Position numbers and translations under genes: made by a program | NCBI GenBank assembly: GCA_016290135.1 | Contig: JAEESW010000008.1 | Coordinates: 1-64,000, forward strand | DNA length: 64,000 nucleotides | Source of the DNA: a bacterium | GTDB lineage: Bacteria; UBP6; UBA1177 | Reading direction: 5' to 3' | Shown: positions 1-64,000 of the stretch, piece after piece | Position numbering within the stretch: position 1 is the first letter of the stretch | How the letters are laid out: the number at the start of each line of letters is the position of its first letter | Notes under the pieces: generated by a model | What the model was told of the DNA's origin: nothing | The model's input: only the letters and a program-made list of their open reading frames with translations | Databases searched by the model: none

Positions 1-1
1 C

Positions 2-217
2 ATCAACAGCCACTTCAAGCAGAATTTTTATGCCTTCGTGAACCACTACCGGCTTAAGGAGACGCTTGAGCTGATGAACAAAACCGAGAACGCGGATAAA
101 AATATTCTTGAGATCGCCTTTACCGCCGGTTTCAACTCAAAAACGACCTTCAACGCCACATTCAAGAAGGAGCTCGGCGAAACTCCGCGGAATTATCGCA
201 AGCGTATCGAAAAATAG
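2..217 (+). CDS. AraC-family transcriptional regulator, C-terminal fragment (5' end outside window)
   Basis: Open frame from window edge: ...LKETLELMNKTENADKNILEIAFTAGFNSKTTFNATFKKELGETPRNYRKRIEK*, typical AraC HTH end (AFxxGFxSxxxFxxxFKKxxGxTPxxYRK). Confidence 0.85.
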   Translation: MNSHFKQNFYAFVNHYRLKETLELMNKTENADKNILEIAFTAGFNSKTTFNATFKKELGETPRNYRKRIEK

Positions 218-304
218 TTCAGGCAAGGGCTCAGCAATATTGACAATTGCTTTTTAAAACTTAGATTTCCATAGTTTTTGTCACTTTATTATGGAGGTTA
301 TATT

Positions 305-1228
305 ATGACAAAGGTTCTTCTTGCTACCGAAAAGCCGTTTGCAGCAAAGGCTGTTGCAAAAATCGAAGAGATCTGCAAGGGCGCAGGTTATGAATTCCGC
401 AAACTTGAAAAGTACACATCGGTTGACGAGCTCAAGGCTGCTGTCAAAGATGTAAACGCAGTCATCATCAGAAGCGACAAAATCACGAAAGAGATCATGG
501 ATGCCGCTCCGGAACTCAAGATCGTAGTCAGAGGCGGCGCAGGATACGACAACGTTGACTGTGCGGCTGCAAAAGAGAAAGGCATTGTTGTTATGAACAC
601 CCCCGGCGTAAATGCAAACGCTGTCGCGGAACTTGCGATCGGTATGGCGATCTATACCGCAAGAACCTGCTTCACTCCGACCACCGGAACAGAGCTTAAA
701 GGCAAAAAACTCGGTCTTCAGGCTTACGGAAACGTCGGAAGGAACGTTGCAAGGATCGCGAAAGGACTCGGCATGGAAGTCTATGCATTCGATCCGTTCC
801 TCACCAAAGAAAAGATCGAATCCGAGGGCGTAAAATACATCGCTACCAAAGAAGAGCTCTACAAGACCTGCAACTACGTTTCCCTTCACATCCCGGCTAA
901 CGACGAGACCAAAAAATCTATCACGAAAGAGTTCATGATGGATATGCCGAAACCGGCAACTCTCATCAACACCGCAAGAAAAGAGATCATCAACGAAGAA
1001 GACCTCGCGGCTGTTCTTGAAGCAAGACCCGATTTCAAATACGTCGCTGACGTAGCTCCGGACAACGCTGAAGAACTCAAAGCAAAATTCGAAGGCAGAG
1101 TATTCTTCACCCCGAAAAAAATGGGCGCACAGACAAGCGAAGCAAACGACAACGCTGCAGAAGCTGCTGCGACCGAGATCGTAAACTTCTTCGAAAAGGG
1201 CGATGTAAGATTCCAGGTCAACAAGTAA
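305..1228 (+). CDS. serA: D-3-phosphoglycerate dehydrogenase-like 2-hydroxyacid dehydrogenase
   Basis: MTKVLLATEKPFA...; NAD-binding GxGxxG-like 'LQAYGNVGRNVARIAKGLGMEVYAFDP', 'NTARKEIINEEDL'; start moved to ATG at 305. Confidence 0.82.
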   Translation: MTKVLLATEKPFAAKAVAKIEEICKGAGYEFRKLEKYTSVDELKAAVKDVNAVIIRSDKITKEIMDAAPELKIVVRGGAGYDNVDCAAAKEKGIVVMNTPGVNANAVAELAIGMAIYTARTCFTPTTGTELKGKKLGLQAYGNVGRNVARIAKGLGMEVYAFDPFLTKEKIESEGVKYIATKEELYKTCNYVSLHIPANDETKKSITKEFMMDMPKPATLINTARKEIINEEDLAAVLEARPDFKYVADVAPDNAEELKAKFEGRVFFTPKKMGAQTSEANDNAAEAAATEIVNFFEKGDVRFQVNK

Positions 1229-1254
1229 CCGCTTTTAATTTCTGAATTATTCGG

Positions 1255-1282
1255 CGCGGGCTTTTTGCCCGCGTTTTTTTTT
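1255..1282 (+). terminator. Rho-independent terminator after serA
   Basis: CGCGGGC-TTTTT-GCCCGCG stem-loop followed by TTTTTTTTT. Confidence 0.9.
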
Positions 1283-1391
1283 GCCTTTCATGCTTGTTTT
1301 TATGCTGGGGTCGTAATAGGGCAAAAATCTTGTCTTTTTTGCGATTTTTTTTAAAATCTGCTGCTTTTTTTTTGAACTTTCGGAGGAAAGA

Positions 1392-2771
1392 ATGAACACT
1401 TTGGACGCTATTTCGGTTGTTGACGGCAGATACGCCTCCAAAACCGATGAACTCAGGGATATTTTTTCGGAATACGGTCTCATCAGACACCGTGTTTTTG
1501 TCGAAGTCGAATGGCTCAAATTCATTCTCGGACGTCTCGGATTCGATGATGCGCCTCAAGGGGTCATTGATGCGATAGATGCGATATACAACGGTTTCAA
1601 TACCGAAAGCGGGCTTATGGTCAAAAAGTTCGAATCGGTCACGAACCACGATGTGAAGTCGGTCGAATACTATGTCAAGGATCAGCTTGAGAGCCGCGGT
1701 CTGGGACATTTGAAAGAGTGGGTCCACTTCTGCTGCACTTCGGAGGATATCAACAACACTTCCTATGCGCTGATGATCAAGAAGGGAAAGGCGATCGTCT
1801 GCACGCTTCTCCGTGAACTTCTCGGTAATATCGAGTCTTTTGCGAAGGCGAACAAGGCTGTCCCAATGATGGCGAGGACGCATGGTCAGCCTGCGACGCC
1901 GACGACTGTCGGCAAAGAGTTCATCAATTTCGCGGCCCGTTTCAGACGCGAGCTCGATATACTTGAAAAGATCGAAGTCGAGTGCAAATTCAGCGGTGCT
2001 ACCGGCAACTGGAATGCGCATGTCGCTGCAAAACCTGATGTCAACTGGCTGAGCGCGGCTGAAGAGTTCATTTCAGAACGTTTGGGGGCGAAACCTCTCA
2101 TCTGGACTACGCAGATCAACAATTACCACTATATCTCGGAGATATTTCACGCGCTCATCCGCATTGCTTCGACTCTTATCGATATGGACCGAGACATCTG
2201 GACCTACATTTCGCTTGCTTATTTCAAACAGAAACCGAAAGAGGGTGAAGTCGGTTCGTCAACGATGCCGCACAAGATAAATCCGATCGATTTCGAGAAC
2301 AGCGAAGGAAACGCGGGTGTCGCTATATCGCTCATGGAACATTTAAGCACGAAACTTCTCAACTCGAGGCTTCAGCGCGACCTCACCGATTCAACGGTCC
2401 TCAGGAATATCGGACTGGTCTTCGGCTACGTTCTGATAAGTTTCAAGAACTGCATGAAAGGGCTTTCCAAGATCGAAGTCAACTATCCGAAACTTGCAGA
2501 AGATCTTGAGGACAACCTTGAGCTTCTTGCCGAGCCGGTTCAGACTGTCATGAGAGTTTACGGAGAGGAGAATCCTTACGAAAAGCTGAAAGGGCTTACA
2601 CGCGGCAAAAAAATCGAGAGAAAAGGGCTCGACGAGTTTATTGATTCGCTTGAAAAAGTTCCGGCTGATGTCAAAGAAAAACTCAAAAAGCTCACTCCTT
2701 CGACATATCTCGGCATCGCGGAAAAACTTGTTGACGAATATTTTGAAAGAACGGGTGCAAATGTCAGGTAG
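1392..2771 (+). CDS. purB: Adenylosuccinate lyase
   Basis: MNTLDAISVVDGRYASKTDELRDIFSEYGLIRHRVFVEVEW...; signature 'GSSTMPHKINPIDFENSEGN'. Confidence 0.95.
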   Translation: MNTLDAISVVDGRYASKTDELRDIFSEYGLIRHRVFVEVEWLKFILGRLGFDDAPQGVIDAIDAIYNGFNTESGLMVKKFESVTNHDVKSVEYYVKDQLESRGLGHLKEWVHFCCTSEDINNTSYALMIKKGKAIVCTLLRELLGNIESFAKANKAVPMMARTHGQPATPTTVGKEFINFAARFRRELDILEKIEVECKFSGATGNWNAHVAAKPDVNWLSAAEEFISERLGAKPLIWTTQINNYHYISEIFHALIRIASTLIDMDRDIWTYISLAYFKQKPKEGEVGSSTMPHKINPIDFENSEGNAGVAISLMEHLSTKLLNSRLQRDLTDSTVLRNIGLVFGYVLISFKNCMKGLSKIEVNYPKLAEDLEDNLELLAEPVQTVMRVYGEENPYEKLKGLTRGKKIERKGLDEFIDSLEKVPADVKEKLKKLTPSTYLGIAEKLVDEYFERTGANVR

Positions 2772-3894
2772 ATCGCTGTTTTCATTAACCGGAGTCTTTG
2801 TTTTTGTCCTTTTTTCAGTGCTGCTCCTTTCCTTCACGGGCTGTGAGGAAAAGTATGGACATAACGATAACGAAGAGGAAGAAGAACAGACTGTCGTGCC
2901 GGATGAAGATGCCGGAGATACAGTGCACGATGCCGACCGTGAGGAAGAGAGAGATGAGGCTGGAGACGAGGCCGGAGATGATGACTATGAAGAGATTTCC
3001 GAAGAAGAGCCGGGCATAGTTGACGAAGACGAAACTCCCGACGAAGAACCTGAGATCCCTGAAGAGGAAAAAATAAAATCAGTAACTATCGGCACTTACA
3101 ACACGCGTTTGTTTTTCGACAAAGTCTGCGACACAGGAACCTGCTCAAGTTCCGATTTCGAGAAAGTTCCGAGTGATCCTGAATACAGCGAAAAAGTGAG
3201 CGACCTCGCCGCTTCGGTGCGTGAGATCGGTGCGGACATCATACTTGTGCAGGAGGTCGAAAAGGACTCGTGTCTCAAGGATCTCTTTGAAAAAGCTGGC
3301 GGTTACGATGAGTATTATCTGGGAGAAAAGGGTTATTCGGCTTCAGTTGACACCGGCGTTATGACAAAAGGAAAGATAACTTACAAAAACAAGCACATCG
3401 AGCAGATAGACTGTGCAGGCTGCGATGGCGGGAAGACCACTTTCTCACGCGCTTTCCTCGAGACCCACATATCACTGGGAGGTCGTGACATCATTGTTTT
3501 TTCGGCACATTTCAAGTCGAAAGCGGACGATGACGCGGAACGCAGGCTTGCTGAGGCGGCAGCCGCGGCAAAGATCATGAAAAGCGTTGCTGAAAAATAC
3601 CCCGGCGCTCTTATCGTGATGGGAGGAGATCTCAACGACGAACCCGGAAGCGATACTTTGGAGCCTTTTGAGAGCGATCCTGCGTTTCTGAGGGTCGCGG
3701 ATGAACTTTCCTCAAGAGATCAGGCAACTTATTCCTACCGCGGCGAGGCGATCGCTATCGACCATATTTTCTGGATGAAGAGCGGTGCCGGTTCCTACAG
3801 ACAAGGCTCCGCCGAGGTCGTAAAGGACGCCCCGAGCTGGTATTCGCTCGGTTCTTCAGATCATGCCGCTTTGAAGGCAGTATTTGAATTCTAA
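2761..3894 (+). CDS. Lipoprotein with endonuclease/exonuclease/phosphatase domain and acidic stalk
   Basis: Signal peptide with lipobox LLLSFTGC, Glu/Asp-rich linker, then 'IGTYNTRLFF...DIILVQEVE...HFKSKADD...GGDLNDEP...SSDHAALKAVF'. Confidence 0.8.
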   Translation: MSGRSLFSLTGVFVFVLFSVLLLSFTGCEEKYGHNDNEEEEEQTVVPDEDAGDTVHDADREEERDEAGDEAGDDDYEEISEEEPGIVDEDETPDEEPEIPEEEKIKSVTIGTYNTRLFFDKVCDTGTCSSSDFEKVPSDPEYSEKVSDLAASVREIGADIILVQEVEKDSCLKDLFEKAGGYDEYYLGEKGYSASVDTGVMTKGKITYKNKHIEQIDCAGCDGGKTTFSRAFLETHISLGGRDIIVFSAHFKSKADDDAERRLAEAAAAAKIMKSVAEKYPGALIVMGGDLNDEPGSDTLEPFESDPAFLRVADELSSRDQATYSYRGEAIAIDHIFWMKSGAGSYRQGSAEVVKDAPSWYSLGSSDHAALKAVFEF

Positions 3895-3895
3895 G

Positions 3896-4843
3896 ATGTT
3901 CACTTTCGTTGCCGCAAAACATAAACCTCTGATCATTCCGGTCTTTATTCCTCATTTAGGCTGCAAAAGGCAGTGTGCTTTCTGCAATCAGCACGACGTT
4001 ACAGGGGTCGTTGAACCGACTCTGGAAGATGTCGAAAATGCGGTGAAAAGCTATCTTTCGTGGTCGGCACCGCGTGAAAGGACTGAAATCTCGTTTTACG
4101 GCGGCACGTTTACGGCGCTTCCCCGTGAAAAAATGATGAGTTACATCGAAAAAGGGGCTGGATTTGTCAAAGACGGCACTGTCGATGCACTGCGCTGCTC
4201 GACAAGACCCGACGAGATCGATGCTGAACGTGCCGGAATACTGAGAAACAACTCCTTTGAAACTGTGGAACTCGGCGTGCAGAGCATGTCTGAAACGCTG
4301 CTTGAAAAAATGAGACGCGGCCACTCATCAGACCATGTCGTAAAGGCGTCGGAACTGCTGAAAAATGCAGGGATCCGTGTCGGTATGCAGTTTATGACGG
4401 GATTTCCGGGAGAGAGTGATGAGGATGTGGAGATCTCATGCGCCTCATTGACACTTTTAAAACCGGACTTCATAAGGATCTATCCTTTCGTTCCGCTCAA
4501 ACACACGCCGGTCCTCAACGATCTGGAGAGCGGAAAGGTCAGGACAGAAAGCGTGGAGAGGATCATTGACAGGAGTGCGTCGCTTTTTCTTGCAGCAATG
4601 AGGGAAAAGATCCCTGTGATCAGAGTCGGACTGCCTCAAAGTGATGATCTTCCGGAGATCTATCCGGCAAATCTTTTCCAGGTCGTGGCGGCAAAAGCGA
4701 TAGAACGGCTTGTCGAAGAGGGTGAAAGAGAGTTCTGCATCCCCGAAAATTTTGTTACGAGCTTCAACATGGCGAAGAGGAAGTTTGCTTTTTTCATACG
4801 AGCAACTATCATCCCGAAAAGTTCCTTGGGAGGAATGATATGA
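3896..4843 (+). CDS. Radical SAM protein (Elp3/MiaB-like core)
   Basis: 'IPVFIPHLGCKRQCAFCNQHDVTG' CxxxCxxC motif, 'FYGGTFTALP', 'ELGVQSMSETLLEKMRRGHSSDHV'. Confidence 0.85.
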   Translation: MFTFVAAKHKPLIIPVFIPHLGCKRQCAFCNQHDVTGVVEPTLEDVENAVKSYLSWSAPRERTEISFYGGTFTALPREKMMSYIEKGAGFVKDGTVDALRCSTRPDEIDAERAGILRNNSFETVELGVQSMSETLLEKMRRGHSSDHVVKASELLKNAGIRVGMQFMTGFPGESDEDVEISCASLTLLKPDFIRIYPFVPLKHTPVLNDLESGKVRTESVERIIDRSASLFLAAMREKIPVIRVGLPQSDDLPEIYPANLFQVVAAKAIERLVEEGEREFCIPENFVTSFNMAKRKFAFFIRATIIPKSSLGGMI

Positions 4844-6240
4844 CCACTTATTTGACTTCATTCATAGTTTCGTTTGTTTTTGTCTGCCTTGTGACACCCT
4901 TGCTCATAAAGATCGGACTCAAATTCGGCTTTGTCGACCAGGTGAACCAGCGCAAGATCCACCGCGGTGCAATCCCGAGAATAGGCGGCATCGGCATTTC
5001 GCTCGGAACGATGCTTCCGATTTTTCTCCTGTTTTACATCAGGGGCGGGATCCACATCGAGACACCTGACAACATTTACCTCTTCTTTGTCGGCGGTCTT
5101 TCGATAAGCCTGCTCGGCCTTCTTGACGATATCAAAGGGGTCAACGCGAAAGTAAAACTCCTTTTCCAGATCGGAATTGCGATTATGGCGACTATGCACG
5201 GCGCTTTGATTCAGTCGATTCCGACACCGTGGGGACAGCTGGAACTCGGATTTTTCAGTTATGTTCTCACTGTTTTCTGGATCATAGGCATCATCAACGC
5301 GTTCAATCTGATCGACGGAATGGACGGGCTTTCTTCCGGCATCACTCTGTTTTCAGCCCTCACGATAGCTATGCTCGCGATCGTCAACGGCACGCCGTAT
5401 CTTCCTGTTGCCCTTGTCGGACTTGCACTTGCCGGCGCTGTTACCGGATTTCTTATCTATAATTTCAATCCCGCAAAGATTTTCATGGGTGATTCCGGCT
5501 CGATGTTCATAGGCTACATTCTGGCTGTTCTCTCTCTCAAAAGCCAGTCGAAAGCCCACGCTGTCGTTTCGATCATGGTCCCGATCATCGCGATGGGGCT
5601 GCCGATCCTTGACACAACACTTGCCTTTTTGAGACGAATCCTGCGTCATCAGTCGATTTTCGCGGCTGACAAGCAGCACATACACCACTTTTTACTTTCG
5701 CTCGGTTTCAACCAGCGCAAGACTGTGCTTATCCTTTATGCGATCTCGATCCTCTTCACTATTCTTTCGATGGTGATGATTTTCAACAAAAACGTAGACA
5801 CCTTCCTTATCGTCCTCATTTTCGCGATAATCGTCTTCGTCATAATCACGAAACTCGGCTATGTCGAGATGATTTACGGCAAATTCCGCGTAAAGAAGGA
5901 AAATTCGCTTGAAAAACACCTTGAAAATTTCTTCATCAACAGGATAGAACTCAAGGAAGACAAAGATTTTTATTCGTCCGAACTTCCGATAAAAGGCTTC
6001 GACATCATCGACGTCAAAGGAAAACTCCTCTTTTCATCCGGCGAAAAGGATCCGATAAACTTCTTCGACATTTCTGCGAGAAGATCGCGTATCGTCCGCC
6101 TTTACTGGACTGAAAACGTTCCGATAATCGGCTCGAGGGAATCGGCTATGCTTATCCTCATGGCGAAAGGTCTTGTCGCGAAATTCGCCCCGATAAGCGA
6201 CGCTGACGAGAAAAAATTTCTGGCTGAAATCAAAGAATAA
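4840..6240 (+). CDS. Undecaprenyl-phosphate sugar-1-phosphate transferase (WecA/TagO family)
   Basis: Multi-TM protein with 'FNLIDGMDGLSSG', 'FLIYNFNPAKIFMGDSGSMFIG', 'DKQHIHHFLLSLGFNQRKTV'; ATGA overlap with upstream gene. Confidence 0.9.
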   Translation: MTTYLTSFIVSFVFVCLVTPLLIKIGLKFGFVDQVNQRKIHRGAIPRIGGIGISLGTMLPIFLLFYIRGGIHIETPDNIYLFFVGGLSISLLGLLDDIKGVNAKVKLLFQIGIAIMATMHGALIQSIPTPWGQLELGFFSYVLTVFWIIGIINAFNLIDGMDGLSSGITLFSALTIAMLAIVNGTPYLPVALVGLALAGAVTGFLIYNFNPAKIFMGDSGSMFIGYILAVLSLKSQSKAHAVVSIMVPIIAMGLPILDTTLAFLRRILRHQSIFAADKQHIHHFLLSLGFNQRKTVLILYAISILFTILSMVMIFNKNVDTFLIVLIFAIIVFVIITKLGYVEMIYGKFRVKKENSLEKHLENFFINRIELKEDKDFYSSELPIKGFDIIDVKGKLLFSSGEKDPINFFDISARRSRIVRLYWTENVPIIGSRESAMLILMAKGLVAKFAPISDADEKKFLAEIKE

Positions 6241-6999
6241 TCAAAGACTTGTAAGAACGACCGGGCCGTTTGCGGTGATCGCTACGGTGTGCTCGAACTG
6301 GCAGCTCAGTTTGCCGTCCATCGTGACGACTGTCCAGCCGTCGCTCAAAGTGCGTGTTTTGTAGGTCCCTTCGTTTATCATCGGTTCGATCGCGACGACC
6401 ATTCCTTCCTGCAGCTTAAGTCCGTCACCGCGCTTGCCGTAGTGCGGGATCGCGGGATCTTCGTGAAGGTGGACGCCTGTGCCGTGACCGACATACTCGA
6501 CAACGACAGAAAATCCGTTGCTTTCGGCATATTCCTGGATCACTGCGCCGATATCGCCGATATGGTTGCCAGGAACACACTGTTCTATTCCGAGTTCAAG
6601 GCATCTGCGGGTGACTTCGACAAGTTTTTTCGCCTTGTCCGTTGCGCCGGGCATTACATAGGTCATCGTGCTGTCGCCGATATAGCCGTTGAGAGTGACG
6701 CCGCAGTCAACTGAAAGTATATCGCCGCGCTGGATGATCTTCGCCTTTCTAGGGATGCCGTGAACGACCTCGTTGTTTACCGAAATGCAGGTGGCGTGGA
6801 CATAGTCGTCGACCGATTTGAAAGTCGGATGCCCGCCGTGCTTTTTTATGAATTTGTCGGCAAAAGCATCGATCTGAAGCGTCGAGACTCCCGGTTTGAT
6901 ATAAGTTTTAAGTTCATGGTAAAGTTCTGCAAGAACGTGACCGGCAGCTTTGATCTTCTCTATCTGCTCCGGAGTTTTGATGATGATATCTTCGCACAT
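6241..6999 (-). CDS. map: Methionine aminopeptidase type I
   Basis: 'IIIKTPEQIEKIKAAGHVLAELYHELKTYIKPGVST', 'SVNNEVVHGIP', 'DCGVTLNGYIGDSTMT', 'GHGTGVHLHEDPAIPHYG', 'IEPMINEGT'. Confidence 0.95.
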   Translation of the reverse strand: MCEDIIIKTPEQIEKIKAAGHVLAELYHELKTYIKPGVSTLQIDAFADKFIKKHGGHPTFKSVDDYVHATCISVNNEVVHGIPRKAKIIQRGDILSVDCGVTLNGYIGDSTMTYVMPGATDKAKKLVEVTRRCLELGIEQCVPGNHIGDIGAVIQEYAESNGFSVVVEYVGHGTGVHLHEDPAIPHYGKRGDGLKLQEGMVVAIEPMINEGTYKTRTLSDGWTVVTMDGKLSCQFEHTVAITANGPVVLTSL

Positions 7000-7091
7000 T
7001 TCAGCCTCAAAAAGCAAATTAGCAAAAAACGGGCGATTATAGCCCTAAATCTGCCGGTTGCAAGGTTGGAAAAATTGAAAAGACAAAAAAA

Positions 7092-7649
7092 TTACAGCTT
7101 TTTGAAAAATTCAGGCCTGTGAAAGTCGGGTCTTTCGCTTTTTATTTCGAAAAGGGTCATGTAGTGCGGAGAGGGAGATCTGTCGGCGCACTTGTAAATG
7201 TTGCCAGTGAGGGAGGCCGGATCTGTCCGTCCGCCGTTGAAAACGAAGACTTCTTTCGGGATCGTGACTGAAAGAGTGTAGCTCGTTTTTTCGTTTTTTA
7301 TGCCGAACGGTCTGTTCCCCAATGTCGAAGAAACTGTGATCTTTTCAATGGTCTCCGGGTCAAGTAACACTCTTTCATAGCGGTTTTTCCCGTATTCTGC
7401 GAGTATGCAGCCGGTGCAGCTGATCTCGAAATTGTAGTAGCTCTTTCCGTCGAAAGAGAAAAAAAGTTCGGAACAGCTGTCTTCGTAAACCCTTGAATTT
7501 ATTTCCGAATATACTGATCTTACGCTTGGCTCGGTTATGCGGAAAGTCGCAGAGATCCCTTCTTCCGCCGCTTCAAGATCGCATGAAACTTCAAGATCTT
7601 CAAGCGGTCTTTCCGCCCATGCCTGTTTTAAGAAGTACAAAGTCATCAC
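7092..7649 (-). CDS. Carbohydrate-binding family 9-like (DOMON-type) protein
   Basis: 'YEDSCSELFFSFDGKSYYNFEISCTGCILAEYG...' resembles CBM9-like domains. Confidence 0.6.
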   Translation of the reverse strand: MMTLYFLKQAWAERPLEDLEVSCDLEAAEEGISATFRITEPSVRSVYSEINSRVYEDSCSELFFSFDGKSYYNFEISCTGCILAEYGKNRYERVLLDPETIEKITVSSTLGNRPFGIKNEKTSYTLSVTIPKEVFVFNGGRTDPASLTGNIYKCADRSPSPHYMTLFEIKSERPDFHRPEFFKKL

Positions 7650-9028
7650 TCTTTTTCCAGAAAATCGGGAAGTTTTTTCTCTTTAATGTTGAAATAGTCG
7701 TCGTAAATTATGATGTCGTAGGCTTTGCCGCCGTAAACGACTTCCGGGAATCCGGTCATTTTTCCGAGAAACTCTCCGTTTTCAGTCTCAAAAAGGTAGA
7801 ATGATATGTCGGATGGTGTCAGGATGTTCGTCCTCTTGAAGACTGTGTAGGAAGTATCGCGATGGACGAGTGTCACGAATATTTCCGGATCGTCCGTCCC
7901 CTTCGGAAAGGTGTAAGTCAGCTCCTTTTCGAGAGAACTTGTCGAATATTTTTCTACGGTCACCTTTTTTGCTTCCGCTTCTCCGGATTCTGTGGCTATG
8001 TAAAATGTGCTGCCTGAAAATCCGGTTATGTTGATGACTTTCACATTTATGTCGGAAGAATGCTCGACTATCCTTTCGCCGGTCGAGATATCGAAAATAT
8101 AGACTTTGTCGAAGTAGTTCCCCGCGCTTTCAGGATCCTGTGATTCGAAGTTCCTGACTGTGAAGGCTGCGAGCGAGACTTCTTCGCTGCATGAGAGTAT
8201 CGTTGTTCCGGTCCGCGGGTAATTCCAGTATTCCTGACCGTTTTTCACGAAGAGGACGGAAAAGAACTCGTCGCTCTGTGCGATCACGAATCCGTCGTTT
8301 ATGCAGCGGACTTTCCCTTCGTAGGGCTGCAGCCACTCGCTTTCGCCGGTCGTTAAGGCAAGACCGTCGATAAAAGCGTAATCGACGAGCAAAGTCTCCG
8401 GAAAAGTGTGGAAATCGTTGAGTTCTTCAAAGAGTCCGGTCTTCCAGGCCCTGCTGCCGTCCGAAAGTTTGAGAGCCGTTATCCCCGATCCTTTCGTGCC
8501 GTAAAAGAATAAGTTGTCCTCGATCTTGAATTCTGCGGCAAGGGTCTCTTCGGCGTCCAGTGCGTTTTCCCAGATCTTTTCGCCGCTTTCGATGTCGAAG
8601 GCGCATACCGAATTTTCTCCGCACAGTGTGTAGACTCTGCCGTTTTCAACGATGAATCCGATGGAATCAGGCGAAAAGACGAGTTTCGATCCGGTCTCGA
8701 AAACTGTTTTGCCGCTCTCTGCATCAAGAAGGCACACAAAATCCTTTTTGCAGTTGCAGGCGAGAAGACCGCCGAAGATCTTTGCTGCCGGAGTCACCGG
8801 ATGTCCCGAAATATTCCTTTCCCACTTTTCCGAAAACGGAGAGAGCTTCGAAGCAAAAAGGAAGTTCTGCTGGTCTTTCTGGTATATGATATACAGAGAA
8901 TCCTTTTCGGAAGTGTGAAATAGCATTTTTCCGTTTTTGTGAAAGGTCTCGCTGCACGAAATGCAGAAAAAGAGCGAGAGAATCAAAGAAATCAAAAATA
9001 GTTTGTTGATAAGCGGTTCTTTTCTCAT
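7646..9028 (-). CDS. PQQ-like beta-propeller lipoprotein
   Basis: Signal peptide with lipobox 'LFFCISC'; repeated 'CLLDAESGKTVFE', 'VCAFDIESGEKIWENAL', 'ITALKLSDGSRAWKTGL' blades. Confidence 0.75.
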   Translation of the reverse strand: MRKEPLINKLFLISLILSLFFCISCSETFHKNGKMLFHTSEKDSLYIIYQKDQQNFLFASKLSPFSEKWERNISGHPVTPAAKIFGGLLACNCKKDFVCLLDAESGKTVFETGSKLVFSPDSIGFIVENGRVYTLCGENSVCAFDIESGEKIWENALDAEETLAAEFKIEDNLFFYGTKGSGITALKLSDGSRAWKTGLFEELNDFHTFPETLLVDYAFIDGLALTTGESEWLQPYEGKVRCINDGFVIAQSDEFFSVLFVKNGQEYWNYPRTGTTILSCSEEVSLAAFTVRNFESQDPESAGNYFDKVYIFDISTGERIVEHSSDINVKVINITGFSGSTFYIATESGEAEAKKVTVEKYSTSSLEKELTYTFPKGTDDPEIFVTLVHRDTSYTVFKRTNILTPSDISFYLFETENGEFLGKMTGFPEVVYGGKAYDIIIYDDYFNIKEKKLPDFLEKE

Positions 9029-10275
9029 TTTTTTCTGTCTGCTGACAATAATTTATCTTCTTTTATGAAAAAACTTTTTTTGCTGTCAAGCGCTTTTTCG
9101 AGTTGGATAGTCCTTGTCGCCGAAAGCGTCCTGAATGTGCCGGATATATCGAAGGGCGCAGTCCAGACTCTTTCGTATGTGTAGAGCAGAGGATCGACAG
9201 TCTGACCGTTCTGCATGACTGTGAAATGAAGGTGCGGAGCCGTGGAGCGCCCCGTGTTGCCGGCGCCGGCTATGATCTCGCCACGCGTCACTTTTCTTCC
9301 GTTTGTCGTGAGGAACCTGTTCAGATGTCCGTAGATCGTGCGCAGACCGTTGCCGTGGTCAACGACTATCGCCTTTCCGAGACCTCCTTTCTCTCCGGCA
9401 AAAATGACTGTCCCGCTTTCAGCCGCCCGCACCGGAGTGTCGATTTTTGCAAGGACATCGACTCCGCTGTGGAACTTCTTGTACTTGTTGAACGGATCTT
9501 TGCGGTTCCCGTAGTAGCTCGTTATCCTGCCGCTGTCTATCGGAGCCCGGAAAAATCCCGGAGGCGAGAGGACGACAGTGTGTCCCGAAACGAAGTAGTC
9601 GCCGTAGATATAATCACGGAAGGCCGTCATCGTGAAGTCGCCCAAAGTCTCGCTTTTGACGGAAAAACCGAGTATCCCGTAAGTTTTCACGAGGATGTCG
9701 TGGTCGAAGATCCCTTTTACCATGAAGGTTATCGAATCGCCGGGCTTAAGTTTGTCGAGAATGCCCCAGTCCCAGATGAGACGCTCTTTGGCTATCCCGT
9801 AAAACTGAGGATCGTCGCTTGCGAGCGAGTTCTTTATCGTGTAAAAACGGATCATCGTCTTTTCTTCCAGCTCTATCGGCTCGTTCTTCCTGACATACTC
9901 GCGTCCGTGGCGGACAAAGGAGATCTTTTCCCCTTTTGAATTGTTCTTGTAGTGGTGCAGGTCGTAGGAGATCGTCCTGTTGCCGGAGGTCGTCACGGAA
10001 AAAACATCCCCGTTCATGAATTTTGTGAGCCCCGCCTGCTGCCGGTAAAGCTTTTTTGCGCTGGTCCATGTGTCATTGCCCAGGATCTCGGCGAAAAAAT
10101 CGTCGTACTTTGTTTCCGGGACCTGGAGATGAAACGTTTCCGTCATCTTTTTCCCGCTTTTATTGTTCCAGTCGACATTGATGTTGACATCCTTCTTCAG
10201 CGATTCGAAGTATGCGAAGACGGATAACGCCGCAATGATCGAAAGTGCAATGACTGTCAGGAGCGCTTTTTTCAT
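9025..10275 (-). CDS. M23 family metallopeptidase (peptidoglycan endopeptidase)
   Basis: 'SYYGNRKDPFNKYKKFHSGVDVLAKIDTPVRAAESGTVIFAGEKGGLGKAIVVDHGNGLRTIYGHL...APHLHFTVMQNG'. Confidence 0.92.
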   Translation of the reverse strand: MKKALLTVIALSIIAALSVFAYFESLKKDVNINVDWNNKSGKKMTETFHLQVPETKYDDFFAEILGNDTWTSAKKLYRQQAGLTKFMNGDVFSVTTSGNRTISYDLHHYKNNSKGEKISFVRHGREYVRKNEPIELEEKTMIRFYTIKNSLASDDPQFYGIAKERLIWDWGILDKLKPGDSITFMVKGIFDHDILVKTYGILGFSVKSETLGDFTMTAFRDYIYGDYFVSGHTVVLSPPGFFRAPIDSGRITSYYGNRKDPFNKYKKFHSGVDVLAKIDTPVRAAESGTVIFAGEKGGLGKAIVVDHGNGLRTIYGHLNRFLTTNGRKVTRGEIIAGAGNTGRSTAPHLHFTVMQNGQTVDPLLYTYERVWTAPFDISGTFRTLSATRTIQLEKALDSKKSFFIKEDKLLSADRKK

Positions 10276-11369
10276 GAATTGCCGATTTTGTTGGATATTC
10301 TTGTTTGAGACGCAGAGTCGAAGAAGTGAAGTCTCTCGTGCTTCAGAGAAAGGCTGATCCTGCTCCCGATATCGAAGTTCCTCGCCTTTTCAGATTCGGT
10401 CTCGACTGTTATTCTGACATCTTCCGAGACCGAGACGTGGATGAGCGAGAGTCTTCCCAAAGCTTCGACGATCTCTACCGTTCCCGTGATCTCAGGATCA
10501 TTTTCAGCAAAAATAAAGTCCTGCGGCCGAGCTCCTACGACTATTTTTCCAGGATCGAAAGAGGTCTCAGCCGGAACTTCGATCTTTATGTTTTTGCCGC
10601 TCAGGCAGAGGTCTTCCCCGTTTCTTTCAGCCGAGAGTTCAAGGAGATTCATCGAAGGCGAGCCGATAAATCCGGCGACGAAGAGATTCTGCGGAGTGTC
10701 GAAAAGTTCCGCCGGAGTCCCGACCTGCTGGATTATTCCTTTGTTGAGGACTACGATCCTGTCGGCAAGCGTCATCGCCTCGACCTGATCGTGAGTGACA
10801 TAGATTATCGTGGTCTTCAGTCTTTCATGAAGTTTCTTGAGTTCGACTCTCATCTGCGTTCTGAGCGAAGCATCAAGGTTGGAGAGCGGCTCGTCAAAAA
10901 GGAAGACTTTCGGATCTCTGACAATGGCGCGGCCCATTGCGACGCGCTGACGCTGACCTCCGCTCATCTGTTTCGGAAGCCTGTCGAGAAGGTGAGTGAT
11001 GTCGAGCATGCGCGCGGCTTCCTCAACTTTTTTGTCGATCTCCGCTTTCGGCATCTTTCTCATTTTGAGGGCGAAAGCCATGTTTTCACGCACTGTCATG
11101 TGCGGATAAAGGGCATAACTCTGGAAAACCATCGCGATGTCGCGGTCTTTCGGAGCGATGTCGTTGACGATCCTGTCTCCGATCCTGATGTTTCCGCCGG
11201 TGATCGTTTCCAATCCGGCAAGGGTGCGGAGCAGAGTCGATTTGCCGCAGCCTGACGGGCCTACGAGAACAAGAAACTCGCCGTCTTTCACAGTAAGATC
11301 GATCCCTTTGAGGATCGTCGTTTCCTCATTGTATTTTTTGACGACTTTTTCAAAAGTAACGGATGCCAT
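10272..11369 (-). CDS. ABC transporter ATP-binding protein, sugar/glycerol-3-phosphate type (UgpC/MsmK/MalK-like)
   Basis: Walker A GPSGCGKSTLLR, signature MSGGQRQRVAMGRAIVRDP, Walker B VFLFDEPLSNLDA; C-terminal TOBE-like region. Confidence 0.93.
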   Translation of the reverse strand: MASVTFEKVVKKYNEETTILKGIDLTVKDGEFLVLVGPSGCGKSTLLRTLAGLETITGGNIRIGDRIVNDIAPKDRDIAMVFQSYALYPHMTVRENMAFALKMRKMPKAEIDKKVEEAARMLDITHLLDRLPKQMSGGQRQRVAMGRAIVRDPKVFLFDEPLSNLDASLRTQMRVELKKLHERLKTTIIYVTHDQVEAMTLADRIVVLNKGIIQQVGTPAELFDTPQNLFVAGFIGSPSMNLLELSAERNGEDLCLSGKNIKIEVPAETSFDPGKIVVGARPQDFIFAENDPEITGTVEIVEALGRLSLIHVSVSEDVRITVETESEKARNFDIGSRISLSLKHERLHFFDSASQTRISNKIGNS

Positions 11370-11529
11370 TTGTCCACCTCCAACAAAAAACCGGCAATTA
11401 TAGATAAAATTTAAATAATATCAAAAGTTTGGTGGAAAAATCTTGAACAAATGCAGTTTGCGGCAGTTAGTTGCATAAAATCTGTTTGTTTGTAAGATAC
11501 CATGTGTGTTTCTTTTTTTGGAGGATCAA

Positions 11530-13086
11530 ATGAAAAGACTTCTTTTTATCAGCATCGTGTTATCGCTTGTTTTCGCAGTTTCATGCGGGAACGACGATAA
11601 TTCCTGCGAGCAGAACGAAGACTGCGCAAGCGGTTTCGTCTGTGATCAAAGCATTAAGGAATGTGTCAGTGAAGACGGCGGCGAAACCAATGAGACCGAA
11701 GGCGGCACATCTGAAGGGGAAGTCCCGGAAGGTGCCGCTGAAGGCACCGAGATCCCTGACAGCGATGCGGAAACTTCGACCGGAATTTATGTCACATGCA
11801 CTCCGGGCGAGCGTATGGACTGCTATGAAGGCCCGAGCGGGACAGCAAATGTCGGTCTCTGCAAAGCGGGTTACAAAGAGTGTGTAGAGGACGGATCTGA
11901 CTGGAGCGAATGCCGCGATCAGATCCTTCCGATAGCTGAAATATGCAGCGACGGGATTGATCAGGACTGCGACGGCAGTGATCTTACTCCGGAAACAGCT
12001 GTCGATATCGACGGCGACGGTTACACCTACTGCAGCGGCGACTGCTGCGAGACAACATGGGACTGTCTGGTAGAGCCTGAAAGAGTCAATCCTTCCTCAT
12101 TTGAAGTTCCGGACAACGCTACGGATGACAACTGCAACGGTCAGGTCGACGAGGTCGTATCAGCGTGCGACAGCGGGATAAACCAGGAAACGACGGAAGC
12201 TATGGATATGGCGAAGTCAATGGATCTCTGTCCGTTGGCGGATACCGATACATTCGGCGTCGTCAGCGCGAAACTCCTTTTCCCCGACGGGACGGAAGGC
12301 GAGATCCCGAAGCAGCAGTACAGTGTTCTCACGCGGTTCGGGAATATTCTTGTTCCGAAGGCCGGGAATTCGTTCCTTGCTTTTTCTACCGGCAAGGTAA
12401 ATGTGGCAAGTTCTGAAGAGCTGAGTATCGACAACAGCACTTCGAGCGGCGCACCTGATGACTGGTTCCAGGCGAACGGAGGAGTCAGCTTCCCGAATTC
12501 CCCGGCATGCAGCGGCGGTCTGATAAATACCGGCAATGATCCGGGTAAGCCGCCTGTAAATGACCCTGTTATGCTTGAACTTACGATCCGTGCTCCGAAA
12601 AATGCAGCGGCGTTCGGTGTCGGCGTTTACTACATCAGCAGCGAATTCCCGCAGTATGTCTGCCAGTTCAACGACTTTTTCGTCATGCTTCTGGATACTG
12701 CCTTCACATCGACAGACCCGGATCTGCAGAATCCCTCCGATAAAAATATCGCGATGGACAGCTTGAAGAATCCGCTTGGGATAAACCTTGCAAAATCGGG
12801 GCTTTTCAATGTCTGCTGCCCGAGAGCGGCTTATCCGAGCTGTCATGGTGATGAAGAACTCAAGGGAACGCCGTTCACGACTGCGGGATGCAATGCTATG
12901 ACCATGACGGAAGCCCACGGCGCAACGGGCTGGCTCGAAGTCAGAGGCAACATAAATCCAGGAGAAGATTTCAAGCTCAGAATGGCTATCTGGGACACGA
13001 ACGACCATCAGCTCGACAGCATGGTCATTCTCGACAACTTCACCTGGTATGAAATGGCTCAAAAACCCGGTATCGCTCCGAAATAA
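11530..13086 (+). CDS. Lipoprotein with MopE-like putative metal-binding motif and choice-of-anchor-type domain
   Basis: Lipobox 'VFAVSCGNDD'; 'CSDGIDQDCDGSD' and 'DDNCNGQVDE' repeats; 'LFPDGTEGEIPKQQYSVLTRFGNILVPKAGNSFLAFSTG'. Confidence 0.7.
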   Translation: MKRLLFISIVLSLVFAVSCGNDDNSCEQNEDCASGFVCDQSIKECVSEDGGETNETEGGTSEGEVPEGAAEGTEIPDSDAETSTGIYVTCTPGERMDCYEGPSGTANVGLCKAGYKECVEDGSDWSECRDQILPIAEICSDGIDQDCDGSDLTPETAVDIDGDGYTYCSGDCCETTWDCLVEPERVNPSSFEVPDNATDDNCNGQVDEVVSACDSGINQETTEAMDMAKSMDLCPLADTDTFGVVSAKLLFPDGTEGEIPKQQYSVLTRFGNILVPKAGNSFLAFSTGKVNVASSEELSIDNSTSSGAPDDWFQANGGVSFPNSPACSGGLINTGNDPGKPPVNDPVMLELTIRAPKNAAAFGVGVYYISSEFPQYVCQFNDFFVMLLDTAFTSTDPDLQNPSDKNIAMDSLKNPLGINLAKSGLFNVCCPRAAYPSCHGDEELKGTPFTTAGCNAMTMTEAHGATGWLEVRGNINPGEDFKLRMAIWDTNDHQLDSMVILDNFTWYEMAQKPGIAPK

Positions 13087-13181
13087 ATAATGAGACGTGT
13101 TTCCGCGTCTCTGCAAATCTCATTCATTTGACTTGTCGGATATAACTCGTAAAATTCAGCGGTTTTTGTTTTGAGGTTCAA

Positions 13182-14375
13182 ATGCAGGTCTTTCCTTTCA
13201 ATGTTACTGATGAAGAATACGCCTCTTTGATGAAAAAACTTGAGGTCTCGGAGTGCGGCTCATCGATAATGCGCGGCCGTTTTGCTCTGGAAACGTTCGT
13301 TGTCTCCGATATTTCGACTCCGGCAGCGAATGTCGTGAAGCAGGAAGTCCTCTCGCTTGGCGGCGAGGCTGCTGTTCCTGCGCACGCCGTAAACTGCTCG
13401 AAACCGAAAAGCGGATTCATTTTTTCACTGAGACGCGATAAGATACCCGCTTTTGTTTCACGGATGAGAGCTCAGTGCTGGAAACTGCCTCAAGTCGCTG
13501 ATTTTATTGATAAGTTCGTTGCATCGCAAAAACCGTGGTTTTCTTTTTCTCACCCCGGGATCGACACGACGCGGCCTAATATCATGGGAATACTCAATGT
13601 CACTCCCGATTCTTTTTCGGACGGCGGAAGCTGGACGGATATCGATGCAGCCATGAAACATGTTTCCGAAATGCTTGAAGACGGTGCCGATATTATTGAT
13701 GTCGGCGGCGAATCTACGCGTCCGGGAAGTGATTCAGTTGATGCAGAAACTGAGAAAAAGCGCGTTCTCCCTGTGATCCACGAGATAAAAAGACAGTTTC
13801 CCAAGGCTGTGATCTCGATCGACACTGTGAAAAGTTCTGTCGCGGAAGCTGCAATAAACGCCGGTGCGGAGATCGTGAACGACATCAGCGGACTTACTTT
13901 CGATCCCGAAACGGCTTCAGTCTGTGCGGCTGCCCAAAAACCGATAGTGGTCGGCCACATCAAAGGTCTGCCGAAAAATATGCAGGAAGATCCGGTTTAT
14001 GAAGATCTGTTCTCTGAAATGCTGGATTTTTTCAATAGAGCGAAAGAGACGCTGCTTTCAAAAGGTCTTCCTGAAAGCAAGATCATGATCGATCCTGGGA
14101 TCTGTTTCGGAAAAACTCTTGAGCATAATCTGGCGATAACGAAACATCTGGAAGTCTTCTTCTCATGCCTTGATCCTGTCGTGGCCGGTTTCAGCCGCAA
14201 AAGCATGATCGGAGCAATTACCGGCAGGACCAGTCCGCTTGAGAGGCTCGCAGGAACTGTCGCGCTCGACACCATCGCTTTGGAAAAGGGCGCCGCCGTG
14301 ATCAGAGTCCACGATGTCAGGGAAGCAAAAGATACTTTGGAAATATTCAACGCTTTAAAGGAGCCGTCATGTTAA
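13182..14375 (+). CDS. folP: Dihydropteroate synthase
   Basis: 'PNIMGILNVTPDSFSDGGSW', 'GADIIDVGGESTRPGSD', 'ISIDTVKSSVAEAAINAGAEIVNDISG', 'DPGICFGKTLEHN', 'GFSRKSMIG'. Confidence 0.95.
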   Translation: MQVFPFNVTDEEYASLMKKLEVSECGSSIMRGRFALETFVVSDISTPAANVVKQEVLSLGGEAAVPAHAVNCSKPKSGFIFSLRRDKIPAFVSRMRAQCWKLPQVADFIDKFVASQKPWFSFSHPGIDTTRPNIMGILNVTPDSFSDGGSWTDIDAAMKHVSEMLEDGADIIDVGGESTRPGSDSVDAETEKKRVLPVIHEIKRQFPKAVISIDTVKSSVAEAAINAGAEIVNDISGLTFDPETASVCAAAQKPIVVGHIKGLPKNMQEDPVYEDLFSEMLDFFNRAKETLLSKGLPESKIMIDPGICFGKTLEHNLAITKHLEVFFSCLDPVVAGFSRKSMIGAITGRTSPLERLAGTVALDTIALEKGAAVIRVHDVREAKDTLEIFNALKEPSC

Positions 14376-15160
14376 CTTTTTCGGAATTTCTGCTGGCTGT
14401 AGCGGGAAGCGATTCTGTTCCGCTTTTCATTTTCAAGGCGGCAGTCGATTTCTGCTGCATCTACTTCATTTTTTATCTCTTTTTTGTCGAGATCAAAGAC
14501 AGCAAGTCGATCAGGGTAACGGCGGGTTTTGCTCTGCTCGCCCTTTTCTACATTTTTGCTCGGATCTTCGACCTTACAGGGATCACATGGTTTCTGGGCA
14601 ACTTCTTCTTCTACGCTCCGGTGCTGATAATCGTCGTGTTCCGCAACGAGATCAAGAACATGCTCGCTTCGATGAGTATTTTCAACATCACGATGAAGCA
14701 GGAGGAGTATGCGGGCGAAGAGGACATCATCAGTCACATCGCGAACGCCATGGACTATCTCGCTTCGGTGCGTGAAGGCGCTCTTGTCGTGATCATGCCT
14801 TCGGAAGACGCAAAACTCGGTGCGATAGCCGAGGGAACGGAGATCGATTCTCTCATCACGAGAGAGCTTCTTCTTACGATATTCAAGAAGAATTCGCCCC
14901 TTCACGACGGTGCTGTGATCATCAAAAACAGAAGGATCTCAAGAGCTTCGGTATTCTTTTCGCTCAGCACGAACCCTGATATCGACCCGAATTTCGGAAC
15001 AAGGCACCGCGCGGCTTACGGTATCAGCGAAAAAGTCCCTGATGCGCTCGTTATCGTCGTCAGTGAGGAGAGAGGCGAGATCTCGCTTCTTCACGGCGGC
15101 AGAATAACCCGCGATCTCAGCAAGGACGCGCTAAAACAGCAGCTCGCAAACAAAATTTAG
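14369..15160 (+). CDS. cdaA: Diadenylate cyclase (CdaA-type, N-terminal TM helices + DAC domain)
   Basis: 'LHDGAVIIKNRRISRASVFFSLSTNPDIDPNFGTRHRAAYGISE' = DGA and RHR DAC motifs. Confidence 0.92.
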   Translation: MLTFSEFLLAVAGSDSVPLFIFKAAVDFCCIYFIFYLFFVEIKDSKSIRVTAGFALLALFYIFARIFDLTGITWFLGNFFFYAPVLIIVVFRNEIKNMLASMSIFNITMKQEEYAGEEDIISHIANAMDYLASVREGALVVIMPSEDAKLGAIAEGTEIDSLITRELLLTIFKKNSPLHDGAVIIKNRRISRASVFFSLSTNPDIDPNFGTRHRAAYGISEKVPDALVIVVSEERGEISLLHGGRITRDLSKDALKQQLANKI

Positions 15161-15169
15161 GAGAACGGC

Positions 15170-15709
15170 ATGATAACGACTTCATCTAAACAGGAATTTG
15201 TGAAAAGGATCTTCAAACACAATCTCCGCGAAAAACTTCTCGCAGCGCTCTGCACGCTCGTGCTCATGCTTGTCGCTGTCTGCCTGAGGCCCGTAAACAG
15301 AGTCTATTCCGTAAAGGTCAGCACGAATATCTCTTCCGACCAGATACTTGTTTCGGGAAATGCAGGGCTGGTCGAAGTAAAAGTGAGCGGCAATTTTTTT
15401 GAATTGCGTAAAATAAAAAGTGAAGATCTGGTGATGAATTTCGATTTTTCTTCCGAAAAGGCTGGAGAGATCAGTCTGAACATCGGAGAAAAGGAGCTCC
15501 CGGCGGTCTTTCTTCCGCTGGATGTGAAAAGTGTTTCTCCGCAGACCCTTGTCTTCATAACGGAAGAGAAAAAGGAGGAAACTGCACCGGAGGCAGCGGC
15601 ATCAAGTGAAGAGGCCGTCAATGAATCCGCGGATCAGGAACACGGGGCGAATGAAACGGCGGCTCCGGCAAAAGAGGAAAACGGCGGGAACGAGGAAAAA
15701 AATGAATAA
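15170..15709 (+). CDS. YbbR/CdaR-like domain protein
   Basis: Follows cdaA; N-terminal TM, then 'RPVNRVYSVKVSTNISSDQILVSGNAGLVEVKVSGNFFELRKIKSEDLVMNFDFS'; acidic/Ala-rich tail. Confidence 0.7.
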   Translation: MITTSSKQEFVKRIFKHNLREKLLAALCTLVLMLVAVCLRPVNRVYSVKVSTNISSDQILVSGNAGLVEVKVSGNFFELRKIKSEDLVMNFDFSSEKAGEISLNIGEKELPAVFLPLDVKSVSPQTLVFITEEKKEETAPEAAASSEEAVNESADQEHGANETAAPAKEENGGNEEKNE

Positions 15710-16217
15710 AGAACCGCGTGTCATCTGGTTCACAGGTCTTTCGGGCGCGGGAAAGACGACGCTCGCCGAAAAACTGGCCGTGTATCTCAAAAATTCAGGA
15801 GTCAAGTGCGAACTTCTCGACGGTGATACGGTGCGCAACATCTTTCCGCAGACAGGATTCACCAAAAAAGACCGGGACGAACATGTCAAACGGATGGGAT
15901 TCCTCGCTTCGATGCTTGAGAGGAACGGCATCACAGTGATCGCATCCTTTATTTCACCATACCGCGAATCACGCGATTTCGTCCGGAAGATGTGCAGAAA
16001 TTTTGTCGAAGTCTATGTCTCGACTTCACTTGAAGTGTGTGAAAAACGCGATGTCAAAGGGCTTTACAAAAAGGCGAGACGCGGGGAGATCACTTCATTC
16101 ACAGGGATCGATGATCCTTACGAAGCACCGCTCCATCCGGAAATCACGATAAACACAGCGGAAGAGACCGTTGAAGAATCACTGGAAAAGGTGACAGGCT
16201 ATTTGGAAGCCGTATAG
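15702..16217 (+). CDS. cysC: Adenylylsulfate kinase
   Basis: 'VIWFTGLSGAGKTTLAEKLAVYL', 'LLDGDTVRNIF', 'FISPYRESRDFVRKM', 'FTGIDDPYEAPLHPEITINT'. Confidence 0.9.
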   Translation: MNKEPRVIWFTGLSGAGKTTLAEKLAVYLKNSGVKCELLDGDTVRNIFPQTGFTKKDRDEHVKRMGFLASMLERNGITVIASFISPYRESRDFVRKMCRNFVEVYVSTSLEVCEKRDVKGLYKKARRGEITSFTGIDDPYEAPLHPEITINTAEETVEESLEKVTGYLEAV

Positions 16218-16259
16218 CGAAAGCAGACTGCGGCTTATATGATGCGGTAAAATTGAATC

Positions 16260-16727
16260 ATGGAGGATCCCTTGACCGATTACAGAATCCTTTTGAAACA
16301 AGCGGCCGAAATAATCGAAAGCGAGCCTTGGTGCGTCGCGGCTCTCAGCAACATTTCTTCTCTCGTCATGGCGAGTCTGAAAGACCTCAACTGGGCGGGA
16401 TTCTACCTCGTGAGAAACGGCGTGCTTACGGTCGGACCTTTTCAGGGAAAGCCCGCGTGCATACATATCCAGCCTGGAAAAGGGGTGTGCGGGACGGCAC
16501 TTCTTAAAGACGAGACTCTTCTTGTTCCCGATGTCCACGAATTTCCGGGGCATATCGCCTGCGACAGCGCGTCGAACTCTGAAATAGTCGTGCCGATACA
16601 CTCAAACGGCAGGGTTATTGCCGTTCTTGATATCGACAGTCCGCTTCTCGGCCGTTTTTCCGAAGCCGACAAAGCGGGACTCGAGCAGCTTGTGAAACTT
16701 TTGGAAGAGAAGGGCGAGTGGAGTTGA
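16260..16727 (+). CDS. msrC: GAF-domain free methionine-(R)-sulfoxide reductase
   Basis: 'NWAGFYLVRNGVLTVGPFQGKPACIHIQPGKGVCGTA...VHEFPGHIACDSASNSEIVVPI' with the conserved Cys residues of fRMsr. Confidence 0.88.
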   Translation: MEDPLTDYRILLKQAAEIIESEPWCVAALSNISSLVMASLKDLNWAGFYLVRNGVLTVGPFQGKPACIHIQPGKGVCGTALLKDETLLVPDVHEFPGHIACDSASNSEIVVPIHSNGRVIAVLDIDSPLLGRFSEADKAGLEQLVKLLEEKGEWS

Positions 16728-16730
16728 ATA

Positions 16731-18011
16731 GTGGCAAAGCCGCATCTTTCATTTTATCTGGTTTTGTTTTTCCTGCTCATTCCGCTGTTTAAGAGCTTCT
16801 GTGCTTTTGCTGAAGAAAATCAGGATGTTAAGAATGAACAACTTGTGTCGTCGGTAAAGTTCGAAGGTCTGGGAAGGACAAAGGAATCCTATATGCTCTC
16901 GTTACTCGGAAAGTATGTCGGGACCCCCGAAAGCCGCATCGACCTGCATGAAGTCAAGGTCACTCTTGAGGAGCTGGAACTCTTTTCCGAAACCGAAGTA
17001 TCGCTTAAGAAAGATGAAAACGGCGCGACAGTGCTTTTCATAAAAGTTAAGGAAAAATGGTCTTTTATTCCGGTCCCTTTTTTCATGTATTCAAGCTCGA
17101 CAGGCTTTATGGGCGGGGCTTTCGTGATGGATACGAACGCGTTCGGGATCAGAGACAACTATGTCGTTGGCGGAGTCTTTTCCAAAAATATCCAGCTCGC
17201 TCTTATGACCTACAGCAGACCTACGCGTGATATAAAACACCCCGGTTTTACGGTCGGAGCCTCTTTCACCCGGCGTGACAACGAGGAGAAGGATCTTTCG
17301 GGCAGAAAAATATTCGAATACAACGCAATGGGAGGTTCGGTTTATGCTGCAGTGAGCGATAAAATCACGGCACATTCAAAGATAAACGCCGGTCTGCGCT
17401 ACAACTATACCAATGCCGCCGTTAAGAAAAAATACGCGGAATATAAAGAAAAGATCAAGTCTTTTCACGCAATTACGCCGGGAGTCGGCTGGGACATCAG
17501 CTTTCCGTCGCTCAACGAATGGTTCATGTCTGTGAAATCGTTCAGCATAGACGGCGGCGTGACTCTACTGACTTCGGGAAGCTGCGCGGAATCTCTCGGT
17601 CTGAAGCTTTCCATACAGCATCCTCTGCCGGTTACGCGCCTCAGGGTGCTCACCCAGTACGCGCTTTATTTGTCGAACGATCTTCCGATCCCGCTGAGAC
17701 CGTCGCAAATGGTCGTAGGAACGACGATAATGCCCGACAAATTCCACGGTACCAAGATGGGAGGCGCGAATTTCGGCCTTGAAGCCGGCATTCTGAACAC
17801 AAAATTCGTGATGTTTTCGGCTTACGGGCTTCTGGAACAGTTCGCCGGAGAGGATTCCGACGGAAGTTTCGTAATGAATTTCGGCTATTCGGCCGGATTG
17901 AAAATGTATCTGAAAAAACTGGCAGTCCCTGCGATCTCGGTCGGCGTTTCGCACAATCTGATGCAGAACGAGATCAAGTTCTCCGCAACGATAGGGATGG
18001 GAGGATTTTAG
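16731..18011 (+). CDS. BamA/TamA-like outer membrane protein (POTRA + surface-antigen barrel)
   Basis: Signal peptide, POTRA-like 'VKFEGLGRTKESYMLSLLGKYVGTPESRIDLHEVKVTLEELELFSETEVSLKKDENGATVLFIKVKEKW', beta-rich C-terminus. Confidence 0.75.
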   Translation: MAKPHLSFYLVLFFLLIPLFKSFCAFAEENQDVKNEQLVSSVKFEGLGRTKESYMLSLLGKYVGTPESRIDLHEVKVTLEELELFSETEVSLKKDENGATVLFIKVKEKWSFIPVPFFMYSSSTGFMGGAFVMDTNAFGIRDNYVVGGVFSKNIQLALMTYSRPTRDIKHPGFTVGASFTRRDNEEKDLSGRKIFEYNAMGGSVYAAVSDKITAHSKINAGLRYNYTNAAVKKKYAEYKEKIKSFHAITPGVGWDISFPSLNEWFMSVKSFSIDGGVTLLTSGSCAESLGLKLSIQHPLPVTRLRVLTQYALYLSNDLPIPLRPSQMVVGTTIMPDKFHGTKMGGANFGLEAGILNTKFVMFSAYGLLEQFAGEDSDGSFVMNFGYSAGLKMYLKKLAVPAISVGVSHNLMQNEIKFSATIGMGGF

Positions 18012-18120
18012 CCCTTATTTCGAAAAATCCCGGCTCTGAGATCCGCCGGTTTGCCAAAAAGGAACAGAGTTCAGGAACATAAAAGCGTAAACGGTGCGGA
18101 TAATCCTTGCCAATTTGTTC

Positions 18121-18148
18121 AAACTGCCTAAAATTATGCAGTTTTTTT
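18121..18148 (+). terminator. Candidate intrinsic terminator
   Basis: AAACTGC-N10-GCAGTTT followed by T-run, between BamA-like CDS and next CDS. Confidence 0.55.
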
Positions 18149-18167
18149 GTTTATTAAGGAGATGGAA

Positions 18168-18977
18168 ATGAAAAAGTTTTTTGTTCTTTTTGCTCTTTTG
18201 ACGGCCTTTATTTTTGCGGCCTGCACCGGAACGGTGTCGAATCAGGCCGAAAAGAACGACAAGAAAACGGAACAGGATCAGGTGTCTGCATCTGGATCAG
18301 TGGAGCAGGAAAACGAAACAGAAAAGGAGGAAACGGTGAAAAGCACAAAAGCTAAACTTCTTTACATGGGACATGCGAGCCTCCGCATCACTACAGCTGA
18401 AGGGAAGGTGATCTACATAGATCCTTTCGCCGGCGACGGATACGGGCCTGAGGCCGATCTTATCCTTGTTACCCACGCCCACTTCGACCACAATGCTCTC
18501 GACAAAGTGAAAAACCGCAGGAGCGACTGCCGGACCATCACTTGGAAAGAGGCTCTCGACGGCGGAAAACACCAGACTTTCGATCTCGGATATGTGAAGA
18601 TCGAAGCGGTGGAAGCGGGTTACAACAAAAATCACGACGTGAAAGAGTGCGTCGGCTATATCCTTACATTCTCCGACGGCGTATCGGTCTATGTTTCGGG
18701 TGACACGAGCAAGACCGAGCAGATGCCGGCACTGGCGGAACAGAAGCTCGACTACGCTTTCTACTGCTGCGACGGCGTATACAACATGGATCTGCCGGAA
18801 GCGGCCGAGTGCGCGAAACTTGTCGGAGCGAAGCACGATGTCCCCTATCATGTCGTACCGCCGAAGGACGGAAAATATTTCGACAGATCCAGAGCTGAGC
18901 AGTTTGATTCGCCGAACCGCCTGATAATCAATGAAGGTGAGGAGATAGAACTGGTATCAGACAGCAAAGAACACTGA
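18168..18977 (+). CDS. MBL-fold metal-dependent hydrolase, lipoprotein form
   Basis: Lipobox 'FIFAACTG'; 'KLLYMGHASLRITTAEGKVIYIDPFAGDGYGPEADLILVTHAHFDHNAL'; internal AAGGAGG-aaacg-GTG at 18324-18338. Confidence 0.85.
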   Translation: MKKFFVLFALLTAFIFAACTGTVSNQAEKNDKKTEQDQVSASGSVEQENETEKEETVKSTKAKLLYMGHASLRITTAEGKVIYIDPFAGDGYGPEADLILVTHAHFDHNALDKVKNRRSDCRTITWKEALDGGKHQTFDLGYVKIEAVEAGYNKNHDVKECVGYILTFSDGVSVYVSGDTSKTEQMPALAEQKLDYAFYCCDGVYNMDLPEAAECAKLVGAKHDVPYHVVPPKDGKYFDRSRAEQFDSPNRLIINEGEEIELVSDSKEH

Positions 18978-19011
18978 TCCAAAGCGAAGAACAAGTTGAA
19001 AACAAAAAAAC

Positions 19012-19050
19012 TGACACGGTGTCAATTTTGTTTATTCTGACGCGGTGACG
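19012..19050 (+). promoter_or_regulatory. TGACACGGTGTCA operator pair + promoter upstream of flavodoxin gene
   Basis: TGACACGGTGTCA (19012-19024) and TGACGCGGTGACG (19038-19050), 26 bp apart; TATTCT -10-like element between. Confidence 0.7.
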
Positions 19051-19104
19051 GTATGATCTTCATTTTAGAAATTTTAGGAGAAACAGATAAAAAGGAGAAA
19101 ACTT

Positions 19105-19842
19105 ATGTTCTCAAAAATGTGGAATGAAATTTCTGCGCACAAAGTGCGTTATTCAGTGATTTCAGCGGTTCTGGTGCTTGCAGTCGTGCTCTTTGCGCTT
19201 TTCGGAGTTTCCTACATCAGAAGGCACTTCCAGACTGTGAATATCGACCGTGAACAGGCGGCTCGTACCGAACAGATCGACATGAAAGGGAAAAAGGGGA
19301 TCATCGTTTACTTCACCAGAGTCGGAAACACCGATTTTGCAAAGGATGTCGATGCGGTATCCAGCGCCTCTTTAATGAATGACGGCGGAAAACTTGTGGG
19401 AAACAGTGAACTTTTGTCTAAAATGATCGCAAATGCCACGGGTTATCCGCTCTACGCGATAAAGACAAAAAACAAATACCCTTCAAGCTACGTCGACACC
19501 GTCATCGAAGCCACCAAAGAGTTCCAGGGAGAAAAGCCTGTTGAACTTGAAGGCGCCGCACCGGATCTTTCCGGTTATGACACGGTCATTCTGGTCTATC
19601 CGCTCTGGCACTGGACGCTTCCCGTTCCTGTGCAGAAATTCCTGACTGAAAATAAACTTGAAGGCAAGACCCTTTATTCTCTGGTAACGCACGGCGGCAG
19701 CGGTTTCGGAAACGCGATCAAGGATACCCCGAAATGGACCTCGGCAAAGGTAAGTCCTCTGACGCTTTCGGTATATGACGATGAGGTCACGGTCTCACTT
19801 CCTAAAGTTCTTGAATGGGTGAAAAAAATCGCTGACAATTGA
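19105..19842 (+). CDS. Membrane-anchored flavodoxin-like protein
   Basis: N-terminal TM helix; 'GIIVYFTRVGNT...YDTVILVYPLWHWTLPVPVQKFLTENKLEGKTLYSLVTHGGSGFG'. Confidence 0.85.
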   Translation: MFSKMWNEISAHKVRYSVISAVLVLAVVLFALFGVSYIRRHFQTVNIDREQAARTEQIDMKGKKGIIVYFTRVGNTDFAKDVDAVSSASLMNDGGKLVGNSELLSKMIANATGYPLYAIKTKNKYPSSYVDTVIEATKEFQGEKPVELEGAAPDLSGYDTVILVYPLWHWTLPVPVQKFLTENKLEGKTLYSLVTHGGSGFGNAIKDTPKWTSAKVSPLTLSVYDDEVTVSLPKVLEWVKKIADN

Positions 19843-19988
19843 ACCAAGAGAGCCGGCAGAAGGAGAGATTCGCAGGAATCCTTGCGCTTTTACGGCGAAA
19901 TCGCGGTGCTTGTCGCACAGAAGCGCGGCATCAAAAACAAGATCGCACTTCTCAAGCTTGAAGGATTTTGCGGTTTCCTGCATTAAAT

Positions 19989-20035
19989 TGACACGGTGTC
20001 AGTTTTCTTGTAATTACGATCCTGACACGATGCCG
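19989..20035 (+). promoter_or_regulatory. TGACAC-type operator pair upstream of fic
   Basis: TGACACGGTGTCA (19989-20001) and TGACACGATGCCG (20023-20035); TTGACA-N17-TAATTA promoter-like. Confidence 0.6.
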
Positions 20036-20051
20036 GCAAACTCTTGCAATA

Positions 20052-20103
20052 TTCCGATAATTACGTTAGTATCGTTCCGATAATTGTTTATTATTCCGAT
20101 AAT
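20052..20103 (+). repeat. Three direct repeats of TTCCGATAAT upstream of fic
   Basis: TTCCGATAAT at 20052-20061, 20075-20084, 20094-20103. Confidence 0.85.
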
Positions 20104-20115
20104 CGAGGTCGAAAG

Positions 20116-21030
20116 ATGAAAACTGACGGAACTTTTTTAACTGTTGCTCAGGCTGCAGGGAAATGGAATATATCTGAAAGACGCATCAGGGTCTTGTGTT
20201 CCGAAGGGAAGATCCCGGGTGCTGTGCAGCAGGGTCGCGGCTGGAAGATACCGCTTGATGCGATGAAGCCTTCAGACGGCAGGATAAAACGGACTGAAAA
20301 CCTGATCTCCGTGATTGACGAAAAAAAGCGGCTTTTGGACACGCTGCGCCCGTTTACGCAGGGAGAACTTGAACGCCTGAATGAAGAATTCGTCACGGAA
20401 TACACCTACAATTCCAATGCGATAGAGGGAAACACTCTTACTCTGCGAGAAACGGATATGGTTTTGCGCGGTCTCACAATCGACAAAAAGCCGCTTGCCC
20501 ACCATCTTGAAGCGATCGGTCATAAGGAAGCGTTTGATTATGTCGTTTCGCTTGTGCAGCAGAATGAGCCGCTTACGGAAAGAATCATCAAGGAGATCCA
20601 TTACTTAGTGCTGGCAGATAAAAAAGAGGACAGGGGTGTTTACCGCCGTATTCCCGTAAGCATAATGGGGGCGGCGCACGAGCCTGTTCAGCCTTATCTT
20701 ATCCAGCCTGAGATGGAAAAACTGCTTTCTGATTATGCTGAAGACAAAACTCATATCGTTTCCCGCCTTGCACGCTTTCACATTGAATTCGAGGCGATTC
20801 ATCCGTTCATAGACGGAAACGGCAGGACAGGCAGACTTCTTGTAAATTTGGAACTGATGAAGGCCGGATTTCCGCCAATCGACATAAAATTTGCCGACAG
20901 GGTTTCTTACTACAATGCGTTCGATGAATACCATGTCAGGCACGATCTCGGTGCTATGGAACAGCTTTTTGCGAGGGCGCTGAACGAGCGGCTCGATTTT
21001 TATATTTCTCTAAGGAAAGAAAATAACTGA
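20116..21030 (+). CDS. Fic-family protein with N-terminal HTH (class II-like inhibitory motif)
   Basis: 'FLTVAQAAGKWNISERRIRVLCSEGKIPGAVQQGRGWKIP' HTH; 'YNSNAIEGNTLTL' inhibitory-helix motif; 'HPFIDGNGRTGRLLVN' Fic motif; ATG at 20116 chosen over the TTG start in the ORF track. Confidence 0.93.
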   Translation: MKTDGTFLTVAQAAGKWNISERRIRVLCSEGKIPGAVQQGRGWKIPLDAMKPSDGRIKRTENLISVIDEKKRLLDTLRPFTQGELERLNEEFVTEYTYNSNAIEGNTLTLRETDMVLRGLTIDKKPLAHHLEAIGHKEAFDYVVSLVQQNEPLTERIIKEIHYLVLADKKEDRGVYRRIPVSIMGAAHEPVQPYLIQPEMEKLLSDYAEDKTHIVSRLARFHIEFEAIHPFIDGNGRTGRLLVNLELMKAGFPPIDIKFADRVSYYNAFDEYHVRHDLGAMEQLFARALNERLDFYISLRKENN

Positions 21031-21064
21031 CACGATGTCAAAATAAAAAATTGATACGGTGTCA
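21028..21064. promoter_or_regulatory. TGACAC-type palindrome pair in a convergent intergenic gap
   Basis: TGACACGATGTCA (21028-21040) and TGATACGGTGTCA (21052-21064), between fic (+) and rrf2 (-) 3' ends. Confidence 0.7.
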
Positions 21065-21071
21065 GTATAAA

Positions 21072-21494
21072 TCACTTAACCTGTTCAACCAGATCTGCAA
21101 TGGTTGTTTTGGAAAGTTCTGTTTCAAGCGCATTCTGGGCATTGTGCAGAACGGGGTCAAGGACTGTGTGGATGTTTTTTCCTATCGGGCATTCTGGATT
21201 GGGGGAGGGATGAAAGTTAAAAACTTCCTGTCCGCACTCGGTATCATTTATTGCATGATAAACGTCAAGCAGACTGATTTTGTCGGGGTTTTTCGCCAGA
21301 TGTGATCCGCCGACACCGGCTGTTGTCTCGATCAGCCCTGCGTGTTGGAGCTGAAGCAGGATTTTTCTGATTATGACCGCATTGACTCCGGTGCTTCCGG
21401 CAATGAAATCGGATGTTACGCGGTAATCGTTTTCAAAATACATGATGCACAGAAGTGTGTGCACCGCCGCAGTGAAACGGACTGTGATTTTCAT
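21072..21494 (-). CDS. Rrf2-family transcriptional regulator
   Basis: 'MKITVRFTAAVHTLLCIMYFENDYRVTSDFIAGSTGVNAVIIRKILLQLQHAGLIETTAGVGGSHLAKNPDKISLLDVYHAI'. Confidence 0.9.
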   Translation of the reverse strand: MKITVRFTAAVHTLLCIMYFENDYRVTSDFIAGSTGVNAVIIRKILLQLQHAGLIETTAGVGGSHLAKNPDKISLLDVYHAINDTECGQEVFNFHPSPNPECPIGKNIHTVLDPVLHNAQNALETELSKTTIADLVEQVK

Positions 21495-21532
21495 TGATCC
21501 CCTTCTTAAGCAAATCAGTAAAAGGCAGAACA

Positions 21533-22411
21533 TTAAAGTATTCTGCCGAACCCTATGTTTTTACCAGAGAAATTCGTTTTTGTATATAAAAAAACATCGC
21601 CGATATCGCCGTTGATACATAGTGATCTGTTTGAAATTTCCGACGGAACGACCGCTTCCCCGAAGTTTACGCAGACATAGAAAGCGTTTTTGTTGAGCGT
21701 GGTCATGCGCCAGAACGGATATTTGATGATCATAGGAGTGTTTCCGCCGACTCCGAGTTCGAGGAAGAGGACTTTCCCGTCTTTCGTGGCATTTCTTGAA
21801 ACAAGAAAATTTTTGTATCTTTCTGACGCCGCGTACCAGCCTTCATCCTGCACGAAAGTGTTGTCGGAACGAAGATTCATGCTCATCGGCTTTCCGCATT
21901 TAGGGCAGTGAGGAACAAGTTTGGACGGGATTTTCATATCGCGCTGCTCTTCAAACATAAGCCTGATTTCCGCTTCGTTGTCGTAAGTCTCCTGATGACA
22001 CGGCTCGCTGCACTGGAACAAACCATAATCTCCCTGCATGTAATAAAGGCGCGATTTGTCGAATCCAGCTTTCTGAAAACAATGGTCGACATTCGTAGTT
22101 ATGACAAAATAATCCTTATCTTTCACAAGAGAAAGCAGATTTTTGTACACAGGTTTCGGGGCATCCATGTAGCGGTTTATCATAATGTAGCGGCTCCAGT
22201 ATGCCCAGAACTCCTCATAACTCGGAAACGGGTAAAAACCGCCTGAATACATATCGGTAAAGCCGTATTTCTTAACAAAATCGGGGAAGTATTTTTCAAG
22301 CCTTTCCCCTGAATAGGTCAATCCTGCCGAAGTCGAAAGTCCGGCACCTGCTCCGATGATGATAGTGTCGTTTTCTGCAAGTACCGATTTCAGTTTTTCA
22401 ATCTCTTCCAT
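21533..22411 (-). CDS. SIR2-family protein resembling M-class (SirTM) protein-ADP-ribosylating sirtuins
   Basis: 'IIGAGAGLSTSAGLTYSG', 'VITTNVDHCFQKAGF', 'YMQGDYGLFQCSEPCH' (Gln at the usual HG catalytic His), 'CPKCGKPM' Zn site; adjacent to macrodomain gene. Confidence 0.85.
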   Translation of the reverse strand: MEEIEKLKSVLAENDTIIIGAGAGLSTSAGLTYSGERLEKYFPDFVKKYGFTDMYSGGFYPFPSYEEFWAYWSRYIMINRYMDAPKPVYKNLLSLVKDKDYFVITTNVDHCFQKAGFDKSRLYYMQGDYGLFQCSEPCHQETYDNEAEIRLMFEEQRDMKIPSKLVPHCPKCGKPMSMNLRSDNTFVQDEGWYAASERYKNFLVSRNATKDGKVLFLELGVGGNTPMIIKYPFWRMTTLNKNAFYVCVNFGEAVVPSEISNRSLCINGDIGDVFLYTKTNFSGKNIGFGRIL

Positions 22412-23180
22412 AGAGAATTCTCCTGTAAATTACCTCATCTTTTTCAGAAAAGACGTTGAATACGATTTTCATTCCGTCTCCGCTCTGTTCTTTCCATTTG
22501 CGCACGGTGTCAACGGCAATTTCCGCCGCCCTGTCGGCAGGAAAGCGGAATACGCCGGTTGAGATACAGCAGAATGCGATAGAAACACAGCCGTTTGCTT
22601 TCGCAATATCAAGGCAGCTTTTGTAGCAGGAAGCGAGCAGATCGCGGTCAGTTGCGGTAAGTTCTCCTCTGACGATAGGGCCCACGGTATGGATCACGTA
22701 TTTGCTCGGGAGATTGAATGCAGGCGTGATTTTTGCCTGACCTGCAGGCTCTTCGTGTCCCTGTTTTTGCATGATATCCGCACACACAGCACGAAGCTGG
22801 ATCCCTGCAAATGTATGTATGCAGTTATCGATGCACAAATGGCACGGCTGCCAGCAACCGGTCATTCCGCTGTTAGCCGCATTCACGATGGCGTCCACTT
22901 TGAGAGTCGTTATATCGCCGCGCCACAAATAAAGTTCGTTGTCGGCAGAGTGCAGATCCGCAATATCCGTGATTACGTGCGAGCGGTTTTCTTCCTGAAG
23001 ATATTCATCTTGTATTTTCAAAAATTCATCGCTTGCGGGAAGCGGCGGCCTGACATTCACTAAAGAGCGTAAAAGATCTTTCTGCTCATCATCAGTCTGC
23101 GGAATTTCAATCTCTTCATACTGCGGATTTTCTTTAAGAAGATATTTTATCAGAAATTCTCTTCGTTCTCTTTGTGTCAT
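22398..23180 (-). CDS. Zinc-type macrodomain protein (predicted ADP-ribosyl hydrolase)
   Basis: 'LYLWRGDITTLKVDAIVNAANSGMTGCWQPCHLCIDNCIHTFAGIQLRAVC', 'YVIHTVGPIV', 'SIAFCCISTGVFRFPADRAAEIAV'; 14-bp overlap with sirtuin gene. Confidence 0.93.
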   Translation of the reverse strand: MTQRERREFLIKYLLKENPQYEEIEIPQTDDEQKDLLRSLVNVRPPLPASDEFLKIQDEYLQEENRSHVITDIADLHSADNELYLWRGDITTLKVDAIVNAANSGMTGCWQPCHLCIDNCIHTFAGIQLRAVCADIMQKQGHEEPAGQAKITPAFNLPSKYVIHTVGPIVRGELTATDRDLLASCYKSCLDIAKANGCVSIAFCCISTGVFRFPADRAAEIAVDTVRKWKEQSGDGMKIVFNVFSEKDEVIYRRILYGRD

Positions 23181-23196
23181 GCCGCCCTCCAAAAAA

Positions 23197-23826
23197 CTAT
23201 TCCCTTACAAGAGAAATTCTCTTCTGTATATTATTTCCTTTTGTGATTTCTTCAATAAGTGCAGCAGCGTAGTCGGCATAGCTGATGATGCTTTCGCCTT
23301 TCGAGTTGAGAGTGAGTTCCTCTCCGCCCCAGATCCATTTTCCTGTTTTAGGTGCTTCAGCCTGAAAGTCTCCGGCAGGGCTGATGTATGTCCATTTGAC
23401 ATCGTTTCTCTTTCTCAAATCTGCCAGAGCAGCCGCCATTGCACATGCAAGCGGTTTGAAGATGTCTGGAAAATCCGGAGTTTCGGAAACGGTCATGGTG
23501 TGTTCCTTGTTTACATAAAGGCTTCCTGCGCCGCCTACAACGACAAGGCGTGTTTCGGTTCCGGAAAGCAGATCGCAAAGGTGAGAAAGCGATTTTCCGT
23601 GGTTCGGAAGCTCGGCTTCTACCCATGCGCCGAAAGCGTCAACGACAGCATCGAAACCGGCGAGATCATTTTTTGTGAGCGCGAAAATGTCCTTCTGAAC
23701 AAAATTTTTTGCCGCGCTTTTGTTCTCCTCGCGGGCGAATCCCGTAACATCCATACCTGCCGCAAGTGCTTCCGCGACAACAAGTTTTCCGACTTTTCCG
23801 TTCGAGCAAATAACTGCAACTTTCAT
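23197..23826 (-). CDS. NAD(P)-binding NmrA/SDR-like oxidoreductase
   Basis: 'MKVAVICSNGKVGKLVVAEALAAGMDVTGFAREENKS', 'LVVVGGAGSLYV', 'WTYISPAGDFQAEAPKTGKW'. Confidence 0.85.
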   Translation of the reverse strand: MKVAVICSNGKVGKLVVAEALAAGMDVTGFAREENKSAAKNFVQKDIFALTKNDLAGFDAVVDAFGAWVEAELPNHGKSLSHLCDLLSGTETRLVVVGGAGSLYVNKEHTMTVSETPDFPDIFKPLACAMAAALADLRKRNDVKWTYISPAGDFQAEAPKTGKWIWGGEELTLNSKGESIISYADYAAALIEEITKGNNIQKRISLVRE

Positions 23827-23861
23827 AATTTCCTCCATTCAAAAATTAAAAAAAACTTCGG

Positions 23862-23881
23862 CAAAGAATCGTTGTTCTTTG
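23862..23881. promoter_or_regulatory. Inverted repeat CAAAGAA-N6-TTCTTTG, candidate Rrf2 operator
   Basis: CAAAGAATCGTTGTTCTTTG; lies just downstream of the predicted minus-strand -10. Confidence 0.55.
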
Positions 23882-23898
23882 TCAATTACAACTGTGCA

Positions 23899-23926
23899 AA
23901 TATAAACGCTTTTGATGTAATGTCAA
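23899..23926 (-). promoter_or_regulatory. Predicted sigma70-type promoter for the SirTM-macrodomain operon
   Basis: Minus strand TTGACA (23921-23926) -N16- TATATT (23899-23904). Confidence 0.6.
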
Positions 23927-24060
23927 TAGAACATCGTTGTTTTCTTTGATGTTTTTTCAAATATTGCTGAAATTGTTAAAGAAAAACTATCCGGAAGATC
24001 TTTCACATTTGTTCAAGATGACGATTTGCTGGCGTGCTGTCCGTCTTCCTGTAAAAAAAC

Positions 24061-24123
24061 TGACACGGTGTCAAAATACAAAATTGACACAGTGTCATTT
24101 TTATTTATTCTGACGCTGTGACG
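24061..24123 (+). promoter_or_regulatory. Triple TGACAC-type operator + promoter upstream of Fe-ADH
   Basis: TGACACGGTGTCA (24061), TGACACAGTGTCA (24085), TGACGCTGTGACG (24111); TTGACA-N16-TATTCT between second and third. Confidence 0.75.
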
Positions 24124-24157
24124 TGATAATGTTCGTTTTAACTAAAAGGAGGCTTTT

Positions 24158-25324
24158 ATGAACGGAAACTTTGTTTATTCAAACCCTACAAGGCTTTATT
24201 TCGGTGACAAATCCCTTAATTTCCTGAAAGACGAGCTTGCCAAATACGGCAGAAAAATCATGCTGAGCTACGGCGGCGGTTCTATCAAAAAGAACGGGAT
24301 CTACGACGCTGTCATGGAAATTCTCAAAAGTTCAGGCAAGGAGGTTTTCGAGGATCCCGGCGTTATGCCGAATCCGACTGTTGAAAAACTGCTCGAAGGG
24401 TGCAGGATCGCCCGTGAAAACGATGTCGATTTCATTCTTGCGGTAGGCGGCGGCTCTGTTGTTGACTATGCGAAAGGCGTTGCTGTATCGGCCTGGTATG
24501 ACGGCGATCCGTGGGAAAAATACTATCTCAAAATGGAAGATCCGGCAAACAGGATCCTTCCTCTGGGATGCGTTCTTACGATGGTCGGAACAGGAAGCGA
24601 AATGAACGGTGGATCGGTTATCACGAACCATGAGCAGAAACTCAAAATCGGCCATGTTTTCGGCGAGGAACTCTACCCGAAATTCGCGATTTTAAATCCG
24701 AAATACACTTTTTCGATCCCGAAAAGGCAGATGATCGCTGGATTTTTCGACATCATGTCGCACATAATGGAGCAGTATTTCTCTGGCGACGACGACAACA
24801 CTTCCGACTATATCGCCGAAGGTCTCATGCGCTCGCTCATCCACTCCTCGCGCATCGCTGTCAAAAATCCTGAGGATTACGAGGCGAGAAGCAACATCAT
24901 GTGGATCGCGACATGGGCACTCAACACCCTCATCGGAAAAGGAAAACCGCAGGACTGGATGGTCCATATGATCGGTCAGTCGATCGGAGCGTTCACCGAT
25001 GCGACCCACGGAATGACTCTTTCGGGCGTATCGCTTCCTTACTACCGCGTTTCCATGAAAGATGCGCCGTGGAAATTCGCCCGTTTCGCAAAAAATGTCT
25101 GGGACGTTGACTGCACAGGCAAAAGCGAGGAGAAAATCGCGGAAGAAGGACTTCAGGCGATGGAAAACTGGATGAAGGAACTCGGTCTCTGCCTTCATAT
25201 TGCGGAACTCGGCGTTACGGAAGAGATGTTTGAAGGGATCGCGAAAGGGACTTTCCTCATCAATTCAGGCTATCACAAGTTCACGAAAGATGAAATCGTT
25301 CAGATTTTGAAAGAGAGTATGTAA
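24158..25324 (+). CDS. Iron-containing alcohol dehydrogenase (YqhD/BdhA-like)
   Basis: 'FVYSNPTRLYFGDKSLNFL', 'ILAVGGGSVVDYAKGVAVSA', 'LTMVGTGSEMNGGSVITN', 'GFFDIMSHIMEQYF', 'DATHGMTLSGVSLPYY'. Confidence 0.93.
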   Translation: MNGNFVYSNPTRLYFGDKSLNFLKDELAKYGRKIMLSYGGGSIKKNGIYDAVMEILKSSGKEVFEDPGVMPNPTVEKLLEGCRIARENDVDFILAVGGGSVVDYAKGVAVSAWYDGDPWEKYYLKMEDPANRILPLGCVLTMVGTGSEMNGGSVITNHEQKLKIGHVFGEELYPKFAILNPKYTFSIPKRQMIAGFFDIMSHIMEQYFSGDDDNTSDYIAEGLMRSLIHSSRIAVKNPEDYEARSNIMWIATWALNTLIGKGKPQDWMVHMIGQSIGAFTDATHGMTLSGVSLPYYRVSMKDAPWKFARFAKNVWDVDCTGKSEEKIAEEGLQAMENWMKELGLCLHIAELGVTEEMFEGIAKGTFLINSGYHKFTKDEIVQILKESM

Positions 25325-25489
25325 TAAATCGGAATGATAAGTGACACAAAGTCAGAATAATGTTCGCAACTGATTTTCCCATTAAACCAACAAAGTCTTT
25401 GTAATTTTTCTCCAAAAACCTTGCCATTTTTTGCCCTTTCTTTATTATACTTTGCGTTGATTTTATGCACCTTTCATTTCGAGGATTCC

Positions 25490-26878
25490 ATGAAAAAAAT
25501 CATTATTTTCGGACTTTTTTGTTTGTCACTTATGATTCTTGGCTGCGGAGACAGCGGCAATTCTGGAAAAACTACCGATAACGGCAACGATTCAGGTCGT
25601 GAAATGGGCTCGCTTTACGGTGAATGCTATCCAAACGAAACCTGCGACAAAGGACTTGAATGTGATGTTGAGAACAATATCTGCATTAAAGAGTCTGAAA
25701 ACTCGGAAAATCCTGACGACACAGAAACTATATCGGAAAACACGGAAGACAAAACCGATACAGATTCGGAAATTTCAGACAATGAAAGTGATTCGACAAC
25801 AGATTCAATGAATGATTCTGGAGATTCAACAAACGATAAAGACACAGGAACTTCTGACTCAAGCGATTCAACACCGGATGCAGATACATCTGACACTGGA
25901 GATAGCAGTAATAATTGCACTCCCTCTGGGACTTGCGCTACTATTGATGGCAATACTTGGTCTTCTCTTGCACCTGAAAAAATGAAATGGTCTGAAGGTA
26001 TAACTTATTGTTATAACCTTTCGGAATGTGGTTTTAAGGATTGGAAAATGCCGAACATAGATGAATTAAGAACTCTTATACAAGGTTGTTCGGGTTCTAT
26101 TACAGGTGGTGCTTGTCCGATTTCTGAAAAAGCCGATAAACTTGCTCAAAGTGATTATCAAATTGGCAATTGTGTGTGTGAAATTAATGATTATAATTTA
26201 ACTATCGGTCACAGCAAACTTTGTGACTCAACCGACGATTTATCTTATTGTTATTCATCTTCTAAGTTGTCAAATAATTCAGATTTTGTATGGGTTATTG
26301 ATGTTAATCATGGCACTATATATTATGATGATCATGTTAGCGAGAATTATATCCGTTGCATTAGAGGAGAGATTGTTCCAGAAGATGGTGGAATGCCATC
26401 TTATACAAATGACAATGAAATTTCTGAATGTAGTCGAACACAAACTATACTCGGAGCACCGTGTAAAGACTCATCAAGCAATTTAATATGGTCAACAAAA
26501 GCTTATAGAAGCATGAATTGGCAAGATGCTATAGATTATTGCAACAAGCTTTCAGGAGGAGGTTCAAGCAATTGGCATCTGCCGACAATCAGCGAACTTA
26601 GAACTTTGATTCAAGGCTGTACTGCCACAGAGCCTGAAGGTGAATGTGCTGTTACAGATGCTTGTTTGTCTTTATCTGATTGTTATGCAGCAAATTGCCA
26701 TTCCTGTTATTCCAGTGATTGTAACAAGTTGGGAGAAGTAACTCCTTTTTGGTCTTCTTCAACTTTGTTGGAAGACTCAAATTATGCTTGGTACGTTGAT
26801 GAAGGTCGAATCGGGCATGATCTTAAAGATTCCATTTATGGCAATAAATATTTCCGCTGTGTAAGAAATGCGAATTAA
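25490..26878 (+). CDS. Lipoprotein with Ser/Asp/Thr stalk and two DUF1566-like domains
   Basis: Lipobox 'LMILGCGDSG'; two copies of 'W..A..YC..L...G..WK/HLP.I.ELRTLIQGC'. Confidence 0.8.
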   Translation: MKKIIIFGLFCLSLMILGCGDSGNSGKTTDNGNDSGREMGSLYGECYPNETCDKGLECDVENNICIKESENSENPDDTETISENTEDKTDTDSEISDNESDSTTDSMNDSGDSTNDKDTGTSDSSDSTPDADTSDTGDSSNNCTPSGTCATIDGNTWSSLAPEKMKWSEGITYCYNLSECGFKDWKMPNIDELRTLIQGCSGSITGGACPISEKADKLAQSDYQIGNCVCEINDYNLTIGHSKLCDSTDDLSYCYSSSKLSNNSDFVWVIDVNHGTIYYDDHVSENYIRCIRGEIVPEDGGMPSYTNDNEISECSRTQTILGAPCKDSSSNLIWSTKAYRSMNWQDAIDYCNKLSGGGSSNWHLPTISELRTLIQGCTATEPEGECAVTDACLSLSDCYAANCHSCYSSDCNKLGEVTPFWSSSTLLEDSNYAWYVDEGRIGHDLKDSIYGNKYFRCVRNAN

Positions 26879-26933
26879 AACTATAATTATGACAAACCAA
26901 TGCGGAATATTGAGGACACGTTAGAATACAAGA

Positions 26934-28544
26934 ATGATTGAACATGAAAACATATATCGTAATGCAAAGAAGCTCCGCGCTAACAAAGATTTCCAACAGC
27001 TTTTAACCCAGGGAAATATTGCTTTCTACTCAGGTTGTGAAGTTACTCAGATTTTTTTGTTTGATCAGTTAAATAAAAAAGCTATTAACTATTTTACATT
27101 GTTTGCATTTGATGAAATTGACAAGATTGATGATAAACCTCGTTTTTTATTGCCTAAATTAAAGAAAATAGATTCTCGTTATTCGTTAGGAGTTCAACAG
27201 AAAAGAATTCCCATTGATACTGCTAAACGGGTTTTTGAAGATATTCAAAATGGAATATTAAACTACGATGAATCTTGTGAAATTTCAAAGCGTTTGGTTC
27301 TGTTACCCAAGACCTATGTTCCTGCTTCTTCTGAAGTTTTTCCAGTATTGCTCAACTTGCTTTTAAAACCAAATTATTGGGGAGATAATTACATAATAGA
27401 ATTTTTTGATGAATCAAAAGAACTTTTTGTTTCAGACAAAAATGCACGAAGTAAATTTGATCACATAAATAAAATAGTGAAATCAATTTCAGCAATAAAA
27501 ATGGATTTGTCAACGGCACACGACAGGATCGGTAATATTATTTTTCAATTTCCGATTACAATTTTAAAAACGAAAATATCTTCAGAAAAGGATTCAGTAA
27601 ATTTGAGAATCCAAGCGCGATACCATCCTAAAGTTTCGAAGGCCAAAAATTTACATATCGAAATGTTTACGACCTATGACAATATTATTTCAGGTTTCAA
27701 TGCAATAGATACAGACTCTAAAGAAATCAATAATGTTTTGGAAGTAGGCGACGATAATAATCTGAACATTATATTATCAGAAAAAGAAACAGGGTTAATA
27801 CTTCGCAATTCAAAAATCATTTTTTGTAAAAGTGCAAGTTTTTGCGGTCATATTGGAACCGGAATGGAGCCTAGAACTATCCGCTTTAAAGATGGTAAAG
27901 AGAAAAAAATAGAGTTATCATATTCACATAGGTTTATTGTTCCCGATACTCGTGAAAATAATTACTACAATATTATATCAAGGCGCAATCAAAATAATGA
28001 AATTCTTTTAAAAAGTGGAGATTATAAACTTCTGAAATCCAACCAGAGAGATGATGCTTTAGAATATATTAGAAAAAAAATTCGAAGTCATAGCAATGCG
28101 GCAGAAATCTGTTTATGGGATCCCTATCTAACAGCCAAAGATATCATTGAGACATTGTATTTCGAAGACACGGGTATACCATTCCGATGTATAACCAGTT
28201 ATCAGAAGTCAAAAACTTTAGGATCTCATATCCAATCTTTTGAGCAGTTTTGTGTGGAACAAAAAAAATATTTCGAGAATCATTCAAATAATCTTTATAT
28301 AAAAATGAAATTTTTAGCTCAACATAACAATTATGGTTGGAAATTTCATGACAGGTTCTTAATTTTTGTTCCTCAAGCCCCTACTGATTTACCTATAGTT
28401 TATTCATTGGGAACATCAGTTAATATCATTGGTAAAAATCACCACATTATTCAAAAAGTAACAAATCCTAAAAAAATATTGGAAAATTTCGAAGAATTGT
28501 GGAAATCGCTGGACAATGAGAATTGTATTGTAACCGAGTTTTAG
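26934..28544 (+). CDS. Unknown protein of AT-rich module; C-terminal PLD-like nuclease motif possible
   Basis: 536-aa ORF; C-terminal 'AAEICLWDPYLTAKDIIETLYF...IPFRCITSY...WKFHDRFLIF...YSLGTSVN' is PLD-superfamily-like. Confidence 0.5.
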   Translation: MIEHENIYRNAKKLRANKDFQQLLTQGNIAFYSGCEVTQIFLFDQLNKKAINYFTLFAFDEIDKIDDKPRFLLPKLKKIDSRYSLGVQQKRIPIDTAKRVFEDIQNGILNYDESCEISKRLVLLPKTYVPASSEVFPVLLNLLLKPNYWGDNYIIEFFDESKELFVSDKNARSKFDHINKIVKSISAIKMDLSTAHDRIGNIIFQFPITILKTKISSEKDSVNLRIQARYHPKVSKAKNLHIEMFTTYDNIISGFNAIDTDSKEINNVLEVGDDNNLNIILSEKETGLILRNSKIIFCKSASFCGHIGTGMEPRTIRFKDGKEKKIELSYSHRFIVPDTRENNYYNIISRRNQNNEILLKSGDYKLLKSNQRDDALEYIRKKIRSHSNAAEICLWDPYLTAKDIIETLYFEDTGIPFRCITSYQKSKTLGSHIQSFEQFCVEQKKYFENHSNNLYIKMKFLAQHNNYGWKFHDRFLIFVPQAPTDLPIVYSLGTSVNIIGKNHHIIQKVTNPKKILENFEELWKSLDNENCIVTEF

Positions 28545-28553
28545 GAGTGTTTT

Positions 28554-30059
28554 ATGAATAAATTCTTGGCTGAAGACTTGAAGAATGTTGATTTTATTTC
28601 GAGTTTGTATGATGCATTTGTCTCTATAAATATAAATAAGAAATACGACGAACTATCATCACATGATTTTTTTAAAGAAATTTCCAATATTATATTTAAT
28701 TATTCATTAGTATCCTGCAGACAAAATACAAATTTAAATAATGAGCAACTTACAAAAACAAAAGAATGTCTCGTGATTGCTGTAAGATTGTTTGATGAAG
28801 CTTGTGAAGAAAATAATTGGGGAAAACTTCTGATATCACTGCGTATTTTTGATTTTTTTGACCAGGATTATGGGCTGATTGAAATATCAAAAATTTCTGA
28901 AGATTTAAAAAATAAAATTGTTGGCATTTTAAAAACAACAGATTTTGAAATAAACATTCTAAAAAATGCCCAATATCACGAAAAGAGAATGGTTGAAATT
29001 CTTCATAATGCAAAAATGGATGCCGACTATTCACAAATAATTAATATCTTTGACATACAAATTTGTTGTTCGGATGCTTTTTATTATGAAAAAAGCACAT
29101 GGAGATTTTTGATAAATTTTGCCTTTTACCTTGATAAGAAAATTATGTTAGATGTTCTAAGCAGTACGAATGGATGTGAGAAAATAGAATTGTTTTTATC
29201 ATCTTTAGATAAAGAATTTTTTTGTGATATGTCTTTTGCTTCCGAGTTGAAGAATAATTATCTTCTCTTGCGGGTTTTTAAATACTGGTTGCTTTCCCTT
29301 GAGGATAAATATGTGAAATTTAATAAGTTAGAAGAAATTCCTGATTATACAGATTACTTAACAAACATGTTTTTAAACTCAAATTTACATCTTGAAAATT
29401 ACATCGAAATTTTACGAATATCGCATCTGAAAAGCTATAATTATCTATTGGGAAGACTGATTGCCTTGCACGAGAATTTTTTACACATTTACTTGAATCA
29501 CATTTCTTTTGGAAAAGATGAAACTCAAGCATTTTCTTTAGGTTTTTTAGAAAAAACAGACTGCTCAACGGATAATGCTGTAGCTAAAACTATAGAACAA
29601 ATAAAATCCAAGTTTTTGTCACACGAAATACATTCATATTCCAACATAAATTCTGGCACCGGTTTTTTAGATTTGTTTTTTTATTATTTCCGCATAAAAA
29701 ATCCAGATAGAAATGCTTATTTAAAAACTTTAGCGGAGTATTCAGAAAAAATACTGTCTGAACAGAACTCTTGTAATCATGAGGCTGTTACATCGGTGTG
29801 GGTAGATCTTTATTATTTTTGTTTGTCCAACATTGTAGGAAAATATGTTTTTTCTGAAAATGAATTGAGAACAGTAATCCCTGCATTGTTTGATGAACGT
29901 AATGAAGTGATTTACGATATAAAATCGTTAAATGTAATGAGAACACTTTTGATGACACCAAACAAACAGATAAAAATAATAATTAAGCCGTATGTTTTAC
30001 TGCAATATTTAATTGAAGTCGAGGAAGAAGAAATGATAACTAAGGAGCCGACCCAATGA
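28554..30059 (+). CDS. Uncharacterised alpha-helical protein, second gene of AT-rich module
   Basis: 501-aa ORF 10 bp after the preceding gene; no motif recognised. Confidence 0.55.
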   Translation: MNKFLAEDLKNVDFISSLYDAFVSININKKYDELSSHDFFKEISNIIFNYSLVSCRQNTNLNNEQLTKTKECLVIAVRLFDEACEENNWGKLLISLRIFDFFDQDYGLIEISKISEDLKNKIVGILKTTDFEINILKNAQYHEKRMVEILHNAKMDADYSQIINIFDIQICCSDAFYYEKSTWRFLINFAFYLDKKIMLDVLSSTNGCEKIELFLSSLDKEFFCDMSFASELKNNYLLLRVFKYWLLSLEDKYVKFNKLEEIPDYTDYLTNMFLNSNLHLENYIEILRISHLKSYNYLLGRLIALHENFLHIYLNHISFGKDETQAFSLGFLEKTDCSTDNAVAKTIEQIKSKFLSHEIHSYSNINSGTGFLDLFFYYFRIKNPDRNAYLKTLAEYSEKILSEQNSCNHEAVTSVWVDLYYFCLSNIVGKYVFSENELRTVIPALFDERNEVIYDIKSLNVMRTLLMTPNKQIKIIIKPYVLLQYLIEVEEEEMITKEPTQ

Positions 30060-31540
30060 CCAACATAATTGACACTGTCACGAACCTGATTTCGCTTCCG
30101 CACGAATACGAATGGCTCGATTTTAAGGAAAACTGGTTTTCAAAGGATGAAATCGGCGAATATATTTCCGCGATTTCCAACGGCGCGGCTTTGAGCGGGC
30201 GGGAATACGGCTATATTGTCTGGGGAGTGAACGACAAAACGCATGAAATAACCGGAACAACGGTTAATTTCGACAAGGATATCGAGCACGAACCTTACAA
30301 ACATTACCTTGCACGCAACTTAAAGCCGAGTCTTGCGTTTGAAGTCGATGAAACCGAAATTTCCGGCAAAAGAGTTGTTTTGCTGACTGTTCCTGCCGCG
30401 AAATCCGTTCCGACTAAGTTCATGAATCAGACATTTATCCGGATTGGTTCAAGCAAAGAGAAACTTTCAAAATTTCCGGAATGGGAAATACGTCTGCTGA
30501 ATGTGCTTTCAAACGGAATTCCTACTATCGTGAACACTGCCGCACCCGATTATGCGCAGGATCTGACTTTCGAGAAACTCTTTTTGTATTACGGTGCAAA
30601 AGGGATCAGACTCAGACGGGACACCTTTAAAAAAACGCTCAAACTGCTGACAGCGGACGGCCGCTACAACATAATGGCACTCCTGCTTGCCGATTCAAAT
30701 GATATTCCGATCCGCGTTTCTGTTTTCAGCGGAAAAACCAAGGCAGATACTCTTTTTTCCGTGAAAGAATACGGAAATTCCTGCATTTTGTATTCCATGG
30801 ATAAAATACTGGAATACGGCGACGCGATAAACATCATTCAGGCTGACGAACGCGGGCGGATCTCGGAACGCAAAGATGTTCCTCTTTTTGATTACGAGGC
30901 TTTTCACGAAGCACTTTTGAATGCTTTCATCCACAACAAATGGCTTGCAATGAATGCGCCGATGATAAGCGTGTTCACCGACAGAATAGAAATCGTTTCC
31001 CACGGCGGGCTTGGAATTGAACAGGATCTTGAAGGTTTTTATAATGGAGTCAGCATTCCAGTTAATGAAGCACTTGCCTCGATTTTTCTTCAGCTCAGGC
31101 TTAGCGAGCGTTCAGGGCGCGGTGTTCCGACAATTGTCAAGGCATACGGTCGCGATTCAATCACTATCAAAAAGAATTTTATCGTAGTTACAATTCCGTT
31201 TAACAAGATAGATGCTGCACCTTTTGAATTGAATGCCGGAGAAGAAGGGAATGTAGAGGGAAATGAAAAAAGTGACCAGAAATTGCACCAGAATTGCACT
31301 GTAACTGCACCCAAAACTGAAAATTTGCACTGTAATTGCACTGTAAATGTTCCGGAAATTGCACTCAAAACATTTATGGCGCTAAAAGAGAATCCACACG
31401 CAACAGCGAAAGATTTAGCTAAAACGTTGGATTTATCTTTACGTACTATAAAAAATCATATAGCAATTTTAAAGCAAAACGGTTGCATTGTCCGTATCGG
31501 CAGTGATAAATCAGGTCACTGGGAAATTGTGGAAAAATAA
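30056..31540 (+). CDS. AlbA_2 (Schlafen-like)/ATP-binding transcriptional regulator, COG2865-like, with C-terminal winged helix
   Basis: 'EYEWLDFKENWFSKDEIGEYISAISNGAALSGREYGYIVWGVND', 'FIRIGSSKEKL', 'EALLNAFIHNKWLAMNAPMISVFTDRIEIVSHGGL', 'RSGRGVPTIVKAYG', C-terminal HTH; ATGA overlap with upstream gene. Confidence 0.85.
   Translation: MTNIIDTVTNLISLPHEYEWLDFKENWFSKDEIGEYISAISNGAALSGREYGYIVWGVNDKTHEITGTTVNFDKDIEHEPYKHYLARNLKPSLAFEVDETEISGKRVVLLTVPAAKSVPTKFMNQTFIRIGSSKEKLSKFPEWEIRLLNVLSNGIPTIVNTAAPDYAQDLTFEKLFLYYGAKGIRLRRDTFKKTLKLLTADGRYNIMALLLADSNDIPIRVSVFSGKTKADTLFSVKEYGNSCILYSMDKILEYGDAINIIQADERGRISERKDVPLFDYEAFHEALLNAFIHNKWLAMNAPMISVFTDRIEIVSHGGLGIEQDLEGFYNGVSIPVNEALASIFLQLRLSERSGRGVPTIVKAYGRDSITIKKNFIVVTIPFNKIDAAPFELNAGEEGNVEGNEKSDQKLHQNCTVTAPKTENLHCNCTVNVPEIALKTFMALKENPHATAKDLAKTLDLSLRTIKNHIAILKQNGCIVRIGSDKSGHWEIVEK
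31283..31364 (+). repeat. Phased YTGCAC repeats in the linker of the AlbA_2 gene
   Basis: YTGCAC hexamers at 31283, 31294, 31305, 31325, 31336, 31359, several exactly 11 bp apart; encodes NCTV-like peptide repeats. Confidence 0.7.
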
Positions 31541-31564
31541 CTGTCAATCCGACCAAATAAAAAT

Positions 31565-31603
31565 TGACACGGTGTCATTTTTATTTATTCTGACACGGTG
31601 TCG
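31565..31603 (+). promoter_or_regulatory. TGACAC operator pair + TTGACA-N16-TATTCT promoter
   Basis: TGACACGGTGTCA (31565-31577) and TGACACGGTGTCG (31591-31603). Confidence 0.78.
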
Positions 31604-31630
31604 AAATGAGGTTCGTTTTTTCGGAGGTTT

Positions 31631-32134
31631 ATGAAAAAGATTGTAACTTTTGTTTTGGTGTTGTTCATGCTTTTCGTGACATCGTGCGGAGTTGAAGCCG
31701 CTGATTCCGAGAAATCGTCTGAATACCAGAATGGTCAGAATTCCCAATCTGAAACGGAGGCTGCTATGAAAATTTCAATCACAATAAACGGAAAGGACAA
31801 ACTATCCGCGACACTTTCGGACAACTCATCCTCCAAAGCTTTTTATGAATTGCTGAAAAAGGGCGAAGTCACTGTTAAAATGCATGATTACGGCAACTTC
31901 GAGAAGGTCGGTGACTTACCGCAGTCTCTGCCGCGCAATGATACACAGATTACGACTAAACCGGGCGATATAATTCTTTATCAAGGTAATCAGATTACGA
32001 TTTACTACGATACAAACAGCTGGAATTTTACTCTTCTCGGCAGAATCGAAGGCAAAACGCAGCAGGAACTTAAAACGATTTTGGGCGAAGGTGACGTGAC
32101 GGCAGTATTTGCGGTTGCTGTGGCAGAAAAATAA
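31631..32134 (+). CDS. Cyclophilin-like-fold lipoprotein
   Basis: Lipobox 'LFVTSCG'; 'MKISITINGKDKLSATLSDNSSSKAFYELL...YGNFEKVGDLPQSLPRNDTQITTKPGDIILYQGNQITIYY' cyclophilin-like fold. Confidence 0.8.
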   Translation: MKKIVTFVLVLFMLFVTSCGVEAADSEKSSEYQNGQNSQSETEAAMKISITINGKDKLSATLSDNSSSKAFYELLKKGEVTVKMHDYGNFEKVGDLPQSLPRNDTQITTKPGDIILYQGNQITIYYDTNSWNFTLLGRIEGKTQQELKTILGEGDVTAVFAVAVAEK

Positions 32135-32135
32135 T

Positions 32136-32148
32136 TGACTCGGTGTCA
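32136..32148 (+). promoter_or_regulatory. TGACTCGGTGTCA operator-like site
   Basis: 12/13 match to island consensus, directly after the stop codon of the preceding gene. Confidence 0.55.
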
Positions 32149-32184
32149 AAATAAGTTCGTTTAATTTAAGGTATGGTGTTAACG

Positions 32185-33600
32185 ATGAAAAGAATAAAAA
32201 CAGTTGTAAATATTCTGATGACACTGCTTCTGATGGTCGTGATGGCTTATCACTATACCGGTCCGATGTGGCATGAAATAACGGGAACGGCTATGTTCGT
32301 CCTTTTTATCGTCCACAATGCACTGAATTACAGGTGGTACAAGTCGCTTGCAAAAGGCCGGTACAATGCGGCGCGGGTCTTCATGCTGGTCACTAACTGT
32401 CTGCTTATTGCCGATATCCTGCTGCTCATGCTTTCGGGAATAAGCATGTCTTTCTATGTTTTCAAATTTCTTCCCGATTCCGTTTCGATCCCTTCGGCGA
32501 GAAGCATCCATTTGATCGCATCTTATGCAGGATTTCTTCTGATAAGTTTCCACATCGGCCTGCATATACGTGGTGTGTTTGGGAAAATATGTAATAAAAT
32601 CAAGCTGTTTTCTGAAAAACAAAAGGGACTCGGCTTTATCCGGGTTTTGTTCGTTTTGTCGGTTGCTGCGGCGTGTTTCTACGGGGTATATGCTCTGAAG
32701 GAGAGAAATTTCTGGGGATATATTTCAGGCAGCTCGATGTTCGCTTTTTTTGATTATGAGGAGCTGCCGCTCTGGTTTTTCCTCGATTATGCAGCGATCA
32801 TGTTTCTTTTTGTTATGTCTGCGTTTTTATTGCAGAAACTGTTTGCGATCGGATTGAAAACAATAGCAGGAAACGCGGTCCGGAACATCACGGAACACAA
32901 AATGCGCTATTCAGTTATTTCTGGAATTCTGGTGCTTGTTGCAGTGCTTTTTGCGATTTTTGGAGTTTCTTATATCAGAAGGCATTTCCAGCCGGTGAAT
33001 GTAGACCGCGCCGAGGCGACTCGTACTGAAAGGATAGACATGAAAGGAAAGAAAGGGATCATCGTTTACTTCACAAGAGTAGGGAACACAGCCTTTGCGG
33101 ACGATGTCGATGCCGTTTCAAGCGCATCTCTTATGACCGACGGTGCAAATCTCGTCGGAAACAGCGAACTTCTCTCTGAAATGTTAGCAAATGCAACAGG
33201 TTATCCTGTATACGCAATAAAAACGAAAGACAAATACTCATCAAGCTATTCCGGCACAGTCAGCGAAGCAGGGCAGGAGTTCAGAGGGGAAAGAAGTGTC
33301 GAACTGGAGAACGATGTGCCCGAACTTTTGGAATATGACACCGTTATTCTGGTCTATCCGCTCTGGTGGTGGACGCTTCCGATGCCTGTGCAGAAATTTC
33401 TGACTGAAAACAAACTTGAGGGCAAAACACTTTATTCTTTGGTCACTCACGGCGGCAGCGGCTTCGGCTCAGCCATTCAGGATACTGCAAAATTTACTGC
33501 GGCGAAGGTCAGTCCCGATGCACTAGCAGTCTATGACGACGAAGTTACGGGAGCACTGCCTAAAGTCATCTCCTGGCTTGAAAAAATTGCGAATAACTGA
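32185..33600 (+). CDS. DUF4405-like multi-TM domain fused to flavodoxin domain
   Basis: N-terminal helices 'GTAMFVLFIVHNALNYRWYKSL...', 'ARSIHLIASYAGFLLISFHIGLHIRG'; C-terminal flavodoxin nearly identical to 19105-19842 product. Confidence 0.85.
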   Translation: MKRIKTVVNILMTLLLMVVMAYHYTGPMWHEITGTAMFVLFIVHNALNYRWYKSLAKGRYNAARVFMLVTNCLLIADILLLMLSGISMSFYVFKFLPDSVSIPSARSIHLIASYAGFLLISFHIGLHIRGVFGKICNKIKLFSEKQKGLGFIRVLFVLSVAAACFYGVYALKERNFWGYISGSSMFAFFDYEELPLWFFLDYAAIMFLFVMSAFLLQKLFAIGLKTIAGNAVRNITEHKMRYSVISGILVLVAVLFAIFGVSYIRRHFQPVNVDRAEATRTERIDMKGKKGIIVYFTRVGNTAFADDVDAVSSASLMTDGANLVGNSELLSEMLANATGYPVYAIKTKDKYSSSYSGTVSEAGQEFRGERSVELENDVPELLEYDTVILVYPLWWWTLPMPVQKFLTENKLEGKTLYSLVTHGGSGFGSAIQDTAKFTAAKVSPDALAVYDDEVTGALPKVISWLEKIANN

Positions 33601-33610
33601 CACGATGTCG
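33598..33610 (+). promoter_or_regulatory. TGACACGATGTCG operator-like site
   Basis: Overlaps stop codon of upstream gene and precedes dinB remnant. Confidence 0.5.
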
Positions 33611-33624
33611 GAATAGAGGTTCCC

Positions 33625-34018
33625 GTGCAGCAGCGCAAGATCATTCATGTCGATATGGACGCCTTTTTCGTTTCAGTGGAGGAGCACGATAATCCCGATC
33701 TGAAAGGGCATCCTGTGGTAGTCGGGCATGACGGCCCGCGCGGAGTGGTCGCAACTGCAAACTATACGGCTCGCAAATTCGGGATCCATTCGGCGCTCCC
33801 TGGTTTTGAAGATCAAATACAGTGATTTCAGGCAGACGACACACTGCCGCAGCTGTAATAAGCCGATCGAGACTTTTGAGGAGATCTTTTCCATTACTCG
33901 TGAGCTGCTTGATGAAGTCGACGTGCGGCATCCGGTGAGACTTCTGGGGCTATCTGTCACCAATCCTGTTCAAACTGAAGATCCAGGTTTTCCGCAGCAG
34001 ATGACCTTTGACTGGTAA
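33625..34018 (+). pseudogene. dinB: DNA polymerase IV remnant (internal deletion + frameshift)
   Basis: N-terminus '[55 protein letters not shown]' joined near 33800-33806 to C-terminal '[12 protein letters not shown]...HPVRLLGLSVTN' in another frame; catalytic core missing. Confidence 0.88.
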
Positions 34019-34052
34019 AAAGGCAGCATGTAAGAAAATCCAACATGATAAC

Positions 34053-34089
34053 TGACACGATGTCAAAATAAAAAATTGACACGGTGTCA
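34053..34089 (+). promoter_or_regulatory. TGACAC operator pair upstream of tetR
   Basis: TGACACGATGTCA (34053-34065), TGACACGGTGTCA (34077-34089). Confidence 0.75.
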
Positions 34090-34146
34090 AAGTATCAGCT
34101 TTAAAATTTATGTAAAATCAGTATGTTATCAACTTTTTTAAAATAT

Positions 34147-34159
34147 TGACTGAAAGTCA
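34147..34159. promoter_or_regulatory. Palindrome TGACTGAAAGTCA upstream of tetR
   Basis: TGACT-GAA-AGTCA, same TGAC-N5-GTCA frame as island sites; 49 bp before tetR ATG. Confidence 0.6.
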
Positions 34160-34207
34160 TTGACTTTGAGTATGAATTTGTTATTGTCTTCGGCGGAGGT
34201 GGCTGAT

Positions 34208-34810
34208 ATGACTAAAAGACAGGAACAGGCTTTGAAAACAAAGGAAAAAATTTTGAAGGAAGCGGCGAAAATGGTGGCGGAGAACGGCGTGGACAATCTT
34301 AATGTCGATGCTCTGACGGAACGCTGTGAGGTCGCAAAGGGGACTTTCTACACTTATTTCAAACATAAGGAAGACATCGTTTTTGAGATCTGCCGTGATC
34401 TGTTTGCGCAGATAGAAGAGCGTATGCAGCAGATGACCGGTAAAAACATCGTTGAAAAACTTTCCTATTACTTCGACGAGTTCATGAAGGAGGTCGAAAG
34501 ATACGGTGTCAACATTACAAGAGCATGGATCAGGGGTGTTATCGATCCGAAAAATGCTCCGGAAAACTTTGACAGCAAAAAATGGCAGTACGATGTCGAA
34601 ATGCTTGAAAACATTTTGAAAAACGCTGTCAAAGACAAGGAATTGAAGAAGAATACTCCGGTGGAACTGCTGACACACATCATTATTTCACAGCTCTACG
34701 GCATGATGACGGTGTGGTGCATGTCCGACTGCGAGTTTGAACCGAAGGAATGGACAAAAAAGTTCTGCGATGTCCAGCTGAAAGCTATTCTTGAAAAATA
34801 TTTGGTTTAA
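34208..34810 (+). CDS. TetR/AcrR-family transcriptional regulator
   Basis: 'TKEKILKEAAKMVAENGVDNLNVDALTERCEVAKGTFYTYFKHKEDIV' TetR_N HTH. Confidence 0.95.
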   Translation: MTKRQEQALKTKEKILKEAAKMVAENGVDNLNVDALTERCEVAKGTFYTYFKHKEDIVFEICRDLFAQIEERMQQMTGKNIVEKLSYYFDEFMKEVERYGVNITRAWIRGVIDPKNAPENFDSKKWQYDVEMLENILKNAVKDKELKKNTPVELLTHIIISQLYGMMTVWCMSDCEFEPKEWTKKFCDVQLKAILEKYLV

Positions 34811-34822
34811 AAGGAGAAAATC

Positions 34823-35665
34823 ATGCAGAAAGTAAAACTCAACAACGGTATCGAGTGCCCTGTTATCGGCATTGGAACTTTCATGATCTCGCCTGCTGAT
34901 GCGGAAGTGAGCGTTCGCGAAGCACTCAAAATGGGTTATGAACTGGTTGATACAGCTGCGGCGTATCAGAACGAAAGAGCCTGCGGGCGCGGTATCAAAA
35001 CAAGCGGTATTCCTAGGGAAAAAGTATTCGTCTCCACAAAACTCTGGCCAAGCGAATACGAAAACGAAAATGCGGTCGATGAAACGCTTGAACGTCTCGG
35101 CCTTGACTATGTCGATCTTCTTTTCATCCATCAGCCGGCTGGAAACTGGCTTTCCGGCTACAGACTTCTTGAAAAGGCATACAAAGAAGGCAAGGCGAAG
35201 TCGATCGGTATTAGCAATTTCGAGGGAAAATACCTCGATGAGCTTCAGAAAGAGTGGGAGATCGTCCCGCAGTTCATTCAGGCTGAGGCGCATCCTTACT
35301 TCCCGCAGGGAGAACTTAGAAAAACTCTCGACAAGTACGGCATCAAGCTGATGAGCTGGTATCCGCTCGGACACGGCGACAGATCGCTCATCGAAGAGCC
35401 TCTTTTCAAGCGTCTTGCTGAAAAATACGGCAAAAGCAGCGCGCAGGTGATCCTCCGCTGGCACATCCAGATGGGTTTCGTAGTGATCCCCGGCAGCAAA
35501 AATGTCGCTCACATAAAGGACAATCTCGACATCATGGATTTCACTCTCACTGATGCAGAGATGGCAGAGATCGCTACTCTCAACAAAGGTGTTAGATATT
35601 ACACCAGAACGGATGAAGCTCTCACAGGATTCGCACTGTGGCACCCCGAATATGAAAAAGCATGA
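34823..35665 (+). CDS. Aldo/keto reductase
   Basis: 'VKLNNGIECPVIGIGTFMI', 'YELVDTAAAYQNERACGRGIK', 'VSTKLWPSEY', 'GISNFEGKYLDEL', 'VVIPGSKNVAHIKDNLDIMDFTL'. Confidence 0.95.
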   Translation: MQKVKLNNGIECPVIGIGTFMISPADAEVSVREALKMGYELVDTAAAYQNERACGRGIKTSGIPREKVFVSTKLWPSEYENENAVDETLERLGLDYVDLLFIHQPAGNWLSGYRLLEKAYKEGKAKSIGISNFEGKYLDELQKEWEIVPQFIQAEAHPYFPQGELRKTLDKYGIKLMSWYPLGHGDRSLIEEPLFKRLAEKYGKSSAQVILRWHIQMGFVVIPGSKNVAHIKDNLDIMDFTLTDAEMAEIATLNKGVRYYTRTDEALTGFALWHPEYEKA

Positions 35666-35686
35666 TTTAAAATAGAGGAAATTAAG

Positions 35687-36322
35687 ATGGGAAGGATCAT
35701 TTTTACGATTTTTGCAGTTGTTGTATTAGGCATCTGCCTTACTTTATCGGCTAAAAACACAAATACGGAGAAAAAAACAATGGAAAACACCAACAAAAAC
35801 CGCAAGGTTCTCGTCGCATACTTTTCGAGGACAGGCGAGCAGTACTCAGTCGGCAACATCACCGAGGGAAACACCGCGATAATCGCGAAAATGATAGCTG
35901 TGAAAACGGGCGGCGACCTTTTTGAGATCAAGGTGGCAAAAGACAATTACCCGAAAGGTTACACCGCGCTCACCGAGTATGCGAAAGAGGAAAAACAGAA
36001 GAAGGCGAGACCTGAGATCGTCGGAAAAGTGGCGAAATTCGCGGACTACGACACTGTTTTCATCGGCTATCCGAACTGGTGGAGCGACATGCCGATGCCG
36101 GTATATACATTTTTGGAAAGCTATGATTTTACTAACAAAAACGTCGTTCCGTTCTGTACCCACGAGGGAAGCGGAATGAGCGGAACCGAAAACAACGTCA
36201 AAAATGCAGCTAAAGGCGGAAAGGCTCTGAAAGGTTTCTCGATATACGGCCACACCGCGCAGAACGAAAGGGCGGAAGCCGAGAAAAAAGTTTCGCAGTG
36301 GCTGAAAGAAATAGGGTTTTAA
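35687..36322 (+). CDS. Flavodoxin with N-terminal signal/TM leader
   Basis: 'RKVLVAYFSRTGEQYSVGNITEGNTAIIAKMIAVKTGGDLFEI', 'FIGYPNWWSDMPMPVYTFLE', 'THEGSGMSGTENNV'. Confidence 0.92.
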   Translation: MGRIIFTIFAVVVLGICLTLSAKNTNTEKKTMENTNKNRKVLVAYFSRTGEQYSVGNITEGNTAIIAKMIAVKTGGDLFEIKVAKDNYPKGYTALTEYAKEEKQKKARPEIVGKVAKFADYDTVFIGYPNWWSDMPMPVYTFLESYDFTNKNVVPFCTHEGSGMSGTENNVKNAAKGGKALKGFSIYGHTAQNERAEAEKKVSQWLKEIGF

Positions 36323-36361
36323 TTGACCAAGCTTGGAAAACAACGATTTAAGGAGGTTTTC

Positions 36362-37375
36362 ATGCAATACACGGAATTGGGAAACACGGGGATCAAAGTG
36401 TCGCGCATCTGCGTCGGCGGAATGAGTTTCGGAGAAGCGTCTGAGAGGTTCCACCAGTGGACTCTGAATCAGGATGACACACAGAAAATGATCGAACATG
36501 CCTACAGTCTCGGCGTGAATTTTATCGACACTGCAAACTGCTACAGCTTCGGTACGAGCGAAGAATACATCGGAAAATCGCTCAAGAATCTCGGGATCGG
36601 GCGCGATAAGGTAGTGCTTGCGTCAAAAGTCTACTTCAATGAGGGCAAGCTCTCAAAAGCGGCGATCCTGCGCGAAATCGATGGAACATTATCGCGGCTC
36701 GGTACGGACTATCTAGATCTTTATCAGATCCACCGCTTCGATTATTCAACTCCGGTAGAAGAGACTATGGAGACGCTTGACAGTCTTGTCAAAGCCGGGA
36801 AAGTAAGGGCTATCGGTGCGAGTGCGATGTACGGCTATCAGTTTCACAATATGCAGATCGCGGCGGAAAAAAACGGCTGGACGAAATTCTCAACTATGCA
36901 GAATCACTACAATCTTCTTTACCGCGAGGATGAACGTGAACTTATTCCGGTATGCAGACAGTACGGAGTTTCGCTCATTCCTTACAGCCCGCTTGCCGGA
37001 GGTCATCTTGCACATAAAGGCTGGGAGTCGGGAAGCAGACGCTCTCAAACAGACAAAGTTATCCGCGACAAATACGATTCCGAGATGGAAAACAACCTTG
37101 AAATCATCGCAAAAGTGGCTGATATGGCTGAAAAATACGGAGTTTCTATGACTGAGATCGCGCTCGCATGGCATTTCACGAAGGGAGTGGCAGCTCCGAT
37201 CGTCGGTGCAACAAGCATGGCGCATTTTGATGATGCAGTCAGGGCAGTTGATCTGAAACTCTCGGAAGATGATGCAAAGACACTCGAAAGTGCCTACAAA
37301 CCGCACAAAATAACGGGTGCACTCAGTGAAGAAAGCGGCGACAAGAATTTCGACAGAATAACAGCAAAGAAATGA
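36362..37375 (+). CDS. Aldo/keto reductase
   Basis: 'MQYTELGNTGIKVSRICVGGMSFGE', 'GVNFIDTANCYSFGTSEEYIGKSLK', 'VVLASKVYFN', 'LYQIHRFDY', 'AIGASAMYGYQF'. Confidence 0.95.
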   Translation: MQYTELGNTGIKVSRICVGGMSFGEASERFHQWTLNQDDTQKMIEHAYSLGVNFIDTANCYSFGTSEEYIGKSLKNLGIGRDKVVLASKVYFNEGKLSKAAILREIDGTLSRLGTDYLDLYQIHRFDYSTPVEETMETLDSLVKAGKVRAIGASAMYGYQFHNMQIAAEKNGWTKFSTMQNHYNLLYREDERELIPVCRQYGVSLIPYSPLAGGHLAHKGWESGSRRSQTDKVIRDKYDSEMENNLEIIAKVADMAEKYGVSMTEIALAWHFTKGVAAPIVGATSMAHFDDAVRAVDLKLSEDDAKTLESAYKPHKITGALSEESGDKNFDRITAKK

Positions 37376-37384
37376 TAAAAAACC

Positions 37385-37454
37385 TGACACGGTGTCAAAA
37401 TAAAAATTGATACGGTGTCAACTTTCGAGTAGTTTCACTGCAGGCATGGTGTCA
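37385..37454 (+). promoter_or_regulatory. TGACAC operator cluster (two strong, one degenerate)
   Basis: TGACACGGTGTCA (37385), TGATACGGTGTCA (37408), AGGCATGGTGTCA (37442). Confidence 0.7.
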
Positions 37455-37493
37455 GCACAGAGTGCTCTTTAGAATTTAATTAGGAGATTAGTC

Positions 37494-38135
37494 ATGAAAG
37501 TATTGCTTTTCAACGGCTCGCCGCACAAAAACGGCTGCACATTCACAGCTTTGGAAGAGATAGCGAAAACATTGAAGGAAGAGGGGATCGATTCCGAGAT
37601 ATATCAGATCGGAACGGGTGCGATCACCCCGTGCAAAGGCTGCGGAGCGTGCGCGAAACTCGGCAGATGCGTAACTACTGACGACGGCGTAAACGATTTT
37701 GTCGACTATCTCGGCAAAGGATTCGACGGTTACATTTTCGGCTCTCCTGTCCACTACGCTTCGGCCTGCGGCGGGATCACGGCCTTTTTGGATAAGGCTT
37801 TCTTTGTCGCTTTTGCTTCAGGACGAGGAAATCTTTTGAAACATAAACCTGCTGCTGCTGTAGCGAGCGCAAGACGTTCCGGAACAACAGCTACTTTAGA
37901 TCAGCTCAACAAGTATATGACTATATCTGAAATGCCGATAATTTCGGGAAGATACTGGAATATGGTCCACGGTCACACTCCGGATGAAGTGAGACAGGAT
38001 CTCGAAGGAATGCAGAATATGAGGATCCTGGCGAGGAACATGGCGTGGCATCTTAAATGCCGCGAGGCAGCTGAAAAGGCGGGAGTCCAGCTTCCGAAAG
38101 AAGAAGAGATCGTCTTTACGAATTTCATAAGATAA
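37494..38135 (+). CDS. NADPH-dependent FMN reductase-family protein
   Basis: 'MKVLLFNGSPHKNGCTFTALEEIAKTLKEEGIDSEIYQIGTGAITPCKGCGACAKLGRCVTTDDG', 'GYIFGSPVHYASACGG'. Confidence 0.92.
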   Translation: MKVLLFNGSPHKNGCTFTALEEIAKTLKEEGIDSEIYQIGTGAITPCKGCGACAKLGRCVTTDDGVNDFVDYLGKGFDGYIFGSPVHYASACGGITAFLDKAFFVAFASGRGNLLKHKPAAAVASARRSGTTATLDQLNKYMTISEMPIISGRYWNMVHGHTPDEVRQDLEGMQNMRILARNMAWHLKCREAAEKAGVQLPKEEEIVFTNFIR

Positions 38136-38151
38136 ACGGTGATCTTGGCTA

Positions 38152-39234
38152 ATGATATTTAAGAAAAAACGAATGATTGTTGTTTCGATCCTATTTTCCA
38201 TCCTGCTTGTTTCAGGGCTTGCAGGCGTGCTCTTTTTGAATCAGCCGAGTTTCGGGCGCATTCCGCAGGGAAAGCGGCTCGAGCGCGTCAAGCAGTCGGC
38301 TCATTACGACGGAAGAGAGTTTGTAAACGAAGAAAAAACGGTCACCATGACTGGAGACCGCGGTTTTTTGGAGGTCTGGCGCGATTTTCTCTTCGGCGAC
38401 AAGTCGAAAACGGTGCCAAGTGAACCGATGAAAGTCATCAAAACCGATCTGAAGTCGCTTCCCGGTGAGCGTGACTGGATCGTCTGGTTCGGTCATTCCT
38501 CGTATCTGATGAACCTTTCCGGCAAAAAAGTGCTCGTAGACCCGATATTTTACAAGGCGTCTCCTGTGAGTTTCGTGAACAAAATGTTCGACGGAACTGA
38601 TGTCTACAAGCCTGACGACATGCCCGACATCGATTTTTTGGTGATAACGCACGACCACTGGGATCATCTTGACTATCAGGCGGTGAAGGAACTTGAGCCG
38701 CGTGTGAAAAAAGTCGTGACCGCTCTCGGTGTCGGCGAACACTTCGAATACTGGGGATATCCGGCGGAAAAACTAACTGAACTCGACTGGCGGGAGTCTG
38801 CCGATTTTGGAGACGGATTCAGCGTTACCGCGACTCCGGCACGCCATTTTTCGGGGCGGGATCTGCACCGCAACAAGACTTTGTGGGCATCATTCATCTT
38901 TTTTTCTCCGAAGCGGACTGTCTGGATCGGCGGAGATTCCGGCTACGGCAGACACTTTGCCGAAATAGGCGAGAAATTCAAAAATATAGATCTCGCCATC
39001 CTCGAAAACGGCCAGTACAACAAGGACTGGTCGCAGATCCACACTCTTCCTGAATTCCTGGCAAAAGAGATGACTGAGCTCGGTGCAGCCCGCTACATGA
39101 CAGTGCACCACTCACGCTTCTGCCTCAGCAGCCACGACTACAAAGAACCTCTTGAAAACGCCAGACGCGCCGCAGCGGAATCAGGAAAAGATGTTCTGAT
39201 TCCGCAGATGGGCGAAGTGAGTTATCTGGAATAA
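38152..39234 (+). CDS. MBL-fold metallohydrolase, NAPE-PLD/UlaG-like, membrane-anchored
   Basis: N-terminal TM; 'DWIVWFGHSSYLMNLSGKKVLVDPIF', 'DIDFLVITHDHWDHLDYQAVKEL', 'VWIGGDSGYGRHF'. Confidence 0.92.
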   Translation: MIFKKKRMIVVSILFSILLVSGLAGVLFLNQPSFGRIPQGKRLERVKQSAHYDGREFVNEEKTVTMTGDRGFLEVWRDFLFGDKSKTVPSEPMKVIKTDLKSLPGERDWIVWFGHSSYLMNLSGKKVLVDPIFYKASPVSFVNKMFDGTDVYKPDDMPDIDFLVITHDHWDHLDYQAVKELEPRVKKVVTALGVGEHFEYWGYPAEKLTELDWRESADFGDGFSVTATPARHFSGRDLHRNKTLWASFIFFSPKRTVWIGGDSGYGRHFAEIGEKFKNIDLAILENGQYNKDWSQIHTLPEFLAKEMTELGAARYMTVHHSRFCLSSHDYKEPLENARRAAAESGKDVLIPQMGEVSYLE

Positions 39235-39237
39235 AAC

Positions 39238-39250
39238 TGACACGGTGTCA
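39238..39250 (+). promoter_or_regulatory. TGACACGGTGTCA operator site
   Basis: Perfect consensus site between CDS ending 39234 and CDS starting 39283. Confidence 0.65.
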
Positions 39251-39282
39251 GGATGATCGTTCTATGAAAAAAGGAGTCAAAC

Positions 39283-40131
39283 ATGAAAAAGATTTTCATC
39301 GCATTTTTGGCACTTGCTCTGTGTAGCATCTGCCTCAATTTATCGGCTAAACCTTCAAACACGGAGAAAAAAACAATGACAAAAGTAGTTCAGACTGCGG
39401 GGCGTGACAACCTCGGCACTTTCGCGCCGGAATTCGCCCATTTCAACGACGACGTTCTCTTCGGCGAGAACTGGAACAATCAAGACATTTCACTTAAAAC
39501 GAGGAGCATAATCACCGTTGTCGCACTTATGTCGCAGGGTATAACCGATTCTTCTCTGAAATACCATCTCCAGAACGCGAAAAACAATGGTGTCACGAAG
39601 GAAGAGATTGCGGCGGTCATAACCCATACTGCTTTTTACGCAGGCTGGCCCAAGGCGTGGGCGACATTCAACCTCGCAAAAGAGGTCTGGAACGAAAAAA
39701 CTCCGGCTTTGACCGAAAAGGATAAGTACGCACAGACGATAATGTTCCCTATCGGTGCCCCGAATACGGCTTATGCGAAGTATTTCATCGGACAGAGCTA
39801 TCTTTCTCCGGTTTCTACCAGCCAGGTGAAGATTTTCAACGTCACTTTCGAGCCGAAATGCCGCAACAACTGGCACATCCACCACGCGAAAACGGGCGGC
39901 GGACAGATGCTTATCGCGGTCGGCGGCAGAGGATTTTATCAGGAATGGGGCAAAAAACCTGTCGAAATGAAGCCTGGAGACGTCATCAACATTCCGGCAA
40001 ATGTCAAACACTGGCACGGAGCGGCTCCCGACAGCTGGTTCTCGCATCTCGCCATCGAAATTGACGGTATGGAAACCTCGAACGAATGGCTAGAACCTGT
40101 AAATGATGCGGAATACGGGAAACTGAAATAA
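39283..40131 (+). CDS. Carboxymuconolactone decarboxylase-like + cupin domain protein with signal leader
   Basis: 'LSLKTRSIITVVALMSQG...LKYHLQNAKNNGVTKEEIAAVITHTAFYAGWPKAWATF' CMD; 'NNWHIHHAKTGGGQMLIAVGGRGFYQEWGKKPVEMKPGDVINIPANVKHWHGA' cupin. Confidence 0.9.
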   Translation: MKKIFIAFLALALCSICLNLSAKPSNTEKKTMTKVVQTAGRDNLGTFAPEFAHFNDDVLFGENWNNQDISLKTRSIITVVALMSQGITDSSLKYHLQNAKNNGVTKEEIAAVITHTAFYAGWPKAWATFNLAKEVWNEKTPALTEKDKYAQTIMFPIGAPNTAYAKYFIGQSYLSPVSTSQVKIFNVTFEPKCRNNWHIHHAKTGGGQMLIAVGGRGFYQEWGKKPVEMKPGDVINIPANVKHWHGAAPDSWFSHLAIEIDGMETSNEWLEPVNDAEYGKLK

Positions 40132-40143
40132 AAGGAGGCTTAA

Positions 40144-41238
40144 ATGAAAAAAATTCTCATTGTTTTCGCGGTTTTAGTGTTTGCGCTGATCTCATGCGGC
40201 GACAAACAGGAAACGAAACAGGAAAATGCGGAAGAAACCAATGCGGCTCTGCAGCCGTTAAATGAAAAGGAGAAAGCTGTGAAAAAAGAGGAACATTACA
40301 CATTCAAGCTCGCGGAAGGCGTGGTACGCACGAAAGTCCGCTTCAAAAACCACTTCGGAATAGAGATTGTCGGTGATCTTTACACTCCGGCGAATGCAGC
40401 ACCTTCAGGAAATGCGGCGATAGCGGTGAGTGGTCCTTTCGGCGCGGTAAAAGAGCAGTCGAGCGGTCTTTATGCCAACGAAATGGCGAAAAGAGGCTTT
40501 ATCGCGCTCGCTTTCGACCCTTCGTTTACAGGTGAAAGCGCAGGAGAGCCGCGTTACATGAACAGCCCAGACATCAATACCGAGGATTTCATGGCAGCAG
40601 TCGATTTCCTCTCTACTCGTGACAATATCGACCCTGAAAAAATCGGCATTATCGGCATCTGCGGCTGGGGCGGAATGGCTCTGAATACTGCCGCGATCGA
40701 TACGAGGATCAAGGCGACTGTTGCAAGCACGATGTACGACATGAGCCGAGTTGTCGCAAACGGATATAACGATAGCGCGGATTCTGCCGATGCAAGGAAT
40801 GAAGCGCGAAAGGCATTGATGGCACAGAGAATCGAAGACTTCAAAAACGGGAGCTACAAACTTGCCGGAGGCGTCATTGATCCGCTTCCCGAAGACGCTC
40901 CGCAGTTCGTGAAAGATTACTACGCTTACTACAAAACTCCGCGCGGCTACCACGAACGCTCGCTCAATTCAAACGGCGGCTGGAACATTACGGCGGCGAC
41001 TTCGCTTCTCAACACGAAACTTCTAGCCTATGCCGATGAGATCAGAAGTTCAGTCCTTGTGATCCACGGCGAAAACGCCCACAGCAGATACTTCGGCGAG
41101 ACCGCATTCAAAAAACTCAAAGGCGACAACAAGGAACTGATGATAATTCCCGGCGCGAACCACGTCGATCTTTACGACAACCTTGAAAAGATCCCGTTCG
41201 GAAAGCTGGACGAGTTTTTCAGAAAGAATCTGAAATAG
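40144..41238 (+). CDS. Alpha/beta hydrolase (dienelactone-hydrolase-like) lipoprotein
   Basis: Lipobox 'FALISCGD'; 'VRFKNHFGIEIVGDLYTP', 'IGIIGICGWGGMALNTAAID', 'GANHVDLYD'. Confidence 0.88.
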   Translation: MKKILIVFAVLVFALISCGDKQETKQENAEETNAALQPLNEKEKAVKKEEHYTFKLAEGVVRTKVRFKNHFGIEIVGDLYTPANAAPSGNAAIAVSGPFGAVKEQSSGLYANEMAKRGFIALAFDPSFTGESAGEPRYMNSPDINTEDFMAAVDFLSTRDNIDPEKIGIIGICGWGGMALNTAAIDTRIKATVASTMYDMSRVVANGYNDSADSADARNEARKALMAQRIEDFKNGSYKLAGGVIDPLPEDAPQFVKDYYAYYKTPRGYHERSLNSNGGWNITAATSLLNTKLLAYADEIRSSVLVIHGENAHSRYFGETAFKKLKGDNKELMIIPGANHVDLYDNLEKIPFGKLDEFFRKNLK

Positions 41239-41262
41239 ATAAAAGTAAAAACAGGAGAAAAC

Positions 41263-41799
41263 ATGAAAAAAGTATTGATTTTATCGGGAAGTCCGCGAAA
41301 GGGCGGCAACTCTGACACGCTCTGTGACGAATTCATGCGCGGAGCGAGGGAAGCTGGAAACGAAGTCGAGAAGATCAGAGTCAGCGAGAAGAAGATCGGC
41401 TACTGCACAGGTTGCTACTACTGCCAGAAATCGGGCGGAGTATGTGCGATCAAGGACGATATGAATGAAATCCTTCAGAAAATGATCGATGCCGATGTCA
41501 TCGTGCTAGCAAGCCCTGTATATTTCTACTCGATCGACGCTCAGCTCAAAGCCGTGATCGACAGAACAGTCGCACGCTGGCTTGAAGTCAAAAACAAAGA
41601 ATTTTACTACATCGCAACTTCCGCAGACGAAAAACGCGAATCGCAGGAACGCACGATCGAGTGCTTCCGCGGATATGCCGACTGTGTCGAAGGCGCGGTC
41701 GAAAAGGGTGTCATCTATGCGACAGGTGTCTACCAGATAGGTGAAATCAAAAACAGCCCTGCACTGAAAGAAGCCTATGAAACGGGGCTGAAGGTGTAA
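41263..41799 (+). CDS. NADPH-dependent FMN reductase/flavodoxin-family protein
   Basis: 'KKVLILSGSPRKGGNSDTLCDEFMRGAREAGNEVEKIRVSEKKIGYCTGCYYCQKSGGVCAIKDDMNEIL', 'LASPVYFYSIDAQLKAVIDR'. Confidence 0.95.
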   Translation: MKKVLILSGSPRKGGNSDTLCDEFMRGAREAGNEVEKIRVSEKKIGYCTGCYYCQKSGGVCAIKDDMNEILQKMIDADVIVLASPVYFYSIDAQLKAVIDRTVARWLEVKNKEFYYIATSADEKRESQERTIECFRGYADCVEGAVEKGVIYATGVYQIGEIKNSPALKEAYETGLKV

Positions 41800-41802
41800 A
41801 AT

Positions 41803-41815
41803 TTACACTGTGTCA
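41803..41815 (+). promoter_or_regulatory. Degenerate TGACAC-type site TTACACTGTGTCA
   Basis: 11/13 match to consensus, just after the previous stop codon. Confidence 0.4.
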
Positions 41816-41886
41816 AGATAAGTTTATTCCTTGCAATTTTTATGCCGGAACAGGATCGGTGTCGGAACACGGCAGAAAATATTTTA

Positions 41887-41900
41887 TTGACATATGTCAA
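41887..41900. promoter_or_regulatory. Perfect palindrome TTGACATATGTCAA
   Basis: 14-bp perfect palindrome 32 bp before ATG of the DUF134-type gene. Confidence 0.6.
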
Positions 41901-41931
41901 AAACCAGCTACCTTTTCGCGGGAGGTTCACG

Positions 41932-42657
41932 ATGTCAAGACCCGCAAGATGCCGCAGAATTGAGAAATCACCGCTTTTCAGGAGCTTTTCTCCGGATGAT
42001 GTCGAGACGGCGGAAAGTGTCTTCATGACTGTGGATGAATTCGAGGCGATGCGCCTTCTGGATGATGAAGGGCTTACGCAGGAAGCGTGCGCTTTGAAGA
42101 TGAATGTCGCCAGGACTACGGTCACTGCGATCTATGAAAGTGCGCGGCGCAAAGTTGCCGATGCCCTTGTCCGCGGAAAACGCCTTCTGATCGTGGGCGG
42201 ATGTTGTGAATTTGCTCCCGTGGAACTGCCTGACAATATTATGGAGAAGAAGATGGAACACAAAAGAATTGCGGTAACTTATGAAAACGGCGAGGTTTTT
42301 CAGCATTTCGGACACACTGAAAACTTCAAATTCTACGATGTCGAAAACGGCGCGGTCGTCAAAGAACAGATCGTTTCTACGAACGGAAGCGGCCACGGCG
42401 CACTTGCCGGATTTTTGAAGGCAGCTCAGGTCGATGCTCTGATCTGCGGCGGAATAGGCGGCGGCGCGAGGATGGCTCTTGACGAAGCAGGGATCGCTCT
42501 CTATCCCGGTGTAAAAGGATCTGCCGACGAAGCTGCTAAAGCTCTTGCGGCCGGAAAACTTGAATACGATCCCGATTCTCACTGCACTCACCACGAACAC
42601 CATGACCATCACGAAGGCGGCTGCGGCGAACACAGCTGCGGAACTCACCACTGCTGA
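41932..42657 (+). CDS. DUF134 HTH domain fused to dinitrogenase iron-molybdenum cofactor (NifX/NafY-like) domain with His/Cys-rich tail
   Basis: 'MSRPARCRRIEKSPLFRSFSP...MTVDEFEAMRLLDDEGLTQEACALKMNVARTTVTAIYESARRKVADALVRGKRLLI'; 'IAVTYENGEVFQHFGHTENFKFYDVE...GGIGGGARMALDEAGI'; tail 'HCTHHEHHDHHEGGCGEHSCGTHHC'. Confidence 0.93.
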   Translation: MSRPARCRRIEKSPLFRSFSPDDVETAESVFMTVDEFEAMRLLDDEGLTQEACALKMNVARTTVTAIYESARRKVADALVRGKRLLIVGGCCEFAPVELPDNIMEKKMEHKRIAVTYENGEVFQHFGHTENFKFYDVENGAVVKEQIVSTNGSGHGALAGFLKAAQVDALICGGIGGGARMALDEAGIALYPGVKGSADEAAKALAAGKLEYDPDSHCTHHEHHDHHEGGCGEHSCGTHHC

Positions 42658-42688
42658 TTACAGCAAAAGTAAAAATACGGAGGATTTC

Positions 42689-43375
42689 ATGAAAGAAGAG
42701 TGTCTGGTTTGTAAAAAACCTCTCGAATATCTTGAAAGCGATGTCCTCATGGAGTGCGCGATTTGTCATAAGAAGGAAAACAGCAAAACCCGTTGTGTCG
42801 CGGGGCATTATGTCTGCAATCAGTGCCATACAGCAGGAATGGACAGCATCATAGGTCTGTGTCTGAATGAAACATCAAAAGATCCTATAAAGATCCTTGA
42901 TAAGATGATGGCTCTTCCGATCTGCCACATGCACGGCCCTGAGCATCATGTTATGGTGGGCGCAGCACTTTTGACGGCTTATAAAAACGCAGGCGGTTCT
43001 GTTGATTTTGAAGCTGCGCTGACAGAAATGGTAAGTAGAGGTAAAAAAGTCCCCAGTGGAGCGTGCGGATTCTGGGGTGCGTGCGGTGCAGGCATCAGTT
43101 CAGGAATGTTTGTCGCCATAATTTCCAGATCCACGCCTCTGGCGCAGGAACCGTTTGCCCTTGCACATCGTATGACCGCAAAATCGCTTGGAGCTATCGG
43201 CGAGATCGGCGGTCCGCGCTGCTGCAAGCGTGATTCTTACCTCTCCGTTTTGTCAGCTATTGATTTTATAAGAGATAACTTCGGTGTCGAAATGGAAAAA
43301 CATGAGATTGTCTGCACGCATTCCGCTCAAAACAATCAGTGTATCGGAAAACGATGCCCGTTTGCAAGAAAATAA
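42689..43375 (+). CDS. DUF5714-like Cys-rich protein
   Basis: 'CLVCKKPLEYLESDVLMECAICHKKENSKTRCVAGHYVCNQCH', 'VPSGACGFWGACGAGISSGMFVAII', 'GGPRCCKRDSYL'. Confidence 0.75.
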   Translation: MKEECLVCKKPLEYLESDVLMECAICHKKENSKTRCVAGHYVCNQCHTAGMDSIIGLCLNETSKDPIKILDKMMALPICHMHGPEHHVMVGAALLTAYKNAGGSVDFEAALTEMVSRGKKVPSGACGFWGACGAGISSGMFVAIISRSTPLAQEPFALAHRMTAKSLGAIGEIGGPRCCKRDSYLSVLSAIDFIRDNFGVEMEKHEIVCTHSAQNNQCIGKRCPFARK

Positions 43376-43376
43376 C

Positions 43377-43439
43377 TGACACGATGTCAAAATAAAAAAT
43401 TGACACAGTGTCATTTTTATTTATTCTGACGCCGTGCCG
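43377..43439 (+). promoter_or_regulatory. Triple TGACAC-type operator + TTGACA-N16-TATTCT promoter
   Basis: TGACACGATGTCA (43377), TGACACAGTGTCA (43401), TGACGCCGTGCCG (43427). Confidence 0.75.
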
Positions 43440-43490
43440 TGATATCTAAAAGTATTTTTGTGATGGATATTATCAGGGAGGGAATGAAAA

Positions 43491-44146
43491 GTGGCGATCC
43501 GCGCATACAGTGAGGATTATCTGGAGTGTGCGGCGACATCTCTTGCCGTGGCTTGCGATTATGCGGTGAATGTCTGCGGAATGAAACCCGATGATTTTGC
43601 CGATATTTTTGTAATATCCGGCGAAGGCGGCAAGTTCGGCAGAGGAAACCCTTCGGTCGTGGCAGGGAAATCGGGGATAGAGCTGGTCCGCTCAATTGTG
43701 GAAAAAGTCGATCCAGCCGCGGACTTCCGGAACCTGTGTTTTCCCAGGACCGCTCTCCTGAATACTGGGCAGGCTGGGCTTTGGCGCACTATCAGTGGCA
43801 TTCGGCAAAGAGTTTCAAAACGGTTTTCGGCAAAGTTCCGCTTTCTGAAATCGTAAAGATGTACAAAGTCTACCACGAAATGGATATTACAGCTTTCATC
43901 GAGGTGATGGATAAGAAAATTTCGGAACGTTCCGTCAGCACAAATTTAAAGAACATCCGTGAAAACAGAGGAATTTCACAGTCGGAGCTTGCAGAAATGT
44001 CGGGCGTGAAGCTGCACTCGATCCAGCTTTATGAACAGAGAGTGAATGATATTGACAAGGCTCAGGCGCAGACACTTTTCAAAATCTCACTCGCGCTGGG
44101 CTGCAAAATGGAAGACCTGCTTGAAAATCCGGCAGTATTGCCATAG
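43491..44146 (+). pseudogene. Frameshifted HTH (XRE-like) regulator gene
   Basis: Frame 1 'MAIRAYSEDYLECAATSLAVACDYAVNVCGMKPDDFADIF...VEKVDPAA', continues in another frame 'GLPEPVFSQDRSPEYWAGWALAHYQWHSAKSF...NLKNIRENRGISQSELAEMSGVKLHSIQLYEQ'. Confidence 0.75.
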
Positions 44147-44192
44147 TGAAATGGAAAGAGATAAAAATGCAACTTAAAAACGGAGGGAACAA

Positions 44193-44603
44193 ATGAGTAT
44201 TCAGGAAAGAGCTGAAAAAGGTGCGGCATACAAAGCCGAGGGACGTTACAACTGCACAAGATCGGTACTGGCGGCATTCAGCGACATCGTAAAGATCGAT
44301 GAGAAGGAGCTCGCCTCGCTGACAGCAGGATTCGTCGGAGGAATGGGAAACATGGAAGGGACCTGCGGTGCACTTGTCGGAGCGATCATGGTCGCAGGGA
44401 TACTTTCCGAAGGGCAGGGAACGCTCAAATATTCAAGGATCATCGTCGATAAATTCAAAGAGCTTTGCGGCGCAACAATCTGCAAGGATCTGAAGGGAAT
44501 CGACGGAACTCACTACCTTTGCAGCTGCCCCGACTGCATCAAAAACGCGATTTTAGCTGTGGGCTGCGCATTCAGCGATATCGATTCCGGCGAAGCGAAA
44601 TAA
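44193..44603 (+). CDS. C-GCAxxG-C-C family (redox-associated) protein
   Basis: 'YNCTRSVLAAFSDIV...GFVGGMGNMEGTCGALVGAIMVAGI...CGATICKDLKG...CPDCIKNAILAV'. Confidence 0.88.
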   Translation: MSIQERAEKGAAYKAEGRYNCTRSVLAAFSDIVKIDEKELASLTAGFVGGMGNMEGTCGALVGAIMVAGILSEGQGTLKYSRIIVDKFKELCGATICKDLKGIDGTHYLCSCPDCIKNAILAVGCAFSDIDSGEAK

Positions 44604-44622
44604 GTTTTTATTCTGAAAAAGC

Positions 44623-46569
44623 TTAGGAATTTCTTTCTGGATCAGGCAGTTTGACAAGTTCTTCAAGTGTGCCGAAGAGAGCCGCCGGTTCTATCGGTTT
44701 GCTCAGATGCGCGTTGAGTCCCGCCTGAAGGCTGCGCTGGACATCGTCATCGAAAGCGTTGGCAGTCAGAGCGATGATCGGAATGGTTCCTGCATCCGGG
44801 CGTTCCATTGAGCGGATCACTCTTGTAGATTCAAGCCCGTCCATCACAGGCATACGCATATCCATCAGAATGGCGGCGTAGTATCCAGGATCGTGCGATG
44901 CGAACATTTCAGCTGCGATTTTTCCGTTCTCCGCTGTATCGACTTCGATTTTGCGCATTCCAAGGATCATTTTCACGATCTCGGCATTTACCTGTACGTC
45001 TTCGGCCAGCAGTATGCGGCATCCGGTCAGATCGACTCCGGTACTGCCGTTTTGTGCCGCTTCTCCGCCCGCTGTTTCAGAGCCCTTTGCAGCGGATTCT
45101 GCAAGAGTGACTGTTACGGTGAAAGTAGTTCCTTTCCCTTTTTCGCTTTCCACGGAGATAGTTCCGTTCATCAGTTCGACAATGCTTTTTGTGATCGCCA
45201 TGCCGAGACCGGTGCTTCCGTAACTGCCGGCCGCAGAAGAATTTTCCTGGCTGAAAGTGTCGAAAATATGAGGCAGAAACTCTTTGCTTATCCCTATTCC
45301 GGTATCACTGGCAACGAATTTCAGCACAACTTTTCCGTCAGAACGCGAATCTTCCGCGACTTCGAAGTTCACCGACCCGCCCTCAGGGGTGAATTTGACG
45401 GCATTTCCAAGAATGTTGATCAGGATCTGCTTGAGTTTCATTGCATCGCCGACATAGCACTCGTCAAACTTGCCGTTGAGAGTGCACTTGTATGCAAGCC
45501 CTTTGTCTTTGCACTGCCCGCCGATTATGCTGTTTACCTGATCTGTTGCCCTGGAGAAGTTGAAAGGCTCGTTCTTGAGTGTCATCCGCCCTGACTCTAT
45601 ACGGCTCATGTCAAGGATATCATTTATGATTTCAAGCAGATGGCGGGCGGAAACCCCGATTTTTTCAAGATGTTTTTTCACTTCACTGCTTGCCGTAGGA
45701 TCGCTGGCGGCGATAGTGTTGAGCCCTATGATCGCGTTCATCGGAGTGCGGATCTCATGACTCATATTTGAGAGAAATACCGTTTTTGCCTTGTTGGCAC
45801 GTTCCGCCTCTGCCAGTGCAGCCACCAGAGCCTTTTTGCTTTCAGCGAGCTCGTCTTTCTGCGCCTGCTCGCGAAGTAGCGATTTTTCAAGCTTTCTGCG
45901 GTATTCCTCCTTTTCGTCCTCAACGACAAAAGTGTGGAGCAGGCATGTTCCGACCATATATCCCATCGCGTAGAAAGGCCACAGCGGATAGATGATCTGG
46001 AATGCTATCAGAACGATCATGGCGATCCCGAACAGACCGATTGTAAGATTCCTCCGCCGCACTTTTCCCTTGGTTCTGATGGTGACATGAAGCGTATAGG
46101 CCGATGTGAGCAGAAACATCAGGATCTGGATGGCAAGAGTGACATGTCTGATACTTTCCGCGTGGTAAACGCCGTTTTCATCGAACCAGAACATGACAGG
46201 ATGAAAAATGTTGAGCGTTATCACAATGATTTCGAACACGAAAAACGCCCATCCGGTATACCGCAGTATTTTGTCAAAAACATTTCCTCTTTCCAGATAA
46301 TCGACTACGTACTGCGTCCACAGAAGCACAGCAGCCGCCATTGCCACGAAATAGAGCGTCGTATCGGCGAATTGTATCTTTGTCATCCGGTATTCGTCGA
46401 AGACACCCCACAGCGCATCGGTGACATAGTAGCACAGCACTGCCATAAGAAACCAGCAGTAAGTGTGCCGGGTGTCCGCAGTACCGTCCGTTTTCCGGGT
46501 CAGAAACACATCCCTGTTTGTTATCACCAGTATGATTGCTGCTAAAATTCCTATTATTGAATATGTCAT
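44623..46569 (-). CDS. Hybrid sensor histidine kinase/response regulator with multi-TM sensor
   Basis: 'FLSNMSHEIRTPMNAIIGLN', 'GNAVKFTPEGG', 'DTGIGISKEFLPHIFDTFSQENSSAAGSYGSTGLGMAITKSIVELMNG', receiver 'ILLAEDVQVNAEIVKMIL...ILMDMRMPVMDGLE...ALTANAF'. Confidence 0.95.
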   Translation of the reverse strand: MTYSIIGILAAIILVITNRDVFLTRKTDGTADTRHTYCWFLMAVLCYYVTDALWGVFDEYRMTKIQFADTTLYFVAMAAAVLLWTQYVVDYLERGNVFDKILRYTGWAFFVFEIIVITLNIFHPVMFWFDENGVYHAESIRHVTLAIQILMFLLTSAYTLHVTIRTKGKVRRRNLTIGLFGIAMIVLIAFQIIYPLWPFYAMGYMVGTCLLHTFVVEDEKEEYRRKLEKSLLREQAQKDELAESKKALVAALAEAERANKAKTVFLSNMSHEIRTPMNAIIGLNTIAASDPTASSEVKKHLEKIGVSARHLLEIINDILDMSRIESGRMTLKNEPFNFSRATDQVNSIIGGQCKDKGLAYKCTLNGKFDECYVGDAMKLKQILINILGNAVKFTPEGGSVNFEVAEDSRSDGKVVLKFVASDTGIGISKEFLPHIFDTFSQENSSAAGSYGSTGLGMAITKSIVELMNGTISVESEKGKGTTFTVTVTLAESAAKGSETAGGEAAQNGSTGVDLTGCRILLAEDVQVNAEIVKMILGMRKIEVDTAENGKIAAEMFASHDPGYYAAILMDMRMPVMDGLESTRVIRSMERPDAGTIPIIALTANAFDDDVQRSLQAGLNAHLSKPIEPAALFGTLEELVKLPDPERNS

Positions 46570-46681
46570 ATCGCACCCGTTACATTAAAAAAACTGCGGG
46601 ATAATACAGTAAAGCTGCCGATGTTTCAATATAAAAAACAGGCTTGTTTTTGACAGAATATCCGTGTGTCAAGTCACATTC

Positions 46682-47242
46682 CTAAAAATTGATAGTTTTT
46701 GGTCCTTCCGAGAAACTTGAGAAGACAGCTGTCGCGTTCTTGAAGTAGAGGACCTGCGTGTTGTCGTCGTTTTCGTTATACATGCCGCGCAGTTCGGGGT
46801 AGTTGTCGAGCATGTGCTTTTTTGCCTCGATCCGGTCATCGTTCACAAGTTCGCCCGAAAGTCTGAGCCATCTTTTGCCGTCAAAGCAGCTGAGTTCCGC
46901 TTTTGGATTGGCCGCAAGCTGCTTCGAGACATTTTTTTTCTTTCCGGTCTGTATGTAGAGTTTTCCGTCGAAAATGTCGATCGTTCCGAACGGTCTGACT
47001 CTCGGCTGGCCGTTTTCCTCGACTGTAGCGAGGTAGTAGGTTTTGCACTCTTTGATGAATTCGTAGACGCTCTGCATTGTTTCCTCCTTAGGTTCTTCTT
47101 TTGCCGGGCTTTCTGCAGCCTTTACTTCTTCTGTTTTTTGTTCCGCGCTTTTTTCAGCGGGCTTTTCTTTTTCTTCGCCGTTCTGACACGAAAAAACGAA
47201 TGTTAAAGCAAGGATGAAGACAAAAATCAGTTGTTTTTTCAT
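46682..47242 (-). CDS. Pyridoxamine 5'-phosphate oxidase-family lipoprotein
   Basis: Lipobox 'TFVFSCQN', Glu/Lys/Ala linker, 'VYEFIKECKTYYLATVEENGQPRVRPFGTIDIFDGKLYIQTGKKKNVSKQLAANPKAELSCFD'. Confidence 0.88.
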   Translation of the reverse strand: MKKQLIFVFILALTFVFSCQNGEEKEKPAEKSAEQKTEEVKAAESPAKEEPKEETMQSVYEFIKECKTYYLATVEENGQPRVRPFGTIDIFDGKLYIQTGKKKNVSKQLAANPKAELSCFDGKRWLRLSGELVNDDRIEAKKHMLDNYPELRGMYNENDDNTQVLYFKNATAVFSSFSEGPKTINF

Positions 47243-47253
47243 GGATCCCCCTT

Positions 47254-48792
47254 TTATTGGAACATATTTCCGTTGTTCAGCAGCATATCGGGGTCAAACA
47301 CTTTTTTGACCCGTCTCATTTCGTTTATCCCTTCTTCGCCGAACATCATTTCAAGATATTTGTGCTTTAGTTTTCCGATGCCGTGCTCCGCCGAGACTGT
47401 CCCTTTGAGTTCAAGCGCCTTTTTTGCCATAAGAGCATAGATCTCTTTGGCCTTTTCAAGTTCATCATAGTCCGCAGGGAGCATGTTTATGTGAAGATGG
47501 TTGTTGCCGATATGGCCGAAAACGGCGTGTTTCAGACCGCTTTTTTTGAGTGTTTCGCGGTAGAACGCCGCAAGTTCGTCAAATTTGTCATCGGCAACGG
47601 CAAAATCGGTGCCGAGTTTGTGGACCTTGGGATAATTTTTCCTGATTTCCGCGATCGTTGCATTGACGCTCTCGGGAACGGCGTGACGGAAAGCCTTTAT
47701 CCTCTCAGTCTCGGAGTTTTCCCATGCGCACCATGAATCTTCCGGATGTTCAATGAGTCCGGAAGCCTCCTTTTCAAGGGATCCGGCTGCATTTTTGTCC
47801 ATGGAAATGTCAAAGAAGACCGCTGAACGCTGGTTTTCCCTAAATTCCGGAATGTCAAGGGTCATGCAGCCGCTTTTGATCCTTGAATCTATCAGATCGA
47901 GTCCCGATTCTCCGATAAATTCGATGAAATCGGGCGAAAGAGCGCTTTTTTTCAGCTTTTTTACGAATGAAAAGGCATCGCTGTCGGAAGGGAAAAACTG
48001 GACTACGCTGAGAGAGGGTGTTTTTTTCTCAAGCCAGATCTCCAGTTCGGAGATGACTCCCAAGATACCTTCGGAACCTATGAAAAGATCAATGATATCC
48101 ATGCCTTGCTTTGAATAGAGCCCCGCTGCGTTTTTACAGTCGGGCATTTCGTAGGCACATCTTTTGAATCTTTTTCCTGCAAAATCGAACTCTCCTGAAG
48201 CATCGGCGAAACATTTCCCGCGCTCTATTTTCTGCACATTTCCGTCGGGAAGGGTTACGACCAGCGATTTTATCCAGTTCCGCGTCGGACCGAACCTGTA
48301 AGTTGCCGCCCCGCTCGCATTTGTCGCCGCAGTGCCGCCGATCTGCGCGCTCATTTCGGTGGGATCGACGGGATAACACCAGGTGTCGGGTGAATCTTCA
48401 AACGATCTCAGAGCATTTTCGGTGAGTTCCTTGAACTTTGAAGTCTCTTTCATCCGCAGAGTCTCGGCGATCTTTGAAAGAGTCACGGCCGCCTGAACTT
48501 TCAGGAAAAAACGACCGTTCTTAAAGCCTAAGCCTATGATATTATTGAATTTTTCCATCGAAATAACGACCCCGCCGAAAGGGACAGCCGCGCCTGTTAT
48601 CCCTGTGCCGCCGCCGGCTACGGTCGCTTTGAGTTTCTTTTCGGCGCACCATTTTAAGACAGCGGATATCTCCGCTTCATTTTCCGGAAAAAAGACAGTG
48701 TCGGCATATCCGCCGCCCATTTTGCTCTCGTCTTTGAGGAACCTGTCGTCTTCGGCAGCCCTTCTGCTCTCGATGGATGCGATACCGGTCAT
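47254..48792 (-). CDS. FAD-binding oxidase, GlcD/LDH type
   Basis: 'VFFPENEAEISAVLKWCAEKKLKATVAGGGTGITGAAVPFGGVVISMEKFN', 'IGGTAATNASGAATYRFGPTRNWIKSLVVTLPDG', 'SAEHGIGKLKHKYLEMMFG'. Confidence 0.93.
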   Translation of the reverse strand: MTGIASIESRRAAEDDRFLKDESKMGGGYADTVFFPENEAEISAVLKWCAEKKLKATVAGGGTGITGAAVPFGGVVISMEKFNNIIGLGFKNGRFFLKVQAAVTLSKIAETLRMKETSKFKELTENALRSFEDSPDTWCYPVDPTEMSAQIGGTAATNASGAATYRFGPTRNWIKSLVVTLPDGNVQKIERGKCFADASGEFDFAGKRFKRCAYEMPDCKNAAGLYSKQGMDIIDLFIGSEGILGVISELEIWLEKKTPSLSVVQFFPSDSDAFSFVKKLKKSALSPDFIEFIGESGLDLIDSRIKSGCMTLDIPEFRENQRSAVFFDISMDKNAAGSLEKEASGLIEHPEDSWCAWENSETERIKAFRHAVPESVNATIAEIRKNYPKVHKLGTDFAVADDKFDELAAFYRETLKKSGLKHAVFGHIGNNHLHINMLPADYDELEKAKEIYALMAKKALELKGTVSAEHGIGKLKHKYLEMMFGEEGINEMRRVKKVFDPDMLLNNGNMFQ

Positions 48793-48918
48793 ATTTACAC
48801 CTTCAAAACAAAAACAGGCGATCATATCAGATTTTTACGGAAAATCCATCACTTATTTGACTCTTTAAAATTTTTAAGTATAGACAATCGGTTTTTTTGA
48901 TGTTTTGAGGAATGCAAG

Positions 48919-50421
48919 ATGAGATTTACGATCGTTTATTTAGTGCTCGTTTCTTTTACTTTCCTTTCTTTGACTCCGGCAGGAGTGTCGCTTGCCGAAC
49001 TTCGCGCCGATGACGGTTTCGAACTTGACGAACTCGATCTCGGACTTGAACTTGAAGAAGATGAAGAGGAGGAATCCGGGAAAGGATCTGAAGACGAAGA
49101 GGAACCTTCTGCTGATGAGGAAGAGTCCGAAGTCGAAGAAGAAGCGCCGGCTCCGAAGCGCCAGTCGAAGAGCAGCGGATCCGAAGACTATGTTTCCACC
49201 AGCAAAAAGATCATGGCAGTCTATATGTTCGAAGATTCACACACCGCAAAAAGTGCTTCGCATGTCACCGCGGCTACGGCGTCCCACCTTGCGGGATCGA
49301 AAGATTACGACTATGTAGGAACTGAAACTTTCCTTTTTGCCTCACCCTCATCCTGGTTGAAAAACGCAAAAAGGGATTTTGAAGAAGGAAAGGCGCTCTA
49401 CAACGATCTCGGTATCGAGGAGGCGATCGAAAAATTCAAGTCGGCTCTCAAGACCGTCGAAAACAATATCGACAAAGTCGGCGATATGACTTTCCTCAGC
49501 GAGGTCCTTTTCTACCTCGGCGCGAGCTATCAGCTCATTGAGGACGATGATATGACTGAATTCTATTTTTCGATATACATTTCGATAAATCCGGATTCAA
49601 GACCTTCTGATCCCGCTTTTTCAGATGAAGTTATGTCGGCTTTTGACGATGTCAAGAGCAACCGCAGGGATGCCGGACAGGGTTCTGTCAGAGTTCAGTG
49701 CAACGAAGACGGCGCGCTTGTTTTCATTGACGGCAGGATCGCAGGCATGACTCCGGTGATCCTTCGCGGGATCAATGACGGAAAACATTATTACCGTATC
49801 CACAAAAACGGTTTCCGCGATGCCGGCGGCTCTGTTGCTGTCCGTGAGGGCAAAACGGTCTCCATCGAAGAAAGCCTCAGAAAAAATACCTCGGCTTCCG
49901 ATATCGCCGATCTTGAAGACGCGATGAGGTCAGGGTTCGGCGGTGTCACCATGATCCGTAAGGCGACAGATATCGCGCAGGACAACGGTCTCGACAATGT
50001 CTTTATCGTCAAAGCGTCGCTCGGGTCTGATGAAAAGCTTAAATACCAAGGCTATATGATTGACTGCAACAAAAAGGAATACAAAAAATCGGAAGCGGTC
50101 TTCAGTCTCCCGGAAAAAGGCGAGGCGGACAGGTCCGCGGCTCTCAAAGAGTTCAACAAGGCACTTGTAGACGATCCTTATGAATACAAAGCCATATCGG
50201 ATCTTATCATGGAAGAGGCTGAAATGCTCGGACTCTCCGAGAAAGCTCCGGCTGCGGAAGAGAAGGAAGACAAGGAAAAGAAACCGATCTACAAGGAATG
50301 GTGGCTTTGGACAGTTGTCGGTGTCGTAGTGCTTGCAGGTGTCGGTGTCGGCACTTACTTTGCCGTTACATCGGGAAAGGACGGAAGCAGCGGCGCCACT
50401 TTGGATGTGAATTTTCAATAA
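48919..50421 (+). CDS. PEGA-domain protein with C-terminal TM helix
   Basis: Signal peptide, acidic linker, 'GSVRVQCNEDGALVFIDGRIAGMTPVILRGINDGKHYYRIHKNGFRDAGGSVAVREGKTVSIEESL' PEGA; TM 'WWLWTVVGVVVLAGVGVGTYF'. Confidence 0.8.
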   Translation: MRFTIVYLVLVSFTFLSLTPAGVSLAELRADDGFELDELDLGLELEEDEEEESGKGSEDEEEPSADEEESEVEEEAPAPKRQSKSSGSEDYVSTSKKIMAVYMFEDSHTAKSASHVTAATASHLAGSKDYDYVGTETFLFASPSSWLKNAKRDFEEGKALYNDLGIEEAIEKFKSALKTVENNIDKVGDMTFLSEVLFYLGASYQLIEDDDMTEFYFSIYISINPDSRPSDPAFSDEVMSAFDDVKSNRRDAGQGSVRVQCNEDGALVFIDGRIAGMTPVILRGINDGKHYYRIHKNGFRDAGGSVAVREGKTVSIEESLRKNTSASDIADLEDAMRSGFGGVTMIRKATDIAQDNGLDNVFIVKASLGSDEKLKYQGYMIDCNKKEYKKSEAVFSLPEKGEADRSAALKEFNKALVDDPYEYKAISDLIMEEAEMLGLSEKAPAAEEKEDKEKKPIYKEWWLWTVVGVVVLAGVGVGTYFAVTSGKDGSSGATLDVNFQ

Positions 50422-50432
50422 CGGAGGAGATA

Positions 50433-50630
50433 ATGGCTAAAGAAAACAGCAGTAAGACCGTGGTTCTGCCTGAGATCGACACAAGAACGATCGAAAGAAA
50501 ACTTAAAAACGGCGAGATAACCGAAGCGGAATACAAAAAATTCCTCGACAGCCTCGAAGAGTGCTCTGATTATGACACGATCAACGAAGACGCGCTCATC
50601 AAAGAAGCCAATATCAAAAGAAATTATTAG
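50433..50630 (+). CDS. Small conserved-looking protein, unknown function
   Basis: 65-aa ORF with GGAGG upstream, between PEGA and DUF1844-like genes. Confidence 0.6.
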   Translation: MAKENSSKTVVLPEIDTRTIERKLKNGEITEAEYKKFLDSLEECSDYDTINEDALIKEANIKRNY

Positions 50631-50638
50631 AGGTCTTT

Positions 50639-50917
50639 ATGGATAACGACACCAAAGCGGAACTTTCATCAGTAGTCGATCCGTCGTTCGAAAGCCTTGT
50701 ATCTTCTGTTTATTCGGCTGTCCTGCTGAATCTCGGAGAGATAAAAGTCAAAGGTGTCGGCGGGATGAACGAGAATCTCGAGATCGCCAAATTCAATATC
50801 GGACTTCTCAAGATGCTTGACGAAAAAACGAAAGGCAATCTGACTGAAGAGGAAAATTCCTATCTCCAGGGTGTGATCCTCAATTCTATGGAAAAGCTGC
50901 GTGAACACTCTCTCTGA
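50639..50917 (+). CDS. DUF1844-like protein
   Basis: 'FESLVSSVYSAVLLNLGEIKVKGVGGMNENLEIAKFNIGLLKMLDEKTKGNLTEEENSYLQGVILNSMEKL'. Confidence 0.75.
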   Translation: MDNDTKAELSSVVDPSFESLVSSVYSAVLLNLGEIKVKGVGGMNENLEIAKFNIGLLKMLDEKTKGNLTEEENSYLQGVILNSMEKLREHSL

Positions 50918-51689
50918 CAGGCTTTGTCAAGTCATAAAGACAGCCGGAGCGGCCGGCGGGACAGCCAGAAAGTTCTTTTGCTCGCCTGAACTTAAAAAAT
51001 CTTTCAAATCGAAGTGCGATCTGGTGACGGAAGCCGATGTCACAGTCGAAAAAATGCTTCTCGAGACTCTGAAAACAGTCGATGACATTGATTTTTTGAG
51101 CGAAGAGTTCAACCCTGAGACAGGACTCTCAAAGCCGTGCTGGATAATCGATCCTATCGACGGGACGACAAATTTCGTCGCAGGGATCGCTCCGTTTGCG
51201 ATATCGATCGCGCACTACGACGGCAGGGAAGTCGATCTGGCGGTCTGTTTTCTTCCGGTTACCGGTGAAATGTTTTCAGCTGAAAAAGGGCGCGGAGCGT
51301 GGCTTAACGGCGAAAAAATACATGTCAACAGCGAATCGTCGGCTATAAACTGCGTCGGTGCGACCGGTTTTGCCGATATAACGCAGCACGGCGGAACGGG
51401 GACTCTGCCTGTTTTCTGCAATATGGTGCAAAAGACCCGTGCGATGAGGAGACTGGGCTCGGCCGTTACAGATCTTGTCTATACTGCATGCGGAAAATTC
51501 GCGTTTTTTTATGAGGCGGGGCTTTCTCCGTGGGATGTGGCGGCGGGATCTCTGATCGTTAAGGAGGCCGGCGGCATAGTTACCGATTTTTCAGGCGGCG
51601 GGAACTACATTCTGGGAAAAACGATAATCGCATCGAATCCGGAAATGTATGATTTTGTTAAAAATGAGATAGAGATATCATTGAAATAA
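50901..51689 (+). CDS. Inositol monophosphatase family protein
   Basis: 'LVTEADVTVEKMLLETL', 'FLSEEFNPETG', 'WIIDPIDGTTNFVAGIAPFAISIAHYDG', 'LSPWDVAAGSLIVKEAGGIVTDFSG'. Confidence 0.93.
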   Translation: MNTLSDRLCQVIKTAGAAGGTARKFFCSPELKKSFKSKCDLVTEADVTVEKMLLETLKTVDDIDFLSEEFNPETGLSKPCWIIDPIDGTTNFVAGIAPFAISIAHYDGREVDLAVCFLPVTGEMFSAEKGRGAWLNGEKIHVNSESSAINCVGATGFADITQHGGTGTLPVFCNMVQKTRAMRRLGSAVTDLVYTACGKFAFFYEAGLSPWDVAAGSLIVKEAGGIVTDFSGGGNYILGKTIIASNPEMYDFVKNEIEISLK

Positions 51690-51699
51690 GCGGGTGGAC

Positions 51700-52434
51700 A
51701 TGAAAGCACTTATTTTGGCAGCAGGATTCGGAAAACGGCTTCAGCCGATCACCGACACGATACCGAAATCCATGCTCGAAGTGAACGGTGTCCCGTTGCT
51801 TGTCAACACCCTTAACAATTTGACATCGTTGGGTATTTTTGACGTAGGCATAGTTGTCGGGCACATGGCCGGCTACATTCGCGAACATATCGGGAACGAG
51901 TGGAAAGGCGCGAAGATAACCTACTTCGAGAATCCGCGCTATCTCGAGACCAACAACATAGTGAGCCTTTACAACGCGCTCGATTTCTGTAACGACGATA
52001 TGCTCATGCTCGAATGTGACATTTTCTATCACAAGGAAATGCTCGAAAAACTGATCGCGGGAGAGGGTGAATGCTCGATTTTGGTAAGTCCGTTCGACCC
52101 TGAAACTATGGACGGAAGCGTGGTCAGAGTCGATGGCGGCAGAGCGGTCGAACTGGTGCTCGGCAAGTGGCAGGGCGAAGGATTCGACTACACAAACACA
52201 CGGAAAACCGTCAATATGTACCGCTTTACAAAAAGTTTCGTCGGAAAATATATGCCGCTGATAAAGTGGTATGTCGAAAATATGGGCGAAAACAGCTACT
52301 ACGAAAAAGTGCTCGGAAGCCTGATCTACCTTAGGGAATGTGATTTCAGAGTCGTCGAAGTCCCGGCTGAAATGTGGTGCGAGATCGACGATGCGGAAGA
52401 CCTTGAAAGAGCAAGAAAAAAATTCGGACGCTAA
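51700..52434 (+). CDS. NTP transferase (phosphocholine/2-AEP cytidylyltransferase-like)
   Basis: 'MKALILAAGFGKRLQPITDTIPKSMLEVNGVPLLVNTLNNL', 'LETNNIVSLYNAL', 'MLECDIFYHKEML', 'EVPAEMWCEIDDAEDLERA'. Confidence 0.88.
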   Translation: MKALILAAGFGKRLQPITDTIPKSMLEVNGVPLLVNTLNNLTSLGIFDVGIVVGHMAGYIREHIGNEWKGAKITYFENPRYLETNNIVSLYNALDFCNDDMLMLECDIFYHKEMLEKLIAGEGECSILVSPFDPETMDGSVVRVDGGRAVELVLGKWQGEGFDYTNTRKTVNMYRFTKSFVGKYMPLIKWYVENMGENSYYEKVLGSLIYLRECDFRVVEVPAEMWCEIDDAEDLERARKKFGR

Positions 52435-52538
52435 GTGCATTCTGATTCCGGAAAAAGTTCGGGAACAACAGCTCAAAATTTGTTTTTATTAGGAAAAACA
52501 CTATAATAAAGCGTTTTTGATTTTTGAGTTTGGGGCCA

Positions 52539-53000
52539 ATGTTCGAAGTCGTTCTCATAAATCCCGAAATTCCGCAGAATACAGGCAATATCGCACGCAC
52601 GGTCCTGTCGCAGAAATGCAGGCTGCACCTGGTCAAGCCTTACGGTTTCAGGCTCGATACGGCGGCTGTGAAAAGGGCAGGTGTCGATTACTGGAAATTT
52701 GTCGAGATAACCGAATGGGATTCAAAAGACGATTTCTTTGCGGCAAACGACACTTCGAAGATGCACTTTTTCTCGCAGAAAGGGAAGCTACGCTACGACA
52801 AGGTCTGCTACAAAAACGGCGATTTTCTTGTTTTCGGGTGCGAGTCGGCCGGTCTCGGAGATGAGATCCTGTGCGAATATGCGGATCAGACGCGCTTTCT
52901 TCCCATGCTCGACGGCAGAGTGCGCAGCCTCAACCTTGCCAGCGCGGCGACAGCGGTTATTTTTGAAGCGATGAAACAAACAGATTTTTTTGAGGGATAA
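52539..53000 (+). CDS. trmL: tRNA (cytidine(34)-2'-O)-methyltransferase
   Basis: 'MFEVVLINPEIPQNTGNIARTVLSQKCRLHLVKPYGFRLD...VKRAGVDYWKFVEI', 'VFGCESAGLGDEIL', 'RSLNLASAATAVIFEAM'. Confidence 0.93.
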   Translation: MFEVVLINPEIPQNTGNIARTVLSQKCRLHLVKPYGFRLDTAAVKRAGVDYWKFVEITEWDSKDDFFAANDTSKMHFFSQKGKLRYDKVCYKNGDFLVFGCESAGLGDEILCEYADQTRFLPMLDGRVRSLNLASAATAVIFEAMKQTDFFEG

Positions 53001-53001
53001 G

Positions 53002-55881
53002 ATGAAAAGGCTTCTTGCAGCTTTCAATATGAACAATCCTGATGAGAGGAACCGCGCGTTCCTTCTTTTCGCATACAACTTTCTGGCCACTTCCATCATG
53101 GTCATGGGCAGGATCGTCAGAGACACACTGTTCTTGAACAAGTACAAAGGCGACAGGCTGATGCTTTCGTTCATGTATATCGGAGTCGCCATACTTGTTT
53201 CGACGGCAACATTCTTTTACACGAAAAAAAGTTCGTATTACCGCATGGACAAGCTGATAACGGCCACTTTTTCGATCGGAATAATATTCGTCCTGATATT
53301 TGTGGGGCTTGTCAATAATGAGGTCTCCGCCGCTTTTTCGGCGCTTTACATTTTTATCGAACTTTTAGGGGCGTTCATGATGTTCCAGTTCTGGTCATTC
53401 ACGAACGAACTGCTTGATTCCCGCGAGGCTAAAAGGGTCCTCGGCTTTGTCGGATGCGGCGGGATCATAGCAAGCATGGCTGTCGGCGGAACGGTCGGAA
53501 AACTGGCGGCTCTACTCGGAAAAGTGCAGTATCTCCTCTTCATAAACGCTCTGTGCATGTTTGCCTGCATCATGATAGTCCGCTTTATGGGAAAAAGGTA
53601 TCAGAGCCGTCTTCAGAGAGGTGTCGTTTCGAAGAGTCTCACTCCGAAACAGGCAGCCACGGCGGCCGCTTCTCAGGTAAGCATTTCGAAAACGCCTTAC
53701 GTCAAGTATATCGCGATAATGATAGCCTTGATCTATGTCGTAGTCACGCTTGTCGATTATCAGTTCAAGGTCGTGGCTTCCGACAAGATAACCGATCCGC
53801 AGAAACTTGCCGCTTACTTCGGTTTCATCTATTCGGTCTTCGGCGGAGTTTTCTCGCTCTTCTTCCAACTCGTGGCGACATCGCGTCTCTTGAAGTTCAG
53901 TATTTTTATGAGTCTCGGCATCCTTCCTGCGATACTCACTTTGAGTTCGATCTTTTTCATTGCTGTTCCGCCGGATCTTGTCATGTTCGGTCTTGCGGCT
54001 CCGCTTGTCGCGATAACGATGGCTAAATCGGGTGACAGCGCTTTCAGATATACGATAAACGATGCCGCTATCCAGCTTTTGTATATCCCGCTCGATCCTA
54101 AGGTGAAAAGCAGGACGAAAGCGATAATCGACGGCATGGTCAAACCGATTTTCATCGGCGTTTCGGGCTTTATCCTTCTTGCCGTAAGCTACCTCGGAAA
54201 GGCAGGGATCGTCTCTTCCGACGTCAAACTGATATCGTGGATCGTGACAGTTATCGGTATTCTCTGGCTCGGAACTATCGTGGGTATCAGAGGCCGCTAT
54301 CTTTCCGTCCTTATCGACAACATCAAGAAAAAACGTTTCGGAACGAACCAGCTCACGATGCAGTCAAACGTGCTGCAGAGTATCGTTCAGAAGGCGATAG
54401 AAAGCGGGGACGACGAAGATCTCTCGATGGCTATCGACATGGTCGAAAGTTCCGGAAATTCGGCTTTGGGCCGCGATTTTGTCGCGCTTCTTTCAAAGGC
54501 GACACCTAAGATCAAAGTCAAAATACTTTCGCTCATGCGGCGCATGGAAAGCAGGTATAACACTTATAACATATTGAAATTGTTCAAAGAATCTGATGAG
54601 GAAGTTCTCCGCGAAGCAATACTCACCTACGGCTACATCCAGATGGATAAGTCTGTGAAATTTATCGCTCCTTTCCTTGAGAGCGACAAGATCATGATAA
54701 GGGAAGCTGCAGTCATCGCGCTCATCAAGTATGCCGGAGTCGTCGGAGCTATGACGGCCGGATCGTATCTCAAGGCGTTCTTCGAATCTGAAAACGCGAC
54801 CGACAGGGCTGCGGCAGCCTACATCCTGGGCGAGCTCGGGCAGAAAAACATGGACCAGCAGCTTTCGGCCCTTTTGAACGATCCGAGTCCGGTGGTCAGA
54901 CGCGCCGCTGTAAATGCCGCTTTGAAAATAGACTCCAACGTTTTTATCCCGAAACTTTTTTATATGCTTTTCGACCGTGACGTCAGTTTCGATGTCGCGA
55001 AAGTGCTCTCAAAACTCGGAGAGAAGATCATCGGACCTGCTTCAGACATCCTTTCGAACAAGCTTGAGAGCTACAGGCTGAAAAGCGAAGTCGCAAAAAT
55101 GCTTGGTGACATCTATACTCAGGAATCGTTCAGGCTGCTCGTCCTTTCGCTCGACACCGAAAGCGATGAACTGCGCAACATCGTTCTCAACAGCCTTAAG
55201 AAACTTCTTTCCAAGATCGAAAAGGCTTCTCTCGACAAAGATACCCTCAAAGTCATGCTGCTGAGAGAGATCTACCAGTATTTTCAGACACTTTACTTCT
55301 CTGTTCAGATACGGAAAAATTTGAAGACAGACTGTCTGACAGATGTCATGGCGACAAAGCTCGACAACTGCTATCAGCGTATTTTCTCAATACTTTCGCT
55401 GATGTACGGCAACTCGCTTTTTGACAACATTTATTTCAACATAACCAGAAAGTTCGTTTCGCCGTCCCAGCGTGCGAACGCCCTCGAGATCATCGACACG
55501 ATCGTTGACAAGGATATCAGGCCCATAATCGTTCCTTTGATCGAAAGTAAGACCGAAGAGGAAAAACTCACTCTCGGCTACCAGTTCTTCAGCGTGAGAC
55601 GGCTTAAGATAGCCGATATCGTTGAGACTCTTCTTTCAGACGATTCGGAATGGGTGCGTTCGGTCACGCTTTACGCCATCGCTCACGAGCATATCACGGA
55701 AAACTACGGCAGGATCCAGATGTTCCTCTACGATCCGAGCCCGATAGTCCGCGAGGCTGCGCTTTACGCAATGAGTCACATAAACATAATGATAAACAAA
55801 ACAGACGCACGCTATCTTTTGAACGATACTGACGAGTATCTCTGCAAATACTCCCGCTCTGTTTTGCAACCGGAAGTTTAG
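53002..55881 (+). CDS. ATP/ADP translocase-like (Npt1/Npt2, NTT) transporter fused to C-terminal HEAT repeats
   Basis: About 12 hydrophobic segments in the N-terminal half, then repeated HEAT-like helices ('LLNDPSPVVRRAAVNAALKI', 'LLSDDSEWVRSVTLYAIAHE', 'FLYDPSPIVREAALYAMSHI'). Confidence 0.8.
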   Translation: MKRLLAAFNMNNPDERNRAFLLFAYNFLATSIMVMGRIVRDTLFLNKYKGDRLMLSFMYIGVAILVSTATFFYTKKSSYYRMDKLITATFSIGIIFVLIFVGLVNNEVSAAFSALYIFIELLGAFMMFQFWSFTNELLDSREAKRVLGFVGCGGIIASMAVGGTVGKLAALLGKVQYLLFINALCMFACIMIVRFMGKRYQSRLQRGVVSKSLTPKQAATAAASQVSISKTPYVKYIAIMIALIYVVVTLVDYQFKVVASDKITDPQKLAAYFGFIYSVFGGVFSLFFQLVATSRLLKFSIFMSLGILPAILTLSSIFFIAVPPDLVMFGLAAPLVAITMAKSGDSAFRYTINDAAIQLLYIPLDPKVKSRTKAIIDGMVKPIFIGVSGFILLAVSYLGKAGIVSSDVKLISWIVTVIGILWLGTIVGIRGRYLSVLIDNIKKKRFGTNQLTMQSNVLQSIVQKAIESGDDEDLSMAIDMVESSGNSALGRDFVALLSKATPKIKVKILSLMRRMESRYNTYNILKLFKESDEEVLREAILTYGYIQMDKSVKFIAPFLESDKIMIREAAVIALIKYAGVVGAMTAGSYLKAFFESENATDRAAAAYILGELGQKNMDQQLSALLNDPSPVVRRAAVNAALKIDSNVFIPKLFYMLFDRDVSFDVAKVLSKLGEKIIGPASDILSNKLESYRLKSEVAKMLGDIYTQESFRLLVLSLDTESDELRNIVLNSLKKLLSKIEKASLDKDTLKVMLLREIYQYFQTLYFSVQIRKNLKTDCLTDVMATKLDNCYQRIFSILSLMYGNSLFDNIYFNITRKFVSPSQRANALEIIDTIVDKDIRPIIVPLIESKTEEEKLTLGYQFFSVRRLKIADIVETLLSDDSEWVRSVTLYAIAHEHITENYGRIQMFLYDPSPIVREAALYAMSHINIMINKTDARYLLNDTDEYLCKYSRSVLQPEV

Positions 55882-55889
55882 GAGGAAAT

Positions 55890-56336
55890 ATGCTTACACG
55901 GGTCGAAAGAGTGCTCGCACTCAAGAATATCGAGCTTTTCCACGACATCCCAGGCGAAGTCCTTGCCGACATCGCGGCGCTGCTTGAAGAGGAGACTTTT
56001 GAAAAAGGGCAGTATATCGTGAACGAGGGCGATCTCGGAAAAGAGCTTTATATGATAGTTAAGGGCGAAGTCGAGGTCGTTGCAGGGGGCAATGTCGTCG
56101 CAGTCATGAAGGAAGGGGCTGGATTCGGCGAAATGGCGCTTATCGACAGCCAGCCGAGAAGTGCCGATATAATCGCGAAAAACGATGTCCTGGTCTTGAA
56201 AATGGAAAGCGACGACTTCCTTGAGATCCTCAAGCAGCGCGATGAGGTCGCACTGGGCGTCATCAGAGTGCTTACGGGCCGCATCAGGGAACTTAACGCG
56301 AAACTTGCCGAAAAATCGGGCAAAAAGGAAAAATGA
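55890..56336 (+). CDS. Cyclic nucleotide-binding domain protein
   Basis: 'LALKNIELFHDIPGEVLADIAALLEEETFEKGQYIVNEGDLGKELYMIVKGEVEVVAGGNVVAVMKEGAGFGEMALIDSQPRSADIIAKNDVLVLKMESDDF'. Confidence 0.9.
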   Translation: MLTRVERVLALKNIELFHDIPGEVLADIAALLEEETFEKGQYIVNEGDLGKELYMIVKGEVEVVAGGNVVAVMKEGAGFGEMALIDSQPRSADIIAKNDVLVLKMESDDFLEILKQRDEVALGVIRVLTGRIRELNAKLAEKSGKKEK

Positions 56337-56629
56337 TCGGAAAAAAGAGTGAAAAACGGCAGATAGTCTGGTGGAACCTCCTTTCAATGCTTGCGATGAC
56401 ATGGCTTTCTTTCATGCTCGTCAACGCCGAAGGCGGTTTTTTGTTCTACGGGATGATCGCTGCGCTTTTCATTTGTGTAGGGATTTTTATAAAGCGCGCC
56501 TACGTTTTTTTCGGCATCATGATCTTGATGCTGGTATTCGTTTTTATTGTCAAAGACGGTTTCTTCGGCAGTTTTTCTGGGGAAAACGGCGGATTCGACT
56601 TTAATTTTTTTATCAACAGCAATAACTGA
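56333..56629 (+). CDS. Small membrane protein, unknown
   Basis: 98-aa ORF with several hydrophobic segments, 4-bp overlap with upstream CDS. Confidence 0.6.
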   Translation: MIGKKSEKRQIVWWNLLSMLAMTWLSFMLVNAEGGFLFYGMIAALFICVGIFIKRAYVFFGIMILMLVFVFIVKDGFFGSFSGENGGFDFNFFINSNN

Positions 56630-56634
56630 GAGCC

Positions 56635-59454
56635 ATGAAAAAACTTTTTTTACTCATCCTTGCCGCACTTTTTGTGTTCAGCTGCGGCGGTTCGAAAAAT
56701 GATAATACCGGAGACCATGATCCGGATACCGACATTTCGGATGCAGACATTCCGGATTCAGATGATCCGGACACAAAACCGGCAGGCGGAGATTCTGATA
56801 CCGATGATCCGGATACAGAGCCTGCGGATCCAGATCAGGATACTGATGGACCGGATGCAGATGGACCGGATGCAGATGTTTCTGGAAGCGATGATGATAC
56901 CGACACGGAACCTGCAGGACCGGATACCGATACTCCGGAAAACGACGATGACCCCGACAGCGATACAGAATCTAATGATGACGATGACAATCCGGTAGTT
57001 TACGATACTTCAAGAGTCGAATGGAACGGCAAAGTCGGAACGGTTTCGGTTTCAGGTGATGAGCTCAGGACCTACACTCTGACAACGAATGCCGAACTTC
57101 GCGACAACTATCCCGCATCAAAGCAGCGTGTCGTGACTGAAACTGCCGGAAGTCCCGTTCTTCGCAGCGGAAACGATATGCTTGACGCGCTTTTTGCTCT
57201 TGCAATAACGGAACTCAACGAAAACAAAGTCTCGGCGATAAGCGACTACAGCATGAACAACGGAGATCAGGTCCCATGCGACTGCTTCGAGACCGGAGCA
57301 AACTGGCACTATGTCTGGACGCGCGATACAGCCTACGCAGTTCATTCCGCTATAGCTTTTCTTGAGCCGCAGAAATCGAAAAATTCACTTGAGTTCAAGA
57401 TCTCCAATCGCAAAAGCGCAGCCGGCGGCGGAAACCTGCAGATAGTCCAGGATACAGGCTCAGGCGGATCGTGGCCTGTAAGCACCGACCGCGTCGTCTG
57501 GGCGATAGGAGCCTTGGAGACTCTCGTAAACCTTGACGGAAGCGACTATGAGACATTTCTGGCGGAGTCTTACGAAGCTGTAAAAAACACTTTGGAAGCC
57601 GACAGACAGTATGTTTTTGACGAAAAGGACGGCCTTTACCGCGGCGAGCAGTCTTTCCTCGACTGGCGCGAGCAGACTTATCCGAACTGGACTGCCGACA
57701 ATACTGTCCACATCGGTATGTCGAAGACTCTTTCGACGAATGTTCTTCATTATATGGCGCTGCATGCCGCCGCGTCTATGGCAGTGGAACTTGGAAAAAC
57801 CGAAGAGGCACTGTACTTCGCAGGACAGGCTGATGATTTGAAAAATGCAATAAGATCAAACTTTTATCTTGCCGACAGAAAGACTTTTTCAAGCATGAAG
57901 ACGACTTTTCTTGACAGTTCTGCAGTTGACAAGAGAGATCTTCTGGGCGAAGCGCTGGCTATTCTTTTCGTTGTAGCCGATGACACGCAAAGTGCGGAGA
58001 TCATCGCTGAATATCCGGTGACCGAAGCAGGTCCGGCTGTAATTTTCCCGCAGGAACCTAAAACAAGGATATACCACAACCGCGCTATCTGGCCTTTCGT
58101 TACTTCTTATGCTCTCAGAGCGGCCGCGAAAGCAGGAAACGACAAATTTTATGAAAACGCTTTTCTTAGCCTGGTCAGAGGAGCTGCTTTCAACCTTTCA
58201 AACATGGAAAACCTTGAGTTCACCACTCTTGACGCATGGCATGAGGATGCCTGGACAGATTTCCAGGGCAGAGAGATGAGCGGACCTGTCGTAAATTCAA
58301 GGCGTCAGCTCTGGAGCGTCGCCGGATTCCTTTCGATGGTCCTCGACTCGATCTTCGGCCGCAGTCAGAGTTTGATACAGTTTACGTTCTCTCCGAAAAT
58401 TCCGGTCAATTTGAGAAACACGTTCTTTGCCGGAAGCAGCGAAATAGTTCTCAAAAACCTGAAATACAAAGGAAAAACTCTCACGCTTAAAATACTCCTT
58501 CCGCCTAAAAACGGCGAAACCAGAGGCTTTTATGTTCTTAAATCGCATAAAATCGACGGAGTCAGTGGGGATATCCTGACCGGCAACTTGAAAGAGGGAA
58601 GTGTGATCGAAATGGAACTCAGGCTTTCCGATGAATCGGGAGAGATCAATCTTGTTGACTGCAACGCCGATCCGAACAAGTGCTGGGCGCCGCTTCCTGT
58701 AACGATCCCGCTTGATCCTTACGGTGTGACGCTGGAAAACGGCAGGTTGAAAGTCGCTTTCTCTGCTTCGGAAAACGCCGTTTCATACAACATCTACCGC
58801 GACGGCGTAAAAGTCGCGTCAAACGTCCATACGACTTCGTGGGTCGATGAAAATTCCGGAGGTCATTCAACAAAATCATATTGTTACAGCGTTGCCGCGG
58901 TAAATTCGGGAGGCTGGGAGAGCCACCACTCAAATCCTGTCTGCTACTGGGGTGAAGGGTTCAGCAGGACGCAGATGCAGTTCTGGGCGGACTCCGCTTT
59001 TGATCAGACTCCGAACGCATCAGACCACGGCAGAGCGCACTTCGCCGACTGGGGATCGCCTGCTGACGTGCTTTCCGTTTCAAATATCAAGCCTGAGACG
59101 AGCGGAACTTACATCGTGACCATTGAATACGGCAGCGGACGCCCGATAGACACAGGCATCACTTCATGCAACAAGATCATTAAGATTACGGACGAAAACA
59201 GCAATGTCGTTCTGGAAAAAATGGTCTTGATGCCTCATTTGGGCGGCAGCTGGGACAGATGGGGCGAATCGTCGTTCGTCGAAGTCGAACTTTCAGCCGT
59301 AAAGACCTATAAAGCCGAAATAAAAGATGCTTTCAACATGTCCTATTTCGAACATTTCGTTCCCTACACGGCCGGTATCGGCGGCGGGACCGATGTCTAT
59401 AACAGAGCGAACGTCTCAACACTCAAATTTTTGCTTAAAGAGATAAAGAATTAG
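56635..59454 (+). CDS. Lipoprotein glycoside hydrolase-like (amylo-alpha-1,6-glucosidase/GH15-like (alpha/alpha)6 barrel) with Fn3-like and C-terminal beta domain
   Basis: Lipobox 'FVFSCGGS', Asp-rich stalk, 'NWHYVWTRDTAYAVHSAIAFL', 'GGSWPVSTDRVVWAIGALETLV', 'SFLDWREQTYPNW', 'AWHEDAWTDFQGREMSGPVVNSRRQLWSVAGFLSMVLD'. Confidence 0.75.
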   Translation: MKKLFLLILAALFVFSCGGSKNDNTGDHDPDTDISDADIPDSDDPDTKPAGGDSDTDDPDTEPADPDQDTDGPDADGPDADVSGSDDDTDTEPAGPDTDTPENDDDPDSDTESNDDDDNPVVYDTSRVEWNGKVGTVSVSGDELRTYTLTTNAELRDNYPASKQRVVTETAGSPVLRSGNDMLDALFALAITELNENKVSAISDYSMNNGDQVPCDCFETGANWHYVWTRDTAYAVHSAIAFLEPQKSKNSLEFKISNRKSAAGGGNLQIVQDTGSGGSWPVSTDRVVWAIGALETLVNLDGSDYETFLAESYEAVKNTLEADRQYVFDEKDGLYRGEQSFLDWREQTYPNWTADNTVHIGMSKTLSTNVLHYMALHAAASMAVELGKTEEALYFAGQADDLKNAIRSNFYLADRKTFSSMKTTFLDSSAVDKRDLLGEALAILFVVADDTQSAEIIAEYPVTEAGPAVIFPQEPKTRIYHNRAIWPFVTSYALRAAAKAGNDKFYENAFLSLVRGAAFNLSNMENLEFTTLDAWHEDAWTDFQGREMSGPVVNSRRQLWSVAGFLSMVLDSIFGRSQSLIQFTFSPKIPVNLRNTFFAGSSEIVLKNLKYKGKTLTLKILLPPKNGETRGFYVLKSHKIDGVSGDILTGNLKEGSVIEMELRLSDESGEINLVDCNADPNKCWAPLPVTIPLDPYGVTLENGRLKVAFSASENAVSYNIYRDGVKVASNVHTTSWVDENSGGHSTKSYCYSVAAVNSGGWESHHSNPVCYWGEGFSRTQMQFWADSAFDQTPNASDHGRAHFADWGSPADVLSVSNIKPETSGTYIVTIEYGSGRPIDTGITSCNKIIKITDENSNVVLEKMVLMPHLGGSWDRWGESSFVEVELSAVKTYKAEIKDAFNMSYFEHFVPYTAGIGGGTDVYNRANVSTLKFLLKEIKN
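56710..56990 (+). repeat. Low-complexity repeats encoding DPDT/GPDAD/DSDTD stalk
   Basis: Imperfect repeats of gatccggata(cc) / ggaccggatgcagat; peptide DPDTDISDADIPDSDDPDTKP...GPDADGPDADVSGSDDDTDTEP. Confidence 0.85.
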
Positions 59455-59456
59455 AT

Positions 59457-60242
59457 CTAAAATCTGATCCTTTTGATAGCGGCACATCTTGCCGGATCAA
59501 GTTCAAAATCGGCGATGATCCCTTCGATCCTTATGTCGTTTTTTGCCGGAACGAAATGCTGCGGAATGTTCGAGAGGTATCCCGTGATGCTCTCTTTTTC
59601 GTTGAAACCGATGACTGAAAAGAATGAACCGCAGCGGCCGAGATCGGTGATGTAGCCCATCTTTTCGTTTATGATCTTCTCGTCGGAAGTCTGGACGTGG
59701 GTGTGAGTGCCGAAGAAAAGTTCGATCTTATCGGCAAGATAGAGCCCGAATGCCTCTTTTTCGGCGGTCGCCTCGGCGTGAAAGTCGAGAACGATTATGT
59801 CTGCACCGTCAGAGCGCAGTTTTTCGATCTCGCTCAGAGCTTTTTTGAAAGGGGAGTCGATAGGGGGCATGAAGACTGTTCCCAAAAGGTTGAGAACACC
59901 GACTTTTATCCCCGTTTTTTCGTGAGTCATCACGACAGAGCCTTTTCCCGGAAGATCGTCCGGATAGTTTGCAGGACGCAGGACGTAAGGCGTTCTGTCG
60001 ATGAATGAATAGATCTCGTTTCTGTTCCAGATGTGATTTCCCGAAGTTATGACGTCAACTCCGCATGAATGCAGAAGGTTTGCGTGCTTTTCCAAAAGTC
60101 CCATTCCGCCGGAAGTGTTCTCTCCGTTTGCAATTACAAGATCTACCGAATTTTTTTCAATGATCTTAGGCAGATTCTCTTTTACGAAATTTCTTGCGTG
60201 TCTGCCTACGATGTCGCCTAAAGCGAGGATACTGAACGTCAT
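59457..60242 (-). CDS. ymdB: YmdB-like metallophosphoesterase (TIGR00282 type)
   Basis: 'ILALGDIVGRHARNFVKENLPKIIEKNSVDLVIANGENTSGGMGLLEKHANLLHSCGVDVITSGNHIWN', 'FFGTHTHVQTSDEKI', next to rny. Confidence 0.93.
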   Translation of the reverse strand: MTFSILALGDIVGRHARNFVKENLPKIIEKNSVDLVIANGENTSGGMGLLEKHANLLHSCGVDVITSGNHIWNRNEIYSFIDRTPYVLRPANYPDDLPGKGSVVMTHEKTGIKVGVLNLLGTVFMPPIDSPFKKALSEIEKLRSDGADIIVLDFHAEATAEKEAFGLYLADKIELFFGTHTHVQTSDEKIINEKMGYITDLGRCGSFFSVIGFNEKESITGYLSNIPQHFVPAKNDIRIEGIIADFELDPARCAAIKRIRF

Positions 60243-60243
60243 T

Positions 60244-61797
60244 TTACTGCGCGGTTGCTATAACTCTGGTTTCTCTGATGACGATGACTTTTATCTGACC
60301 CGGATATGAAAGGTCGGTCTCGATCTTTTTCGCGATGTCTGTCGCAAGGGTGTAAGCGTTTTCGTCATTGACTTTTTCGGTATCGACCATGACTCTGAGC
60401 TCTCGTCCTGCCTGGATCGCGAACGATTTGTCGACGCCCGGGAAGGAGTTTGCGATATTTTCAAGGTCTGCAAGTCTCTGAACGTAAGCCTCGGCCATCT
60501 CTCTTCTTGCTCCGGGTCTTGCGCCGCTGAGTGCGTCAGCCGCCGAAACGATGAAGTCAAGAACGGTCTCAGGCTTTACTTCGCCGTGGTGAGCCGCGAT
60601 CGCAGCGACGATCCTGTGCTGCTCGCCGTATTTTTCCGCAAGTTTCGCACCGATCGAAGCGTGGCTCCCTTCGATCTCGTGGTCGACTGCTTTTCCGATA
60701 TCGTGAAGAAGTCCTGCGCGTTTCGCGTTTTTGATGCTGTTTGCGCTGCAGCCGAGTTCAGCCGCGATCTCCCCTGCAAGGAAAGCCGCTTCAACAGAGT
60801 GTTTCCAGACATTCTGGCCGTAGCTCGTTCTGTATCTCAGACGACCGACAAGAAGAACGAGTTCGGGATGGAGCTTGTGGATCCCGAGGTCAAAAACAGC
60901 CTGATCGCCGGCTTCTTTGATAGCTTTCCAGACTTCTTTCGTGCATGCATCGAAAACTTCTTCGATCCTGCCGGGGTGTATCCTGCCGTCGGCGATGAGT
61001 TTCTGAAGCGTGAGGGATGCGATCTGACGTCTGATCGGGTTGAAGTTGCTGATGACTACTGCTTCAGGCGTATCGTCGATGATGAGATCAACACCCGTTA
61101 CCGATTCGATCGCGCGGATGTTTCTTCCTTCGCGGCCGATGATCCTGCCCTTCATCTCGTCATTCGGAAGGCTGACGGTCGTGACTGTGTTTTCAACGAC
61201 ATATTCGCCCGCATAGCGCTGGATCGCGGTCGAAAGGATCTCTTTGCTCTTCTTTTCGGCATCTTCGACCATCGCGTCTTCGATCGCTTTGATCTTTTTT
61301 GCGGCGTCGTGTTTAGCCTCGTCTTCTATTTTCTGGATGAGTACTTCCTTCGCCTCGTCCTGGGTCATTCCGGCGATCCTTTCAAGCTCGGTATTGACCT
61401 CGGTGAGCTTTTCCTCGAGCTGAACACGCTGCTTGTCTAAGAAGATCTCGTCGTCTTTCTGCTTTTTTTCAATAGTTTTAAGCTCTTTCTCTTTGACGAT
61501 GTTGAGTTCGTCGCGCTGGGTCAGCTGTTCCTCGCGTTTGTTGAGCCTTCTTTCGCGCTCTTTGAACTCCTTCAGAAGTTCGTTTTTTGAATTTTCTGTC
61601 TCTTTTTTGCCTTCAAGAACGATTTCCTGTGCCTTGATCTCGGCCTCTTTCACAACTTTTGCAGCTTCGTCTTTAGCGTTGCTGAGTTCTTTGTTGGCTT
61701 TTTCCATTTTTTCTTTGAAAACGAGCGATCTTGACATCGCCCAAAGTGCGGCACCGAGCAAAATTCCAATAATAAGAAAAATTATTGAATTAAGCAT
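60244..61797 (-). CDS. rny: Ribonuclease Y
   Basis: N-terminal TM + coiled coil, KH 'VSLPNDEMKGRIIGREGRNIRAIESVTGVDLIIDDTPEAVVISNFNPIRRQIA', HD 'GLLHDIGKAVDHEIEGSHASIGAKLAEKYGE'. Confidence 0.97.
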   Translation of the reverse strand: MLNSIIFLIIGILLGAALWAMSRSLVFKEKMEKANKELSNAKDEAAKVVKEAEIKAQEIVLEGKKETENSKNELLKEFKERERRLNKREEQLTQRDELNIVKEKELKTIEKKQKDDEIFLDKQRVQLEEKLTEVNTELERIAGMTQDEAKEVLIQKIEDEAKHDAAKKIKAIEDAMVEDAEKKSKEILSTAIQRYAGEYVVENTVTTVSLPNDEMKGRIIGREGRNIRAIESVTGVDLIIDDTPEAVVISNFNPIRRQIASLTLQKLIADGRIHPGRIEEVFDACTKEVWKAIKEAGDQAVFDLGIHKLHPELVLLVGRLRYRTSYGQNVWKHSVEAAFLAGEIAAELGCSANSIKNAKRAGLLHDIGKAVDHEIEGSHASIGAKLAEKYGEQHRIVAAIAAHHGEVKPETVLDFIVSAADALSGARPGARREMAEAYVQRLADLENIANSFPGVDKSFAIQAGRELRVMVDTEKVNDENAYTLATDIAKKIETDLSYPGQIKVIVIRETRVIATAQ

Positions 61798-61811
61798 TTT
61801 GTTCTCCTTTT

Positions 61812-62369
61812 CTAACTGTTTATAATAAACCTCTCCGGAGTTGCGACTGCGTCCAGAGATTCGTCGAAAGGCTCGGAAAAACCTTCTCCGACGATCTGAA
61901 AGTCAAAAGCGACTCCGAGAGTCCGTGCATTTTTGTTTTTATATTTGAGCGTCGAGTCGTAAAAACCGCCGCCGTAGCCGATGCGTTCGCATTTTTCCGA
62001 AAAAGCGACCCCGGGAACAAGAAAAAGATCGATATTTTCGATGCCTGTCCTGTTGAGAGTCGTCTTCGGTTCAGGAATGTTGAAACTTCCTTTTTCAAAA
62101 TTGTCCAAGGATGCCGCTTCGTAAAAAGCGAGTTTTTTCGTTCCGTTTTCGACTCTGGGAAAGACAAAACGCTTGCCTTTTACTTCAAGCAGAGCCATCA
62201 GATCTACCTCGTTTTTTATCGGAACATAGAGCGCAATGATCTTGGAATTTTTAAAAATATCCAAAGAAATCAGACGATTGACGATTTTTTGACTCAGAAG
62301 GTCTATCTCTTCGGCACTCAACTTTTTCCTGAGTGCCAGAACATCTCTGCGCAGATCAGATTTTTCCAA
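61812..62369 (-). CDS. 5-formyltetrahydrofolate cyclo-ligase
   Basis: 'FKNSKIIALYVPIKNEVDLMALLEVKGKRFVFPRV', 'DLFLVPGVAFSEKCERIGYGGGFYDSTL', 'TLGVAFDFQIV'. Confidence 0.92.
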   Translation of the reverse strand: MEKSDLRRDVLALRKKLSAEEIDLLSQKIVNRLISLDIFKNSKIIALYVPIKNEVDLMALLEVKGKRFVFPRVENGTKKLAFYEAASLDNFEKGSFNIPEPKTTLNRTGIENIDLFLVPGVAFSEKCERIGYGGGFYDSTLKYKNKNARTLGVAFDFQIVGEGFSEPFDESLDAVATPERFIINS

Positions 62370-62600
62370 TTATATAAAAGCCTTACGGCTCCTCCGGGAA
62401 AAATATATATAAACATCCGGCTCATTCGTCGGATGAACTTGGTGGGAAAGTATTAAAACTGTATGGAAAAGTCAACTTTTCACTAAAATGATGTCTGACG
62501 CAGAGGCCGAAACCGGATCTCCCGCCGTTTTTTTGATGATTTTCGCTGGACCTCGCTCTGTATCCCGACAAAAAATGCTCACTTGCCGCCGACTTATTCC

Positions 62601-62628
62601 TTGACATTTTTAAGCTAAGATTTATCCT
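62601..62628 (+). promoter_or_regulatory. Candidate sigma70 promoter for downstream oxidoreductase
   Basis: TTGACA-N16-TATCCT ending about 42 bp before ATG at 62670. Confidence 0.45.
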
Positions 62629-62669
62629 CGCGCATTATTCGTTTCTTTAATTTTGGAATAGGTGGAATC

Positions 62670-64000
62670 ATGACAAGAATTGAAAAACATCCCGTCCTTG
62701 AAGTTCCTCAGGGTCAAAAAGTTGTCGAATTTACTTTCGACGGCAGGAAGATGACCGGTTACGAAGGAGAGGCGGTAAGTTCCGCTCTTTTCGCGAACGG
62801 CGTGAGACAGTTTTCAGTCCACAGACACGGAAACGCTCCGCAAGGTATTTTCTGCGCAAACGGCCAGTGCAGCCAGTGCACGGTGATCATTGACGGACTG
62901 CCTCAGAAATCGTGTATCACCCCTCTCAAAGCGGGAATGAAGATCGAAACTCTCAACGGTGTCCCCAGACTTGCCGAAGACGACAGACCTGTCGGACACA
63001 CCGAAAGACGCAACGAAAGCTGCGATGTTCTCGTTGTCGGCGGCGGACCAAGCGGCCTCAACGCGACGATCGAACTTGCACAGCTCGGTTTCAACGTGAT
63101 CTTAGTTGACGACAAGGCACGCCTCGGCGGAAAACTGCTGCTCCAGACACACAAATTCTTCGGCAGCGAGGAAGACTGCTTTGCGGGAACGCGCGGCGTT
63201 GACATCGCACACATCCTCGAAGAGAAAGTCAGAAGCTTCAAAAACGTCAAAATATACACCGAAACAAGCGTTATCGGCGTTTTCAAAGACAAAAAGGCGG
63301 GTCTTTTCGTTGAAAACAGACACTATGTCCTCGTTGACTTCAAAGGACTTATCCTTTCAAGCGGCGCAAGAGAAAAGTCAGTCCTTTTCAAAGGCAACGA
63401 CCTTCCGGGCGTTTACGGCGCAGGCGCTTTCCAGACGCTTGTAAACCGCGACCTTGTCAAAGCTGCCAGGAAAATACTCATCATCGGAAGCGGAAACGTC
63501 GGTCTTATCGGCGCTTACCACGCTCTTCAGGCTGGTATCGAAGTCGCAGCCATCGTTGAGATCGCTCCCAAGATCAACGGCTACAAAGTCCATGCCGACA
63601 AAATAAAGAGGATGGGCGTTCCGATATATCTCAGCACGACGGTGATTTCGGCTGAAGGCGACGGAAAAGTCGAGAGAGTCACAGTCGCTCAAGTCGATGA
63701 AAAATGGAATCCGATACTCGAAACGGCGAGGACCTACGAGGTCGATACGCTCCTTGTCGCGGTAGGCCTGAGCTCGGCTGACGAGCTTTATACGCTGGCT
63801 GACCAGTATAAATTCAACGTAATGAAGACCGGAGACTGCGACGAGATCGCTGAGGCTTCTTCGGCTATGTTCGGCGGCAAGATCACCGGCAGAAAGATGG
63901 CGGCGGCTCTCGGCAGAACAGATGCTGCGATCGATGAAAGCTGGCTCAAAAAGGCGGCGGTACTCAAATCGAGACCTGGAAACACGAAAGAGCCGGAAAA
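62670..64000 (+). CDS. FAD-dependent oxidoreductase with N-terminal [2Fe-2S] domain (opine/glycine-oxidase alpha-like), 3' truncated by window
   Basis: Read directly (no stop in window): 'GIFCANGQCSQCTVIIDGLPQKSCITPL', 'CDVLVVGGGPSGLNATIELAQLGFNVILVDDKARLGGKLLLQTHKFFG', 'LILSSGAREKSVLFKGNDLPGVYGAGAFQTLVNRD'. Confidence 0.85.
   Translation, partial: MTRIEKHPVLEVPQGQKVVEFTFDGRKMTGYEGEAVSSALFANGVRQFSVHRHGNAPQGIFCANGQCSQCTVIIDGLPQKSCITPLKAGMKIETLNGVPRLAEDDRPVGHTERRNESCDVLVVGGGPSGLNATIELAQLGFNVILVDDKARLGGKLLLQTHKFFGSEEDCFAGTRGVDIAHILEEKVRSFKNVKIYTETSVIGVFKDKKAGLFVENRHYVLVDFKGLILSSGAREKSVLFKGNDLPGVYGAGAFQTLVNRDLVKAARKILIIGSGNVGLIGAYHALQAGIEVAAIVEIAPKINGYKVHADKIKRMGVPIYLSTTVISAEGDGKVERVTVAQVDEKWNPILETARTYEVDTLLVAVGLSSADELYTLADQYKFNVMKTGDCDEIAEASSAMFGGKITGRKMAAALGRTDAAIDESWLKKAAVLKSRPGNTKEPE

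Follow-up and report, generated by a model that had tools for sequence, protein, structure and literature searches.

The TetR-family repressor NemR of E. coli controls enzymes that detoxify electrophiles, and its operator differs from the palindrome described here, TGACACNGTGTCA. A palindromic operator at the regulator's own promoter is common, but not universal, in the TetR family. A regulator of a different type, YqhC, is an AraC-type activator. In E. coli YqhC upregulates yqhD-dkgA with aldehydes (PMC6115493), and in mycobacteria a single TetR repressor, KstR, presides over many operons (PMC1995591). The locus analyzed in this study, a stretch of 64,000 nucleotides hereafter referred to as the window, comes from the genome (G000) of a member of a rumen-associated genus. 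Based on the analyses below, TGACACNGTGTCA is very probably the operator of a TetR-family protein encoded outside the window, here designated TetR2, that would govern a stress and detoxification network in this genus.

A palindrome family at promoters of the window

Nine exact copies of TGACACNGTGTCA were identified in the 64-kb window, or 17 copies if one mismatch is allowed, the latter spanning positions 19012 to 43413. Three more copies with two mismatches were found at 25342, 33598 and 34499, the last of them inside the tetR coding sequence, and degenerate third copies lie at 19038, 20023, 24111, 37442 and 43427. The chance expectation for the exact sequence is 0.004 per 64 kb, and 179 permuted palindromes gave a mean of 0.13 and a maximum of two one-mismatch matches in the window, with at most one exact match. 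A preliminary description of this DNA had reported a 13-bp palindrome family arranged in pairs and triplets at spacings of 23–26 bp, not seen in intergenic DNA beyond 19.0–43.4 kb and accompanied in four places by a conserved -35/-10 block, next to genes that are mainly flavin/NAD(P)H oxidoreductases. These observations were borne out: each copy that it listed is TGACACNGTGTCA or a near copy, the spacings and the character of the adjacent genes are as described, no copy with two or fewer mismatches occurs elsewhere in the window, and exact copies of the block TTGACACRGTGTCATTTTTATTTATTCTGACRC occur at 24084, 31564 and 43400, with a variant at 19011. The features are as follows (operators are given without strand).

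19012–19050: operator pair, TGACACGGTGTCA plus degenerate TGACGCGGTGACG, upstream of the flavodoxin gene at 19105
19989–20035: operator pair upstream of a Fic/HTH_17 gene; the Fic site is also present in congeners G006, G009 and G013
21028–21064: operator pair in the gap between the convergent Fic and Rrf2 genes
24061–24123: triple operator/promoter (O1, O2 on the -35, O3 after the -10) upstream of Fe-ADH
31565–31603: operator pair with the -35/-10 block, upstream of the cyclophilin-like gene at 31631
32136–32148: single operator between the cyclophilin-like and DUF4405-flavodoxin genes
33598–33610: operator with two mismatches, in front of a truncated copy of the DNA polymerase IV gene
34053–34089: operator pair preceding the tetR1-AKR-flavodoxin-AKR operon
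34147–34159: a different palindrome, TGACTGAAAGTCA, probably TetR1's own operator; two overlapping copies in G009
34208–34810, forward strand: TetR1, the regulator favored by the preliminary description, probably a regulated target and not the master regulator
37385–37454: operators upstream of an NADPH-dependent FMN reductase gene
39238–39250: operator upstream of a CMD-cupin gene, also present in G006 and G009
41803–41815: operator with one mismatch, upstream of a DUF134/NifX-like gene, also present in G004
43377–43439: triple operator/promoter upstream of HTH_3/GCAxxG genes
19105–44603, forward strand: putatively regulated gene set of the window, comprising flavodoxins (flavodoxin_4 among those behind sites), Fic, Fe-ADH, cyclophilin-like, AKRs, FMN reductases, MBL, CMD-cupin, dienelactone-hydrolase-like, DUF134, DUF5714 and GCAxxG

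The triple arrangement in front of Fe-ADH recurs in G007, G013 and G014, and the best NCBIfam match of that Fe-ADH is PRK15138 (YqhD), at a score under the cut-off of that model. Across the genus the commonest spacings between sites are 23–24 and 26 bp, the commonest promoter is TTGACA-N16-TATTCT, and the half-site TTGACA of the operator doubles as the -35 box, a geometry that suggests repression by occlusion of RNA polymerase. Some sites lie away from promoters, namely the 21028/21052 pair and single sites between genes. In congener G013, the block corresponding to the 21028/21052 pair precedes a flavodoxin_4 gene, and the pair in the window may therefore be a relic of rearrangement.

Spread through the genome and TetR2, the probable off-window regulator

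The preliminary description had confined the regulon to 19.0–43.4 kb, which proved too narrow. Pattern searches of the 2.47-Mb genome located 26 exact TGACACNGTGTCA places versus 0.14 expected (and none for a reversed control), on contigs C9, C11, C29, C57 and C66, with further site clusters on C29, C57, C9 and C11. Genes at these loci, as called by a simple ORF script, include on C57 those for dienelactone-hydrolase-like, amidohydrolase-ABM, FMN reductase, flavodoxin, MBL-rubredoxin, DNA polymerase IV, MGMT and TetR2 proteins, which are preceded by sites; the sites on C29 precede Lar nickel-pincer genes, a methyltransferase gene and a cation effluxer gene. Among the loci fetched, the target carried a site in five of six genomes for MBL-rubredoxin and likewise for LarE, and in four of four for each of Fe-ADH, Fic and one flavodoxin. 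A match at C11:17614 and one-mismatch matches on C1, C24 and C64 seem to fall inside predicted genes or at their borders, and chance may account for them.

The likely regulator is encoded on C57.

G000:C57:31509–32132 (locus L002:11510–12136), forward strand: TetR2, likely regulator, outside the window

The N-terminal helix-turn-helix of TetR2 matches PF00440 at 29.8 bits (cut-off 24) and the protein also matches PF17929 TetR_C_34 at 35.5 (cut-off 26.3). Its AlphaFold2 model has the standard all-helical TetR fold, with a pLDDT of 92.8. G000, G003 and G008 are diverged species whose TetR2 proteins are only 58–60% identical, and in all three a triple operator stands immediately ahead of the gene. 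The TetR2 gene of most other congeners comes after a DUF362 gene and close to site-bearing Lar genes; in G007, G013 and G014 it shares a contig with the island, within about 30 kb.

Exact sites were found in 13 of the 15 genus genomes, this genome included, and in none of the 13 further members of its family, order and phylum that were searched. A TetR2 orthologue was identified in 13 of 15 congeners, G002 having a C-terminal fragment, and in none of the 46 genomes searched outside the genus, 13 of them of the same family, order or phylum. Tabulated across 61 genomes, the presence of TetR2 and that of exact sites were associated, with counts of 11/2/3/45 (Fisher p = 6e-8, relatedness not corrected for). 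Two congeners, G005 and G010, carry TetR2 and have no exact site; their assemblies are 72–77% complete. The reverse situation was observed in G009, which carries TetR1 and has 10 exact sites besides about 30 near ones: TetR2 was not found in this 140-contig draft, in which an FMN reductase gene takes its place behind the DUF362 gene and the island contigs end inside the island. Given the draft state and those contig ends, absence of TetR2 from G009 is not proven. Two exact sites were also detected in G056, a genome of another phylum in which no TetR2 was found; the one inspected falls within a long open frame, and they are probably chance occurrences.

Homologues in gut Bacillota

A profile scan of GTDB genomes with TetR2 retrieved full-length relatives at about 50–60% identity, nearly all of them from gut Bacillota (Clostridia and Negativicutes), with one from Synergistota. 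In the 1.09 Mb surrounding the Bacillota tetR2 homologues there were 42 exact palindromes, where permuted sequences gave 0.05 on average, and a site with at most one mismatch was present within 400 bp upstream of tetR2 at 40 of 75 loci, compared to none for each of 15 control palindromes. Together with the promoters in G000, G003 and G008, these loci point, as judged from sequence, to a palindromic operator at tetR2's own promoter. In Bacillota, the -35 hexamer TTGACA is usually part of the site. A TATAAT-like box follows at 17 bp, and the next site is located 36 bp downstream of the first. The neighbors at 64 such loci are also familiar from the window, including AKR (29/64), CMD (24/64), FMN reductase (16/64), flavodoxin (16/64) and DUF362 (9/64), as well as amidohydrolase-ABM and Fe-ADH. 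We regard this cross-phylum footprint as the strongest evidence for the assignment of TGACACNGTGTCA to TetR2.

The TetR2 unit can evidently sit on a plasmid, since the Selenomonas plasmid pSRC1 carries a TetR2-flavodoxin-amidohydrolase-AKR module with four near sites. Twenty Bacillota genomes with TetR2 homologues had 0–3 exact sites each versus 26 in this genome, which makes expansion of the regulon in this genus likely, its direction and mechanism being our interpretation. In a phylogenetic tree the genus and Bacillota clades were apart with full support; the tree was midpoint-rooted and so does not fix the direction of transfer.

Alternative readings and the proposed mechanism

The preliminary description had proposed that a single regulator acts on all of the sites and that this is the TetR encoded at 34208 (TetR1). 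The former part stands, in that the sites appear to be operators of one regulator and lie on promoters; the choice of regulator is probably wrong. It is true that the TetR1 gene sits inside the cluster, behind two operators, and that G009, without detectable TetR2, carries it. However, the gene was found in only three of 15 congeners versus sites in 13, its immediate promoter bears a different tandem palindrome (TGACTNNNAGTCA at 34147, conserved in all three carriers and doubled in G009), and TGACACNGTGTCA is found at TetR2 homologues in other phyla. On account of the restricted distribution and the separate palindrome, TetR1 was rejected as master regulator, and we consider it improbable that TetR1 is the regulator that reads TGACACNGTGTCA. 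Even less probable is that the palindrome is read by another local regulator, either the Rrf2 protein at 21072, DUF134/NifX at 41932 or HTH_3 at 43736. All three are encoded in the island, and DUF134/NifX has an upstream site in G000 and G004, but none of them explains the palindrome upstream of Bacillota tetR2, and Rrf2 and DUF134 labels are rare or absent at those loci (Rrf2 at 1/64).

It is similarly hard to credit that the palindromes are part of a non-regulatory repeat, mobile or REP-like, that has simply spread, despite the nearly identical blocks of about 60 bp at several promoters and the one pair located between convergent genes. Random scatter or a REP-like element had been named in the preliminary description as the outcome that would speak against a regulon; instead, the palindrome has a 1-nt centre that cannot form a hairpin loop, as expected for the DNA site of a dimer and not for a terminator or REP element, and 134 sites in the genus loci are intergenic versus 15 coding, and a REP/hairpin repeat was rejected on these grounds. 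Moreover, the Bacillota loci share only the core palindrome, with different flanks and spacing, and the sites are nearly restricted to TetR2-bearing genomes.

The assignment of TGACACNGTGTCA as operator and of TetR2 as its regulator is, as such, strongly supported by comparative evidence. A TetR2 dimer would bind one or more copies of TGACACNGTGTCA per promoter, and with the central copy containing the -35 box (TTGACA) and another just past the -10, binding would block RNA polymerase. Repression by TetR2 would extend to the promoter of its own gene and to some 22 further intergenic site clusters. Predicted targets include flavodoxins, FMN reductases, reductases of the aldo/keto and Fe-dependent alcohol types and CMD/MBL proteins, and further Pol IV and MGMT, which act in DNA repair, the nickel-pincer (Lar) genes, a cation effluxer and also TetR1. 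The presence of aldehyde/keto reductases, flavodoxin/FMN reductases, CMD, Pol IV and MGMT among these suggests an electrophile or aldehyde as inducer; judged by this gene content and an invariant cysteine, the most likely inducer is a reactive electrophile or aldehyde. Cys20 is present in 100%, and Cys140 in 91%, of 87 TetR2 homologues, a conservation that we offer as a lead only for possible thiol sensing. The regulator-operator-enzyme module also exists in gut Bacillota, where it is local, the operator having presumably spread to many promoters in this genus. We tentatively suggest that a local, horizontally mobile TetR repressor may have come to regulate a whole island in one rumen genus through operator proliferation: the operator brings its own -35 box, and each copied block could thus constitute a repressible promoter in one step.

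Comparison with known systems

Searches of the non-subscription literature for the operator sequence returned unrelated papers only, and those for a TetR with flavodoxin/AKR/CMD regulons found nothing matching. No description of this TetR family, common among gut Bacillota, was found in the literature searched; we now propose its regulator, its operator and a set of conserved targets. A single purified protein and one 13-bp site would suffice to test this detoxification regulon of an anaerobe, and the step from 0–3 to 26 exact sites would provide a clear case of regulon expansion.

Among solved structures, the closest fold to TetR2 is that of SCO7815 (2zcx; TM 0.81, 20% identity). KstR differs in its role in lipid degradation, and its sequence and operator are unrelated to those of TetR2. 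The yqhD-dkgA response of YqhC resembles the regulon described here in its Fe-ADH (the sub-cut-off, YqhD-like match) and AKR targets, but YqhC is an activator, whereas the present regulon would depend on a TetR repressor with many operators. No AraC domain was found among the window genes scanned at 16.7–44.6 kb and the sites very probably belong to a TetR, and a regulon of the YqhC type was consequently rejected. The PDB chains that the TetR2 profile matched include NemR (4yze); only residues 8–80 align, so that the match is limited to the DNA-binding domain, the C-terminal domain differs, and TetR2 is not of NemR type by full-length similarity. In its organization, however, the NemR regulon is like that proposed for TetR2, with a TetR repressor, a palindromic operator and reductase targets.

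Other palindromes and repeats upstream of genes

Window 34147-34175: palindrome TGACTNNNAGTCA at TetR1, the TetR gene at 34208-34810 (+)
Window 20051-20103: TTCCGATAAT in triplicate, upstream of Fic/HTH_17
Window 41900-41913: TTGACATATGTCAA, a palindrome of even length, upstream of the DUF134/NifX gene

TGACTNNNAGTCA is probably TetR1's own operator, and in the congener G009 it was present twice at TetR1, as overlapping copies. Together, TetR1 and TGACTNNNAGTCA constitute a putative second regulatory circuit that is nested. The TTCCGATAAT triplicate perhaps represents sites of another regulator, and TTGACATATGTCAA is distinct from the main operator, TGACACNGTGTCA.

Duplicated, truncated and possibly split genes

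Window 19105-19842 and 32173-33600: flavodoxin pair, 76% identical
Window 40144-41238 and L002:4608-5708 (contig C57): dienelactone-hydrolase-like pair, 84% identical
Window 33626-34018: truncated copy of the gene for DNA polymerase IV
Window 43491-44143: HTH_3 gene, apparently divided between two overlapping frames

The flavodoxin and dienelactone-hydrolase-like pairs are recent paralogues within the regulon. The truncated DNA polymerase IV copy was 76% identical, over the matched part only, to the intact copy on C57, and both had the operator immediately upstream. The apparent split in the HTH_3 gene possibly reflects a frameshift or a pseudogene.

The operator was found in several species at the LarE/LarB/LarC nickel-pincer cofactor genes (L001 on contig C29; L063, L065, L066 and L068 in congeners).

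A macrodomain-sirtuin-like gene row

Window 21072-23838 (-): consecutive NAD(P)-binding protein, macrodomain, Sir2 and Rrf2 genes

Allowing up to two mismatches, no TGACACNGTGTCA was identified near the start of the first gene on that side, the closest site being the Fe-ADH triple operator at 24061. The arrangement of these four genes on one strand is similar to that of macrodomain-sirtuin (SirTM) operons.
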